From assembly GCA_004764695.1 (NCBI GenBank), contig SMSO01000007.1:1371270-1435269 (forward strand): 64,000 bases of DNA, in the 5' to 3' direction. Below the pieces are notes generated by a model, which was not told the origin of the DNA, made no database searches, and was given only the letters and a program-made list of their open reading frames with translations. How positions within the stretch are numbered: the stretch's first letter is position 1; each line of letters opens with the position of its first letter. Shown piece by piece: positions 1 through 64,000 of this stretch. The DNA comes from Schizochytrium sp. TIO01. Lineage: Eukaryota > Sar > Bigyra > Thraustochytrida > Thraustochytriidae. A program made the translations under genes and the position numbers.

Positions 1-229
1 ACGGGCGTTTCTGTCAAAGCATGCATGTGTGATCTTTTATTGGCTTATTCGGCGAAACCCACAAAAACAACAAAACTTTATTATTTGATGAACGAACTGC
101 CAAAATTAATTGGCGAAGTTTTTTGACGCAATGCGAAGATGAACGAATATCGTTATATATCTACGTACATCATACTTGGTTACCTTCTGTTACACGAAAC
201 GTTTGGTCAGCTTTGGCTGTGCCGTGAAC

Positions 230-506
230 CTATTTGTGTAGGCATGTACGTAGGAGCCTTTGTTTTGGCGGCTCTGCGAGTGTATACGACGCCAATTGGT
301 GAATGATGGCCACGTCGTCGTCTTTAAGGACTTCGCCATGACGAGCGACCCATTGGCCGGAATCGAACTCTTCTGAGAGCTTCCCTTCCACCTGCAATAA
401 CAATCTCGTTCACATGCACCTTTTGAGGGCCGTTCTTGAAGAAGAACTTACTTTTGCATACGCTCTTGAGGGTATGGTATGCAGACGGTGCAGGAACGTC
501 ATTCAT
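230..506 (-). CDS. possible small two-exon gene (unrecognised)
   Basis: Two short stretches of protein-like sequence lie in different minus-strand frames and join through a plausible intron. Exon 1 starts at the ATG at 506-504 (MNDVPAPSAYHTLKS). The intron is 461-392 (70 nt, starts GTATGC, ends TTATTGCAG, phase 0). Exon 2 (391-230) begins VEGKLSEEFDSGQW and ends at TAG. The joined product would be 68 aa, acidic in the middle and basic at the C-terminus. The upstream frame stays open to about 577, so the true start may lie further out or in another exon. I recognise no family. The splice sites and phase fit are seen; that this is a gene is inference. The alternative is that unspliced noncoding DNA happens to be open here. 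Confidence 0.3.
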
Positions 507-2182
507 ATGAGCTTTCACTTGAGCTCCACGTGTCCGGGCACGTAGATAGATATATCGTGGGTTCTTGCTTTGTCACGCAGTAGGACTTTTTGATTGGACT
601 TTGATTGTTGATTGACTGACAGGTAGCATTTGACCATAGAAGGAAGTGCGATCAACAATCGATCAATCCATCAACCAATCAATCAATTCATCCATCGATA
701 CGTCGATAACGTCGATAGTGCGTTGGGCGTCAAGGCGGCAACGCTCAGCGGACTTGAAGAAGGTCAGTTCGTCTATTTATGTAGATCGTACTCATGAAGG
801 TGGTCGCCAGCGAAACTTTTGAGGCGAGCAACGGTATATCAGCCTTGCTAGTGTGCATCTTGGAAAGGGAGTTCGTCTTGATTGGAATTCTCGTTCATGA
901 ATCGGGGGTCAGTTTCGACATGGACATGGAAACGAAGGGTACAAGCTCAAGCCAAACAATCACCCATTCATTGCATTGGGTAGTTACTACCTATGATGTA
1001 CCAAACCGCGACAGGTTTACAGAGGCATTCTAGCTCTAGAGAAAAGACAAATAAGTTGAATTTATTTTGCCTTGGAGTTTTAGGAATGTGTCTCAGGGCA
1101 TACTGATACAGAATCGCGCATAACCAACGCCCTGCCGATGTCCTTGGCGATACATCACAAGCGGGCAAGCCGTGTTGCTCGATTTGAGAGCAATACAATC
1201 TTTTCTCTATGGAGCATGTCGAACAGTGCATTACCTGTCACCAGGAGTGCGATGTATATTGGATACCGGACTAAATACCCGGTCCTGACAGGCGCCATTC
1301 GTGGTATAATTTCATCGACACGTGTGCTGTAAAACCCAATCACATGAGCAAGAGCAAGTTCTGCTGTTACTTCAGCTCGATACATAAGCGTGGCGTATCT
1401 CAGATGAGACTGCTGGAGACGCCTTGATACCACCTCTCTTTTGGATTCTGGAGCCACTTGGTTCTGAATAACGCAAGATCAATATAATCTGTTCGACACA
1501 GCTATGCAACAAATCCCTACTCTCTAACTTTGCTCGGCCGGCTTTGCATTTTGATTTCAACGCGAGTAGGTACAATCGGTGCATATACACGTACCTACTT
1601 AGCTAGACTTCCCTTCACATTTTGGATGGCTATTGCCTAAAACTCCACAATACGTGCAATCAAGAAGGTTTCGCAGCACCCATTTTCGTTTTTATTGTAA
1701 CAAGAGAATCATGGTGTCTATGTTCGCTGGTTGACCAGCACCGTTGTATATACGATGCCGCAAATCCTGATCCATCATCATGAAGACTGACACGGAGTTT
1801 TCTGGGGCGCATTCTTAGGGTTTATTAAGTAGGTCTTATTGGCAGTACTTTCTCACACTTTAAAGAGAAAGGAAATGACATTGACATTGACGATGACAAT
1901 GAATTGCAAGGCAAACCTTGTACGTCGCCTCACCGGTCTGGCTCGCTCGAAAACAGAATACCTGGGGGTTCATATAGGCGAGGCTGAGGCAAACAAGCTT
2001 CAAGTTCTAGGCTTGGTGTTTTGTCACGCTGCCAACCTCGAGACTGAACGCGGGTAATCGCCGAAACGTTGTGAACGAACTGACGTACACGGTGACGCAG
2101 TTCTACACATATCTACGTGCACAAAGGCTATCGAGCGAAGATAGCAACGTGGTCCCCGACCGCAGACATCGTTTTTACAAAC
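507..2182. other. intergenic, no supported gene
   Basis: Only short overlapping ORFs without family resemblance are present on either strand. Around 600-720 there is a run of loosely repeated TCAATCAATC/ATCGAT-like motifs. I see no RNA gene. Confidence 0.5.
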
Positions 2183-3694
2183 ATGGCGCCTCGTGAAGAG
2201 ATTCGTGAACCCAAAGTGCAACTGTCACATCGTGAGAAAGATGGCTCAGAGGCTGGTGAGCTGATTGGGGATGAAGTGTTGCGGGCTCTTAGAGGCCATG
2301 CTGTTCCAGCAATTATGCTCATGCGCTTATGTAAAGCCGTTGCACCGATAAGCGCAGCTGCACTGTTGTTCAAACTTATTTCTTACTTGGGTGGACACCA
2401 TAAACATTTCCTGATTCACCCCAAGTCGCGACTTACTACACTCTTGAATCTGTACATGCTTTCAGAGACGCTCTTTGGCATCTACTGTGCCCACATGCGC
2501 GCTAAAGGCCAAAAGTTTTACGTTGATGGCGAGACTTCCAAGGAGGAGCGACTGAAGTTGTTCAAGCAGTGTCTTGCAACTGTAGCTAGCCCACGCATTT
2601 TTGCGTCTTCATGGTTCCGAAATGCCGATATTACTCAGGCCAGACGAGGCAATGTTGAAGACTGGCTTGCCTGGGGATACTTTAATCGGCCTTTCCTCAC
2701 GCTGACCCCAGACCAGCAAGAAGAAGTTCAAGGATTTGTCGACGAGGTAGAACGAGCTACAAATGTCAAGCTTCCAAAAGGCCACAATGGTTTAATGCGG
2801 ACCTTTAAATTTTCTCTTGAACCTGTTGAATCTGCTCACCGCCCACTCGCATATTACGCCATTGTTCACGGCCTTGTGCAAAGGGTTCTAGCACCGCTTG
2901 GCTATCTCTCGCTTGGATTCGGCTCGCTAATTAGAGCTGGCCCCTTCAACTACTACATTCGCCGTGCGACAAAACCTCGCTGTGATCAAGCCCCGCCTGT
3001 TGTTCTGATCCATGGAATTGGAGTTGGACCATTACCATATGTGCCATTTGTCAAGGAGCTTCTGCAATGTTTTGACGAGACACGTGACTTCATTGTAGTG
3101 GAACTACCTGCTGTATCACAGCAGGTGGCTCCTCCGCAGCTGACATCAGAACTCTTCGTTATGAGTATGCGTGAATTGTTTGCGAAGGAAGGTCTTCCAC
3201 CTGCTCGCTTCATTGGTCATAGTTATGGAACCATGTGCATGGCTTGGATCGTCAAGAGCGCCCCTGATCTTGCGGAAAGTTACGCATTTCTAGACCCAGG
3301 GTGTTTCCTGTTACACCACACTAAGGCACTCAAGGCTATTATCTACAAGGAGGCTTTAAGTGAAGGCGAGAAACTATTTGAGTACTTTTTACGGTCGGAA
3401 TTGTTCTTTAGTAACCACATGCGCCGCCACTTTGTATGGTTCAAAAATGTGTTGTTCTTCGACGATATTCCAACGCACCAACCAACACTTATCCTTCTCA
3501 GTGAACATGATGACATTATGCCAGTCAAGGAGATTCTAGAAACGTACGAGGCCCATCCTGAAAGGCAGTCCTTGAAACACATTTCGTTTGTGAAGTTGCC
3601 AAAGACTAAGCATGGTGCATTTTTATTTGAGTCAACGAGAGAACAGGTAGTCAGTGCGGTGACAAGCATTGGAATCTCACAGAATCCAATTTGA
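2183..3694 (+). CDS. alpha/beta-hydrolase fold protein
   Basis: This 503-aa protein has an alpha/beta-hydrolase domain in its C-terminal half. Visible elements are the HG oxyanion-region motif (VVLIHGIGVG, H277), the nucleophile elbow GHSYG (Ser347), an acidic site in LSEHDDIMPV (Asp443/444) and the catalytic His in KTKHGAF (His477). The N-terminal 270 residues have hydrophobic stretches near the start that could bind membrane, and no catalytic motif I recognise. The frame is open back to a GTG at 2117, but the first ATG at 2183 (AACATGGCG) has a good start context, so I use it. The substrate cannot be read from sequence; lipase, esterase or acyl-transfer roles are all possible. It stands alone, with over 1 kb of empty DNA on both sides. 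Confidence 0.8.
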   Translation: MAPREEIREPKVQLSHREKDGSEAGELIGDEVLRALRGHAVPAIMLMRLCKAVAPISAAALLFKLISYLGGHHKHFLIHPKSRLTTLLNLYMLSETLFGIYCAHMRAKGQKFYVDGETSKEERLKLFKQCLATVASPRIFASSWFRNADITQARRGNVEDWLAWGYFNRPFLTLTPDQQEEVQGFVDEVERATNVKLPKGHNGLMRTFKFSLEPVESAHRPLAYYAIVHGLVQRVLAPLGYLSLGFGSLIRAGPFNYYIRRATKPRCDQAPPVVLIHGIGVGPLPYVPFVKELLQCFDETRDFIVVELPAVSQQVAPPQLTSELFVMSMRELFAKEGLPPARFIGHSYGTMCMAWIVKSAPDLAESYAFLDPGCFLLHHTKALKAIIYKEALSEGEKLFEYFLRSELFFSNHMRRHFVWFKNVLFFDDIPTHQPTLILLSEHDDIMPVKEILETYEAHPERQSLKHISFVKLPKTKHGAFLFESTREQVVSAVTSIGISQNPI

Positions 3695-4801
3695 TGAAAT
3701 AATTTGACATAACAATATCTCTTTCTTCTTTTTGTCCAATTAGATAACTGAATACCCAATTACTAAGGTTGGACCAATTGTTTTTCACTAGAAATGCAAG
3801 ACCAACGACAGTCATAACTTTAATCATGTTATTGGGATCAGCATTGATTTCCTCTACTTGACAGCCAATTCAAAGTGTCGGTGCATTAGTAGTCTTTCCT
3901 TGTTTTGATATTTCTAATCTATGATACTCCACGTATTAATACGTTTCATACTTACCGTTAATACCTTGTATGGAAAATGCAAGCTAAGGGACTTCGCCTT
4001 AATTTTCTCGAATACAATGGATTGATTTGTGTAGCATAATTGACACTCTAGAAAAAACAGATAGCCTAACCCTCCAGTGAAGAAATGATGTGAGATATAA
4101 ATGAGCAGGGGGCCAAAATAGAGTTTTCAAGATGGAAGACAACGTGTGGGGACCTTGAACCCATCTAGCTGCATACTCAAGTAGTAAGGGGAGGATATAA
4201 GATACTGGGCAATCGAAGACTGATAAGCTCTTATAACTCCCGTAAGAACTATGAGTGAAATGACCTAATTGCATAATATCAATACCTGTTTTTTTAGGTT
4301 CTGATTGTAGGTAAGCATAGTTGGGAGATGCGCTTGAAAGATTCAACTACCAACGGTTAAAATGAAAATACTTTCACGGTCTTAATTCTGAAAGAGGGCT
4401 TAAATTACCAAAAACACCATTCTATTACGAATGGCCTTGGATTGAAGCAAAGGGTGCCGATTGATTGATTGTACTGAAATACTCAAGGTAAACGGCCAGC
4501 AGAGAAAGTTGGGTTTGGCATAAGCTGCGTGAACGTATTTTACTGTCCAACGTGTGTTTAACATAAATTTGACAACGCGTTTGAGCACTTTGCATAGGTC
4601 TCCTCTATATATCTCTTACTACATCAGACACACCTCACATTCCTCAAATAACGTGATGATATTATGTCTTTCAAAGGTACGCTACAGATCTAGCTAGAGG
4701 AAACGTGCACGAGACCAGGTAATATTAAAATGTGACTCTTTTGTTCAGTTGCTAAAGATCACTGAGAATGCATTTTTGATCCAAATACAACTTATAGATA
4801 A
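3695..4801. other. intergenic, no supported gene
   Basis: AT-rich spacer between the 3' ends of the hydrolase and transporter genes, which converge. Only short ORFs without recognisable motifs. Confidence 0.5.
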
Positions 4802-6655
4802 CTAATGTTGTGCCGAGCCAGGTGCGTCACGCATAATTTGAGACGACAAACTGCGGTTTGACGTGCCGCCAGATCGTAGAATCTCCTGCTTTCGTTCGTC
4901 CTCTGCACGCTGGATGACAGCTTTGCCGAAATAAAAACACCCTGCAACTGTGAATGTTAGACCGATAAACTGCCACGGTGTATATGTATCTCGTGGGAGA
5001 TTAAGCCGACTGTATAGTGGGGAAGCTGAAGCCACGCTGACAACAGGGATGATCACTCCGTTGGCCACAAAAAAGAGTACTGCAGAGCCCTCGTCGATGA
5101 CGATAAGCATGAGCATGTTAAACGCACAAACCATGCCAATGTACATCCAGGTTGAGATGACGGCGCTGGCACAATCCTCTTTACCATAAGCAGGAAGACC
5201 AGTAAGAGGATCGTATGAGTTGATACCCAAGAATCCACATTTGAATCCATAAAGAAAATTTGTCATAATCTCGTCACTTGGGACCTGACTTGTCTCATCC
5301 ATATCGCGATTCTGAATCCAGATGCCAAGCGGGACCAAACAGATTCCGAAAAAGAATTGGAAGACAGCAACCCAGGCGTTGAGTTGATGCGCATCACAGT
5401 CAAACCGCGGTTGCGTCAAAACCCACTCCTTTAGACAACCACCAAGCGCTAGAGGCAAGCATGAGATGGCAAAAACGACCGTCCATCTCGCGTCTGATTG
5501 GCCTGGGCCACCTTGCATTACGTTGATCAGGCAAAGGATAACGCCGAGAAGAACCATGACGGCTCCAATAAAATGACGCTTTGAAAACACACGGTTTAAC
5601 ATGAGTGTTGAAAGGCCCATTGACATGGGGATGGAGAGTTGCTGCAAAATCAAGCGAAGGGCCCCACCCAAGTCATGACTGGCAAGAAGGTTTATGTACA
5701 GCGCAATAGTGTCGCAGAGAGCCATAACGGCTACAAGCCAGTAAAATTGGCCGCGAGCTAGAAAGGACCGAGCTCGCTGGATTGCGTTTCGGCGTCGCAC
5801 CTCAGGACTTTGGCGGTTCCCATAGTTGTACGGATCATAGTCTTCGTCGTCATAGATTGCATAATAGTCTGCCTCCCCGTCTGATTCTGTGCCCTCGCTA
5901 CGCCCGCGTGAATTTTCGCGACCAAGGTTTCGAGGATCTAGCCAGCGCCTGATCTGACTGCGCCTGCGACGGGCTTCCTCAATACCATAAAGTGCTGTGA
6001 AGAAAATAATACATGTGAGCACGACAGCCTGATCGAGGAAACAGCGGTAAGGTGCCATGAGGACCTTCCCATTGACCGTGTAACTAATGGTCTCGGCACT
6101 TCCACTGAGGATGAGTAGTGAAAGCAGGCCTAAAAGTTTGGCTCTTCGGCGCCAGCTCCACAAGGCCATAGACTCAGCCTCCACCTCGCCCAGACTGTAT
6201 TCCATGCCTCCATCTCCGCCATCGTTGCCATGCCCGTACATATTCGTCACATACTGGTTTCCATATTGGTTGTTGCCCGGGGCATTATTGTTTTGCACTG
6301 CCGAAATTCCGAAGAGTCTCGAGTCCTCCTCGAGATATTCTTGCAATCGGCGGTTCGTAGAAGTGGTGCCGCTTCCCGAGAAGCTCGAATTCATTCCTGA
6401 GTGGCCATCGTCGTACGTTGCATACCCATTCGAGGAGGCCGATGTTCCAAACCACGCATCGTTATTTTCATTCGAAGTGCCTTGCCTTTGACCTTGCCTT
6501 GGCGCCTGCTGATTTTGCGCGTGATTTTGCAGTTGAGTTTGCTGTTGCTGCTGTTGCTGTTCGTGGTAATAATAGTACTCGTCAAGTTCGCCATCCCCAC
6601 GAGTTTCCACGCCCTCCACGCGTCGTCCTCCGCGAGGACCTTGTGAACGCGGCAT
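4802..6655 (-). CDS. CRT-like (chloroquine-resistance-transporter family) membrane transporter
   Basis: A protein of about 617 aa with a disordered N-terminus and a roughly ten-helix drug/metabolite-transporter core. The N-terminus (first ~170 residues) has a Tyr run followed by polyQ (about 6540-6575) and is rich in Asn and Gly. The core begins near AKLLGLLSLLILSGSAETI. Family-like signs are the helix pair around LRLILQQLSIPMSMGLS, the segment LALGGCLKEWVLT (usual K-E/W in this family), and a long lumenal loop with cysteines (FKCGF...KEDCASA) near the C-terminal third, as in CRT proteins. CRT family members sit in vacuole or plastid membranes and move small cationic solutes or peptides. An acidic Arg-rich insert (about 5780-5960) separates two helices. 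The start is the ATG at 6655; the open frame further out begins only at TTG. Confidence 0.8.
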   Translation of the reverse strand: MPRSQGPRGGRRVEGVETRGDGELDEYYYYHEQQQQQQQTQLQNHAQNQQAPRQGQRQGTSNENNDAWFGTSASSNGYATYDDGHSGMNSSFSGSGTTSTNRRLQEYLEEDSRLFGISAVQNNNAPGNNQYGNQYVTNMYGHGNDGGDGGMEYSLGEVEAESMALWSWRRRAKLLGLLSLLILSGSAETISYTVNGKVLMAPYRCFLDQAVVLTCIIFFTALYGIEEARRRRSQIRRWLDPRNLGRENSRGRSEGTESDGEADYYAIYDDEDYDPYNYGNRQSPEVRRRNAIQRARSFLARGQFYWLVAVMALCDTIALYINLLASHDLGGALRLILQQLSIPMSMGLSTLMLNRVFSKRHFIGAVMVLLGVILCLINVMQGGPGQSDARWTVVFAISCLPLALGGCLKEWVLTQPRFDCDAHQLNAWVAVFQFFFGICLVPLGIWIQNRDMDETSQVPSDEIMTNFLYGFKCGFLGINSYDPLTGLPAYGKEDCASAVISTWMYIGMVCAFNMLMLIVIDEGSAVLFFVANGVIIPVVSVASASPLYSRLNLPRDTYTPWQFIGLTFTVAGCFYFGKAVIQRAEDERKQEILRSGGTSNRSLSSQIMRDAPGSAQH

Positions 6656-8828
6656 GATTATCCGCAGGGTCGCGTCCAAGGCCTTTGTTCCCGCGCCTCG
6701 TAACCCTCCCGTCCCGCGTTCAAGCGGGATCGCCAGGTCACGAGCCTCGCGGCGAGGAGGCTTTCCAATTTGGTTTTTCAACTCGAGTTTACAAAATCAT
6801 TCATTCATTCATTCTCATTCTATCGTCAAATTTTTACTTTTCTTTTCGTCAGAAAATTAAAATTAAATTGAACCCCTCTAATACAAAATAATACAAAAGA
6901 CCAATATGGTACTTTTTAGTTTTTTTTTCTTTTTTTCTTTTTTTTCTTTTTTAAACCAAACAAACCTTAACTTCGACTATTAGGTACTATCTACTACTAT
7001 GCTAGAGGATGCATTATGAAATGGCCACTTTATGGGTATTACCTATCTACTCCATAAGATTGATCGTGGGAGGCCGTGGCTAAGAGTTCCTATGCCCTGC
7101 TAAGCGCTTTTGAACGTTTATTCTTTCTTTCTTCTCTTCTTTTTCAGGTCTAATTTTGTGCACGCTATCCCAACGCGGCAACTTGAGATGGTCCGTGAGA
7201 AAGAAGCTGAAGCAATAAAACAACGATAGCGTTTCCCAAAAGCCAGGTGCCGCTCTTCTTGGCTCCAAGATATCAGTATAATGTGTCTGACGAAATGGAT
7301 GCATACGGTATTTTCAATCTTCGGGGAAGAGCTCGGGATCTCTTCGGGTTTCTTGCGTCCAAAGTTCAAGTTTTCGTTTTAATTTTTTAATTAGATAAAG
7401 AAGAAAAGAGAGGGAAAGAGAAGGGAAAAGGAGGAAAAGGAATCATTAGAAAACACAGAAATAAAAAAAACTCCTTTTCCTTTTCCCTCTTCTCTTCTCA
7501 AAATCTATTCATTTCCATTAATTATTTCTTTTTGGAATTAAAAAGTAAAAAAAAAAGAAACGTGACTCTTCTCTTCGCAATTTGGTGCTTCGCTTTGAAG
7601 AGTTATCATGTACTCTTCTTCGAGTCTCTTCATTTCTCACTGCTGCTGCCCACTTCTTCAACCTGAAGTCTTCGCGTTCTCAAAAAGTCGTCACTCCTTC
7701 GAAGACGTTCTCCCTCTTCGCTCTTTTCGACTGCGTCGACTTCGATCTAAGATCTCGATTTGACAATGACTATTGGCCTTTCCGAGGTACTGCTCTTCTC
7801 CAGCTTTTTCCCTCTTTCGAGAGTATGTTCCAGTAGTTCCGGGAGTTCTGGGAGTTCCAAGCGACTCTTTGGAGTGGGTTCTACGATGGTCCTCCCAAAA
7901 CCCATTCGCTGCCGCTGGGTTGTGCTTCCCTGCTCTCAGGCTCGACTCTCACCCGCAGAGGCCAGGTCTGAGGCCACCATGGCCCACGCAGGCGACCCGA
8001 GGAGGCAGTTGTTTTCGGTTCAGGTAGAACACCGTCTTTGGGGGGTTTGAAGAGATGATACTCCGAGTATCTTTCAAGATCTTCAGCAGCTACTTCTTTT
8101 GCGTTGCTACGCTTGGGGATCAGGATCTTGGCCCGCAAACAGAACCGCTCATAGGCTCAGCCAGGGACGTGTAGGAGCTTTCGGTCTTGCCAGAGGCATG
8201 GACGCGGTTTTTATATTATCACTGCAAGGGGGGCGGGGGTGGTGGGAATAGTGATGCGTCAAACGAACCTGGTTTCTTTCTGCCCTCATCTTCTTTTTAG
8301 GATGTTGTGGTACGAGCACGATGCATGATAAGTAAACCTGTGATCTTTGAGTCAACCAAAGACGCTAGGCGTGATAACACTTCGCGGTAGAGATTGGCTC
8401 ACCGGACTTGCAACACTTACAGATTGCAGAATCAGGTTGTGCATGAAGCGGGGAATGGCTAGGTGTTGTTGATACAATGTGGAGGTTATTTGTATATCCC
8501 ACCACATCTAGGCTTGAGGTTCGGCATCAGGAAACGAAGAGTCTTGGAGGTTTAGATTCCTGAATTATGGGGGTTCCCGACGAGAGAATAAATTAATATC
8601 TGTAAGAGTATCGCTAAAAGCCGGACTTGTTTTAAGACCAACGCAGCTCGGGATGATTACAAGTCGTGAATGATGAACTTCTGACCTATCGTCCTGGAAG
8701 AACTCCATCATGAGAAAGAACAAAGAGCAAACGTGGTTGCGCCAAGGTAACTTTATATTTCATGTTTATTAAAACTGTAGCAAGCATTTGTTTTATTTAC
8801 TTATTCATTCTTTGCAAGTCTTTTCTAT
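6656..8828. other. intergenic with homopolymer-rich tracts, no supported gene
   Basis: Contains T/C-rich runs (6915-6955), A/G and T/C-rich mirrored stretches (7390-7560), and a somewhat more GC-rich patch at 7560-8150. ORFs in the patch are short, overlap on both strands and show no family motif. The GC-rich patch could be a promoter or unrecognised exon for a plus-strand gene, but nothing downstream supports that. Confidence 0.45.
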
Positions 8829-10391
8829 TCAAGCAGAATCTGAGTTAGATGGTTTCGAAGGCTTCACCAAGAGGTATGTGACCGCGGCTCCTCCCATGAA
8901 AAAAAGCAAAGGCTTGACGCGGCTACCAGCTCGACAGTTATATCTGTCGTAGTACGACCCCCACCTGGGGCTGCCTCTCGCCCAACTGTTGTCCAAGCTC
9001 CTATAGAAACCTCTGTCCCCACCAAACTCTTTTCCATTGCCAAATCGCATACCTCGAGCAGAGCCCATTCCCTTTTCAGAACCACCGCCATTTGCAAACT
9101 GCCTTCCATTTCTTGGACTCATGTATCCATCAAAGCACATTTCGTGACCATATCCACTGCCCCAACTAAAGTTTCTGCCCCAACCAAAGTTTCTGCCCCA
9201 ACCAAAGCCTGTGTCCCTGCAAAGTTGCATGCCTCGTCCAAAGCCCCAACCGCTGCCAGAATTATGAATACGCCAAGCAGGTCCCACCAAAAGATTGTTA
9301 CCTTTGAGGCGACTTGTTACGATCGGTCCTGCCATGCCCCTCGGGAGTAAGGATTCACCTTGGTTGGGTCCCAAAGGGACTATCATCATTGATCGATCAG
9401 GCCTAGGTGTGTAAGACTTGAGCCATGAAAATCCCCGAATCTCAGACATGACATTCTTAGCAGCTACCATACCTTGGCGAGCTCCCGAAAAAGCAAGCTT
9501 ATTCTCTGCAATGTCAGTGATATCTCCAACTGCAAAGATGTTGGACTGGACCTTTCCGTCAGCATCAACCACACGTAGCTTGTCATCCACCTTGACTAAA
9601 TTGCACGAAGTCAACCACTCACGCGGAAAAGATCCAGTGTTTGGGGTTGCACCCATGCATGAGATGACAAGGTCAGTATTGATGTCTTCACCAGAAGAGG
9701 TCTTGAGAGTCCGGGTGCCAGAAAGCATCGGTTTGTCACTTATTTCGGACTGATCCAGCTCTACGCTAGTCTTGGTCAAGATTTTAACACCCATGGAGGC
9801 CAGCTGATTGTGCAAGGATGATGTAAACTGAGTCGGCAAAGCAGGTGTTACAGCATCGATAAGAGACTCCCCACTGTGCAACAGCGTAACCTCCTTACTT
9901 GGGTAATGACTCTTGATTTCTCCTGCTAGCTCCACACCTACAACCCCACCGCCAACGATCGTGATATTTTCTGCTTTCTGCACAGCTGCCATGTTGTCTT
10001 GATAAAACTTTATGATATCTTCTGTTGAAGTAACTCCAGCGGGAGGCTCTCCGGGCGAGTGATTGCGAGAACCAGTGGCAAGGATGCAGTAGTCAAAAGG
10101 GATGATTTCGCCTGATGTAAGTGTCACCTCACTGTTTGTGACCTCCTGAATGGAACCGACCTTGACTTGGCCGTATCGAAGAAGTCTGTCACGAGGAATC
10201 ACAACCTTTTCCTGCCAATCATCCTCGACAGATGCTCGGAGGCCTCCGATCTTGTGCACAAAGTCTTCATGATCGTCGATAAGGATCAACTCAATATCGT
10301 TTCGCCACCACAAGCCACGGTCGAGGACCTTAGCGGCTGCAGTTCCGCTGTATCCTCCTCCGAGGACTACAACCCTGGTTAAACCACTCAT
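8829..10391 (-). CDS. FSP1/AIFM2-like FAD-dependent NAD(P)H oxidoreductase with Gly/Trp-rich tail
   Basis: 520 aa, class II pyridine nucleotide-disulfide oxidoreductase fold. The N-terminal FAD Rossmann motif is VVVLGGGYSG (Gly11-Gly16), the NAD(P)H Rossmann motif is ITIVGGGVVGVELAGE (about residue 143-158), and the second FAD-contact motif is IFAVGDITD (about 290). This set fits the AIF/FSP1 (AMID) group, whose FSP1 members reduce quinones at membranes to limit lipid peroxidation. After residue 380 comes about 100 residues rich in Gly, Trp, Phe and Arg with repeated GWGRNF units, absent from the paralogue at 18248. A C-terminal hydrophobic segment (LLFFMGGAAVTYLLV) may anchor it. Residue 2 is Ser, so FSP1-type N-myristoylation is not expected. 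Function by homology is inference. Confidence 0.8.
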   Translation of the reverse strand: MSGLTRVVVLGGGYSGTAAAKVLDRGLWWRNDIELILIDDHEDFVHKIGGLRASVEDDWQEKVVIPRDRLLRYGQVKVGSIQEVTNSEVTLTSGEIIPFDYCILATGSRNHSPGEPPAGVTSTEDIIKFYQDNMAAVQKAENITIVGGGVVGVELAGEIKSHYPSKEVTLLHSGESLIDAVTPALPTQFTSSLHNQLASMGVKILTKTSVELDQSEISDKPMLSGTRTLKTSSGEDINTDLVISCMGATPNTGSFPREWLTSCNLVKVDDKLRVVDADGKVQSNIFAVGDITDIAENKLAFSGARQGMVAAKNVMSEIRGFSWLKSYTPRPDRSMMIVPLGPNQGESLLPRGMAGPIVTSRLKGNNLLVGPAWRIHNSGSGWGFGRGMQLCRDTGFGWGRNFGWGRNFSWGSGYGHEMCFDGYMSPRNGRQFANGGGSEKGMGSARGMRFGNGKEFGGDRGFYRSLDNSWARGSPRWGSYYDRYNCRAGSRVKPLLFFMGGAAVTYLLVKPSKPSNSDSA

Positions 10392-11935
10392 GGTTGATCA
10401 AGTTTTTCGATGGCCTTGAAGTATGTTCCTCAAGTCCTCGCTAGACACGATACGTGATCTAACCTCTGCGTTGATACTATTTCTATTCCTTCAAGCCCGA
10501 TGACTTTGTTTTGGTTTTGCTGTATCGCTGTCTGGACTGGACCAAACAAATATCGATCTTATATTTTGGTCTGTTTAGAATTGTGTAGTAGATGTACCTA
10601 GAGATTACGCACTTCAGAGATGAAAAGAAAACCTAGAGAAACCGAAACTGGTGTGATCCACTACATCTTTCTTTAGGTGGTTAGTGGAACGTTGCGTGGA
10701 ACTAGCTTTCAAGTTCACCAGGCCCTCCAAGCGCGCAATGAGACTACAAAGATCAACATCACCCACTGCCCATGAATCAGAGAAAGTTCATGATTCAAAC
10801 CCATCGTACAAAGCATGTTCTTTGCGGGGATCCCGGAAGACTGGTTTTCGCATGGCCATTCGCACAATCAGTGTCAATCAACTTTAGCTTCTAGGTTATA
10901 CTTAGGTACTTACCACCTAGATACATTTTCACCATAAACTATTCAATCGATGTACCAACAATCACGTTTCTATCGTGTTTCCGTGTCTAGAACCTATAGC
11001 ATTCAACTTGAACTTGTCTCCACTTTCCACCTACTATCTTCAAGTTGATCTCACTTTTGTACATGACGAACAACGAAGCCTTCCAACGTCGGTCATATGG
11101 CAATGGTCAAAACGTACCCCCCACGGAAACCCTCCTTCCTGGTAGGTATGACTTGAATTTGATGCATTGCAGACTTTCAAGTTAGCAAATCATTCGGCTT
11201 GTATCGCTTACGCGTGCTCCGAATTCAAGCTGACCTGAGGGTCTGCGTTGAATCATAGGAAGTGTATCAGACCTCTCTCAATTCGGAGCTTCCTGCTACA
11301 CCTCAAGTTTGCTTCAAGTTTTACAAGAGGATCCTTTTCAGATGTGGCAACCAGAACAATGCAAAGCTCGATCTCGTCTTGCTCAGCATATTGTCTCTCG
11401 AGGGAACCGATTTTACAAGGAATACGCCGCATTCTCGCTCAAAAGGTACCATGTCCTTGCTCAAGAAGTATCCCTCCCAGAGTGCATCCTTTGCTCCGGG
11501 ACTTTCGTTTGCAGCTGTAATCTCGCAATTGAAAGTCATGACCCAAAGGTATCTCGGTACGACCTTGAGATCTCGTGGTCTACGAGTATGTATTAGGTAT
11601 GAGTAGCCAACTACTACTAGTTCAATCCGATGATTGAGGTTGAGGACGTGCAGAGGTACCTCATAGGCCCCAGCTAGTTAGATCTACTGATGCACACCCT
11701 TTGGTTCTTCGTTTCGCTGGATGAACAACGAAGCTTTCGATAAGGTTATTGGTTCTTTTCATGGATGAATAAGGAAGCTTTCATTCCCTTCTCAGGAAGA
11801 ACAACGAGGCTTTCGAAGGCTAATTAATTAAAAAAATCAAATATATGAATATCATATATATATCTATTTATTTATTATCGCGCAAGAGAAGCTAGGCAAG
11901 GCGAGATTTTTAAGCCTAAAGTTCGATTGCCCAGA
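10392..11935. other. intergenic, partly repeated DNA
   Basis: No supported gene. The stretch 11532-11826 is a copy of DNA found again at 17557-17876. The motif AACAACGAAGCYTTC occurs at about 11068, 11724 and 11797. ORFs at 11248-11606 are short and in three competing frames. Confidence 0.5.
11532..11826 (+). repeat. dispersed ~300-bp repeat, copy 1
   Basis: Closely similar in the same orientation to 17557-17876. Shared landmarks are GTACGACCTTGAGATC, AACTACTACTAGTTCAATCC, CATAGGCCCCAGCTAGTT and two internal AACAACGAAGCTTTCGA-like motifs. It carries no consistent ORF. Function unknown; possibly a remnant of a small mobile element. Confidence 0.7.
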
Positions 11936-14303
11936 TTATGGTGCCGGTGAAGTGGTTGTAGAGTGATGAACCTCTGCGACTCTCTTTTGTTCAAGGTTAA
12001 ACGATATTGAGCTTGGGCATGTTTGGCTAATATATCTATGAGAGTCTGCAAGGATGTCAATTTCCTTTGCCGTGAGGTTATCCATTTTGATTGGACCACT
12101 CGCACTCATATAGTCTGAGTAGTGGAAGAATGCAGGCGGGATATCTGATGCTCGCTCGGGAGTCCAAGTTTCATCATGAGTAAATTGCATGCGAAGAACT
12201 GTATGTTGCTTCAAGGCAAATTCATTGCCATATAATTGTAAGCGGAAGAAATCTGAGTCTCGGGATATCCAATGACGTGGAGGCGAACGATTAAACGCAA
12301 TAGCAACAATCTCATCGCCTTTGTCAACGTGAATGGAAGGCTGACAATTAATTGCTAATCGCTTATCAAAAACCATGCATTCTCCGGTTGTATTAACGTT
12401 TGTACAATCAAGGAGTAGATTTGGTCTAACTTGTTCACATACAAGCTCAGCGTCTTCGACTTGCATAACTGCACTGAGAATCAATTCCTTAGCAGCTTCC
12501 AAAGAATCTCCGAGCTCTTCATGACAATCGACAATAAGGGGGAGGGGAAGACCTTTCCTGAATTTATCAAGCCTCTCGAAGACGTTTTTCCCTTTGATGA
12601 AAAACGTAGAATCCGAGAAGGTCTGGTGCGTATGCACTTCAAAGTCATAGGCGGTTCCAGGGAAATAAAACTGATAGCGATGCCACCAAATTGAGCTGCT
12701 TTCGTCTGCGGGAATATCATACGTGCATGTACCTTCACCAAAACAACCATTGGCGATGTGAACATAGGTGCTTGCTTTCTCAGGTAATTCATCCCTCCAT
12801 AAGATATATACATCCATATAAACGTCAATGAGAGGAGTGCTCAACACGTTGTTGATATCAAAGTCGGCAGCGAACCCTGATCTCTGATCGTATACGACAT
12901 GCCCGAGACCCTCATCAAGCTCAGCTAACCAGCACGCTCGCCCACCATTCTCTGCAAAACATTCAGTGTCCCCATGTGCCTGAAGAAGTACATGATGAAT
13001 GTCTGACTGATCCTGATGGTTATGCATGGTCTTTTCTGAGCGCTCATTCATGTCACTGTAAGCATAAAGGTGCGCATGATGAATATGTAGCGGTGGATAA
13101 CCGATCTCTGTCCCATTTTTCATTGTTGGAACAAACATTCCACCAAGGACAGAAAATGTTTTGCCGTAATGCGTATGCTTAAAACCCCCAACGTCTGACC
13201 ATTCGGCAGACCCCCAATCATAGTTTCCAGGAAGGTTGAATGCACCAACGCGTTCGAGAGTGATGTTAACATTTGGGCGTGATGGGTCAGCAAATGTACA
13301 GCGATATGAATTCAAGACAGACTTTGCGCCGCAAGCCTTGGAAGGACCACCGCATACAACTTTTTCGGGGGCTTGTTCGTCCTCCTCAGGTAAGACCAAT
13401 TCCCAGTTCCATGAGGACTCCTGTATCGTTGTTGAGTTAGCTGGGAGTCTCCCCTCAATGTTCAAGAGGAAGGACTCAAAGTCTCCACAGAAGGTGTCAC
13501 GGGTTGCAAGAATTTCGTTGTAACGCTGCACTTTGCGCTCTACTTTCGTTTTGTTATGAATGTCAATCGTGTATCCTGGAGATGTTCCAAGCTTTTGCAA
13601 AGATCGATCTTGAAAGAAGCGTGCATACTCAGATTTAATTTGATCTGTTAGTACCGACACCTCATGGATAAAATGGGAGAAGTCTATCTGTGCGTCGTTC
13701 ACGCTTTCTTTCTGGAAAGGAATAGATGTCTTTTCTCTGCTCGGTGTTGGTTGTTTTCGGCTCGTTATTATTGAAAGAATACTGCCTCGGTTCTGATGTT
13801 GGTACAGTTATTTCATAATCCGATTCACTAGATATTTTTGACCCCTGCATCGAGATGCTTGTGAGAATGTTTCCAATTTTTTTCAGTTCCAAGTTTAATG
13901 CTATTAGGATAATTGTCATACAGAAAACAAAGACAGTGCAGATGAAAAGTATAGTTTCAATGTGTCTATTTTTTTCCCGTCGGTATTCATTTTTACCCAT
14001 ACCAATTCTGGCTTCATCGTGCAAATCAAGCAAATGTTCTTCTTCAAGTTCTTCTGGCATGTGCTCTTTCTCTTTCAAGTGTTCATAAGCAATGTGCTCG
14101 TATCTTCTCGCGGCAGTTTGGGTACTTTCCATGTCAATATAACAGAGCCTGACCAGCTTCCCAACCTTCGCTGTTGTTGTCACTTCAGAGCTAGATACCT
14201 GAAAAGTTCCGGCCTTTGTGGTTTGGGTTTGCTCAGCTCTTCTGGCAAGTTCTGTTTGTTTGTTAAAGAAACAAAAAAATTCAATCGGAAGAACTTTATT
14301 CAT
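11936..14303 (-). CDS. membrane-anchored His-rich protein, PHM/DBM-like copper monooxygenase candidate (two exons)
   Basis: I join two frames through a phase-0 intron at 13805-13712 (94 nt, GTACCA...CTATTCCTTTCCAG), giving exons 14303-13806 and 13711-11936 and a protein of about 757 aa. The C-terminal frame alone has no ATG for its first 180 residues. Exon 1 encodes an acidic cytosolic N-terminus and a membrane helix (about 115-138), a type II anchor. The large exterior domain has HIHHAH (375-380), IHHVLLQAHG (404-413) and FEVHTHQ (523-529). HHxLL and VHTH about 120 residues apart recall the HHM and HTH copper ligands of peptidylglycine and dopamine monooxygenases; CxxC-like Cys are also present. 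An alternative start with stronger context is the ATG at 14132. Homology is tentative: I cannot place the third ligand of either copper site. Confidence 0.55.
13712..13805 (-). other. predicted intron
   Basis: 94 nt (3n+1), GT...AG, with a pyrimidine-rich 3' end. Removing it restores one reading frame from the transmembrane exon into the His-rich domain. The donor GTACCA is weak. Confidence 0.5.
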
Positions 14304-14988
14304 AGCCCCTACATAGGAACGACTAGCTACCGACTAGATTAAAATCAGAAAAGCAACTTTTCCTCTCCCATCGTATCCCTTTCACTGATCTACCACTCTG
14401 ATCCTCTACTATGCAGCAGCACCTGTTACCTGCTACCTAGTTCCTAGTCCGGAATCCGTGTGTTTTCTCATTCTCTTTTTCTTTTATCTTTTTTATAGAA
14501 AAAAGGATTGAAAACAAACAACTTCTGCTCATATCAAATGTTTAATGAAAAAAACTTTCTTCTTTCCGATAAAACCAACAGTGTAACTCACTGTAGACTT
14601 GATTGAGTTCTTTCTTTTCCCCTCAGTCTCAAGTTCTGCTTTCCTTCTCAATAGTAATTCACGCACATGCGACCAGCTTGAACCCAAACCCGCCCTTTAA
14701 CAGAAGAAGCATGTGTTGAGCTTGACAGAGAAGAAGAAGAAGAAGAAGAAGAAGAAGAAGAAGAAGAAGAAGAAGAAGAAGACGCCTTTGGCCTTTGGCG
14801 CCCTGCTTCGATTTAGACTTGCCTTTTGAGCAGCCATGTACCAAACCCAACTCTTTCAAGATTTCAATTGCCTCTCTCAATACTCAATACGTTACATTAA
14901 AAATGAATTGGACTAAACTAGCCTTTCTCTCTTTCTTTCTTTCATTCATTCTTTCAACTAAAGCCCCTGTTCCTCTGCCTTTACTGCC
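14304..14988. other. intergenic, GAA microsatellite
   Basis: No supported gene. Holds a perfect (GAA)n run at 14729-14782 and T/C-rich tracts (14460-14510, 14925-14960). Confidence 0.6.
14729..14782 (+). repeat. (GAA)n microsatellite
   Basis: About 18 uninterrupted GAA units. The antisense poly-Leu ORF here is an artefact of the repeat. Confidence 0.95.
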
Positions 14989-15023
14989 TTTGCCGTGCTA
15001 TTCCAAAGGAATAGCACGGCAAA
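14989..15023. repeat. perfect 16-bp inverted repeat (hairpin)
   Basis: Arms 14989-15004 and 15008-15023 (TTTGCCGTGCTATTCC and its exact complement) are separated by AAA. The right arm runs straight into the AAAC tract. Confidence 0.95.
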
Positions 15024-15193
15024 ACAAACAAACAAACAAACAAACAAACAAACAAACAAACAAACAAACAAACAAACAAACAAACAAACAAACAAACAAA
15101 CAAACAAACAAACAAACAAACAAACAAACAAACAAACAAACAAACAAACAAACAAACAAACAAACAAACAAACAAACAAACAAACAAACAAAC
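15021..15193 (+). repeat. (AAAC)n microsatellite, about 43 units
   Basis: About 173 bp of apparently perfect tetranucleotide repeat. All six frames look open across it (poly KQTN or VCLF), which is why ORFs appear here; none is a gene. Confidence 0.95.
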
Positions 15194-15229
15194 GTAAAAA
15201 TAATCAATTACTACAAATATAATTTTGAA

Positions 15230-16765
15230 GAGAAGGTGTAACGCAAAGACTACGACAAGATTAGTTCTATCCTTAATCACTTCAAAATAAACTACAACGC
15301 GTATACAGATTGTGAACTGCTACTGAAGCACAATTCTGCCCTTTAGAATTACAGTCTTTCAAATTTATTGCTTTAAGAAGCATTATCATAAACTACTTTG
15401 TTGCTAGTTAGGGAGATATCTACCTAGTACCGCAACTACTTCAGAAGCTTTGAGGAGGGGGAAAGTATTGATCCGTTACCACAAATTAGTGTTTTCAAAT
15501 CAACTTTTAAGTCAAATTTCCGTTTTAGTTTCTCTTGTTTAATTTGAACATCAATCGAAATTGCTAATCCAAGAGCCACGTGCTGCTCACTGTTTGTGCA
15601 CTCTTACTCTACCATGGCAGCCGTCATCTTGCGGCGCTCTTTTCAAAGTCTTAGTCTAGTTATAACTTGATCAGTACCTTCTCGGTTGGCTAGAAATAGC
15701 GACAACTGATGAATATCTTCTTGGCTCTAAAGTTTCGTTGATCCAAGCTATAATAGTGCTCAAACAGACTTCTCAGTATACGTATGCATAATTGCTAGAA
15801 AAAGCGGAAACTGGACGCCTGCAGTCTTCCATATGTTCAGGCCTAGACCTAACTTTGGACGGGGTCCTCGAGATTATCCATTCTAAAGTAAATAGAATCA
15901 ACTATCTGAGGACACGTCCCTTTGATAAAATTGCAAATTGTAGATCGTAGTTAAACTGAAAATACATATCGGGTGGAGACGTGCCTGTCGTGCTCTTTGA
16001 ATTTTATAATAAAAACCCATTTTGAAGAAAAGACAGAATGCAAAGACTAAGACAAGATTAGTTCTATCCTTAATCACTTCAAAATAAACTACAACGCGTA
16101 TACAGATTGTGAACTGCTACTGAAGCACAATTCTGCCCTTTAGAATTACAGTCTTTCAAATTTATTGCTTTAAGAAGCATGCTATCATAAACTACTTTGT
16201 TGCTAGTTAGGGAGATATCTACCTAGTACCGCAACTACTTCAGAAGCTTTGAGGAGGGATAAAGTATTGATCCGTTACCACAAATTAGTGTTTTCAAATC
16301 AACTTTTAAGTCAAATTTCCTTTTTAGTTTCTCTTGTTTAATTTAAAAGGAGCTGTCATCAATCGAAATTGCTTCAATCCAAGAGCCACGTCCTGCTCAC
16401 TGTTTGTACACTCTTACTCTACCATGGCAGCCGTCATCTTGCTGCGCTCTTTTCAAAATCTTCGTCTAGTTATAACTTGATCAGTACCTTCTCGGTTGGC
16501 TATTTCTCCTGACGAATCCCGTACATTTTCCCAGCCTGGCCATAGGGTCCTCGGAGAGCAATTGTGGCTATGAGGTCTCGATCTGGTGTTTCTGCTGTGT
16601 AGTTGGCATAAAGTCTTGTACAGAGATGCTCCAGCTTCTCATGGTTAAGTTTGCTCAGCGACAACCGATGATTATAGTCTTGGCTCTAGTGTTTCGTTGA
16701 TCCAAGCTATAATAGCGCTCAAACAGACTTCTCAGTATACGTAATGCAGAATCACTAGTAAAACC
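15230..16765 (+). repeat. 797-bp tandem direct repeat, relic of VWA-gene upstream DNA
   Basis: The sequence from 15244 recurs from 16041 (period 797 bp), so about 1.9 copies are present. The same sequence lies in reverse orientation upstream of VWA genes A (about 24353-25140) and D (about 40487-41240). The copies agree with the gene flanks up to CAGATTGTGAA, where the route to the ATG-proximal block is replaced by the start of the next unit. No coding sequence follows. The second copy carries an extra stretch around 16500-16660 not seen in the first. Confidence 0.8.
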
Positions 16766-16774
16766 AGAAATCGG

Positions 16775-17540
16775 ACTAATCTAAGTATGCTTACGTAGGT
16801 GGCACGAATCGGACGAACATAATTGCATATTCATGGTAGAAGCTTCTCTTCGTGCATAATACGTAGGCACCTGCATACATACCTCCTATCTCCAGCTAGA
16901 TATCTTGCAAAATGTATGTACCTATCCACACATTAGTGATTGTTTTGGCTGTTTTACCCACGTATAGAGATTTTGCCTCATTGCCTTCACTCGAACCGGT
17001 TCGAGTGAAGTGCATACTGAAGATGGAATCCCTCGTAACACAGTCCTTTAGAGCGCTGATCAGTCGTGCCTGCCGAGTACGTATCTCGACTTGAGCTTAT
17101 ATCCAAGTGGGAGGACTTTCATCTTCTGACTGTTTGTTTGTTTGTTTATTTGTTTGTTATGTACGGTGGCGGGAGCATGCTGGGCGTTCATGCCCTCCAA
17201 TCCGGGGCTCGCGTACCCTCCCTCCAAACCAGACATACACTCTAAGCTGAAGAAGATCTCTGGATGGATACCGAGGTATCTCCTATCTCAAAGACCTTCC
17301 TCACGACCCTTTATCTGAAATAGCAAACCCGCAACAACTAGCGTACGCGCACAAGGAGTTTAGCGTGTACCAACCAAGAAAACAATCATACGAAGGACAG
17401 GACTGTAATATACTTCGACATCGTACGAGAGAAGTGACCGAGTGACTGACTAACTAACTAACTAATTAACTAACTCTAAGTAGAGAGGACGAAGGTGGTC
17501 CCTTTCCTGCCTAAGGCTCCCGAGGACCCGAAAGGGCCCC
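16775..17540 (+). repeat. ~0.77-kb dispersed element, copy 1 (inverted partner at 35270-36085)
   Basis: Matches the reverse complement of 35270-36085 over its length. Shared landmarks are the 26-bp palindrome at 16985-17010, a TTTG-rich run (17140-17158), a block around GCATGCTGGGCGTTCATG, and an ACTA/TTAG microsatellite. A 60-codon ORF (16912-17094) is open in both copies, but the two differences between its products are both replacements, so coding is doubtful. Nature unknown; no transposase or clear terminal repeats seen. Confidence 0.75.
16985..17010. repeat. 26-bp perfect palindrome CTTCACTCGAACC/GGTTCGAGTGAAG
   Basis: Perfect inverted symmetry with no loop. The copy at about 35846-35872 has one mismatch (CTTTAC for CTTCAC). 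Confidence 0.9.
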
Positions 17541-17556
17541 AAACGATGACCCAATG

Positions 17557-17876
17557 AAAGTCATGAATGACCCAAAGGCATCGCGGTACGACCTTGAGAT
17601 CCTAGTAGTCTCAGCATTAGACAAGACAGGTATGTGTTATGTATGAATAGCTAACTACTACTAGTTCAATCCGATGATTGATGTTGAGCACGTGCAGAGG
17701 TTCTACCTCATAGGCCCCAGCTAGTTGGGTCTACTGGTGCACACTCTTTGGTTTTTCGTTTCGCTGGATGAACAACGAATCGAAGCTTTCGATAAGGTTA
17801 TTGGTTCTTTTCATGGATGAATAAGGAAGCTTTCATTCCCTCCTCAGGAAGAACAACGAGGCTTTCGATGGCTAAT
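17557..17876 (+). repeat. dispersed ~300-bp repeat, copy 2
   Basis: Same orientation partner of 11532-11826, slightly longer through small insertions. It abuts the element at 16775-17540. Confidence 0.7.
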
Positions 17877-18247
17877 TACAGGAAGGCGACGGAACATCAA
17901 TCATTTTTTTTTTTACTAAGTAGTAGGTACCTACATCTATTACATTAGCCGATGTAGCTTCTCCATTGCTATCTCTAGAGACAGTGTTGAGATCTGCGAT
18001 TAGAATTGGGTGATGTACTTTGACTCGAAGCTTTGTCTACCATGGCCATACCCCTGAGGAGAATATTTTTAGTCGAATTTATATTTGCGATGGGGAAGAG
18101 AACTTGAGTCCGAAATAATTGTGATGATCATCATAGCATTACAGACTGCACTTGCACAAGGAGATGAGTGTATTGAGAGCTCCAAGCACTTGAAGAATCT
18201 TTGAATCTTTGAGAGGTTTATGCTTTGATACGGAATTCTTTTTTTAT
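17877..18247. other. intergenic, no supported gene
   Basis: Spacer downstream of the minus-strand oxidoreductase gene. Nothing recognised. Confidence 0.5.
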
Positions 18248-19477
18248 TTATGAAGAATACATGTAAGCCGCGACGGCAGCACCAGCAGCAGCAAGGCAAG
18301 CAATAGCCGTAGGAATGTTGAAACTACTACGCTCCTCGCCCTCAGGAATTGCATCGTGGGATTTCCAACTGTTCTCTACCATCAGAGTTTTGCTCTTGAG
18401 CATGCGAGTAAAGAAGGCTCCAAAAACTCCGAACGGAAGACTAGCCACGCCAAGGTCGGGGCCGAGAGGTACAAGCATGATTGCGCTGCTGTCATGAACT
18501 GCGTAGGTGCTCTTCGGAGACCCTCCTTTAATTTGGGCAATAATGTTCTTGGCTACAACATCAGCCATCATGCCTCCGAAGTAAGCCATTTTGTTCTCCT
18601 GGAGCGCAACAATGTCACCTAGAGCATAGATCCCATCCCGCACCTGGTTTTGGGTGCCAATCACACGAAGCTTGTCATCTACAATGACATACTTGTTCTC
18701 AGTAAGCCAGTTCGATGGAAGTGCCTTAGAGTTGGGGGTAACGCCGGCACAGATGAGGGTCAGGTCTGTCTCGACACGGCGACCAGAGCTGGTCTCAATT
18801 GTTTGAGCACCAGTAATCATAGTTTCTTCACCAAGCTTCGAAAGATCAATCTTGGCCTGGGTATCAAGGATTACGTTAACGCCAAGGTCTTGCAGTTGCG
18901 CATGCAAAGACTCCTGGAACTTTTTAGAGAGTGGAGGATAGGAACTGCTGATGAGGGTTTTCCCGTCGTGAATGATCGTAACCTCCTTGTCTTGGTACTG
19001 ACTCTTAATCTCGCCAGAAAGCTCAACACCAACAACACCACCACCAATGATTGTAATTTTTGATGCCTTGCGGATAGCCTCAGCCTTTTCTACGAAGAAT
19101 GAAGTGAGTTCTTTCTGTGTACGAAGGGCAGGGCTAGGTTCACCTGGTGACCGGTTAGAGGCACCGGTGGCAATAACACAGTAGTCAAAAGCGATAGACT
19201 CGCCTGACTTCAAAACAACATTCTTTTCGGTGACCTGCTTGACCTCGTCGGTAATAACCCTTCCATGTTTGAGGAGATTATCGCGCGGCACCAGGACTTT
19301 TTTAGCCCACTCTTCTTGAACAGATGCACGCAAGGCGCCAATCTTATGTACGAAGCATTCACGCTCGTCGATCAAGGTGAGTTCAACCTCATCCGCCTTA
19401 ACCTGCTTGCTGAGGCTGCTCGCTACCGCTGAGCCGCAGAAACCAGCGCCCACCACCACAACCTTCGTAGGAGCCAT
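18248..19477 (-). CDS. FSP1/AIFM2-like FAD-dependent NAD(P)H oxidoreductase, paralogue 2
   Basis: 409 aa from the ATG at 19477 (AAGATGGCT); the longer open frame starts only at TTG. Motifs are the FAD Rossmann VVVVGAGFCGSAVA at the N-terminus, the NAD(P)H motif ITIIGGGVVGVELSGE and the second FAD motif IYALGDIVAL. It is alignable end to end with the core of the protein at 8829-10391 (shared FVHKIGALRASV/FVHKIGGLRASV, FDYCV/ILATGS/A, SPGEP), but lacks the Gly/Trp-rich tail and ends in a hydrophobic Ala-rich helix (AIACLAAAGAAVAAYMY) suitable as a tail anchor. No Gly at position 2, so no N-myristoylation. Likely a membrane-bound quinone reductase or related NAD(P)H dehydrogenase; the electron acceptor is inference. 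Confidence 0.8.
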   Translation of the reverse strand: MAPTKVVVVGAGFCGSAVASSLSKQVKADEVELTLIDERECFVHKIGALRASVQEEWAKKVLVPRDNLLKHGRVITDEVKQVTEKNVVLKSGESIAFDYCVIATGASNRSPGEPSPALRTQKELTSFFVEKAEAIRKASKITIIGGGVVGVELSGEIKSQYQDKEVTIIHDGKTLISSSYPPLSKKFQESLHAQLQDLGVNVILDTQAKIDLSKLGEETMITGAQTIETSSGRRVETDLTLICAGVTPNSKALPSNWLTENKYVIVDDKLRVIGTQNQVRDGIYALGDIVALQENKMAYFGGMMADVVAKNIIAQIKGGSPKSTYAVHDSSAIMLVPLGPDLGVASLPFGVFGAFFTRMLKSKTLMVENSWKSHDAIPEGEERSSFNIPTAIACLAAAGAAVAAYMYSS

Positions 19478-21102
19478 CTTAGATCGTCTTATCAAACCAC
19501 TCAAATCACCAGCCCCAGGCGTTGCCAATTCTCAACCTGAAACGATGATGTCTCGTTCTGGATTTGCTCAGATTGCCGCACCTGAAACTGCAGGTCTGCT
19601 AGCAGGGCTTCCAGTTCTCCAGCCTCCTATTCCCTATCTACCTAAAACCTTACCAGCAACCAGTGTCTCCCTTATGTTGATGTCTTACGCCAGAAGTACC
19701 GCCATCCATCGCCAATCGATGACGAACAGCTCAAGGCTTTGCGAAATTGCATCGGCGAGAATCCTGCGTTAGCGACGGCGTGCTCCGCCATGGCCACTGG
19801 CTGAGCCGCTTCGTGTTCAGTGAGGGAGGAGCGTGGCCAGGAACAAGGAAGGCTCTGCTGTTCTAGTGCTGCATGAGCTTTCTCTCGAGGTGACTCGGGA
19901 GTTGACCAGCAACTGCCGAGGCTCCGGCATGGTCGCGACTCTTACCAGCCCGCTGCACACGGCGCCTTGGTGGAGGTCGACGGCCTCAGGCTGTTGACTG
20001 CCGCAGGCCGCTGCCTGGCCCCTTCTTCGGAGATTAACCTGAGGGTCGTTCGTTCATGTACGTACTAGGTACGGCATGCGGGATGGGCCGGGCCTAGACA
20101 CGGAGGGGCGTTCGCAACGGAGGCACCGCAGGCGCAGACCTCCTCGTCGAGAGGCGAACCTGGATCGCTTCCTGGCTAGGACCTGGAGGTTCCTCAGCGC
20201 CCTTCGCTCGACGAAGAACTTGGATGCGCTGTGCCCATCATCTACCCGTCTGGTGATCTCCTGACAAACAAGCCCTGAATCGGATCATCGCCGGGGACTC
20301 GTGACAGTGGCGAGCTCTGCACGAACGGAGATAGCTGGCGATGGCTGTTGTGAAAATGCTCGCCGGCAGCGCGCTCTCCCGTGCATCTTCTTCATTGTTT
20401 GGCTTGGGTCCGCTTTGTCCGAAGTTTTGATGTGATGATGACTCGAATGATGATGAACCCCAAAAACGAAAAAGAAAGAAAAAGAAAGAAAAAGAAAGAA
20501 AATTCTTTATATCTAAGGAAACGAATTATTGTTAGGGCCCCACCTATGCTTAAAGTTAGAAGTCGTATTTCGAAATTTCGTCATTACCGCAGCATACTAG
20601 TAGTACTAGGTTCCTGAAAGAACAAGATTCAAAGCACATGCACATTCATTTTAATGGTCTGGACGGAGCCTCAGTGCCTCTCGTTCCTCGTGCTTGTGTT
20701 ATTCTTGTGGAAGGAGGAACTGCCGCTATCACTGCTGGCTGGAGTATAGATGTGACGAGGAGGAATGATATGACGACCAAAGAAGTTCTGGGTATCCCTT
20801 CAAGTTGTGTAAGGATCGGGTTTACTAAAATTGTACTATAAGTTGCAGCTTTAGCTCTAGGGTGTAGTTAAATACACACAGCTGCTGTGCAGAACACCTT
20901 TACGCTCTTTTCACAATTGTATGCATTATGGAGCTATTGAAGTAATATACAGCTACTGTCTAACCTACCTAACCTAACCAAGCTCTGATGTTCATGCCTG
21001 TATCCAGGCCCGAAACCCCAAGAACTCATATTTCATCCTTTTCCTCTTTCTCCTGAGTTCGCCATCCTTGTCAGACCACCTCTGCACGCTTCACAGCACA
21101 AG
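19478..21102. other. intergenic, GC-richer patch, no supported gene
   Basis: About 19780-20400 looks richer in G and C than its surroundings, but holds only short competing ORFs. A GAAAAAGAAA-type run lies at 20466-20502. The segment 20930-21112 is the 3' flank of VWA gene A and is repeated in inverted orientation at 26060-26275. Confidence 0.45.
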
Positions 21103-21112
21103 CTACTCTGCA
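20930..21112 (-). repeat. 3' flank of VWA gene A, inverted partner of 26060-26275
   Basis: The reverse complement of this stretch, from the stop-codon region of gene A outward, matches 26060-26275 (GCAGAGTAGCTTGTGCTGTG, GGATGGCGAACTCAGG, AGAGCTTGGTTAGGTTAGG). Contains TTAGG-like runs. Confidence 0.75.
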
Positions 21113-24100
21113 ATAGGGGCTAAATCATCCCCCCATACCAAATCGGTGACTGTACCATATGCTCCTGCCAGACCTTCGAAGCCGCCAAGTACAACTGGGT
21201 AAGATTGGTCAAGATATAACAAAGTATCCTTACCAGAATTGCCCCTGTTAAAACTTTTCGTACAAGCTTCTTCGCCATTAATGTATAAGGACATCGAGAA
21301 TGTCTCCTGATTTACATAAACGTCAATGCTATAAGTCAAACCCAGCTCCAAATCAATACTCGAATCGCAACCTGCTTTGGTGTCTGACGATAAAGAACTA
21401 CGTAGCAAAAGTGTTGTTGACCCCTTCTTGATGAGAATTGCTGGTTGACGATAATAGGTCTTCTTATCAGCTGAAATGCCATCTCCGCGCTGGATGACAC
21501 TCTGATAATTCGTGTATGTACTAAACAACGTGAACTTAAAGCTCAAAGAGTATGGCGAGGATAGCACTAGTCCATCACTTACGATTTCATTCGCTAACGA
21601 CGGCAAGTAGGTCGGGGCATTCGTTGGGGGATTTGGACTATGCGTCGGTGTACCTGTAGTTGGGGCATTCGTTGGGGGCGTTGGACTTTGCGTCGGTGTA
21701 CCTGTAGTTGGGGCATTCGTTGGGGGAGTTGGGCTATGCGTCGGTGTACCTGTAGTTGGGGCATTCGTTGGGGGAGTTGGACTTTGCGTTGGTGTACCTG
21801 TAGTTGGGGCATTCGTTGGAGGAGTTGGACTTTGTGTCGGTGTACCTGTAGTTGGGGCATTCGTTGGTGGAGTTGGACTTTGCGTCGGTGTACCTGTAGT
21901 TGGAGCATTCGTTGGGGAAGTTGGACTTTGCGTCGGTGTACCTGTAGTTGGGGCATTCGTTGGGGGAGTTGGACTTTGCGTCGGTGTACCTGTAGTTGGG
22001 GCATTCGTTGGGGGAGTTGGACTTTGCGTCGGTGTACCTGTAGTTGGGGCATTCGTTGGGGGAGTTGGACTTTGCGTCGGTGTACCTGTAGTTGGGGCAT
22101 TAGTTGGGGGAGTTGGCGAACTTGTGGGCCTTTCTGTTTCATAGTCCCACATTAAGTTCTCCACTGTTCCAGATGCAGTCACGAAATTGTCTGGGCCTCC
22201 GATGTACAGCGGCAAGCTCTCGCCCACATATAGCAGCTTTTCAGAAGCAGCAAAACTAATGCTACAACCAAGATCGCCGTCTATGTAGATATTGGCAGCA
22301 TCTCCTTCTGTTACGGTGATGTCTATTTGGTAAGTCTTTCCCAATTCCAGTTTGGTTGTATCGCAGTGTCTATTCGCGTTCACTGATGTAGATATACGAA
22401 ACAGAAGCTTGCTGGATCCTCTGCCGGCAAAAACAGCTGGCTGCCGAACGTAGCCTTTTGAAGTGTGTCTGGTTCCACGCTGAATGATACTCTGAGGACC
22501 CTCGGAGTTTGTGTTATCAAGTGTAAAGTCAAAGCTCATCGAGTACGTGGAGCTAAGAAACACCTCTTCATCATAGACTGCATTCGCCAACGACGGTGGC
22601 ACAGTAGGACTTTCCGTCGGTGTACCTGTAGTTGGGGCATTCGTTGGGGGAGTTGGCGAACTTGTGGGCCTTTCTGTTTCATACTCCCACATTAAGTTCT
22701 CCACTGTACCAGATGCAGTCACGAAATTGTCTGGGCATCCAATGTACAGAGGCAAGCTCTCATCCACATACAACAAAGTTTCATCTGCAGTATACTCAAT
22801 GGTGCAGCCTAAATCACCGTCGATATAGAGATTGGCAGTTTCACCTTCTGTTACACTAATCTTTATTTCATAGGTCTTTCCCAACTCGAGCTCAGTAGTT
22901 GTATTGCAGCCCTTGTTTGAGAATTCCGAAGTAGAGGTACGGAAACGAAGCTTGCTTGTGCCCTCATCGACGAAAAGAGCTGGCTGACGAACGTAACCGT
23001 TTGCATTCATTTTCGTTCCACGTTGAATGATACTCTGAGGACCCTCGGAGTTTGTGTTATCAAGTGTAAAGTCAAAGCTCATCGAGTACGTGGAGCTAAG
23101 AAACACCTCGTCATCATAGACTGCATTCGCCAACGACGGTGGCGCAGTAGGACTTGACGTAAGCGATTCCGAAGGACTTGGCGTAAGCGATTCCGTAGGA
23201 CTTGGCGTAAGCGATTCCGTAGGACTTGGAGTTGGTTTGGCAGTAGCCTCCTCGGCAACACGGGAACAGTATTTTGGACCTGAAAAAAAATTGCCCTTCT
23301 TATATTTCGAAGAACCAGCACTTTTGTACAAGAAACACTTGCGTTTCGGATTCAAAGTAAAGTATTCACAGCCGTCTGTTGCATAGCACAATGAGCCACA
23401 CTCTGCAGCAGTCTGAACCTTTTTGATTGGGTTCTCTATGCCAGAAACTTTCTTCACGTTAGTATACTGCTTATTAGAAACGTAGCAGCTTGTGTCTGAC
23501 AGCAAAGTTGGAGCAGGAGTGGGGCTTCCTGTGGAGGCCGTATCAGTAGTGCTTCCTGAAGAAATCGCAGCACAAGACTCCGCAACTGCATCAGAGCTTG
23601 AGGAGACTTCTTTTACATACAATGGAAGGATATCAGACGAAGTAAAGACGTTGTCTGCATCATCGATATTATCTGTTGGAACATGAATCACAACTACATC
23701 GTTTGCTACAGCCTCCTCCACAAGGTTCTCCAAGCAGGACTGCAAAGAACTGGAGGTCAGCTCCGATGCGTCTGCAATGTTGTCACAAACATCATAGACA
23801 GATGTCGACGGGTTAGACGGAATATCGAGGACACCATCGGCAACGATGATAATGACTTTTTGACTCGAAGAACGGCCCTGGTCGTCCAAGATTTTAAGCG
23901 CGTAATCTACGGCAAAAGGGAGACTCGAACTTTCTGTATTGACACGAGAAAGCTTTCCTATTTTGGCGTTTAGCTTTCCTTTATTTTTGAATGTGTCAAA
24001 TGGAAATTTTTTCTTGATACTGTCAGTATAGCCGTACAGAGCGAAGTAGTCATCATCGGTACTCGTTCCAACATCGAAGTTTTTCATAATGCTTTTGCAA

Positions 24101-24273
24101 AGAGCCTTGATATTGTTGAACTCGGCCTTCGATGAGCCGGATTCATCGACCATCATGACGATGTCACGGGGATAGCATGAGCTTGCGCTTGTTGCAGCAG
24201 CATCATATGCAGCGATCAACACCGCAGCAAATGCTACAAGGCAGGCAAACCCAAATTTATTTACTTTTATCAT
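21103..24273 (-). CDS. VWA gene A: secreted VWA-PAN-LamG modular protein (1056 aa)
   Basis: Signal peptide (about 1-27). VWA domain 36-235 has the metal site DESGS (Asp43, Ser45, Ser47) and the core strand VIIIVADG (140-147). A PAN/Apple-like module at about 263-336 has six Cys. Next come a short PSPTESLT linker, two LamG/ConA-like modules (about 380-535 and 565-715; conserved FLSSTYSMSFDFTLD, QSIIQRGT and YIDGDLGC), ten full 16-residue Pro/Thr repeats plus a partial unit, and a distinct third LamG-like module to the C-terminus (FSMSLYINGEEACTK). No membrane helix or GPI-like tail, so probably secreted or wall-associated. VWA and PAN modules usually bind protein or sugar ligands, so an adhesion or matrix role is inferred. 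Paralogues lie at 28184, 32706 and 36742 on the same strand. Confidence 0.8.
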   Translation of the reverse strand: MIKVNKFGFACLVAFAAVLIAAYDAAATSASSCYPRDIVMMVDESGSSKAEFNNIKALCKSIMKNFDVGTSTDDDYFALYGYTDSIKKKFPFDTFKNKGKLNAKIGKLSRVNTESSSLPFAVDYALKILDDQGRSSSQKVIIIVADGVLDIPSNPSTSVYDVCDNIADASELTSSSLQSCLENLVEEAVANDVVVIHVPTDNIDDADNVFTSSDILPLYVKEVSSSSDAVAESCAAISSGSTTDTASTGSPTPAPTLLSDTSCYVSNKQYTNVKKVSGIENPIKKVQTAAECGSLCYATDGCEYFTLNPKRKCFLYKSAGSSKYKKGNFFSGPKYCSRVAEEATAKPTPSPTESLTPSPTESLTPSPSESLTSSPTAPPSLANAVYDDEVFLSSTYSMSFDFTLDNTNSEGPQSIIQRGTKMNANGYVRQPALFVDEGTSKLRFRTSTSEFSNKGCNTTTELELGKTYEIKISVTEGETANLYIDGDLGCTIEYTADETLLYVDESLPLYIGCPDNFVTASGTVENLMWEYETERPTSSPTPPTNAPTTGTPTESPTVPPSLANAVYDEEVFLSSTYSMSFDFTLDNTNSEGPQSIIQRGTRHTSKGYVRQPAVFAGRGSSKLLFRISTSVNANRHCDTTKLELGKTYQIDITVTEGDAANIYIDGDLGCSISFAASEKLLYVGESLPLYIGGPDNFVTASGTVENLMWDYETERPTSSPTPPTNAPTTGTPTQSPTPPTNAPTTGTPTQSPTPPTNAPTTGTPTQSPTPPTNAPTTGTPTQSPTSPTNAPTTGTPTQSPTPPTNAPTTGTPTQSPTPPTNAPTTGTPTQSPTPPTNAPTTGTPTHSPTPPTNAPTTGTPTQSPTPPTNAPTTGTPTHSPNPPTNAPTYLPSLANEIVSDGLVLSSPYSLSFKFTLFSTYTNYQSVIQRGDGISADKKTYYRQPAILIKKGSTTLLLRSSLSSDTKAGCDSSIDLELGLTYSIDVYVNQETFSMSLYINGEEACTKSFNRGNSGKDTLLYLDQSYPVVLGGFEGLAGAYGTVTDLVWGDDLAPIAE
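21640..22130 (-). repeat. coding 48-bp minisatellite of gene A
   Basis: Ten full units plus a partial encode TNAPTTGTPTQSPTPP-type repeats. Variant units (TSPTNAP; HSP in place of QSP) interrupt the array. Both strands stay open across it because 48 is a multiple of three. Confidence 0.95.
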
Positions 24274-24330
24274 TGAGGATATTGTATTAATTCGACCTCA
24301 GCGATGTTGCGTTAAGGTTCTGCTCGGTCT
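24274..24330 (-). promoter_or_regulatory. conserved ATG-proximal block of VWA gene A
   Basis: About 55 bp directly upstream of the ATG, nearly identical at all four VWA genes (landmarks AATACAATATCCTCA next to the ATG and CGCTGAGGTCGAATTAAT). Probably 5'UTR or core promoter. No TATA box identified. Confidence 0.6.
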
Positions 24331-25330
24331 GTGATTCACAATCTGTAGACGTGTTGTAGTTTATTTTGAAGTGATTAAGGATAGAACTAATCTTGTCGTA
24401 GTCTTTGCATTATGTCTTCTCTTCAGAATGGGCTTTTATTATAAAATCCAAATAACACGACAGGCACGTCTCCGCACGATATGCATTTTCAGTTGAACTA
24501 TTATCTACAACTTGCAGTTTTATGTTTTTATCGAAGGGACGTGTCCTCAGATAGTTGATTCTATGAACCTCAAAATGGATAATCTCGAGGACCCCATCCA
24601 AAGTTAGGTCAAGGGCTGGACAGATGGAAGACTGCAGGGGTCCGATTTCTGGTTTTACTAGTGATTCTGCATTACGTATACTGAGAAGTCTGTTTGAGCA
24701 CTATTATAGCTTGGATCAACGAAACACTAGAGCCAAAACTATAATCATCGGTTGACGCTATTTCTAGCCAACTAAGAAGTTGCTAATCAAGTTATAACTA
24801 GACTAAGACTTTTAAAAGAGCGCGGCAAGATGGCTGCCGTGGTAGAGTGAAAGTACACAAGCACTGAGCAGCACCTGGCCCATGGATGGAAGCAATTTCG
24901 ATTGATGATAGCTCTTTAAAAAAAGAAAATTAAAATTGCTTAAAAGGAAATTTGACTTAAAAGTTGGTTTGAAAACACTAATTTGTGGTAACGGATCAAT
25001 ACTTTATCCTTCTTCAAAACTTCTGAAGTAGTTGCGGTACTAGGTAGATATGTCCCCAGTACTATAGTAGTTTGTGATAACATGCATGTTTTAGTAATAG
25101 ATTTGAAAGACTGTAATTCTAAAGGGCAGGTTGTGCTTGAGTGGCAAGGAAGATTATTTATACATCGGAGGATTGTTAGTAGTGAGAAGAGATCCGCTCA
25201 ACAGCTTTGACGTTGTTTCGATAAGGATTATTTTGACTGGAATAGTGTATAAACTAAATCTAGATAATGTTAGCGAGGGTTCGCATGAAAGCTAAACTTA
25301 TTGTGTTCCATTTCCTAGGTTCCTTGTCCT
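24331..25330 (-). repeat. ~1-kb upstream region shared with VWA gene D
   Basis: Matches 40456-41475 closely over most of its length and, in inverted orientation, 15230-16765 in part. Contains no credible ORF. Likely upstream regulatory DNA co-duplicated with the gene. Confidence 0.75.
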
Positions 25331-25769
25331 AGTTGGTGATATTTATTGTTTTTTTCTAGAGGTTACTTTCTCATTCTTTCAGACTCCTGCTATCTATGCA
25401 ACAGTCGACTAACAAAACTTCAAAGCTTTCTTCTTTGCGCTGAATTCTTCCATTTGTCTGCCTTAAAAGTTGATTTAGAGTTTCTGCTGCGGCCTGTATA
25501 TGTAGGGTGGATCAGCTGGAAGGGCCTCTGGCTAGTGAGGATAACTGAATGACACACGGCTCATGGACGCAGGGTCCCTTCAACGATTGTTAGTGTCGTC
25601 TCTTCTCGTCGTTCTGTGTTTGGGATTTAGATTCTGAAACTGATATTGTAAATGGGTACCTGAATGTAATGATGTACTCGTTGTAAAGTCTGCCCTTTCA
25701 TTAGGTATTTGGACACATCCGTGGCCCACTGTATCAAAATGAGCGCAACAGGAAGGATCGTAAAAGTAA

Positions 25770-25985
25770 GCGGGTCGTGAAGACGATGATTGCAATCCTA
25801 AAGTGTTCGGCGGAAGATATGTAGAAAAGAAAGCAGTGCGCCTCAAAGAGAGCAAGGTCGCACCTGCTTGGGTCTCCGAAGTACCAGAAGCTGTGCACGG
25901 GTCAGAATTCGCTCATTTTTTCAAGTCTTTTGATGCTGGTCGGGCCAAAAACGAGGAATTAGCTGCACAAAATAAGAGATCTTGA
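25770..25985 (+). other. possible exon or gene fragment
   Basis: An open stretch without ATG encodes protein-like sequence (REDDDCNPKVFGGRYVEKK, then a Lys/Glu/Ala-rich part ending NEELAAQNKRS before a TGA). The frame is closed upstream by TAA at about 25767, and a neighbouring frame just upstream (RGPLYQNERNRKDRKS) also looks protein-like. It could be a terminal exon or decayed gene; no family recognised. Confidence 0.25.
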
Positions 25986-26059
25986 CATTTCTCTTCTTTC
26001 AAGTGTCCTACAAAACATGATAAAACTATGGTTTTCGAGGTCGAGGCACAAGTCTGGAA

Positions 26060-26275
26060 CATTTTGCAGAGTAGCTTGTGCTGTGAAGCGTGCAGAAGTA
26101 GTCTCACAAGGATGGCGAACTCAGGAAAACGAGAAAAAGGATGATATATGAGTTAATGTGGTTTCGGGTCTGAATACAGGCAGGGATGAATGTATCATGT
26201 CAGTTCAGTGTCGGACAGAAGAGCTTGGTTAGGTTAGGTGAGGTGAGGTTAGGCAGTAGCTTTATATTACTTCAA
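26060..26275 (+). repeat. displaced copy of VWA 3' flank
   Basis: Inverted copy of 20930-21112. No VWA coding sequence precedes it on the plus strand, so it is an orphan 3' flank. Confidence 0.75.
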
Positions 26276-28183
26276 CCGAACAGAAGGCCAAACCGCACTG
26301 TTTCTAAAAGCTTCAGTACCCATAAGAAAAAGTCCCCCCCCCCGACCAGGTAACCAAGGTGGTGCATGTGAAAATGCATTACCTTGGTCTTGGCTACCTC
26401 TCTTTGTTGCATGATGAAAAAAACACACCCATTCCAGACCATTCACGATGCTGATGACTGAGTCTTTGAGCCGGAAACAAAAAATATGTTTCATCGCCCA
26501 ACTCATGAAATCCATTCAAAACTGACTCAAAAGAACCCGGCCTAAACGAGAAAAGCACAAAACTGTCTACACGATGCGCATACCTGCACGCACTACTCAA
26601 GCGCAACTAAAAGAATTTCGAGATTCACAGCAAGCTTACTCTCTGGCTCTATAGAGCTTATCGTGTTACTTGTTGTCTAAATTTAAGACCCTCGAGATTG
26701 TGAACAAGTTATCAAGGCGGATCCATAGCAGGACAGCTCGAATGATGTGTCGTTGGGGCCACTTTAGCTTCTGATCAGCTTTCATTTTCAAAGATGAGCT
26801 CTTCTCCTGCTGATTTAGTCTTGTCATCTGCCAACCAGCGAAAGTCTCTTCAAAAACCTGTAATAAATGTGTGTTCATTCACAATAAGCTTGGGGTCCAT
26901 CTTATTAAATGCCCCCAACGGAAGCACTTAGTCAATCGTGATATCCACGCGGACAGAGATATCCTTTTACGCTACCTGTCTAAGAGAATAATTTGATTAT
27001 GTTTTTGAGTCCCGTGTTATATTTTTCAACCCACAAGTGGGCCTTAGCCCCACACCACAAATACAAGTTTTTATGTTTTTATGTTTTATATATTAGAAAT
27101 GAAGTGCGCCAGTATCATGTGACCTCGTCACGCTCGCTAGCATCGTTCTTGGTCTGCAAATGGTTGTGAACAGGGCCAAGGCTATCTTCCGGACGATTTT
27201 TTTTGCGTTCCAGGTTTCCGAAAAGATCACTAAGCATCACGATAGCAGCTTCAATCACCTTCACGTGGGTGATAAGCTCTTGCAAGTATTCTGTATCGCC
27301 TGTCTGTTACAACGAGACCTCCTTGACAACATCGAATTCGGCTATTTGAACATAACATGCATGGAATACCATTTCTCTCAGTTAAAATCGTTTTTTTTTT
27401 GGTATTTTTTTTTTTTTTTCTGAAGAGATCCAGTTTCGAATTGTATAACAAGGTGGCGTAGGCATGCAAGGTATCAGCTGTAGACGACTAGAATGTCACC
27501 TACCTCATTATGGAGCTTCTCAATACTCGTATGTGCTCAATTTTTTGCAAATGCTACTCCCTTATTCTCGGGTGTCTTACGTCCTCCGTTTCTTGATAGT
27601 TCTCCTTTCTTGTCTTTGGATCCTTCTCCGTTCTCTTGGGGTCTGGCTGTTAAACACCACGTACCTGTTCAAAATTCACCCCATTATTATTCTATGGGCT
27701 AGTCGCGGAGAACTAGCCTTGTTAATAGTTTTCGCTCTTCACAGACTTCAATTTGACGTCGAAAACACGAAGCAAAATGTTATGCGCAGACGAGACCTTT
27801 TGATCATAAGATGAAGCCTGAGCTTTAAATTGAGTAGTCACCTTTTCAAGAGGATTTTTTGATATGCTTCTCAACATTGTTGATAACTTCAGTATAGACT
27901 AGGCTCACTGCTGTTTTAACTAGTGTAGGATGCTTTTTTGTTTGCTGGGCAAATTACGCAGTGCTGTCAATAAGAATAAAATGTCTTGACAAGAACATCT
28001 TCTATCGTATCTATATAACACAGGCTCAACTCCAAACAAATATACGTATGCATGTATATGTGTGTATTTTTCAAAACCTGAAATAAAAACCTGATAATAT
28101 CATGATATTAATTATTCTGAATACCGCCGCAGGGATGCTTTGCATTCAGTTAATCTGTGACCTTGTGGTCGGTAGTGTATTAA

Positions 28184-29884
28184 TTAAACTGCGGTCAGTC
28201 TATTTAATTCGTTATGATAAGCTCTGCTCCATTTCACATTCTGGATTGTAACATATCTGGACTTGCTAACGTAGACCGGAGTGGTGCTTTTCACTCCTTT
28301 CGAGTTCTTAGGATTACCCTGATCTTTATGACAACTTCTCGTACCGTTTAAAAACAGTTCCAAATATCCCTCTGTAACCACAATAACAACCTCGTACGGC
28401 TCGCCTGTAATCAGAGGTTCTTCCGATGTACACACCACGAGGTCATCATCAAGTGAACTACGACTAGCAGCTCTCAGATAGTTATCAGGTGAGATGCCTA
28501 GTTCAGGTTGGAAAATATCGTCATCTCCACGGATAAGAATCCATGCATAGTGAGAGGGGCTCTCATTAAAAATGAATGTGAGATTTAGAGTGTATGGTAT
28601 CGAAAGAGAGCCCACAGCCTCGTGTAACTCAACCCCTAACTGTGCAAGGGTCACAGGGTAAAATGTAGGTGGTACTGTCGGTGCAGTTGTAGGTGATGTT
28701 CTCACATGTTTAGAATGTGTCGTTGGTGCATCTATTTCATTGTGCAACTTCAATGTGTTCAGTCTACCAGATGATGCAGTAGCGTAAGCTTCGAATTTTC
28801 GGAAAGTAGAGCCTCCCGTTCGTAACTTTGTAGGGTTTGCAGTCGGTGTCTCCGTAGGTTCCTCGAGAGAATAGAGACAGTATTTCGGGCCCGAAATAAA
28901 ATTGCTCTTCGTCTGCTTCAAAGAGCCTGCAGTTTCATACAAGAAACACTTGTATTCTGGAGTCAGAGTAAAGTACTCACACAACTCTGTTGCATAGCAC
29001 AACGAACCACACTCTGCAGCAGTCTGAACCTTTTTGATTGGGTTCTCTATGTCAGCAACTTTGGTCACATGAGCGAACTGTTTGTTAGAAATGTAGCAGC
29101 TTGTGTCTGACAGCAAAGTTGGAGCAGGAGTAGGGCTTTCTGTTGGGGCCGTATCAGTAGGGCTCTCTATAAGAGTTTTAACACAAGACTCTGCAGCTGC
29201 ATCAGAGCTTGATGCAGCTTCTTTCACATACAATGAAAGGATATCAGACGAAGTAAAGACGTTGTCTGCATCATCGATATTATCTGTTGGAACATGAATC
29301 ACAACTACATCGTTTGCTACAGCATCTTTCACAAGGTTCTCCAAGCAGGACTGCAACGATCTGGAGGTCAGTCCCGATGCGTCTGCAATGTTGTCACAAA
29401 CATCATAGACAGATGTCGACGGGTTAGACGGAATATCGAGGACACCATCGGCAACGATGATAATGACTTTTTGACTCGAAGAACGGCCCTGGTCGTCCAA
29501 GATTTTAAGCGCGTAATCTACGGCAAAAGAGAGACTCGAACTTTCTGTATTGACACGAGAAAGCTTTCCTATTTTGGCGGTAAGCTTTCCTTTATTGTTG
29601 AGTGTTCCAAATGGAAATTTTTTCTTGATACTGTCAGTATAGCTGTACAGAGCGAAGCGGTCGTCGTCTGCTCGGGCCCCAACGTCGAAGTTTTTCACAA
29701 TGCTTTTGCAAAGAGCCTGAATCTGCTTGAGATCTGTATTTAATGAGGCGGATTCATCGACCATCATGACGATGTCACGGGGATAGCATGAGCTTGCGCT
29801 TGTTGCAGCAGCATCATATGCAGCGATCAACACCGCAGCAAATGCTACAAGACAGGCAAACCCAAATTTATTTACTTTTATCAT
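28184..29884 (-). CDS. VWA gene B: short VWA-PAN-LamG protein (566 aa)
   Basis: The signal peptide and VWA domain (DESAS metal site, Asp43) are almost identical to gene A. Differences cluster just after the metal site (LNTDLKQIQ for KAEFNNIK) and near the VWA end. The PAN-like module retains the Cys pattern. There is no 48-bp repeat array: a short linker (about 345-410) leads to one LamG-like C-terminal module with Cys pairs (VVCTSEEP, RSCHKD) and the end VTIQNVKWSR. That module resembles the C-terminal module of gene D, not that of gene A. No membrane anchor. Nearest relative is the broken gene C, with shared 5' and 3' flanks, so B and C arose by segmental duplication. Confidence 0.8.
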   Translation of the reverse strand: MIKVNKFGFACLVAFAAVLIAAYDAAATSASSCYPRDIVMMVDESASLNTDLKQIQALCKSIVKNFDVGARADDDRFALYSYTDSIKKKFPFGTLNNKGKLTAKIGKLSRVNTESSSLSFAVDYALKILDDQGRSSSQKVIIIVADGVLDIPSNPSTSVYDVCDNIADASGLTSRSLQSCLENLVKDAVANDVVVIHVPTDNIDDADNVFTSSDILSLYVKEAASSSDAAAESCVKTLIESPTDTAPTESPTPAPTLLSDTSCYISNKQFAHVTKVADIENPIKKVQTAAECGSLCYATELCEYFTLTPEYKCFLYETAGSLKQTKSNFISGPKYCLYSLEEPTETPTANPTKLRTGGSTFRKFEAYATASSGRLNTLKLHNEIDAPTTHSKHVRTSPTTAPTVPPTFYPVTLAQLGVELHEAVGSLSIPYTLNLTFIFNESPSHYAWILIRGDDDIFQPELGISPDNYLRAASRSSLDDDLVVCTSEEPLITGEPYEVVIVVTEGYLELFLNGTRSCHKDQGNPKNSKGVKSTTPVYVSKSRYVTIQNVKWSRAYHNELNRLTAV

Positions 29885-29940
29885 TGAGGATATTGTATTA
29901 ATTCGACCTCAGCGATGTTGCGTTAAGGTTCTGCTTGGTC
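29885..29940 (-). promoter_or_regulatory. conserved ATG-proximal block of VWA gene B
   Basis: Same block as upstream of genes A, C and D. Beyond it, B and C share diverged upstream DNA (about 30060-30300 against 34555-34840) that A and D lack. Confidence 0.6.
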
Positions 29941-32705
29941 TGTGATTTATAATCTGTGGACGTGTTGAAATTATCTCTCTTTTAAAAAGATATTAGGTTA
30001 GATTTTTGTATGGTGTATATGGTGTGCTCTCTGTCTGGCTTTTTTCAAGAGCGATTAATCGATTAGCACGCACTACCTATACTGTGAGGTAGCTCCGATG
30101 TATGCGACCTCTATGTTCTAGTTATGTTGAAATGAAGTGCGCTGATGAAGTATTTTGATAGTCTCTTTGTTTTGTTTTCTAGACTAGATATTTGGAGTAT
30201 GTTGTCCAAAATTAGATCGAATGCTGCACATGTGGAAGAAAGTAGCACTTGTTTGGTTCTTTTTGTTCATACATGAAATTCTCATTGAGCTTTGGTTTGC
30301 GGGCTGTCACATTGGTGTCAACAGGAGTTCGCGATACTCGCAAGAGTTTTGAGCAATATTTGACCGGCGTTTGGCACGGCAGGCAACTTTTGGAGTCTTA
30401 AGGAGTCCTATCGTAGACAGGTAGTTATCTACAATTCTGTCGTGCAATGGCAAACTCTAACTATGTATGACACAGGAAGCTGCTCCCAGCCTTCAGCAGT
30501 TCCCCGATTTATCCGACTCACATAATTCACCTGCTTATCGTCAAGACCTGCAGGAACACGTCAACTTTCTTCTAGCTATTGCGGATTTACTCTCTTGATA
30601 AAGAGCTTGTAATAAAGGCTGAGATAACTCATTATCCAGAGATCAAAATTAAAATGTCTAGTTTGGAGAGCACTCAGCAGCGCTCTCACTAATATAGATA
30701 GCAGTCAGAGTTTTAGGTAAAGTCTTGAGCTAGCAGTCATGACTGAACAGCGCTCTCACTGCCATAGATCGCAGCCAGAGGCTGAAAATGCTCTTACTTA
30801 AATAAGGTCTCTAGCTAAAATATCCAGTCGGCAGTCATGACTGAACAGCGCTCTCACTACCATAGATCGCAGTCAGAGGCTGAAAATGTTCTTACTTAAT
30901 AAGATCTCAAGCTACAGTATCCAGTCGGCAGTCATGATTGAACAGCGCTCTCACTACCAGAGATATAGCAGTCAGAGGCTGAAAATGCTCTTGCGTGGAT
31001 AAAGTCTCGAGCCAGAATACTAAATCAGCAGCCATGACTGAACAGCGCTCTCTACTGAGGGGTTTATTACTGGTAGGTGTACCTCTGTGTCAGGTGTGTG
31101 CTATGGATCAATGTTTACCGAAGGGCTGATATGCAATAATTTAAATTACACCTAAGTGAACGGATTGTGAGCGAGACAGAGAGTGAGAACAGGTGTAACA
31201 TAGAATATCCGTCCTTAATTATTGATGCATAATAGAGCATGTTGAGCTATTGTACCAGATAGATTTTTTAATTTCAATTAAAAGTATTAAATTAAATAAA
31301 AGGATTGCCATGCACCCCAAATTCTTGTAATGATTCGATACATGGCGAACCTAATGTCTTCAGATCGAAGGCAAGTCAAGTCGCAAAGTTTCGTCTGTGG
31401 TAATCCGAAGTTTTCTACAACGATGGGAAACTTTTTACCTCGAGAAGATCAAGAAGATCTCTTGAAGTCAAGGGAGAAAAGTTAACACATAAAATGGATG
31501 ATGTTTCTCAAAAAGGGGGCAAATTTGGTTTGCTTCAAAACTTTTAGTGGGCTGGTTTTATGCATGGTAGACTTCCATAATTCCTTTTTAAGGCTTTAAT
31601 GTCTTCTCTGTGAGCTCTTGTCTCGAATCACTTTTTAAAAAATGAGAACAAAAACTAAATTCAGTTGCTTGCAATAATGGGGCTTGGTGCGTGCATTGTT
31701 TTTACTACATGCCAGTAGCATCTGTATACTTACCATTTAGAAGTAACATTGAAGAAAACACGGGCGACAAGACGAGGTACAATACGCGTGTTGCTGCCAA
31801 AGCAGGAAGGGTGATCCACTTTCCATTGTAGCGCGCAGTGTATCGTGAACTGGCAAGACGCCCCGTGGCAACTTATCATGTCCTTTCGATTCCTTTTCTT
31901 TTATTGTTTCCCCAGAGAACGAGAACAGTGACAGTGCTAATGTTGTATCAGCTGATACCAAGGTCTTCAGTAGGGACAGCATTATGAGCACTCTCGCCAA
32001 AATCATTGAAAATCGAGGCTATTGATATTACTATACCATGATCAAGTTTGACATGAAGGCGAGAGAGACAGCTCATATCCACCAGTGTGGAGCGGCTAAA
32101 TCATGATAAGGCTATTGTGCTAAGGCAAATGCCAGCGCTATCTACCAGTTTCTAGACATCGGTGGCGTGTTCAATTGGAGCTGTAAGCTCACCTTACAGC
32201 TTCATATTGTCTAGCACGTAAAACATCCATAGAGCAGACGAGTGTCTTATAGAGATACCCCTCACTCACATCAACTGTTATGGTTTGCCAGTGGTGGATC
32301 CATGCCTCTACCCCCATTGGATAAAAGAAGGCTATGAAAACTGTGATATCACCCCAGCTGATTCCTTGGAGATGCCTGAACGTGAAGACAGGAAACGCGA
32401 CTCCCCCCACCCCCCCAGTTGTTTTTTTGTTCGATGTAGATCGTATCGATGACACAAAGGTTACATGGTTCCCAACATGCGTCTTATGATTGTTCCCATG
32501 AATGTCTCGCTCAAGAATGGGTAACCCACGATGAATTTCAATATGTATGAATAACGTTAGAAGAAACCAGACGAAGCTACCCAAGGCAGAAGGATTCCTT
32601 CTGCAAAGGCTTTCCTCAGATAGAAAAATAATGCGCTTTGTGCGTTACACGAAAGAACAAAGTGCATTCAATTAATCTGTGACCTTGTGGTCGGTAGTGT
32701 ATTAA
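29941..32705. other. intergenic between VWA genes B and C
   Basis: Holds the ~98-bp tandem repeat (30678-31055). A minus-strand ORF at 31737-32006 begins with a hydrophobic, signal-like segment (MILARVLIMLSLLKTLVSA) but has no support beyond that. The stretch 32650-32705 matches the 3' flank of gene B. Confidence 0.5.
30678..31055 (+). repeat. ~98-bp tandem repeat, about 4 units
   Basis: CAGCGCTCTCACT-type unit starts lie at 30678, 30748, 30846, 30943 and about 31043, so spacing is 70 then 97-100 bp. Units share GCAGTCATGACTGAACAGCGCT and GAGGCTGAAAATG. The core resembles GGCACGACTGATCAGCGCTC in the element at 35770-35820. Confidence 0.85.
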
Positions 32706-34405
32706 TTAAACTGCGGTCAGTCTATTTAATTCGTTATGATAAGCTCTGCTCCATTTCACATTCTGGATTGTAACATATCTGGACTTGCTAACGTAGACCG
32801 GAGTGGTGCTTTTCACTCCTTTCGAGTTCTTAGGATTACCCTGATCTTTGTGACAACTTCTCGTACCGTTTAAAAACAGTTCCAAATATCCCTCTGTAAC
32901 CACAATAACAACCTCGTACGTCTCGCCTGTAATCAGAGGTTCTTCCGATGTACACACCACGAGGTCATCATCAAGTGAACTACGACTAGCAGCTCTCAGA
33001 TAGTTATCAGGTGAGATGCCTAGTTCAGGTTGGAAAATATCGTCATCTCCACGGATAAGAATCCATGCATAGCGAGAGGGGCTCTCATTAAAAATGAATG
33101 TGAGATTTAGAGTGTATGGCATCGAAAGAGAGCGCGCAGCCTCATGTAGACTGATTCCGAGTTGCGCAAGGGTCACAGGGTAAAATGTAGGTGGTACTGT
33201 CGGTGCAGTTGTAGGTGATGTTCTCGCATGTTTAGAATGTGTCGTCGGTGCATCTATTTCATTGTGCAACTTCAATGTGTTCAGTCTACCAGATGATGCA
33301 GTAGCGTAAGCTTCGAATTTTCGGAAAGTAGAGCCTCCCGTTCGTAACTTTGTAGGGTTTGCAGTCAGTTCCTCTGTAGATTTCTCGAGAGAATAGAGAC
33401 AGTATTTCGGGCCCGAAATAAAATTGCTCTTCGTCTGCTTCAAGAGCCTGCAGTTTCATACAAGAAACACTTGTATTCTGGAGTCAGAGTAAAGTACTCA
33501 CACAACTCTGTTGCATAGCACAAAGAACCACACTCTGCAGCAGTCTGAACCTTTTTGATTGGGTTCTCTATGTCAGCAACTTTGGTCACATGAGCGAACT
33601 GTTTGTTAGAAATGTAGCAGCTTGTGTCTGACAGCAAAGTTGGAGCAGGAGTAGGGCTTTCTGTTGGGGCCGTATCAGTAGGGCTCTCTATAAGAGTTTT
33701 AACACAAGACTCTGCAGCTGCATCAGAGCTTGATGCAGCTTCTTTCACATACAATGAAAGGATATCAGACGAAGTAAAGACGTTGTCTGCATCATCGATA
33801 TTATCTGTTGGAACATGAATCACAACTACATCGTTTGCTACAGCATCTTTCACAAGGTTCTCCAAGCAGGACTGCAAAGATCTGGAGGTCAGCCCCGATG
33901 CGTCTGCAATATTGTCACAAACATCATAGACAGATGTCGACGGGTTAGACGGAATATCGAGGACACCATCGGCAACGATGATAATGACTTTTTGACTCGA
34001 AGAACGGCCCTGGTCGTCCAAGATTTTAAGCGCGTAATCTACGGCAAAAGGGAGACTCGAACTTTCTGTATTGACACGAGAAAGCTTTCCTATTTTGGCG
34101 GTAAGCTTTCCTTTATTGTTGAGTGTTCCAAATGGAAATTTTTTCTTGATACTGTCAGTATAGCTGTACAGAGCGAAGCGGTCGTCGTCTGCTCGGGCCC
34201 CAACGTCGAAGTTTTTCACAATGCTTTTGCAAAGAGCCTGAATCTGCTTGAGATCTGTATTTAATGAGGTGGATTCATCGACCATCATGACGATGTCACG
34301 GGGATAGCATGAGCTTGCGCTTGTTGCAGCAGCATCATATGCAGCGATCAACACCGCAGCAAATGCTACAAGACAGGCAAACCCAAATTTATTTACTTTT
34401 ATCAT
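32706..34405 (-). pseudogene. VWA gene C: frameshifted copy of gene B
   Basis: Same architecture as B: signal peptide, VWA (metal site DESTS), PAN-like module, linker, one LamG-like module. One T is missing relative to B at about 33444 (B reads GGCTCTTTGAAG, C reads GGCTCTTGAAG on the minus strand). This creates an in-frame TGA after CFLYETAGS (residue 321), inside the PAN module; the remaining frame (33443-32706) continues open to the same C-terminus. Apart from this the two are nearly identical, so the lesion is recent, or is a sequencing or assembly error in a three-base run. A truncated secreted VWA protein could still be made. Confidence 0.8.
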
Positions 34406-34460
34406 TGAGGATATTGTATTAATTCGACCTCAGCGATGTTGCGTTAAGGTTCTGCTTGGT
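34406..34460 (-). promoter_or_regulatory. conserved ATG-proximal block of VWA gene C
   Basis: Near-identical to the blocks at genes A, B and D, so the broken gene keeps its presumed promoter. Confidence 0.6.
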
Positions 34461-35269
34461 CTGTGATTTATATAATCTGTGGACCTGAAATTATCTTTCA
34501 GGTAAAAAAATAAAATAAAAATCAGTCCATAATATTATAAGGTTTGTACCAGTGTGGGGTACCCTCTGCAATTGCGCACGCTACCTTTACTATGGAGCAG
34601 CCCCTCCATATAAGAGTTCTGCGCTCTCTAGAGTTATGTTGAAAGGAAGTGTCCTGGTGAAGCATCTTCTACATTGTCTTTGCTTTGTTCTATGTTGTGG
34701 AAGAAGTCCTAGTTATGTATCGCATCCCAAATTAGATCGAGTGCTGCACATGCGGAAGAACGGCGGTCCCAGTGCTTCTTTGGTTCTCTTTGTTTATCCA
34801 AGTTCGGAGGCCTCAACGAATGCCTCGAAACTTGCCCAGGATTGAGCTCATCTGTGCGCGTAATCTTCAACCCGTGAACTGAGGGCCCAAGCTGTGCGAG
34901 GTAACTTCTCCTATACATTAACTAATTCCCACTTGCCCACGCGCAATTTATCCCGCAAAACAAGACCTTGTGCTGTAGAAGTATTGGCGACCACATCGAG
35001 AGTCCCACGGATACATATACACATACATACATTTCAACCTCAATAAGGATGGGCTGTTCTCGCAGCAGTTCTGGTTTGAAGTACTCCTCCGGCTCACGCT
35101 CCCCTTAGAGCCGGAAAACCTTGCGCGGGTTTCTTCAAGTTCGTGAGCCTTCTCCAGGCGGCTGAGACCTCTCAGACATCACCTATGAAGCAAGACAACT
35201 TAGTTTACGGACCGGCGTCGAGAGGGGTACTCGAGTACTGCAGGGTGAGGAAAGTTGCAAGAGTTCTGA
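34461..35269. other. intergenic, diverged duplicate of gene B upstream DNA
   Basis: No gene seen. About 34555-34840 resembles 30060-30300 (shared AAATTAGATCGAGTGCTGCA and TTATGTTGAAAGGAAGTG-like segments). Confidence 0.5.
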
Positions 35270-35333
35270 GCAAATTGGGTCCCCAGGAGCCTTAAGCAGG
35301 AAAGGGACCATTTTCCACTTACACTTAGACTTC

Positions 35334-35376
<43 letters not shown>

Positions 35377-36085
35377 CTCTCCTGCGACGTCGGAGTTTCT
35401 TACAGTCCTGGCTGTGAAGTTTTATTTCTCCGATTCCCCCGATCCGCACAGTTCTCGTTCACAGCTCTTGGGCGAAACCAACTCTGGTACACGCCAAACT
35501 CCTTGTGCGTAAGGTAGTCGTTGCGGGTTTGCTGTTTCGGATGAAGGGCCGGGAGGAAGGACTTTGAGACAGAGATGCCTGGTCGTCCATCCAGAGATCT
35601 TCTTCAGCTTAGAGTGTATGTCTGGTTTGGAGGGAGGGTACGCGAACCCCGGATTGGAGGACATGAACACCCAGCATGCATGCTCCCGCTACCGTAGATA
35701 ACAAACAAATAAACAAACAAACAAACAGTCAGAAGATGAAAGTCCTCCCACTTAGATATAAGATCAAGTCGAGATACGTACTCGGCAGGCACGACTGATC
35801 AGCGCTCTAAAGGACTGTGTTACGAGGGATGCCATCTTCAGTATGCACTTTACTCGAACCGGTTCGAGTGAAGGCAATGAGGCAAAATCTCTGTACGTGG
35901 GTAAAACAGCCAAAACAATCACTAATGTGTGGATAGGTACACACATTTTGCAAGATATCTAGCTGGAAATAGGAGGTATGTATGCAGGTGCCTACCTATC
36001 ATGCACGAAGAGAAGCTTCTACCATGAATATGCAATTATGTTCGTCCGATTCGTGCCACCTACGTAAGCATACTTAGATCAGAAC
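35270..36085 (-). repeat. ~0.8-kb dispersed element, copy 2 (inverted partner of 16775-17540)
   Basis: Reverse-complement match to 16775-17540. Has a longer (TTAG)n run and a one-mismatch version of the palindrome. Together the two copies bracket genes A-C and the second oxidoreductase. Confidence 0.75.
35334..35376 (+). repeat. (TTAG)n microsatellite
   Basis: About ten GTTA units; a shorter, imperfect counterpart lies at 17448-17475 in the inverted copy. Confidence 0.9.
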
Positions 36086-36741
36086 CATGCTTAGAAATGA
36101 CCTGAAGTAGAATTTCTATTGCTTGCCAGTTTGCTTTTACTTGAGATCTGACTCAGGTGAAAGAACTCTTTGCAACATTCAAGACGACTTTGTCGTAGGG
36201 AATTCAATTCATAGTGTGCGGGTAATGGTGTACCTGCCTACCGTGTAATAAGTACGCTCAGACACAAACTCGAGCAGCACGTGGATCTACTCATTCTGGT
36301 CCCTACTAGCAAATTCAAGTTCTTTGTTTATATCTCAGGACTCTGAGATCGTGGAGCATTACTTCAGGAGGAATCATATTCAGAAACAAGAGATCAAATC
36401 GAAGAGTGTTGAGGGTAATCGACAGCAATCGACCACCTTGACAGCATTTACCACAATTGTTACGTAAAGCAATCAGAAGTTTAGAACACAAAGCGACGAG
36501 CTAGAACGGGAAGACATCATGTGGTAACTAACAAGCATCGAACCAAAGTTCTCCCCGAGTCCAATTCCTCTTTTCTTCTCATTCCTTCTTTCCAATCATA
36601 AAAAAGAAATGAAAACCAAAACCAAGATTCATTTCTTAATGGTATCTCAAAGGCCACTTATATAAACCACACGCGGAAATTCTACATGAGCGGAACTTCA
36701 CTTGTACACATCAGGGCAACAGTATGTGAAAATGAATTATC
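36086..36741. other. intergenic downstream of VWA gene D
   Basis: No gene or known repeat recognised. Confidence 0.5.
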
Positions 36742-39700
36742 TCAACTCCACTTCACATTACTGATTGTGAAATCTGAGTCGTTGGTAATGTAGACTGGAT
36801 AGGCAACCCCCACGCCCGAATAAGAATCATGAGGAATCATATTATGATGACAACTCGCCAAACCGTCCAGATACAGGTGAATTTGGTTGTTCTTGACATC
36901 GACTTTAACGCTGTATGTTCTGCTCTCAAATAATCCTTCAGTTATGCAAACTAAATCGTTACCTGACGTTGTCGAGACTGACACTTGAAGTTTGTGACTA
37001 TCTGTAAACTCAAATTTTGGTTGGACCGTGTCCGAGTCTCCGTGGAGAATAATCGTTCTTGAAGTACTGGGGTCGTTCGCATAGCTAAACGAGAAACTCA
37101 AAGTATAAGTCGAGGACAAGGAGCGACTAGACTCATAGAGTTCAAGCGTATCGTCTCCAAGATCATTCGTAGTTGGGGCATTCGTTGGGGGAGTTGGACT
37201 TTGCGTCGGTGTACCTGTAGTTGGGGCATTCGTTGGGGGAGTTGGACTTTGTGTCGGTGTACCTGTAGTTGGGGCATTCGTTGGTGGAGTTGGACTTTGC
37301 GTCGGTGTACCTGTAGTTGGAGCATTCGTTGGGGAAGTTGGACTTTGCGTCGGTGTACCTGTAGTTGGGGCATTCGTTGGGGGAGTTGGACTTTGCGTCG
37401 GTGTACCTGTAGTTGGGGCATTCGTTGGGGGAGTTGGACTTTGCGTCGGTGTACCTGTAGTCGGGGCATTCGTTGGTGGAGTTGGACTTTGCGTCGGTGT
37501 ACCTGTAGTTGGGGCATTCGTTGGGGGAGTTGGACTTTGCGTCGGTGTACCTGTAGTTGGGGCATTCGTTGGGGGAGTTGGACTTTGCGTCGGTGTACCT
37601 GTAGTTGGGGCATTCGTTGGGGGAGTTGGCGAACTTGTGGGCCTTTCTGTTTCATAGTCCCACATTAAGTTGTCTATTGTACCAGATGCAGTCACGAAAT
37701 TGTCTGGGCCTCCGATGTACAGCGGCAAGCTCTCGCCCACATATAGCAGCTTTTCAGAAGCAGCAAAACTAATTCTACAACCAAGATCGCCGTCTATGTA
37801 GATATTGGCAGCATCTCCTTCTGTTACGGTGATGTCTATTTGGTAAGTCTTTCCCAATTCCAGTGTAGTAGTATCGCAGTGTCTATTCGAGTTCACTGAT
37901 GTAGATATCCGAAACAGAAGCTTGCTGGATCCTCTGCCGGCAAAAACAGCTGGCTGCCGAACGTAGCCTTTTGAAGTGTGTCTGGTTCCACGCTGAATGA
38001 CGCTCTGAGGACCCTTGGAGTTTGTGTTATCAAGTGTAAAGTCAAAGCTCATCGAGTACGTGGAGCTAAGAAACACCTCTTCATCATAGACTGCATTCGC
38101 CAACGACGGTGACGCAGTAGGACTTTGCGTCGGTGTACCTGTAGTTGGGGCATTCGTTGAGGGAGTTGGACTTTGCGTCGGTGTACCTGTAGTTGGGGCA
38201 TTCGTTGGGGGAGTTGGCGAACTTGTGGGCCTTTCTGTTTTATACTCCCACTTTAAGTTCTCCACTGTACCAGATGCAGTCACGAAATTGTCTGGGCATC
38301 CAATGTACAGAGGCAAGCTCTCATCCACATACAACAAAGTTTCATCTGCAGTATACTCAATGGTGCAGCCTAAATCACCGTCGATATAGAGATTGGCAGT
38401 TTCACCTTCTGTTACACTAATCTTTATTTCATAGGTCTTTCCCAACTCGAGCTCAGTAGTTGTATTGCAGCCCTTGTTTGAGAATTCCGAAGTAGAGGTA
38501 CGGAAACGAAGCTTGCTTGTGCCCTCATCGACGAAAAGAGCTGGCTGACGAACGTAACCGTTTGCATTCATTTTCGTTCCACGTTGAATGATACTCTGAG
38601 GACCCTCGGAGTTTGTGTAATCAAGTGTAAAGTCAAAGCTCATCGAGTACGTGGAGCTAAGAAACACCTCGTCATCATAGACTGCATTCGCCAACGACGG
38701 TGGCGCAGTAGGACTTTCCGTCGGTGTACCTGTAGTTGTGGCATTCGTTGGGGGAGTTGGCGAACTTGTGGGCCTTTCTGTTTTATACTCCCACATTAAG
38801 TTCTCCACTGTACCAGATGCAGTCACGAAATTGTCTGGGCATCCAATGTACAGAGGCAAGCTCTCATCCACATACAACAAAGTTTCATCTGCAGTATACT
38901 CAATGGTGCAGCCTAAATTACCGTCGATATAGAGATTGGCAGTTTCACCTTCTGTTACACTAATCTTTATTTCATAGGTCTTTCCCAACTCCAGATCAGT
39001 AGTTGTATTGCAGCCCTTGTTTGAGAATTCCGAAGTAGAGGTACGGAAACGAAGCTTGCTTGTGCCCTCATCAACGAAAAGAGCTGGCTGACGAACGTAA
39101 CCGTTTGCATTCATTTTCGTTCCACGTTGAATGATACTCTGAGGACCCTCGGAGTTTGTGTAATCAAGTGTAAAGTCAAAGCTCATCGAGTACGTGGAGC
39201 TAAGAAACACCTCGTCATCATAGACTGCATTCGCCAACGACGGTGGCGCAGTAGGACTCGACGTAAGCGATTCCGAAGGACTTGGCGTAAGCGATTCCGA
39301 AGGACTTGGTGTAAGCGATTCCGAAGGACTTGGCGTAAGCGATTCCGAAGCACTTGGAGTTGGTTCGGCAGTAGCTTCCTCGGCAACACGGGAACAGTAT
39401 TTTGGACCTGAAAAAAATTTGCCCTTCTTATATTTCGAAGAGCCAGCACTTTTGTACAAGAAACACTTGCGTTTCGGATTCAAAGTAAAGTATTCACAGC
39501 CGTCTGTTGCATAGCACAACGAGCCACACTCTGCAGCAGTCTGAACCTTTTTGATTGGGTTCTCTATGCCAGAGACTTTCTTCACGTTAGTATACTGCTT
39601 ATTAGAAACGTAGCAGCTTGTGTCTGACAGCAAAGTTGGAGCAGGAGTAGGGCTTCCTGTGGAGGCCGTATCAGTAGTGCTTCCTGAAGAAATCGCAGCA

Positions 39701-40401
39701 CAAGACTCCGCAACTGCATCAGAGCTTGAGGAGACTTCTTTTACATACAATGGAAGGATATCAGACGAAGTAAAGACGTTGTCTGCATCATCGATATTAT
39801 TTGTTGGAACATGAATCACAGCTACATCGTTTGCTACAGCCTCCTCCACAAGGTTCTCCAAGCAGGACTGCAAAGAACTGGAGGTCAGCTCCGATGCGTC
39901 TGCAATGTTGTCACAAACATCATAGACAGATGTCGACGGGTTAGACGGAATATCGAGGACACCATCGGCAACGATGATAATGACTTTTTGACTCGAAGAA
40001 CGGCCCTGGTCGTCCAAGATTTTAAGCGCGTAATCTACGGCAAAAGGGAGACTCGAACTTTCTGTATTGACACGAGAAAGCTTTCCTATTTTGGCGTTTA
40101 GCTTTCCTTTATTTTTGAATGTGCCAAATGGAAATTTGTTCGTGATACTGTCAGTATAGCCGTACAGAGCGAAGTAGTCATCATCGGTACTCGTTCCAAC
40201 ATCGAAGTTTTTCACAATGCTCTTGCAAAGAGCCTTGATCTTGTTGAACTCGGCCTTCGATGAGCCGGATTCATCGACCATCATGACGATGTCACGGGGA
40301 TAGCATGAGCTTGCGCTTGCTGCAGCAGCATCATATGCAGCGATCAACACCGCAGCAAATGCTACAAGGCAGGCAAACCCAAATTTATTTACTTTTATCA
40401 T
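36742..40401 (-). CDS. VWA gene D: longest VWA-PAN-LamG protein (1219 aa)
   Basis: The signal peptide, VWA (DESGS) and PAN-like modules are almost identical to gene A. A PSPSESLT linker follows, then three LamG-like modules of the A type. The first two are near-copies of each other with a 543-bp (181-residue) in-frame period; the third matches the second LamG of gene A (YVRQPAVFAGRGSSK). Then come nine full 16-residue Pro/Thr repeats plus a partial, and a C-terminal LamG-like module (IHLYLDGLASCHH ... FTISNVKWS) related to genes B and C rather than A. No anchor, so probably secreted. Gene D equals gene A with one module added and the C-terminal module exchanged, which shows module-level recombination. 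Ligand unknown. Confidence 0.8.
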   Translation of the reverse strand: MIKVNKFGFACLVAFAAVLIAAYDAAAASASSCYPRDIVMMVDESGSSKAEFNKIKALCKSIVKNFDVGTSTDDDYFALYGYTDSITNKFPFGTFKNKGKLNAKIGKLSRVNTESSSLPFAVDYALKILDDQGRSSSQKVIIIVADGVLDIPSNPSTSVYDVCDNIADASELTSSSLQSCLENLVEEAVANDVAVIHVPTNNIDDADNVFTSSDILPLYVKEVSSSSDAVAESCAAISSGSTTDTASTGSPTPAPTLLSDTSCYVSNKQYTNVKKVSGIENPIKKVQTAAECGSLCYATDGCEYFTLNPKRKCFLYKSAGSSKYKKGKFFSGPKYCSRVAEEATAEPTPSASESLTPSPSESLTPSPSESLTPSPSESLTSSPTAPPSLANAVYDDEVFLSSTYSMSFDFTLDYTNSEGPQSIIQRGTKMNANGYVRQPALFVDEGTSKLRFRTSTSEFSNKGCNTTTDLELGKTYEIKISVTEGETANLYIDGNLGCTIEYTADETLLYVDESLPLYIGCPDNFVTASGTVENLMWEYKTERPTSSPTPPTNATTTGTPTESPTAPPSLANAVYDDEVFLSSTYSMSFDFTLDYTNSEGPQSIIQRGTKMNANGYVRQPALFVDEGTSKLRFRTSTSEFSNKGCNTTTELELGKTYEIKISVTEGETANLYIDGDLGCTIEYTADETLLYVDESLPLYIGCPDNFVTASGTVENLKWEYKTERPTSSPTPPTNAPTTGTPTQSPTPSTNAPTTGTPTQSPTASPSLANAVYDEEVFLSSTYSMSFDFTLDNTNSKGPQSVIQRGTRHTSKGYVRQPAVFAGRGSSKLLFRISTSVNSNRHCDTTTLELGKTYQIDITVTEGDAANIYIDGDLGCRISFAASEKLLYVGESLPLYIGGPDNFVTASGTIDNLMWDYETERPTSSPTPPTNAPTTGTPTQSPTPPTNAPTTGTPTQSPTPPTNAPTTGTPTQSPTPPTNAPTTGTPTQSPTPPTNAPTTGTPTQSPTPPTNAPTTGTPTQSPTSPTNAPTTGTPTQSPTPPTNAPTTGTPTQSPTPPTNAPTTGTPTQSPTPPTNAPTTNDLGDDTLELYESSRSLSSTYTLSFSFSYANDPSTSRTIILHGDSDTVQPKFEFTDSHKLQVSVSTTSGNDLVCITEGLFESRTYSVKVDVKNNQIHLYLDGLASCHHNMIPHDSYSGVGVAYPVYITNDSDFTISNVKWS
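37160..37640 (-). repeat. coding 48-bp minisatellite of gene D
   Basis: Nine full units plus a partial of the same repeat as gene A, including the TSPTNAP variant unit beside the same neighbouring variants. Confidence 0.95.
38150..39235 (-). repeat. 543-bp in-frame tandem duplication of a LamG module in gene D
   Basis: GTTTGTGTAATCAAGTG occurs at 38611 and 39154, and the flanking sequence repeats with few differences. The period is 543 bp, or 181 codons. Confidence 0.9.
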
Positions 40402-40455
40402 GGAGGATATTGTATTAATTCGACCTCAGCGATGTTGCGTTAAGGTTCTGCTCGG
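40402..40455 (-). promoter_or_regulatory. conserved ATG-proximal block of VWA gene D
   Basis: As at genes A-C. The base next to the ATG differs (CATGGAGG here, CATTGAGG in the others on the plus strand). Confidence 0.6.
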
Positions 40456-41475
40456 TCTGTGATTCACAATCTGTAGACGTGTTGTAGTTTATTTTGAAGT
40501 GATTAAGGATAGAACTAATCTTGTCGTAGTCTTTGCATTATGTCTTCTCTTCAGAATGGGCTTTTATTATAAAATCCAAATAACACGACAGGCACGTCTC
40601 CGCACGATATGCATTTCCAGTTGAACTATTATCTACATATTGCAGTTTTATGTTTTATCGAAGGGACGTGTCCTCAGATAGTTGATTCTATTAACCTCAA
40701 AATGGATAATCTCGAGGACCCCATCCAAAGTTAGGTCAAGGGCTGGACAGATGGAAGACTGCAGGGGTCCGATTTCTGGTTTTACTAGTGATTCTGCATT
40801 ACGTATACTGAGAAGTCTGTTTGAGCGCTATTATAGCTTGGATCAACGAAACACTAGAGCCAAGAGTATAATCATCGGTTGACGCTATTTCTAGCCAACT
40901 AAGAAGTTGCTAATTAAGTTATAACTAGACTAAGACTTTTAAAAGAGCGCGGCAAGATGGCTGCCGTGGTAGAGTGAAGGTACACAAGCACTGAGCAGCA
41001 CCTGGCCCATGGATTGAAGCAATTTCGATTGATGATAGCTCTTTAAAAAAAGAAAATTAAAATTGCTTAAAAGGAAATTTGACTTAAAAGTTGGTTTGTA
41101 AACACTAATTTGTGGTAACGGATCAATACTTTATCCCTCTTCAAAACTTCTGAAGTAATTGCGGTACTAGGTAGATATGTCCCCAGTAACATATAACATG
41201 CATGTTTTAGTAATAGATTTGAAAGACTGTAATTCTAAAGGGCAGGTTGTGCTTCAGTGGCAAGGAAGATTGTTTATACATCGGAGGATTGTTAGCAGTG
41301 AGAAGAGATCCGCTCAACAGCTTTGACGTTGTTTCGATAAGGGTTGTTTTGACTGGAATAATGAATAAGATAATAGTAGCGAGGGTTCGCACGAAACCTA
41401 AACTTATCCTTTTTCTTTTCGTATGCCCGCTCGCGCGGAGTGCGTCCCTGGGCCTAGCTGGTGATATATATTGTT
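40456..41475 (-). repeat. ~1-kb upstream region shared with VWA gene A
   Basis: Close match to 24331-25330, including the part duplicated at 15230-16765. Similarity fades near 41475. Confidence 0.75.
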
Positions 41476-44400
41476 TTTGCTCATGGCTACTTTCTCCTCT
41501 TTGCTGCTCCTCACAGTTTAAATGAATCTGTGGTGCGTACCGGTCCTCCTTCTTACGAGTGTTTACCTAACTTGAGGTTATAAGGAGTATCGATTAGTTA
41601 GGTTAACAACAGCGTAACTCGACTTTAAGGTCTATATATGATGACAGACCCTAAGCCACTTAGAGATGGCTATACAAAATTACAAAATTAGTTCAAGCAA
41701 CAAAGAGCAGCATCTAGCATCTCCTCTTGGCATCTGATGCAGAAAAAAAATGAAAGATCGGTGACTAGTTCGAGACAAAAAAAGGTTACTGGTTTAAAAC
41801 TTGGAATATTCTTTCAAACCATTTAGTGGGCTATGGTAGTTTCCAATTTAGATGCAAACGAGACTGCGGTGCTTCAGCCAGCTGGTTTGAAATAGCAAAA
41901 GAATGGTGTACTCTCCAGACAAGCTGCTTACATGCCTGAAGAATAATAGTCGAACAAACTATGCCACAATAGTTGCTAATCCCTAGCTTAAGTAAGCTGC
42001 AAAGTTTGGCGTTTGAAATGCAAGAATTTACCATTAATTGAACATGCATACCTATTATACTTAGTGCAAAGTAGCTTTAAAACAGGAAACCAATGCTATT
42101 TTGCATCTTTCCTCACCATCTTGTCCCCCAACTTGACTGAGACAACTGAGATTTATGGGCGAAGAAATTGATTGATCATAATGAGACGTGGTTATGATTA
42201 CTTAAAGGTATTTGAGGAAATGTCTAAGATGATAGTAATTAGTTAGTACTGAGACTGGTTATCTTGTTCGTGCTTGAGTAGCTTCAAATGCTTTTGGTCG
42301 CTTGGGGTATTTCGGGTCTGCTGTTTGGTTTGCTTTGCAAACTCCTCTCGGCGCTTGTATTCTTGCCTTTGTTCCTTGGATGCATCTCATGCAGTGTCAC
42401 ACGCATCACTCATCATGTCATGGTGTTAAATAGGCGTTTTTTTAAGCATTGCAAAGTCATGTCGTAATGATGTATCTGTATCTCTTCTCAGTAATCATCT
42501 GGAGTCATAATAGTCAAGTCAACGAACTAATATTAGCACATAATATAGCACAATAACTGTTTTCTTTGCATACCTTTAGAGTGCTATGGGTGAGAAGTAC
42601 GAGTGCCTTTCGTTGCAAAGTAGTCCAAGAGGATACAGCACTTTTGAGCCCAGTAAAATCTTGGCTTTTAATTTGCAAAAAGGTGTCTCTTAGAGCAAAC
42701 TAAATCTGAGCCTCTGTGCTTATTTGATTTCCTGTATAGTACCATTAAAAATCCAATGCATGTTAAGCGGACGGTTAAGTAGATTTTCTAAATCTAGCAT
42801 GCAGAATTGTCATTTTATGAGGTGCTAATGGTTTTTTAAAATTTATTTTTTGTCTCGAAGGGGGGCATAGTTTGTCTTAGTGTTTAGGCTTGGCAAATTA
42901 GAAGACTTGACCATGGGTGATTTAGGGAGTATCTTGCTCATTCTGTGATATACCATTCAGAAGTTTTCAGTCCAAAATACTCAGTTTTTTTTTTCTAAAA
43001 GAATTCCTCTTGGATTGGTGACAAGCATTTGACTGAAATTATCGAATGCAGGCGTTTTGTTTCGGTGCCTTCTGTAAAATTGAATCCATCTATAGGGAAA
43101 GCCGTATTGATTTACAGAGGAAGCAAGAGACACCTTTGTATGTAATGAAAATCTTTTCTTTTTTTAAAGAGCAAGAAGCAAGGTAAACTCAACCTCTATG
43201 CCTAAGTTTGAGTAGAGATTGAGCGAACACAGGATGTTTTCGAATTATTTCTTAGATCTTTGCTCTTTAAAGTGAATATACCCTTTCTGTAATGCACACT
43301 TTATTCGTATCTTCTGTAAAGAGCTACGTTGCACCAGTGTTCTTTCGATTTAATTTTCGTAAAGGGATACATTATGTCCGTTCAAAGACACAATGCCAAA
43401 AGTCAAACTTTTTGTTGTGTTAAAACTCTAAAACTACTCGATGATGCAAAACGGACTCTGTTCAGTTGCATGTTGTTCGGAGGAGAAATAGAAATGATAT
43501 TCAACTACCTAGGAACGTCTCAACTTACTGTATAGTTTTGTTGCCTGCTTGTATATGCTGCTGGATGCAACAGTTAGAATCAACCTAAACAAAAAAAGGT
43601 ATATGATTGTCGCGTTGAACTTATAATAGGTTCTTAAAACAGATTGTTGAGGTAGCTCGCTGATTGATGCTCTTAGCATATACAAATATACAAATATGAT
43701 ACTGTCAATGTGCGCAGCTTTTGGCAGTCAAATCCATTAAAAAAATGAAAAGATAACAATGTTGATTCTTATATTATCTTACCTTACGTCAATACAGCCT
43801 GAAAGCTCTTGGCTAAAATGTTTACTACTCTTAGATGTGCTTTAACGATTTAGCACACGCAACACTGTGTTTAATACTTTGCCAAGTGAGATAATTTAAA
43901 GCATCTTCAGCAGTTACATTGGTATCTAAATACCTAACCTACCATATATTCGACCCAGTCATGTCTTTCTGCATGATAACTGTTGTCAGTCCCATTTCGA
44001 ACAACAATTCTTTTTTTCATATTATCGTACGTGTTCGATCCATATTCATCAGGAACCGCATTTGGGGCATGTTGCATTGTCTCGACCGAACAGATATAAT
44101 TGCTACTTCCTGAGAATGAGCTATTTACAAGCACTGAAGAGATGTGGAGTTTTCCTCCACTATCCTTTGTATACAAAAGGTATGTTAGCTTTCGACTCTA
44201 ATGACTATTTAGGGGCGTAATGCTATTAGGTTAATTTTATCTAGCATTTGTTTTGCTATCATTTGAGGTATCTAATTGGTAAAAAGACGATGAAAAACAT
44301 GATAAAAGTGATATTTTACTCTGGCTAAACCAATAACGTGAAGACCTGCTTGGGCTGTCTCAAACACTTGTCATTGGAAAGAAACAACTTAAGGTAGTAC

Positions 44401-44660
44401 ATAGTACCGTGCCACGGAATATCAATTATTGCAGGATGCTAGGTACTATTAGGCAGTCTACTGTAAGAGGAACTATTATGAAAGATATCTCGAAAATAGA
44501 ATCACTCTAGGAGAGTCAAAATCGTATGCAGACTTCGAGTCATCTCTTAAGGCAGTTGCGCCCCTTGCCTAGATCCGTGAGACGTACACCGGCCCTGACA
44601 TAAGGTCAGTTCGTCTAGTTTAGGAACAACGAGCCCTGGGAGCCTTGTTGACTAGTGGTG
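41476..44660. other. 3.2-kb AT-rich intergenic region, no supported gene
   Basis: Only short ORFs in mixed frames, no recognisable motif, tRNA or repeat array. It separates the VWA cluster from the plus-strand genes to the right. Confidence 0.5.
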
Positions 44661-46421
44661 ATGGAATCCGATGAGCTCAATAACAGTGCTCGTGAAGCCC
44701 TGCTACATGATAACTTGAATCGCGCAGAACCATGTTGCGAAGAAGAAATTGACCCGCTCGGATCTGATGAGGAAGGTGATGCTCATATTGTCGCTTCACG
44801 TGCATGGAACCAACAGAGATCCCGGAAGTGCTTAGTTTGTATGACAATGGGACTTGTTTTGTCTGTAGCATTGGTGATCGCTCTTCCTCTTGCTATTGAC
44901 AGCATTGTACGCCAAGGTATTCGTGGCAATGTTGTCATAGACTCTGCCCAAGCTGATGGCTTCGAACAATTCAGAAACATATCGAAAACAGGTCTAACCT
45001 ACATGGAATTCTACCTTTTCAATATAACCAATCCAAGGGGAGTTTTGCTTGGTGAAAAACCCAGGTTAGATGAAATTGGACCATTTGTGTACGAGACTTC
45101 ACAAATTCGAGAAGATTTCACCTGGAATGTTTCTGAGGATACCTTATCGTACAGGCAACACACTTACTATGTATTTGATCCTGCAGAAACCCTCCGCCGC
45201 ACCAAAGGACGATTTGCAACAGATGATATTGAAATCATCACCTTAAATATTCTGTTCGCAGCTATGGAGGTTGTTCTAGGTGATTTTTACTGGTATGAAG
45301 TAGCGACACGATTTATTTATAAAAATGACTTTGATCGACTTTTCACGCGCAAAAGTGTTCACAAACTCCTTACCGGGTACAAAGATGAGATTAAGCTTCT
45401 AGGCAAACACATTGATATTAAATTTCCTGGGCTCTATCCGAATGTGACTAAAAAGGAGGACCCCGCTTTTATAAGCAAAACAACAATGCGAGTTGGAGCA
45501 ACAAATTCAAGTCTTGTTTACGAATTGACAGTCTTCGATGGCATGGACTCTGTGAAAACTGATTGCCCGTATGGAAACAATCCTCTCCCTGGCGGACACA
45601 GCTGTCCAGCGGACGCTCCATGCTGTGAACCTTACTCTCCCTTTAAAACAAATTCCAAAGTCTCTGTTTGGGGGACCGAAATCATTAACGGGATTTGGGA
45701 TAGTGATGCAAATAAAGTTTGGGGAAGAGTCGGCGAACAATTCGCTCCGAATCTCGATCCCCAAGAGCCGTTATTTATCTTCAATGATCTCATCAAACGT
45801 ACCTTAAAGTTTGAATGCCACAACAAAGAGTCTGATGTCTTCAAAGGTATTAAGATGTTTCGCTACAGACCTGTTGCAGAACTCTTCTACAATGCTTCGG
45901 AGCGTCCTGCAAACGCGAGATACTACCAATTCGGACCTCGAGGCTTCTTGGGTAACTTATCAATCCTCGAACAAGGAGCGCCCCTGCAGGCATCATTGCC
46001 TCATTTTTATGGAGGTGATGAATCCCTTATCGAAGGTGTCCAAGGCTTGAACCCAGATCGTGACCGCCACTCCATGTTCATTGATGTGGAGCCAATTTTA
46101 GGGCAGACGATGGTAGAGCATGTGCGAGCTCAAGTTGTTGGACACATTAAACGAGTCGATTGGCCTCTTCACAGAGATACCTGGTTTCCAAACATTCGTG
46201 ATGGAACTTATGTACCTATTGGGTGGTTCGACCAAGTTTCAGAAATTTCCAACGAAGGCGTCTCTCAATTTCGCCTCCTTTATACTGCGCAAGATGTGCA
46301 AACTGGTATTTATATCGCGGGCTCTGCTGTTTGTCTTGCGTTCGCGTTCCCCTTGTTAAATGCTCTACGGATTCATATCTTTCACACAAGACACGCACAT
46401 GCACATGTAGTTTCTCCGTAA
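44661..46421 (+). CDS. CD36/LIMP-2/SR-B family membrane glycoprotein
   Basis: 586 aa with the two-membrane-span CD36 topology. An acidic cytosolic N-terminus leads to a first helix (MGLVLSVALVIALPLAID, about 65-82). A large exoplasmic domain opens with the family pattern of an Asn/Thr segment, a fixed hydrophobic FYLFNITNP and EIGPFVYET. A Cys-rich hinge (DCPYGN ... SCPADAPCCEPY) sits in the middle, and the second helix (GIYIAGSAVCLAFAFPLL) lies at the C-terminus, followed by a His-rich tail. Several N-x-S/T sequons are present. The family binds lipids, lipoproteins or surface ligands, or acts as a lysosomal receptor; which applies here is unknown. The open frame begins with two GTG codons; the ATG at 44661 is the likely start. 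Confidence 0.9.
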   Translation: MESDELNNSAREALLHDNLNRAEPCCEEEIDPLGSDEEGDAHIVASRAWNQQRSRKCLVCMTMGLVLSVALVIALPLAIDSIVRQGIRGNVVIDSAQADGFEQFRNISKTGLTYMEFYLFNITNPRGVLLGEKPRLDEIGPFVYETSQIREDFTWNVSEDTLSYRQHTYYVFDPAETLRRTKGRFATDDIEIITLNILFAAMEVVLGDFYWYEVATRFIYKNDFDRLFTRKSVHKLLTGYKDEIKLLGKHIDIKFPGLYPNVTKKEDPAFISKTTMRVGATNSSLVYELTVFDGMDSVKTDCPYGNNPLPGGHSCPADAPCCEPYSPFKTNSKVSVWGTEIINGIWDSDANKVWGRVGEQFAPNLDPQEPLFIFNDLIKRTLKFECHNKESDVFKGIKMFRYRPVAELFYNASERPANARYYQFGPRGFLGNLSILEQGAPLQASLPHFYGGDESLIEGVQGLNPDRDRHSMFIDVEPILGQTMVEHVRAQVVGHIKRVDWPLHRDTWFPNIRDGTYVPIGWFDQVSEISNEGVSQFRLLYTAQDVQTGIYIAGSAVCLAFAFPLLNALRIHIFHTRHAHAHVVSP

Positions 46422-46855
46422 CCATATTCTTAGTGGTTTGCAGCTTAAGAAGCATACTTTAAAAAAAAAGAAAAAGCATCGAAACCCCAGGTGACCTAAC
46501 CTTAGACATACTCTTGAATTATAGGGGCCCTTTGAAACTGGATGCCAACAATCTTATTGTGTCGATGAATCTTGGATCAGAGGCCGGCACAAGAGAAAAT
46601 AAAGTTAATAAGGTAGTCGAATATTATTCTGAAATCAACAGTTTATCCTTTTTAGAGACTAACTCTAGAAACTCGTTTTAAAAAGGTTATGGAGCGTCTG
46701 CCTTGAGAAACGAATGAGCTAGATTTGTGAAATTTCGTTTGCTTTCTAGCTGCACAACAGCAGGTATAAATATTTAAACATTTAGCTCCAAAAAGGTCTA
46801 ATATTTTTTAATATGTATTTTCCGTAGGTACGAGATCTTGCACTTATTTCTTCGT
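46422..46855. other. convergent intergenic region
   Basis: Shared 3' space of two converging genes. Nothing recognised. Confidence 0.5.
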
Positions 46856-47809
46856 TCAGTTTTGTTCGTTTTTAGGCTCGCTCTTCGAATTCTTGTTTGT
46901 TTGGGGAGAGGCTTGGGGGCTGCCCATATATTCTTCTTTGATCTTCTGGCGCTTGGCAGCACGTGCGTCGCGGTTCTTACCCGCTGCCTCTCTTTTCTTA
47001 GCGAGTTTTTCTTGCTCCTCTTTAATTTCGGAAACAACCTCATCATCTGCAGAATATTTTGATGCCATGGAAGAGGGGTCACTACGATTGGAGCTACTTG
47101 TTGCATTACCGCGTCGCCGAGAACCTTGCTTCAAGTCAGCTTCAGTAAGAACGTAAGCCCAATGCTGAAGTGTTTGCCGTACCACTGGAGAAACCGACTC
47201 ATCATCGAATGCCTTACCCCCTGATCTAAGCACTTTCCCAATCAAATTGTTCCGCCAGCGGCCCGTAAGTCCAGCGCATTTCTTCCAGCGTGAAATTTGC
47301 CGCTCATCATCAGGGGAGCGGCGACCCCTAATAAAACGCGTGTACCAGCAGAACCAGCCATAAGGGTCTTGTGGCTTGATCCACCCTTTCTCCTCCCAGT
47401 AATTGAGGCCGAAGGGGTCATCGTGTTTACTGCCAAGCTTTGCACCACAATTCACTCCATACTTATTAACCTTCTCTTCATATTTCGTGTTGGCCACCTG
47501 TGTCTTGATATTGAGGCCCTTAAGCCACTCCTCGGGAAGCTCTTTCCACGTATCTTTATGGCACTTGCTAGTCACCCCGGAGAATATGTCACGAAAATAG
47601 CTCCCACCAAAAGATCCGCTCGCTAGGACCTCGTGCGGGAGCAAGTTTGGGCAGAAGTCTGGCATGTCTTCGAAAACAATGGTCCCATCCTTTTTGCGTG
47701 TTGGCAGGCTGCCATCATAAGTTGTGCCTTTCGCAATATCACCTGCAAGTTGTTCGCCTTCTTCAGGTGTCATTCGGGTTTGATACATTTCGATAGAGCT
47801 CCCGGTCAT
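46856..47809 (-). CDS. conserved uncharacterised protein with DPYGWF-GRRS motif
   Basis: 317 aa from the ATG at 47809 (AAGATGACC); the frame extends only to a TTG further out. The conserved-looking core has LASGSFGGSYFR, an EEW(L)KG segment, NKYGVNCGAKLG, WEEKGWIKPQDPYGWFCWY, RFIRGRRSPDDERQISRW and CAGLTGRWRN. I know this pattern from uncharacterised proteins of fungi and algae with no assigned biochemical role. The C-terminal third is Lys/Glu-rich with a basic stretch (KNRDARAAKRQKIKEEY) that could be a nuclear signal or coiled coil. Many aromatic, Gly and Arg residues suggest nucleic-acid binding, but this is guesswork. Converges on the CD36 gene. Confidence 0.7.
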   Translation of the reverse strand: MTGSSIEMYQTRMTPEEGEQLAGDIAKGTTYDGSLPTRKKDGTIVFEDMPDFCPNLLPHEVLASGSFGGSYFRDIFSGVTSKCHKDTWKELPEEWLKGLNIKTQVANTKYEEKVNKYGVNCGAKLGSKHDDPFGLNYWEEKGWIKPQDPYGWFCWYTRFIRGRRSPDDERQISRWKKCAGLTGRWRNNLIGKVLRSGGKAFDDESVSPVVRQTLQHWAYVLTEADLKQGSRRRGNATSSSNRSDPSSMASKYSADDEVVSEIKEEQEKLAKKREAAGKNRDARAAKRQKIKEEYMGSPQASPQTNKNSKSEPKNEQN

Positions 47810-50800
47810 CTTGACATAACAACGAGGTATATCTACACTTGACAAGCTCAACGTAAAGTTGTTTGTTCTAGCGATGGTTTACCTATACACCACGTTTGCA
47901 ATTTACGAGACTTCAAGTTTACTATAGTTCTAATCTGTGAAACGACCTTTTGAAGAAATCAGGTCTACTGAATATAGTTGAACTCAAGTAGCTAGATGTT
48001 CTTTACCCCGCCCAAGAAGGTAACTGCTTTAGCGACGGCAAATCTTCTCCTGGTTAAGCTGACGCTCTCTTGCTCCTGCAGTCCTGTGCCTCGTTCCTGG
48101 TCTTCAAGTTATCCTTTAAACAACTGAATCAGGTCTTCCTCGTGGCACTTCAGATGCCAGAGACCAGACCACCCACTAGGTGCTAGCCATCAAGATGGTT
48201 ATGATGACCACAATGATCGAATCTCACCATAGGCCCTTCCCCTCAAAGCCTTGGCCACCATCATGATGCTCTCAATGGTGGCGTACTCCAACTCGTCCAA
48301 CTCGTTTTACATTCTTCACCTCCTCCACAAACTAGTCCCCGGGGTATCCCCGAACACACCAATATAGACTGCGCAACCCAAGAAGGCGCGTGGCACACAC
48401 CTCTCTTATCCAGCTTCTCCTATGTCTTCACTTTTCAGTAAGCTTCCTTTTCCCACAGTTTCCCTTTTTTTTTTTCTTTTTTTTTTATTAAATCAATTTA
48501 CTTTTATCTTTCCTTCTACATTGATCGAAAGGTTTTTCATTTGCCTGGTACAACTTATATAAAAAACATTAATCGCATTCATATTCATGTACTTTAAGGT
48601 TCTATATAGGCCCTATATTTTCCACAGAAACCATTTTTTTAAAGTTTAGAAAATACAACATATTCGAGGGAAAGGTACCAACATTGCTACTTTTGAACCT
48701 TGAATGGAACAGGCGGACAGTTGAAACCTCTTCGAGCTCGACAATATTTATTCTTCGCAATTGATGTCTATGCAATAAGCCGTGAACTTCTTCAGAGTCA
48801 TCACCTCCCGATCTTATTCTCAAAAGCTTGAAGGCCGGCGGTTTTGTGCATAAATTGCGGCACCCCTAAAAAACTTGAGTGTGTAGTCAACCTCATTCGA
48901 AATAAAACATTCGTTTTCCTCTCCCTCCAGTCCAAGTTAGAGTTTAAGGCTTTGCACATTCGAGCTTTTGAGCATTCACACATTGTTCGTCGTGAGACCA
49001 TAGATTATATCGTCAACCAACACAGATACCTTTAGAAAGGATGCCCAACTCCTGCAATTTACGGGCTCTGCAGAAGCTCCCGGGACCTCTTTTCGGGCAC
49101 AGTCAGGCGGACGAGTTCTATTCAATTCATTCATCCATTCTCCTCTTGTACAGCATACTCAGTAATAGGAACCCCAGGGTCACACATCTTCGTCTATTAG
49201 AAACTGAAAGTGTGTTTGAATTACATATTATATATTTTTTCTTTAATTATATCTGTTAAATTAATTATTAGAAGAATAGAAAAAGAAAAAGATGGGGAAA
49301 TGAAAAATAGGAATAGAAAGGCAATCAATCCTATACACTTCCAACTAATTGATAACTTGATTCTCTGCAGCAAGCAATTGGTCAGTCCATTGAGCATTGA
49401 ATACTCTGCAGGAAGTGAGTGCATTGTTCTGGAGGCAGCGAATCCATGGCCCTCCTGGATGTCTGTATAGCTGGACATTGTCTGGCTGGTCAGCAATTGA
49501 TTCCATCCAAGTGGGTGAAGACTTGAAACAGTGTGTACCGCACAGGACATCGGAAGCTAGCTTTATTGTGGTAAAATAGATCGAGTTACAACTTCAAGGT
49601 TACACATCGCTCCATTACAATCGACGTCAGCACGGTGGGCCTCGTTACAAGTAAGTCTGTATTGCGTTACGATTCCAGAGTGCCTTGGGTGCTATACCGC
49701 ATTGCATCTCACCCCCTTGTGTACTTCCTTACGACATTCTCTTCTCTGCACTTGGATTTTTTATGAAGTTCAAGTTGTAATGCACCGCATTTTGATCGAC
49801 TCGTCTTCTTAATTGAATGGCAACGACGATAAAAATAATAATGAGAAGTGCATTACATCGATCGCAATTCCTACTTCCTGAACACCTTGAAAGTTCTTGA
49901 AAGAAGTGAATCACCTGAGGTGAAAGTTCAACTGCACTTCGTTCTCCAAGCACATCTCTGAGATCGCGAGCGACTCTGGAGGCCGGTGGAGCTAACTCGC
50001 TTGATTGGTTGGCACGCTCGAAGAGCCGAGACCGTGGTGGAGTGGAAGTCGCTGTCGAGACAAGGTTGCGACGAAGAAGACCAAGCAGAAGTTTAACGAA
50101 TCAGGACGCGACGAAGATTGACAAGTTGAACTACCCAAACTAAGTCGAAACTGGAAACACCCGCCCGTATCCATCACTGCAGTTCAAGAGCACATTCCAC
50201 ACTCCGACGAGGACACCCGCTTGCAGCTCCTTGCTCTCGCTCGTGTGCGTCAACCTCTAGTTGGACTTGCTTGCTTGCTTGCTTGCTTGGTACCCTCCCT
50301 GCTTTGCCTCCTCCCCTCGGCCTTCTGGGGAGTCCCGGGTGCACTCATCTGCATCGCCCTGCCCAGACCTGAGCTGCCCTCCAGAACAGCAAAACTTCGT
50401 TTCCTCCAACACGCGCTGGTGTCTGAGTCTGTCCACCATTGAGGAAGAATTCTAGCCAGCCCGGACCGCGTCCTGGTCCCCAAATCCTCAACAACGAGGC
50501 CCACCTTGCGATACTACTGCAATACCCACCCACCTACCTACCTGCCTACCTACCTACCTGCGTCGCTGTATTGATGTCAACAGCGAAGCAGTCAAAAGGA
50601 ATTACCGAGGGTATAAGTTGCTCCAACCTCCGTCCTCACGGCAAGGGCCGTCAGACCCTGTTCAACAGATCCCCTTTCAGGGTATCTACGTACCAGGACA
50701 TTGGATTTCAAGGAGCGAGGCGGATACAGACCTCCAATAGTCTGAGAGGCCTCGAGGAAGAGGCTCAAAGGAGCGTCTGCGTAAGAAGATTCATCGAGGG

Positions 50801-51528
50801 CTCGGACTATCTTCACAACGAACTTAATCCCGTTTGAGCACGGCTGCTGCTAGTGGCTGAGGCGACAGTTCTTCTTGAACGAATAGCAGGTCCTCGCTCT
50901 ATTAATGCTGTTGTCTTCATCGAACTCTTCAGTTTGCTCATCTTGAAGAAAGTGTAGAACATTGACGTCCAAATCCTAGTTCACAATAGCATCTTTGTCG
51001 TCGGATTGAGGTAATACCACGCACAACTACGCCATTTTGGTGGACTCTGCTGAGTACGGTGTGGCGTTTGGAACTCACAACGTTCGACCAAAGACAGTTT
51101 CCAATTCCAATACCAAGCCCTGGTAGTGCAAACCAAAACCAAAACCAAAACCGAAAACCAATACTTGCAGGTCTTGGTGAGGGTGGTGTGTACCCAAATT
51201 GGCTTACTGGACAGGGGTGTGACTAAGCGAGTTGGCAAAGCTGAGACACGTGCGTCTAGAAAAAGCAAGCTAGCAATTTGGGTGGATAACACGTAGGCTT
51301 ATACATTTATAACACCAACTCCACGAAAAGAAGTTTGGCTGCAGGTTGGAAACTGCAAAAACTTGCCACAGTGCTAGAATCAAAGGGTTGTAAACAAAGA
51401 CCAGAGAAGGGTTTTCCTACAACAAGAGAAGCAAGCGTTGAACAGACAAGATTAGAGAGTCACATTCTCAAGGACGGCCACCACCCTTACCTTCCAGGGG
51501 TAGTGGCCGCGTTGAGCAAACGAGCACC
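47810..51528. other. 3.7-kb intergenic region with short microsatellites
   Basis: Contains a (GCTT)n run near 50267-50289, (CCTA)n near 50533-50560, and a CAAAAC run near 51130-51150. ORFs around 50220-50840 overlap on both strands, start at TTG or GTG and show no family motif. No gene supported. Confidence 0.5.
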
Positions 51529-53175
51529 ATGCCTGAAATGGTCGGAGTTGAGGAGGAAGCGAAAGCTTTGCGCCACGATCAAGTTGAGAATTTTCGCCTG
51601 AGCGCAAGATTAGAAGAGCAAGCACTCAAACACCAGTCTGGACTTGAGTATGATGCATCAGATGATAAAGGGCACTGTTTGATCAATCCTTACTCTGGGT
51701 TTATGCAAGCATGGGATGTCACGCTGATTTTGGGTCTCGTGTATGTTGCTCTTGTGACCCCTGTTGACGCAGCCTTTCTTGAACCACACCTTTTTGACGC
51801 ATTGTTTTTCCTCAACCTCCTTATCGACATTCTCTTCTTTATCGACATCATCATTACATTCTGTTTGCCATATCTCGAAGCAGAAACAGGCCTTTGGATT
51901 CACACGCACCGTGGTATTGCCAAAAACTACTTTAAAACTTGGTTCTTCATTGATGTCGCCTCAATATTGCCCTTTGACTGGATCCTAACCGCTATTTATG
52001 GTGACGAAAATGACACCCACGCACTGCGTGCGCTGCGTCTGCTCAAGCTTCTCAAACTTATTCGCATCCTTCGAGGATCACGTATATGGCGACGCTGGCG
52101 TGATCGCATTGGTATAAACCTTACCCGTTTACAAATGTTCCTCTATATGTTCCTTGTGCTACTCATCGCACACTGGATCGCATGCATCCTTGGAGTCATT
52201 GCATATGTTGAAGGTCCAAGCTTGACAAGCGCAGATAACTGGCTTGGATACTACATTGAAAACAACCTTGGTTATGACCCAGACACCTTACCTGCTGGAG
52301 ACGTTTATCTCATCTCCTGGTATTGGGCAACTACTATTTTGACCACAATTGGCTTTGGTGACATTACTCCGCGAACGAATCTTGAAAGAGCCTTCGCTTC
52401 ATTTCTCATGCTGTTGGGAAGTGCTTTGCAGGCCTTTCTTATTGGTGTCATTTGCGGTCTCATAATGGAACTTTCAGAGACAGCCACGGAAAATCGAATC
52501 ACCATGAACAGCCTCAATGAGTTCATGAGCACGTACGATTTCCCGACCGAGCTCAAAATCCGCTTGCGAAAGTATTTTTATTATCTTCACTCTGTGCGGG
52601 ATTCAGCAAAGTATCAGTCACTTGTTAATCGCATGTCTCCACACCTCCAGGATGAGGTCAATTTACGAGTTAACGCATCTTGGATCAAGGAAATTCGCTT
52701 TGTGCAAGTATCACCGAACTATGAACTGGGTGGTTTTGTCTCAGCGTTAAGTAAAAACTTGCATATTGAGGTGTATGCCCCTTTTGAGCGTGTAATCTCA
52801 ATCGGAGATAAGGTGAACAAGTTGTTTATTGTTAGCAAAGGTATGATCGTCTTACATCTCGGCTCTGATATCATTGATGAAGACGCACAAGAAGTCTCGT
52901 ACGGAAACCTGCACGTGAGGCTAAGTCTCACTGAGGCGCTTCGAGAAGAGCTTGTTCGTGGTCAGTCTTTTGGGCATGAGCTTATTTACTCAGGGTTTAG
53001 GGCAATTTATAACGCCTCGACCTTGCAGTTCTCCGAATTACATGTCCTCACCCGTGTACAGCTTGATGAAATCCTAGCGGACTTCCCAGACACCAACCAA
53101 GCAGTTCAAGAATTTGCAAAGCGCAATCGAATTGTTGTAACCACCGCCGCTCATGACTACGAGCAAGCAGCGTGA
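51529..53175 (+). CDS. voltage-gated K+ channel of the CNG/HCN/EAG superfamily
   Basis: 548 aa, one six-helix subunit. S1-S3 include WDVTLILGLVYVALV, FFLNLLIDILFFIDIIITF and FFIDVASILPFDWIL. S4 has regularly spaced Arg/Lys (LRALRLLKLLKLIRILRG). S5 begins QMFLYMFLVLLIAHW. The pore loop carries the filter TIGFGD (273-278), which predicts K+ selectivity. S6 is FASFLMLLGSALQAFLIGVI. The C-linker (YFYYLHSVRDSAKYQS) is followed by a short cyclic-nucleotide-binding-like domain from about 400. Its phosphate-cassette region reads SFGHELIYSGFRAIYNAS, where active domains have a tight FGE-L-R-A pattern, so cyclic-nucleotide binding may be weak or lost, as in EAG-type channels. The ATG context AGCACCATGC is good. 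Confidence 0.9.
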   Translation: MPEMVGVEEEAKALRHDQVENFRLSARLEEQALKHQSGLEYDASDDKGHCLINPYSGFMQAWDVTLILGLVYVALVTPVDAAFLEPHLFDALFFLNLLIDILFFIDIIITFCLPYLEAETGLWIHTHRGIAKNYFKTWFFIDVASILPFDWILTAIYGDENDTHALRALRLLKLLKLIRILRGSRIWRRWRDRIGINLTRLQMFLYMFLVLLIAHWIACILGVIAYVEGPSLTSADNWLGYYIENNLGYDPDTLPAGDVYLISWYWATTILTTIGFGDITPRTNLERAFASFLMLLGSALQAFLIGVICGLIMELSETATENRITMNSLNEFMSTYDFPTELKIRLRKYFYYLHSVRDSAKYQSLVNRMSPHLQDEVNLRVNASWIKEIRFVQVSPNYELGGFVSALSKNLHIEVYAPFERVISIGDKVNKLFIVSKGMIVLHLGSDIIDEDAQEVSYGNLHVRLSLTEALREELVRGQSFGHELIYSGFRAIYNASTLQFSELHVLTRVQLDEILADFPDTNQAVQEFAKRNRIVVTTAAHDYEQAA

Positions 53176-53468
53176 GCCTGATCACTTCTGGCCTTCCATT
53201 CTATTGATTCTGTGTAAACTATAATCGTACTTATTTCCTCTTTCATTATTATTTTCACATGGGCAGAAAAAGTGTTGCCTTCCTCGAACTTACGCTGTCC
53301 GCAGATGCATTCGAAAATGTTGCCAACTCTCGACACCAAAAAGTGAGTTCGTTCTTATAATGAAAATACATTTATTTATTTCTAAATTACGTTCGACCCC
53401 CACTCGAAAAGGACATTTTGTTATCTAATTTGCAGATCTCTCTGTTCTACTAACTAACCTGTGTCAGA

Positions 53469-55965
53469 TCAAACTGATGACAATGAAGATGACGATGACG
53501 ATGAAGCCTTGCCTAAAATGATTTCTGCTAGCACAGACTTTGTCGCACTAATTCCACCTCGTTTTGACCCTACACTTTGCACCGTTGGAACAAATGTCAT
53601 AGGCGACTGATCTATTGCAATAGTGCGCACATCTGCAATAAACTGCTCAAGCTCAGTATAGGAACTGTGCTCGGAATAAGGCACCGATATTATACGAATG
53701 CGTCTATCTTGAGAAGTCGTGTCCGTAATTTGTCGAGCATGACCGGTTGGTCGAAGGGCAACAATACGAGCATAACGTGTGCCAAGCATCCCTCGCAAGG
53801 AAGGCATACTAAGTTTACCCATTTCCACTAAATGAACTCGAGCTTTGCTTTTGTCTGTTGTTAAGCGTAGCAGATCATTGAGTTTCAAGTCTTCAAGACA
53901 TTTAAGTACACGAAACTTTGCGGGGCTCACATAAACTTTCTCCTTTTCAGGAAAACATGCTCTCAAGATGCCCCAAAGAAAACGCTCTTTGCCGATTGTA
54001 TATGCACCAACAACTATCAAGGTTGATTTAGCGGAGTTCAGACCAACAGCTGCAGTCAATGCATTATTAGACTCCACTTGGAGTGCCTTCGACACGAGCT
54101 CTGCAGCTTGAGAAATGGCCTGTTGTTGAGTAATAAACCGGCAGCTTGGGTCAAGATAGGTTGTGTCGAGGAATATTGTCTCAAGGTGAAAACCGCGGGG
54201 GATTCGCAATGTCTTTGTAAGATCAATGCGAGTTCGGTCGTAGCGAATATCACCTGTATGGAAGATGCAACTTCTTGGTCTTACGAACTTTGAAGAGAAA
54301 CATTGCTGCTCCGGGGCAGTGGTTTGCATCTAATGCAAGGACTTCGGCACCTTTGACACGAACTGGAGGTCCTCCGATTTCAATTTGATTAATACATCGT
54401 GGGTTTACCTTGAAGCGCATAGCGAGAAGTCGTGCAGTCGTGGGAGTGCAATAAATAGGTGCTTCATCCCATTTATAGGCAATACCTCCATAATGATCAG
54501 CATGGAAGTGAGTCAAGAAAAAAACATTTGTGTGCCGAGCAAACCTGTAGCGGAAACCATCAACAATAAAGCCAGCACAGTCAGGAACTTGGTTTTTCGC
54601 AGGTGGTGCGCTATAGCTGCCAGAGCTCTTTCCATACCAGGACTTCCTGGCTGCTGTCTTGACGGTCGAGGTCATGGACTTTTGCCGGCTAACTTTTCTT
54701 GGTTCCTTTGCGCTTTTCATCATCATTGTAAAGGCATTGTCAGATGAATTTGATTTAGAGACGGGTTGTCCTCGCATACCCATCCGCATAGTGTTCATGT
54801 TAACTTGATTTTCTTCATCCTCATCATCGTCTTCATCGAAGATAGCATCCATCAGGGCTTCGAAGTTTTCGTCACCAGCATCGCATTCGTCATCTTTAGC
54901 CTCGTCACCCCGATTGGAAATACGCGCAAATTGGCGCGGATCGGAGATTCCATTTGATTTTGCGCACACACGCAAGTGGCGAAGTCGGCGGGTTAGTGCA
55001 CTCTCGCTCACCCTTGTGCTAGCGAGATCTAAATCACAAACAGGACAACGGTAATTACGCCGCTGCATGCGATCAAGATGCTTATCCGCCTGGCAAACAG
55101 CTTCGTGGTCAGCTCGAGACTTCTCATCCATACTTGCTAAATTAGTCTCACAAATGCTGCATAAAACCGCGACCGCTTCCTCTCCTTCTGTAGAAACTGT
55201 GCTAATGATTACAGCTCCAGCTTGTCGTAATGCAGCCTTATTTGCGACCTCCTTAGTTCCGATCGTCTCGGGGTTCTTTTGCCTTTTGCTATTACTCAAT
55301 GTCTTTAACTGAGGCGTTCCTAGTCCATTCTCATTTTTCTTTGGGTTTTCTCTAGGGTGTTGATCTATCAAAGCTACTTCAATTGATCCATGTTTGGTTT
55401 CTTGTTGATCAATGTCACTGTTCATTTGTTCATTCTGAGAACTTTGAGAAAGATGAAGACAGATCACTTCATGCGTTCCTTGATGATCAGAGTCAACTGT
55501 ATCAATTTCAATAGGTACTTGCGCCTCAGTACGATATGTGCGTGGATCTTCAGACGGTGACATAGAATGGATGGCACCATCGTCACCTTTAGCCCTTTTT
55601 GCAGGGTTTCCAAGCTCTATACCTGATGTATACAAGGAAAGTGTTGTGGCGTCTTCTTCTGTCGCTCCAATAATGGTTTCTGCATTGTGCAAAACTGCAC
55701 GTTCATCCTCTAGACCAACCTCTTCTGATGAAAGTGCTGCAGACGATGCAGTTGCAGCCAGGGTAGCCTCTGTCACTGATTTTGATGGTGGGGATATTTG
55801 AAATATAGTTGATTCTGCGTCATTGGTTTTTGCCGCCGCCGTTGTCGAGACGGTGGTTGCCCCCTCAGGCGTCAGCGAAAACGCAGTTACCCAACTCCGT
55901 CTAGCGCTGTTCCTGTGTGCTCTCCGATGAGCTCGCCTTGCACTCAGCGTCAACGTGGAGTCCAT
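53469..55965 (-). CDS. SNM1/PSO2 (DCLRE1A-like) DNA cross-link repair nuclease, with apparent 1-nt frameshift
   Basis: Two overlapping minus-strand frames together encode the full enzyme. The first (55965-54250, 571 aa) has a disordered N-terminus, two UBZ4-like Zn fingers (C269-x2-C...H-x3-C291 and C307-x2-C310...H-x3-C334), and the metallo-beta-lactamase start with HFHADH (486-491) and DANHCPGA (546-553). The second (54329-53469) continues with CIFHTGDIRYD, the beta-CASP region, and the end motif VPYSEHSSY. The frames fit exactly if one T is skipped in AAGAAGTTGCATC at about 54269, placing a Lys-rich turn before CIFHTGD. A 31-nt GTAAG...CAG intron would also restore frame but deletes HTG. 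So: sequencing error, recent mutation or frameshift. SNM1 nucleases digest past interstrand cross-links in the nucleus. Confidence 0.8.
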
Positions 55966-56922
55966 CTGCTAGCAGAGGTTCCGCTTCGGCAGCTCTGGCC
56001 ATCACAACGCGACCTTCTACTGCACGCAAGTTGTTCTTGGCAATTGTTGATTGAAGTTAAGCTCGCCTCAAGGACCCGTTTTTCTCACGCTCCAGAGCAA
56101 CTCAACGCGATTTGCCTACGAAGTCCTTCCCTATCGACTTGACCATGAATCGTGATATGCTGTACGGTAAATGCCTCGCAGTTCCTTGCCTGCCTTAACT
56201 CAAGTTTGGAGGTTTATCGTAATAATTGAGTTTGCCGGAATATATGTGACAACCCCGACTAATTCTCTAGCCTGAATACCCTTCTTCATAACGAAAAGAA
56301 GTATGGGCTCACAGGCACTACAAATCATGTTCTCGATTGCCACACAATGGTTGTTCCTTTCACATTTTACCAAAGCAGTGTCAGCATTGCTCATGTCCTC
56401 TGCTAGTGTATCATAGACAAGTTGTCCACGCGTGATGGGCCAAGCAAGACCTCGGTTGTATTGTATATTTGGACTATCAAAAACCGAGCTTTTACGACTC
56501 TAGGGTATTTCTTCTTTTAATTGATGATGGGAGTAGTTAGGTACACTCCTCCTACTTAACTTACTTACACTCTCGTAACTAATATAGCTTTGTAAAGTTA
56601 TGGCCACTCTTATTTTCTTGTTCCGCAGCTAAGAAATGCCTTCTGCTTCACTTATGTGAGCAGGATTAGCAATTGCAAATCAGATTCACAAGAAAATTAT
56701 CACGAACGTGAGATTTATTCTTCATCAGGGGCAGACACCTCAGACTATCTACTTGACGATCATAGCCATTCTGGTAATCTTGATCATAAACTTGAAGATC
56801 AACAGCAAAAAAAAAAAAACTGGAGGACCTATCGTTTATAGACAACAGTACGCCTTAATATATAGCCTATGGTATTTAGTTGGAAAAGAAAAAGAAAGTG
56901 ATTAAAATAAGGAGCAAAAAGT
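55966..56922. other. intergenic, no supported gene
   Basis: Upstream DNA of the nuclease gene. Only short ORFs; an A run near 56806-56818. Confidence 0.5.
56916..56920 (-). terminator. RNA polymerase III terminator of tRNA-Leu
   Basis: A run of five T on the minus strand, two bases past the tRNA 3' end. Confidence 0.7.
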
Positions 56923-57001
56923 TACTGTGAGTGGGACTCGAACCCACGCCCTTTCGGACCACGGCCTTAACGTGGCACCTTAACCGCTCGGTCATCACAG
57001 C
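56923..57001 (-). tRNA. tRNA-Leu(AAG)
   Basis: A 79-nt cloverleaf folds on the minus strand. Acceptor GCTGTGA pairs with TCACAGT (one G-U), followed by discriminator A. The D arm is ACCGAGCGGTTAAGGT. The anticodon stem CCACG/CGTGG holds loop TTAAGGC, giving anticodon AAG. An 11-nt variable arm (TCCGAAAGGGC) marks it as class II. The T arm is GTGGGTTCGAGTCCCAC. CCA is not encoded, as usual in eukaryotic nuclei. The A and B boxes match RNA polymerase III promoters. No intron. Confidence 0.93.
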
Positions 57002-59046
57002 TATGGAAGATCCTTTTTGTGATCATTGAAGACCCGAAACCAAATGACCAATATATAACAAAAGTACGGAAATAGTCATATATTTACTAATTAAAAATCT
57101 GCAAGGGTGCACCGCTTGATTTGGATTGGTGCATTCTAAATGCAACAGTTAAGACCAAGGAGCTGCCATAGTTATTTATTTGTTAGAATATTGTTCTCAT
57201 AGTAAAAAATATAAGAAAAGAAAAGGATATCTGAGAAGTAAAGGTAGGGGTAAGTTCCGGTGCAGGGTATGAAAGATTTTCGACCTTGTAGACCACCGGG
57301 TGCAGTCCACGACTATTATCCTGCTAATCATTTGGGTTGTCTTTGAGCTGAAAAAGTGCTGAATTTACTGCTGAGAGCCTGTACGTGTAAATACAATACA
57401 TCATTGGACTACGAAGGTCCCACTTGCCGGATCAACTTATTTCGTAAAATACACGAACGAGCGAGCGTATCCACCCGTTATTTCCACGATTATGCCTCTC
57501 AGAAAAAGCTGCAATGAAAGAACGATGATGTATGAGTGTTCCTCGCCCTTTCAATGATAATACTCTGCGAGTCTGATTGTTCCTTGGACTATAAATCCGG
57601 AAAAACAGAAACAAGTTGAAGTTGAAGCTGAAGTTGCAAAATAAGGCAAAACACGTGTGCAACAAGGGACTCTCTAGTTCTCTTTGAGCGAAGGGAGCAG
57701 CTCAAGGAAAAGTATACTTTCGAAAACTCCTGACGTGTGTCAAGAAAAGATGCGTGTCTGACCTCAAGAAAATTTATTTTGCGGCATCATCGTTTAGGTC
57801 AAACCATCCTCACTTTCTCTGTAAAGAATTGATCAAGTTCAATTCGAAATTATTGCTCTATGTTCGACAATTTTTGAACTCCGTGCGTTGACATGGTCTC
57901 CATGGTCAGCACAGATTAAAAAAAAATAAAAAAAAATAATAATAATAAAATAAAAAAACTGCGGAGGCCACTGATCAGTACACATGATCTTAAAGAAATC
58001 CGTGATTAAACAAAGATGTATGATATGATATAGCCACAGTTCAATTGAAAAGAAAAAAGAAAAAAAAAACACAGCCCGCGAGCAGAAATCAGTAAAGAAG
58101 AAATACTGTCGTAAAAGCAAGTACGTTAGCATTGTATCTGGAAACAAGATTTCTCCAAAACTTTCTTCGTGATCCAATCGAAAAGTAGTGATTAATCGGA
58201 CTAAACATTGGTATTGTCTCTTGAAATCCGTACCGTGATGAGCTGCAATATCCTGTTTCTGGGGTAGTATTGTATTCGTGGAGTTTTCGTCGTTCTCGAT
58301 GGACCACTATCATGCATCGAGTATCACTGGGATGGCCAATGTAATACACATAAATAAAATCAACCGATGGACACAAGCTTTCGCTTGGCTTCTTAATATA
58401 TGCGTCACTATTTTTCGGTAATACACTTGATCAAAATATTAAACTGACTTCGAAGATCAGAACTATTCTACTGAAGAAAGGTGTTGGGGCCATCACGATA
58501 GGTCTCAAGCATTGACTCTCTGTAACCGAGGCAAGAATCTCCATCATCATGACTACTCTTAAGCATCAACCCTCTCACCCTTGAGATTGTTTTGGTCCTA
58601 CCGGACCCGCTCCCTCTGTTTGCAAGCGTTGCCGAGGTCTACGACGCAACTTCTCCCAGCTCCCAGATTCCCCAAAGCAATCTCTCGAAATGTTTCCTGG
58701 CATGCCAGGAAGTGCCAAGTCATCTGTGAGCAGTTTTAAGTGACCTCGTTTGCGCAACGCAAAATGAATAGGGCCTCCTATCAATCAATAAGCATTATTA
58801 CTGTTTTAGAGTAGAAAGTAATGATGAAATAAATTAATTATGAGATATATGACGAAACAAGGAATTAGTAAATGCATGATCATATGAAGAGTGGATGAAG
58901 GAGGCAGACAACAAAGACGCAATCTAGTGCAGACGCCTGCCTGCCGAGCGAGAGACGCCCGACCGACCTGAGGGCCCTCGATTGGTTTCGACTGACGCAC
59001 TGCGGAGAGTAGGACTCTAGCGGGGCTCCGGGCTGAAAGGATCAGC
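57002..59046. other. intergenic, no supported gene
   Basis: A/T-rich low-complexity tract at 57917-57958 and an A-rich run at 58048-58070. Other ORFs are short and lack family motifs. Confidence 0.5.
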
Positions 59047-61866
59047 ATGCGGCGTTTTGATCTCGATTCGGAAGAGACGCAAGGCACGATTGGGGCAAAC
59101 GAAACGAGTTCGAAGAGAGCCAAAAGCGAATTGCGGAGACAAGTTCATTTACTGGGCGCTGCTCTGCCCCATTTGGCAGCCTACCTTGAGGATGACGATA
59201 TACTGGTGCTGCTAAAGACGGCGAGATTTATTTTCGACCAGATGAAACCACTCTGGGGAACAGTGATTTTACCACATTCGAAATCTGTGCAGAAGTTCAT
59301 GAGCAGGACCAAGCAAGGATTTACCTCTATCGTGCAGAAACCTATGTGTATTCCGCCACCAGGGATGCAACCATGGGTGTTTTTACAACTCATCCACGAG
59401 GAGAAGTGTTGGTGCTGCAAGAAAATTTTAGAGCATCGAGGAAGAGATGGAAACGACGAATTCTCCGCGTGCGATAATTTCGTGGTGTGCGGGTCTTGCA
59501 TCCGTAAAAAGCTTTCATTTGAAACAGCGAAAGATGATCCTTTGGCACTTTACTCACTAGCAGAAAGCGAAGCTTATGCTCCTGGGGTGTCCGCTCCGCC
59601 AGGCTTCCGACGCGCAACCTTTGTGCGTGAGGTCAGTGGCTCGCGAGAAGTGATCCCTAAAATATGGCTGGATTGGGTGCTCCGTGACGATCCCTTTGCA
59701 CAAAAACGAAAAGAAGTTCAACGTCGCGCAAGAGATGCGGCAACTGAACACTTAATGAGGTCCCCGGCTGTCACAGGGCTTACAGAGCTACTTGGCGGCC
59801 CTGCAGAGTGGCTCCAATCGCATCCTTTAGTAGATGAGATTAGAAACGGTATTGTGCATCTTGACACCGATGCGAGTTTTGTTGCCCTCATTTTGAAAGA
59901 GTCGGAGGAGCTTTATGGGTGGGCGCAGAATATGCTCGACTCTATGCACCCACTCACGAAGGATCATGCTGACTTTGGTTCCCTTTTGAATCACCGAAGT
60001 GAATCTGATGTAGAGGCTCGTAAACAGGTTTTCTTGCAATGTAAAAAACATAGCAATCTCATCTATGCACTTGAAAGTTGGGAAGGGCCACTTCATCATG
60101 AATTTGTACAAAATTACTACACACTAGATCTTTCGCTTGTTCCGAACAAGGTCTTTCTCGCACTTCACCCTCGCATGAAACGTGAACAGTGGCTCCAAAA
60201 GTTTGCCAAAAGGCTCGGACTTCACTCTAATGATGCAAAGTACTTTTCGCAGGTGACAAATATCACTGGAGAGAAAATAGATGTAATACATGCTGTGGAG
60301 CGAAAACAAAAAGTATCTAACATGTTCCAAGGTGAGATGCTTGATCTTGCTCTCCAAGACCAAGAGGTGATAAGCTGGGTTTTTGGTGCTTCGCATGAAG
60401 ACTTCACGATGCTAGAGCTTGCACAGCGTTTCCAATGTCGTTATTTGCTTCAAGCCAAGGGTAGGCATCACGGGACCAGGCTAGCTGGGTTCTGCAAACT
60501 CCCGTATGCCCTCAGTGCGCTCGAGGATAAAATTGGAGTTGCAGATCGAGCAGAGGCTCTTGATTCTTACAAAGCTGCGAAGCTTGATGAGCTTCCATTG
60601 GCTTCACTAGAATTTATATGTAAAAGTTACCCAATCGAGCCTATATCGATCGAAAATCCAGCTTGGTTCGACGATGAAGAGTATCGCAAAGCGGTAAATG
60701 AAGACCCCCGACTTGTGCGTATGGACTATAAACGAACCTATGACGACTTCCAGGGTCATTCAGTCCTTTCAAATAATGACACACCACAGACTTTTGCACA
60801 GTTAATCAACAAAGCTGACTCAAAAGCACTGATTCATGTCATTTTGGGAACTGCCCGTCATCAGGAGTATGCCATGGGTAGGTTGAAGGCGTCGCTTGAT
60901 AACGATGAATTGAGCTATGCACAGGCCGATATGCTAATCGAAGCGATTGGTAAGGGGGAGTTAAGTATTCAACCTCAAAGTCTAGCCTATGCTATAAAAG
61001 CGTCATCAAGGGCACTTCAAGTCATGAAGATTCTTAACCAGCAGCCTGCCTGGCTTCGTGACATTCTTCTTGAAGCAGTTCCGTCTGTTATTGACGCATT
61101 CCGTCTGCCTCGTCTTCTAGACGCTGTTCAGGCACTGAGCTATCATGTGGCGCAGAAGAAAGTTCCTCGCTTAGAAAGTCTGCAAGAACATTCGGAATTA
61201 GTGTCTTACCTTTTTCGCAAGTGCTTAATCTGTATTGTTCAACAAGAGACCGAAGATCTTTGTAAGCCTCATATATTTACCGAAATTGGGGACACCATTG
61301 CTGATTTGCACAAGGAAATTGAAGAATCCCACTGGTGGCAAGAAGGACACCATGCACAACTCTATGCACTCCTTGACCCACTCAAGCGTTTGAGAGACAT
61401 GAAAGAGTTTCTTGTTAATGAAAATATTGCACGTGACGCTTGTCGAGACTTCAACATAAATATCACAAGTCCTGCTGTCTCTTACCGCCAATGTTTACGA
61501 AATCTTCAAGAAAGCCAAGGGTGGCGCGCACGTTTTGAGCAGCTACTCAAGCGCACAAGAGAGACTAAGTGGAACGGAATTGGTATTTGCTCTCCCAAGC
61601 TTATTGAGCGCCTCGAGAACACTGCTCTTACACAAGGCTATGCTGCATCAACTATTGAGCTTTACACAGAAACATTGGCTGCGACCAAATTCACGGAAGG
61701 TAACTTAGAAGACACTGTAGTTTTGGAAACTCTTTTTGATTCTGGACTACTTTCCCTTCTTCATGAAGGCCAATTTGCACTTGCCGCACGGCGTATGGGG
61801 TATTACTTACCTTCCGCTGAGCTTGTGTATTTAGACCTTAAGGAGGACCTCAACCTTGCTATGTAA
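59047..61866 (+). CDS. large orphan protein with F-box-like N-terminus and Cys cluster (939 aa)
   Basis: I do not recognise a family for the whole protein. Residues about 37-65 (LPHLAAYLEDDDILVLLKTAR) resemble an F-box: Leu-Pro, a hydrophobic helix and an acidic turn. At about 120-160 a Cys set (CWCCKK ... FSACDNFVVCGSCIRK) reads CxxC-x(~17)-C-x(5)-CxxC. In fungal F-box proteins a similar Cys-rich segment follows the F-box. The remaining 780 residues are mostly helical and acidic/basic mixed without membrane helices or a signal peptide. Start: ATG at 59047 (AGCATGCGG). The F-box reading would make it a ubiquitin-ligase adaptor, with a long unknown C-terminal substrate region; this is inference only. 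Confidence 0.6.
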   Translation: MRRFDLDSEETQGTIGANETSSKRAKSELRRQVHLLGAALPHLAAYLEDDDILVLLKTARFIFDQMKPLWGTVILPHSKSVQKFMSRTKQGFTSIVQKPMCIPPPGMQPWVFLQLIHEEKCWCCKKILEHRGRDGNDEFSACDNFVVCGSCIRKKLSFETAKDDPLALYSLAESEAYAPGVSAPPGFRRATFVREVSGSREVIPKIWLDWVLRDDPFAQKRKEVQRRARDAATEHLMRSPAVTGLTELLGGPAEWLQSHPLVDEIRNGIVHLDTDASFVALILKESEELYGWAQNMLDSMHPLTKDHADFGSLLNHRSESDVEARKQVFLQCKKHSNLIYALESWEGPLHHEFVQNYYTLDLSLVPNKVFLALHPRMKREQWLQKFAKRLGLHSNDAKYFSQVTNITGEKIDVIHAVERKQKVSNMFQGEMLDLALQDQEVISWVFGASHEDFTMLELAQRFQCRYLLQAKGRHHGTRLAGFCKLPYALSALEDKIGVADRAEALDSYKAAKLDELPLASLEFICKSYPIEPISIENPAWFDDEEYRKAVNEDPRLVRMDYKRTYDDFQGHSVLSNNDTPQTFAQLINKADSKALIHVILGTARHQEYAMGRLKASLDNDELSYAQADMLIEAIGKGELSIQPQSLAYAIKASSRALQVMKILNQQPAWLRDILLEAVPSVIDAFRLPRLLDAVQALSYHVAQKKVPRLESLQEHSELVSYLFRKCLICIVQQETEDLCKPHIFTEIGDTIADLHKEIEESHWWQEGHHAQLYALLDPLKRLRDMKEFLVNENIARDACRDFNINITSPAVSYRQCLRNLQESQGWRARFEQLLKRTRETKWNGIGICSPKLIERLENTALTQGYAASTIELYTETLAATKFTEGNLEDTVVLETLFDSGLLSLLHEGQFALAARRMGYYLPSAELVYLDLKEDLNLAM

Positions 61867-62385
61867 GAAACACTATTATCAAAAGCAGAGAGAGGAGTCC
61901 AGACCAAAAGTTTATTTCATGCCTGCACAATATCGGCATTTCTATCTTCACAATCCTTTTTCGCGATCAAGCTTGCGAAGCTTTTTATTTCTTTCCAAAT
62001 TATGTTAAGTCAATTAGATAACATCCCGAATACAGCTAACCAATGCTACAAAACGTCATTCTCGCTTGCTGATGAAAACAAGTTCACTACACACTTTAAG
62101 AATAATTTGCTCTTGGCTGCAGTTTTCGTCGCGAATAAGTTCAAATTCTAATTACAACTTCGGCCTCGATCACGCTAGTTCCTTGCTGTCTGGGACCTTT
62201 TCTTAATCGCCTACTAACAATATGATCTTTTCCTCACTAAACCTGTAACTCAATTTGTTCCATACCAATCCTACTAAACTTATTAAATATTAAATATCCT
62301 ATTTATCTTTCCTCTTTCATTTTCTTCATAGTTTTCACCAATCTGTGCTAAAGCAATACGGGATCTACAAACTCAAAGCGCCACG
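61867..62385. other. intergenic between two plus-strand genes
   Basis: AT-rich spacer of 519 bp with no RNA or repeat seen; presumably holds the 3' end of one gene and the promoter of the next. Confidence 0.5.
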
Positions 62386-64000
62386 ATGGGCGCCTCGTTC
62401 TCGTCGTCATCGCAGGGTGCCGCTCCATCATCTCGGCGCACGTCGTCCTCGTTGGACCTCTCGGGAGGGACTGGCACCTTTGATGGAGATGGGAACACCG
62501 CTGTGGGCCGGCAATCGCCAACGCTAACGCTACTGCACCTGGCACGACAGCAGTCTAGTGCCGGCCTGAAATCCTCTTCATTTCTGCCTAGGCACGGCCG
62601 CTCTGGAACTAATGCTGCCAACGAAGATTATCCCAGCGCTGCTGGAATCCTCGCGACGCCTCGCGGATCGAGAGGAAGGCGACTGCTCCCTTCAAGCAAA
62701 TCCTATTCTTCAGGTCTTCCCGCTCTTAATTATAACGCCACAAACTCGCAATCAAACCCGAAACAACACTCGCAAACAAATTCTCAGTTGAACTCAAACC
62801 TTTTTCAACATCAGAGCTCAAAATCCAGCTCAAGACCTAGCTCTAGCTCCGGGTTTACGCATAACCAGAACCAGAATGCTGACTCGCATGGCCTCGTGGC
62901 TTTGGAGCACGCTGCAGGATTTCTTGGCGAAGGAGGTCTTCACGGGGCTCGCGGAAGTTTGTCAAATTCTGGAAACGGAGGAGTGATGAATACAAAGAGG
63001 TTGGACAAAATGACAACGCCCAAAGGCAGTTTCAAGGCGACTGACCAGCACATTCAATTGCAAATGCCATTGCAACAGGCCCATATCCAACCAAATGGAG
63101 GGGCGCATCTGGGAATGGAGACCGGGGTAGATACAGGTCGAAGAGCGGCAAGTCTAGACGATATGACGTTTCCGCTAGTTGTTTCAGATTTGATCAAAGC
63201 GCTCGTTGAAGTGCATTCAATCAAGGATTGCCTGATTGAATACTTCGATGGTCTTAGGAGAGGCGATGTAGAAAGGTCAAGACTTTCCATAGCAGCGGAA
63301 GTGTCCAGGAACTGTAACTTGAATAACCAATTCTGGTCAGAATTATCAAGTGTGCTGACTTACTATTTGACTGCAGAGAAATTGCTCACTTCACTGGAAT
63401 TTGCCAATAAAAAAGACAAACTCCATTCCACCATCGACATGCTTGAAAGGTCCATCAAGGGAATTACACGTCTTCTTGATGCCCAAATTGTCGCCTGCAG
63501 TGCACAAGAACGCAAACCTGCCGAACCGCACAGTGCGCGTTTTGAACCGTGGCAATTTGGTGGGCCCGGGTTTGCTGAAAGCTTCGACGAAGTTAACGTC
63601 ATGGCCTCAGCATCTTCTGCTTCGGCGGTGCGAGCAGACGATATTAATCCAGCTATGCTGGCGCGCATAAATTCGGAAGAAGCTAGGCATTCGCAGGTGC
63701 TTGCGCAAGTTTTCCTTTCTTCAGATCAGAAACGCATTGTTAGCACGCAGCCTGTCAAAGGTGCTCTCGAGGACTACGCCACCATCTTCTCTAAGATCAG
63801 CCAACTCTTCAAGACTCGACTTGCTACTTGCCAAATGTATGAGCGCATCACAACCGACCCAACTTCTTTGCCGCTAGCAAGTTTGAGTGTCAGTCCAGCC
63901 TGGCGTGACCAATTGGGCTTTCAAGAGACTTTGGAGGGGTCTAGTGGCAACAAAATGCTGCAAGATCTTATTGACAATGGCTTCGCAGAGCTCGAAGCAC
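62386..64000 (+). CDS. partial Ser/Asn/Gln-rich protein, continues past the window edge
   Basis: The frame is open from the ATG at 62386 (CACGATGGGC) to the last base, giving at least 538 codons with no stop. The first ~260 residues are low-complexity: Ser-rich (ASFSSSSQGAAPSSRRTSSS), then Asn/Gln/Ser-rich. From about residue 265 (FPLVVSDLIKALVEVHSIKD) the protein becomes ordered-looking and helical, with repeated hydrophobic heptad-like spacing around LTYYLTAEKLLTSLEFANKK and YATIFSKISQLFKTR. I recognise no family. Short competing ORFs in other frames are ignored. Confidence 0.75.
   Translation, partial: MGASFSSSSQGAAPSSRRTSSSLDLSGGTGTFDGDGNTAVGRQSPTLTLLHLARQQSSAGLKSSSFLPRHGRSGTNAANEDYPSAAGILATPRGSRGRRLLPSSKSYSSGLPALNYNATNSQSNPKQHSQTNSQLNSNLFQHQSSKSSSRPSSSSGFTHNQNQNADSHGLVALEHAAGFLGEGGLHGARGSLSNSGNGGVMNTKRLDKMTTPKGSFKATDQHIQLQMPLQQAHIQPNGGAHLGMETGVDTGRRAASLDDMTFPLVVSDLIKALVEVHSIKDCLIEYFDGLRRGDVERSRLSIAAEVSRNCNLNNQFWSELSSVLTYYLTAEKLLTSLEFANKKDKLHSTIDMLERSIKGITRLLDAQIVACSAQERKPAEPHSARFEPWQFGGPGFAESFDEVNVMASASSASAVRADDINPAMLARINSEEARHSQVLAQVFLSSDQKRIVSTQPVKGALEDYATIFSKISQLFKTRLATCQMYERITTDPTSLPLASLSVSPAWRDQLGFQETLEGSSGNKMLQDLIDNGFAELEA

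Follow-up and report, generated by a model that had tools for sequence, protein, structure and literature searches.

An array of four co-oriented paralogous genes (A, B, C and D), located on the minus strand at positions 21103-40401 of the window (the whole analysed stretch of DNA, 64,000 nt), probably encodes a secreted, multivalent, mucin-like family of adhesins or matrix proteins of a thraustochytrid-like protist, whose binding tips and reach would be varied by recombination. The products share a common plan: a signal peptide is followed by a VWA domain, a six-cysteine PAN region and one to four LamG/ConA-like modules. As judged from their sequences, the copies differ through swapped or duplicated whole modules and through the length of their spacers.

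Organization of the gene array

The genes are as follows:

21103-24273, minus strand: Gene A, 1056 aa; signal peptide, VWA, PAN, LamG A1, LamG A2, PT spacer coded by 48-nt repeats, LamG A3
28184-29884, minus strand: Gene B, 566 aa; signal peptide, VWA, PAN, short spacer, LamG B1
32706-34405, minus strand: Gene C, a B-like copy, in frames 33440-34405 and 32706-33443
36742-40401, minus strand: Gene D, 1219 aa; A-like N-terminal part, LamG D1-D3, PT spacer, terminal LamG D4 of the B/C type

The sequence-only reading had described four co-oriented paralogues with common modules, differing in LamG number. The coordinates proved to be exact and the description holds, A having 3 LamG-like modules, B and C one each and D four; one of the paralogues is, however, disrupted, the open frame of Gene C being split in two by one single-base frame slip within a short T run. 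The blocks shared among the copies (1.1-3.4 kb) display 88.8-97.7% identity, far exceeding chance, with 97.7% DNA identity across the block common to B and C. The leader peptide is identical at the start of A, B and C, and differs by one residue in D. The N-termini of A, B and D carry a hydrophobic signal leader, and no second hydrophobic segment or anchor was detected in these three proteins (19-residue hydropathy windows of at least 1.6 are exclusively N-terminal).

Conserved DNA was also identified in front of the genes, and a retrotransposon remnant at the end of one of them:

24274-24356, minus strand: conserved, non-coding 5′ leader of A, with the core GCAGAACCnnAACGC
29885-29967, minus strand: conserved 5′ leader of B
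34406-34487, minus strand: conserved 5′ leader of C
40402-40484, minus strand: conserved 5′ leader of D
24274-25372, minus strand: 1.1 kb upstream of A, matching the DNA upstream of D (40402-41496) at 92.4% across 1117 columns
20935-21115, minus strand: 181-nt solo LTR of a retrotransposon, at the 3′ end of A

A conserved stretch of approximately 30 nt in the 5′ leader is the mark of a seven-gene subfamily and is kept out to distant relatives. The predicted fold of the leader of A (-11.2 kcal/mol) is a single fold calculated without a control, from which no structure is claimed, and a search of Rfam with positions 18000-46500 gave no match at gathering scores. The solo LTR provides the last three codons and the stop codon of Gene A.

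VWA and PAN regions

23572-24177, minus strand: VWA of A, with metal-site residues D43, S45, S47, T113 and D146
29183-29788, minus strand: VWA of B (Pfam)
33704-34309, minus strand: VWA of C (Pfam)
39700-40305, minus strand: VWA of D (Pfam)
23266-23493, minus strand: PAN of A, with six cysteines (263, 292, 296, 302, 313, 336)
28877-29104, minus strand: PAN of B, Pfam score below the cut-off
33398-33625, minus strand: PAN of C, broken by the frame slip
39394-39621, minus strand: PAN of D, Pfam score just under the cut-off

The VWA model (PF00092) matches all four copies with 55.4-57.2 bits (Pfam cut-off 23.8; E values of 3.2e-15 to 1.2e-14). Residues D43, S45, S47, T113 and D146 are invariant across A, B, C and D, and their roles are assigned from the pattern D-x-S-x-S plus T plus D of the VWA metal-ion site. 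Among the relatives encoded elsewhere in the genome, this site is altered in the C4 gene pair and in C33, and partly in C3.

Scores for PAN_1 (PF00024; cut-off 21.4 bits) are 21.5 in A, 21.2 in D, 12.9 in B and 12.6 in C, the second part of the last lying in the other frame; the cut-off was passed by 15 of the 18 relative ORFs (21.5-52.8 bits), the remaining 3 scoring below it. The cysteines C263, C292, C296, C302, C313 and C336 of A have the spacing of the apple-like PAN pattern. All four copies retain the first five unchanged, and the position of the sixth lies beyond the frame slip in Gene C. The PAN assignment is based on this spacing together with the borderline Pfam score, since the structural model of the VWA-PAN part reached a pLDDT of 33.5 and was left unused.

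LamG modules

22672-23136, minus strand: LamG A1, RQP type
22132-22593, minus strand: LamG A2, RQP type
21124-21600, minus strand: LamG A3, the terminal module, which clusters with the C4 gene pair
28208-28651, minus strand: LamG B1, used in the genome search
32730-33173, minus strand: LamG of C, B1 type
38776-39240, minus strand: LamG D1
38233-38697, minus strand: LamG D2, a duplicate of D1 of recent origin
37645-38106, minus strand: LamG D3
36745-37164, minus strand: LamG D4, terminal, B/C type

The Laminin_G_3 model (PF13385; cut-off 27.6 bits) scored above the cut-off in A (58.5) and D (86.2), and below it in B (13.2) and C (18.0). The B/C/D4-type module has the LamG jelly-roll fold; the best-ranked solved chains are 6-16% identical, and a search of solved structures by sequence with the LamG profile gave no convincing relative (two matches, E values of 0.28 and 0.98). 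This fold is common to galectins, pentraxins, sialidases and the binding domains of clostridial neurotoxins, and therefore it does not tell the ligand.

The last LamG of A had been described as unlike that of D, which was said to belong with B and C, and the module tree bears this out: D4 clusters with the B and C modules (support 100/99), and A3 with the C4 gene pair of another contig (93/93). A3 and A1 share 42% identity; D4 and B1 share 34%. A genome search using B1 yielded 3 matches, located only in B, C and D.

Spacer minisatellites and the A-D mosaic

21614-22116, no strand assigned: minisatellite of the A spacer, 48-nt unit, 10.5 copies, 95% matches; codes for a Thr/Pro-rich spacer
37169-37629, no strand assigned: minisatellite of the D spacer, 48-nt unit, 9.6 copies, 97% matches; end of the A-D homology

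The N-terminal halves of A and D, previously read as almost identical, share approximately 93% DNA identity, which extends from 1.1 kb upstream through to the spacer and stops at its 48-nt repeat. The mosaic is consistent with exchange at the minisatellite spacer, in agreement with the module exchange that had been proposed. Unequal exchange or gene conversion at this repeat-coded spacer could provide each copy with a new binding tip and a new reach.

Selection and gene conversion

Over whole regions, dN/dS was 0.15-0.58 for the six comparisons of the N-terminal part; ten comparisons between modules yielded a defined ratio, of 0.24-0.55, and the single modules appear to be under purifying selection. 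Since all of these values are below 1, the copies differ mainly in their module and spacer make-up. The family had been called fast-changing, a label that suits the number of modules, the length of the spacer and the C-terminal type better than the residues. In 20 overlapping 30-codon windows, counted only at defined dS, dN/dS reached at least 1 in two windows of A-B (1.11 and 1.29) and three of D-B (1.06-1.21), all with small counts; the A-D and B-C windows contain too few changes (dS of 0 in 13/20 and 15/20, respectively). These ratios do not demonstrate positive selection, all whole-region values lying below 1.

Variable sites (105 in 960 nt) support the split AD|BC in 87 cases; 17 are singletons, one is of another kind and none supports AB|CD or AC|BD. 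Conversion of recent date from one pair (A/D) to the other (B/C), or the reverse, was therefore rejected. The test for conversion that had been suggested thus reveals no exchange between the pairs since each of them split. Between A and B, dS is 0 over codons 106-165 and close to 1 over codons 46-75, a divergent block amid conserved ones, and the longest identical run is significant in a permutation test (P = 0.0001; third positions, P = 0.00025). This uneven pattern suggests older conversion or uneven constraint, between which the permutation cannot separate. Inside the pairs the same test was not significant (A-D, P = 0.096; B-C, P = 0.43).

Genome-wide family

The array is not unique, but forms part of a genome-wide VWA/PAN/LamG family: at least 10 genes in the 64 Mb genome join VWA, PAN and the LamG family of the array, 2 of them with the order reversed. 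PT spacers of great length and lectin-like modules in repeated copies are found in relatives. The three-module relatives C4, C3 and C31 gave no match to the Pfam LamG model, and their LamG modules are defined by matches to those of the array. No catalytic domain above the cut-off was found in the 18 relative ORFs scanned. Because both Gene C and the relative C30 are frame-broken, decay may be under way in some of the family. On C35, a 175-nt piece of A stands alone. A viral source was considered and rejected, as the VWA-PAN alignment found no relative in a scan of viral_contigs, from which records close to this genome may be absent.

Proposed role and alternative explanations

In the secreted adhesin or matrix family that we favour, the VWA domain (metal-dependent) and the PAN region would bind protein or glycan partners, the LamG modules would bind extracellular glycans, and the Thr/Pro spacer would act as an O-glycosylated stalk setting the reach. 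Because no anchor was seen, we infer that the proteins are kept at the surface by their partners. They would most likely act in the attachment of cells to a substrate or to one another, perhaps at the ectoplasmic net or cell wall. In a more far-reaching version, to which we give a rather low probability, the array and the wider VWA/PAN/LamG/PT family would serve a single-celled eukaryote as a means of module exchange, by which a conserved VWA-PAN base is re-tipped with different lectin-like ends via recombination at the minisatellite stalk, yielding diversity of attachment or recognition at the net or wall.

Thraustochytrids are decomposers, and the proteins may instead serve feeding, as secreted substrate-capture proteins whose LamG and PAN parts coat organic particles or bacteria for digestion by enzymes or the ectoplasmic net. 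No anchor was found in A, B and D, and therefore the proteins could be freely secreted; the extended PT spacers of the relatives and their repeated lectin-like modules also fit such a function. The 18 relative ORFs contribute no catalytic domain, although a capture protein needs none, and the evidence at hand does not tell food from a surface target. We consider this role unlikely, although it stands best among the alternatives.

Less plausible still is an array for cell-type, mating or self/non-self recognition, with specificity set by the differing C-terminal modules. It would account for the different terminal modules of tandem copies, the matching of the B1 type only within the array (3 genome matches), the divergent codons 46-75 of A/B and the few windows with dN/dS of 1.06-1.29, but the whole-region ratio is below 1 wherever it is defined. 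Similarly improbable is neutral expansion and decay of a tandem family that is not specially diversified, for which duplication, drift and repeat slippage would suffice: the frame-broken Gene C and C30, the LTR insertion at the end of A and the lone fragment on C35 point in this direction, whereas the purifying selection on the modules, the metal site and cysteines unchanged among the copies and the leader kept as far as distant relatives argue against it. Copies made or scrambled by mis-assembly around repeats, which had been named as a possible refutation, are very improbable in spite of the near-identical blocks, the long minisatellites (difficult to assemble) and the single-base slip in C, because the termini and most of the intergenic DNA differ between copies, the homology blocks end at different points and the adjoining CD36 gene is single-copy, and like architectures occur at several further loci of the genome.

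Comparison with known systems

As adhesins or matrix proteins, the array products resemble several known systems in part. TRAP/MIC2-type adhesins of apicomplexans, which combine a VWA domain containing a metal site with thrombospondin type 1 repeats, a transmembrane segment and an acidic cytoplasmic tail, are likewise proteins of the secretory pathway that use the metal-site VWA for adhesion. In contrast, the array proteins have PAN, LamG and PT parts: no Pfam family of thrombospondin type 1 repeats was listed in the five array ORFs at E values up to 1, and the hydropathy windows of A, B and D show no membrane-spanning stretch beyond the N-terminal leader. The MIC4-type apple-domain adhesins of Toxoplasma are also secreted PAN/apple-like proteins, but contain six apple domains versus one PAN region per array copy.

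In animals, the same folds serve as extracellular binding modules in collagen VI and integrin I domains (VWA) and in laminin, neurexin, agrin and PAPP-A (LamG); the array differs in its VWA-PAN-LamG order with PT minisatellite spacers. Oomycete PAN/CBM proteins, e.g. CBEL, are secreted stramenopile proteins that join PAN to a carbohydrate-binding module. CBEL lacks VWA and its carbohydrate module is a CBM1, whereas the array proteins have VWA and, as the carbohydrate-binding candidate, a LamG-fold module. The protein A0A6S8AHQ2, a MIC4-like ectoplasmic-net candidate of A. limacinum (PMC12221091), is a secreted PAN/apple-like protein from the same kind of organism as the presumed source of the array; in this comparison, made with the text of that paper alone, a VWA or laminin domain is named 0 times in its main text, and the PAN of the array lies between VWA and LamG.

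The domains are of known kinds, and what may be new is their architecture. No description of a VWA-PAN-LamG protein was found in searches of the open-licence PubMed Central literature, in line with the earlier statement that no such system was known. Attachment and the building of the ectoplasmic net in thraustochytrids are poorly known at the molecular level, and the molecular candidates listed in PMC12221091 are as yet untested. The present family adds specific, testable candidates for surface adhesion, whose evolution is clearly marked by repeats in the stalk and by the swapping of modules. Using different parts, it parallels the adhesins of modular build that apicomplexans and animals possess. 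A PfaA-type PUFA synthase was also found, which points to a thraustochytrid.

Relationship of the four array genes

DNA alignment bore out the four-copy tandem array of the sequence-only reading; the genes A, B, C and D form distinct pairwise homology blocks. A (22015–25372) and D (38116–41496) are 93% identical, approximately 1.1 kb of upstream DNA included, and a second alignment of this pair begins at positions 21656 (A) and 37169 (D). B (28141–29992) and C (32663–34512) share 97.7% identity. The block common to all four genes runs from about 80 nt before the ATG through the PAN module, with a cross-pair identity of 88.8–89.7%. The dS values of the N-terminal part are 0.025 for A–D, 0.018 for B–C (C being compared up to its slip) and 0.18–0.22 across the pairs.

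Among the LamG modules, numbered within each gene, D1 and D2 differ by a dS of 0.02, and A1 and D2 show no synonymous differences; both D modules are recent copies of one that was A1-like. Between the terminal modules A3 and D4 divergence is deep (dS of 2.98, saturated). The B–C intergenic region contains a 98-nt tandem repeat (3.3 copies; 30733–31052), of which a diverged copy lies between C and D (35722–35809).

Recombination junction and tempo of change

Tree building with 21 modules placed D4 beside B1 and C1 (support 100/99) and A3 beside a pair of genes of contig C4 (93/93, which is under the starred level, A3 and the contig C4 modules being flagged as long branches). The A–D homology ends within or at the edge of a 48-nt minisatellite encoding the Thr/Pro-rich (PT) spacer, with 10.5 units in A and 9.6 in D; one shared variant unit occupies position five in A and seven in D. 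This pattern reflects either a swap of the terminal module in A or D, or homogenisation of the 5′ parts of two older paralogues as far as the spacer, and both alike place a recombination junction at the repeat. The end of homology at the spacer repeat and the separate grouping of A3 and D4 provide good evidence for module exchange in the array, as previously proposed.

At the residue level, the claim that the family is fast-changing fared less well, dN/dS being below 1 across whole regions: 0.15–0.58 in the six comparisons of the N-terminal part, and 0.24–0.55 in the 10 of 11 LamG module comparisons with a defined value (three of them near saturation; the eleventh, A1–D2, is undefined for want of synonymous change). 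Purifying selection thus acts across whole regions. A few 30-codon windows have a nominal dN/dS of at least 1 (2 of 20 for A–B and 3 of 20 for D–B; maximum 1.29), each containing only 1–4 synonymous changes. The A–B divergence is uneven, with dS of 0 at codons 106–165 and about 1 at codons 46–75, and the longest identical A–B run would rarely arise if the differences were evenly distributed (P = 0.0001 overall and 0.00025 for third positions). None of 105 variable sites supports conversion between the A/D and B/C pairs after their split.

Shared 5′ leader

Directly before the ATG of A, B, C, D, a relative on contig C30 and both contig C4 genes lies a conserved non-coding stretch. Its core, GCAGAACCnnAACGC, has 13 exact sites in the genome, seven of which belong to these genes. 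With one mismatch, 178 sites were found, but the reversed control also gave 114; the exact-match set alone is therefore informative. The full 83-nt leader, used as a query, matches A, B, C, D and the contig C30 relative, and misses contig C4. For seven of eight other relatives searched, 400 nt of upstream sequence yielded no core at up to three substitutions; the eighth has two weak matches within this distance. The core sets a subfamily apart and may have a regulatory role.

Mobile DNA at gene A

The sequence past the stop codon of A is a dispersed repeat with at least 48 genome matches (some copies being matched twice), including four same-strand pairs spaced 5.26–5.40 kb, as expected for an LTR retrotransposon. 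Two solo LTRs were identified:

20935–21115, solo LTR at A, near-identical 5-nt flanks (GCCCC/GCTCC)
26062–26277, second solo LTR, inverted relative to the first, identical flanks (GAACA/GAACA)

The first supplies the final three codons and the stop of A. On contig C35, a 175-nt fragment (4762–4936 of excerpt L016), 95% identical to the end of the A spacer and the start of A3, stands alone in sequence unrelated to the window.

The wider family

The genome (64.06 Mb in 37 contigs) has at least 37 VWA and at least 50 PAN_1 profile matches. Among the matches listed, VWA falls in 35 ORFs, and 15 of these have a PAN match as well, co-occurrence being judged by equal contig and frame length in both tables. 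Outside the array and the C35 fragment, LamG modules of the array family are found in two genes on contig C4, in three on C31, and on C30, C3 and C34; those of C4, C3 and C31 were called from array-module matches, the Pfam LamG model listing none there. A genome search with B1 recovered B, C and D alone. VWA, PAN and LamG occur together in ten genes: A, B, C, D, the contig C4 pair, one on C30 (in two frames), one on C3 and two on C31. These two C31 genes arrange their modules in the opposite order to the array (LamG-PAN-PAN-VWA), and one of them has a long PT spacer; a further C31 gene encodes VWA, PT, two PANs and a C-terminal hydrophobic segment. The array and contig C30 retain the VWA metal-site residues, which differ in C4 and C33 and, in part, in C3.

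Three near-identical VWA/PT gene pairs, one with PAN, lie on contigs C33 and C9 (95.9%, 99.9% and 99.0% identity where aligned; 568 vs 541, 883 vs 876 and 2128 vs 1923 aa), with gaps mostly in PT/Ser-rich stretches; they represent either haplotypes or duplicates.

The nearest relative outside the array (contig C30, 3834–6744 of excerpt L001) is likewise split, its two frames being 408 and 580 aa long and the break lying close to the start of the first LamG. The product of another contig C30 gene (773–3610 of L006) looks secreted and joins two VWA stretches to PAN and RCC1 repeats, a different combination of array-type modules. Near-identical genes on contigs C31 (L012) and C3 (L014) encode a repeated N-terminal region unnamed in Pfam, followed by PT, PAN, PAN and VWA.

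Predicted function of the array proteins

The array proteins combine a secretion-type leader with VWA, PAN-like and LamG domains; their metal site and cysteines are conserved, repeats encode their spacers, and their structure is recombinant. The best solved-structure matches are collagen VI and integrin I domains for VWA and, among others, laminin-type modules for LamG. These proteins would act in extracellular adhesion. The composition of the A spacer (63 T and 55 P in 177 residues) suggests an O-glycosylated stalk. No membrane anchor was seen in A, B or D, so retention would need partners or matrix.

The domain kinds are known, and no description of the VWA-PAN-LamG architecture was found in the literature searched. 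PMC12221091 presents untested ectoplasmic-net candidates of Aurantiochytrium limacinum, including a secreted protein similar to the apple-domain adhesin MIC4; VWA, von Willebrand and laminin do not occur in its main text. In a different marine flagellate, laminin G and VWF type D are reported among the adhesion domains that rise in stationary phase (PMC7852580). The array is a variant form of modular extracellular adhesins, as far as its function, coupled in the sequence-only reading to module exchange, can be inferred.

Genomic setting

The window corresponds to positions 1371270–1435269 of contig C6. Contig C4 encodes a PfaA-type PUFA synthase above the TIGR02813 cut-off in a profile search; none of 14 control genomes passed this cut-off, and 11 gave a signal below it. 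Taken with the size of the genome and its long single-frame genes, the synthase suggests a thraustochytrid. Adjoining the array is a single-copy CD36-family gene (44655–46421). The window also contains two paralogues of a pyridine nucleotide-disulphide oxidoreductase (8829–10391 and 18248–19528), with duplicated DNA near both (11657–11826 and 17704–17878), and a tandem duplication of approximately 800–960 nt (15222–16743; pieces 92–98% identical) near a perfect AAAC repeat of 43 units.
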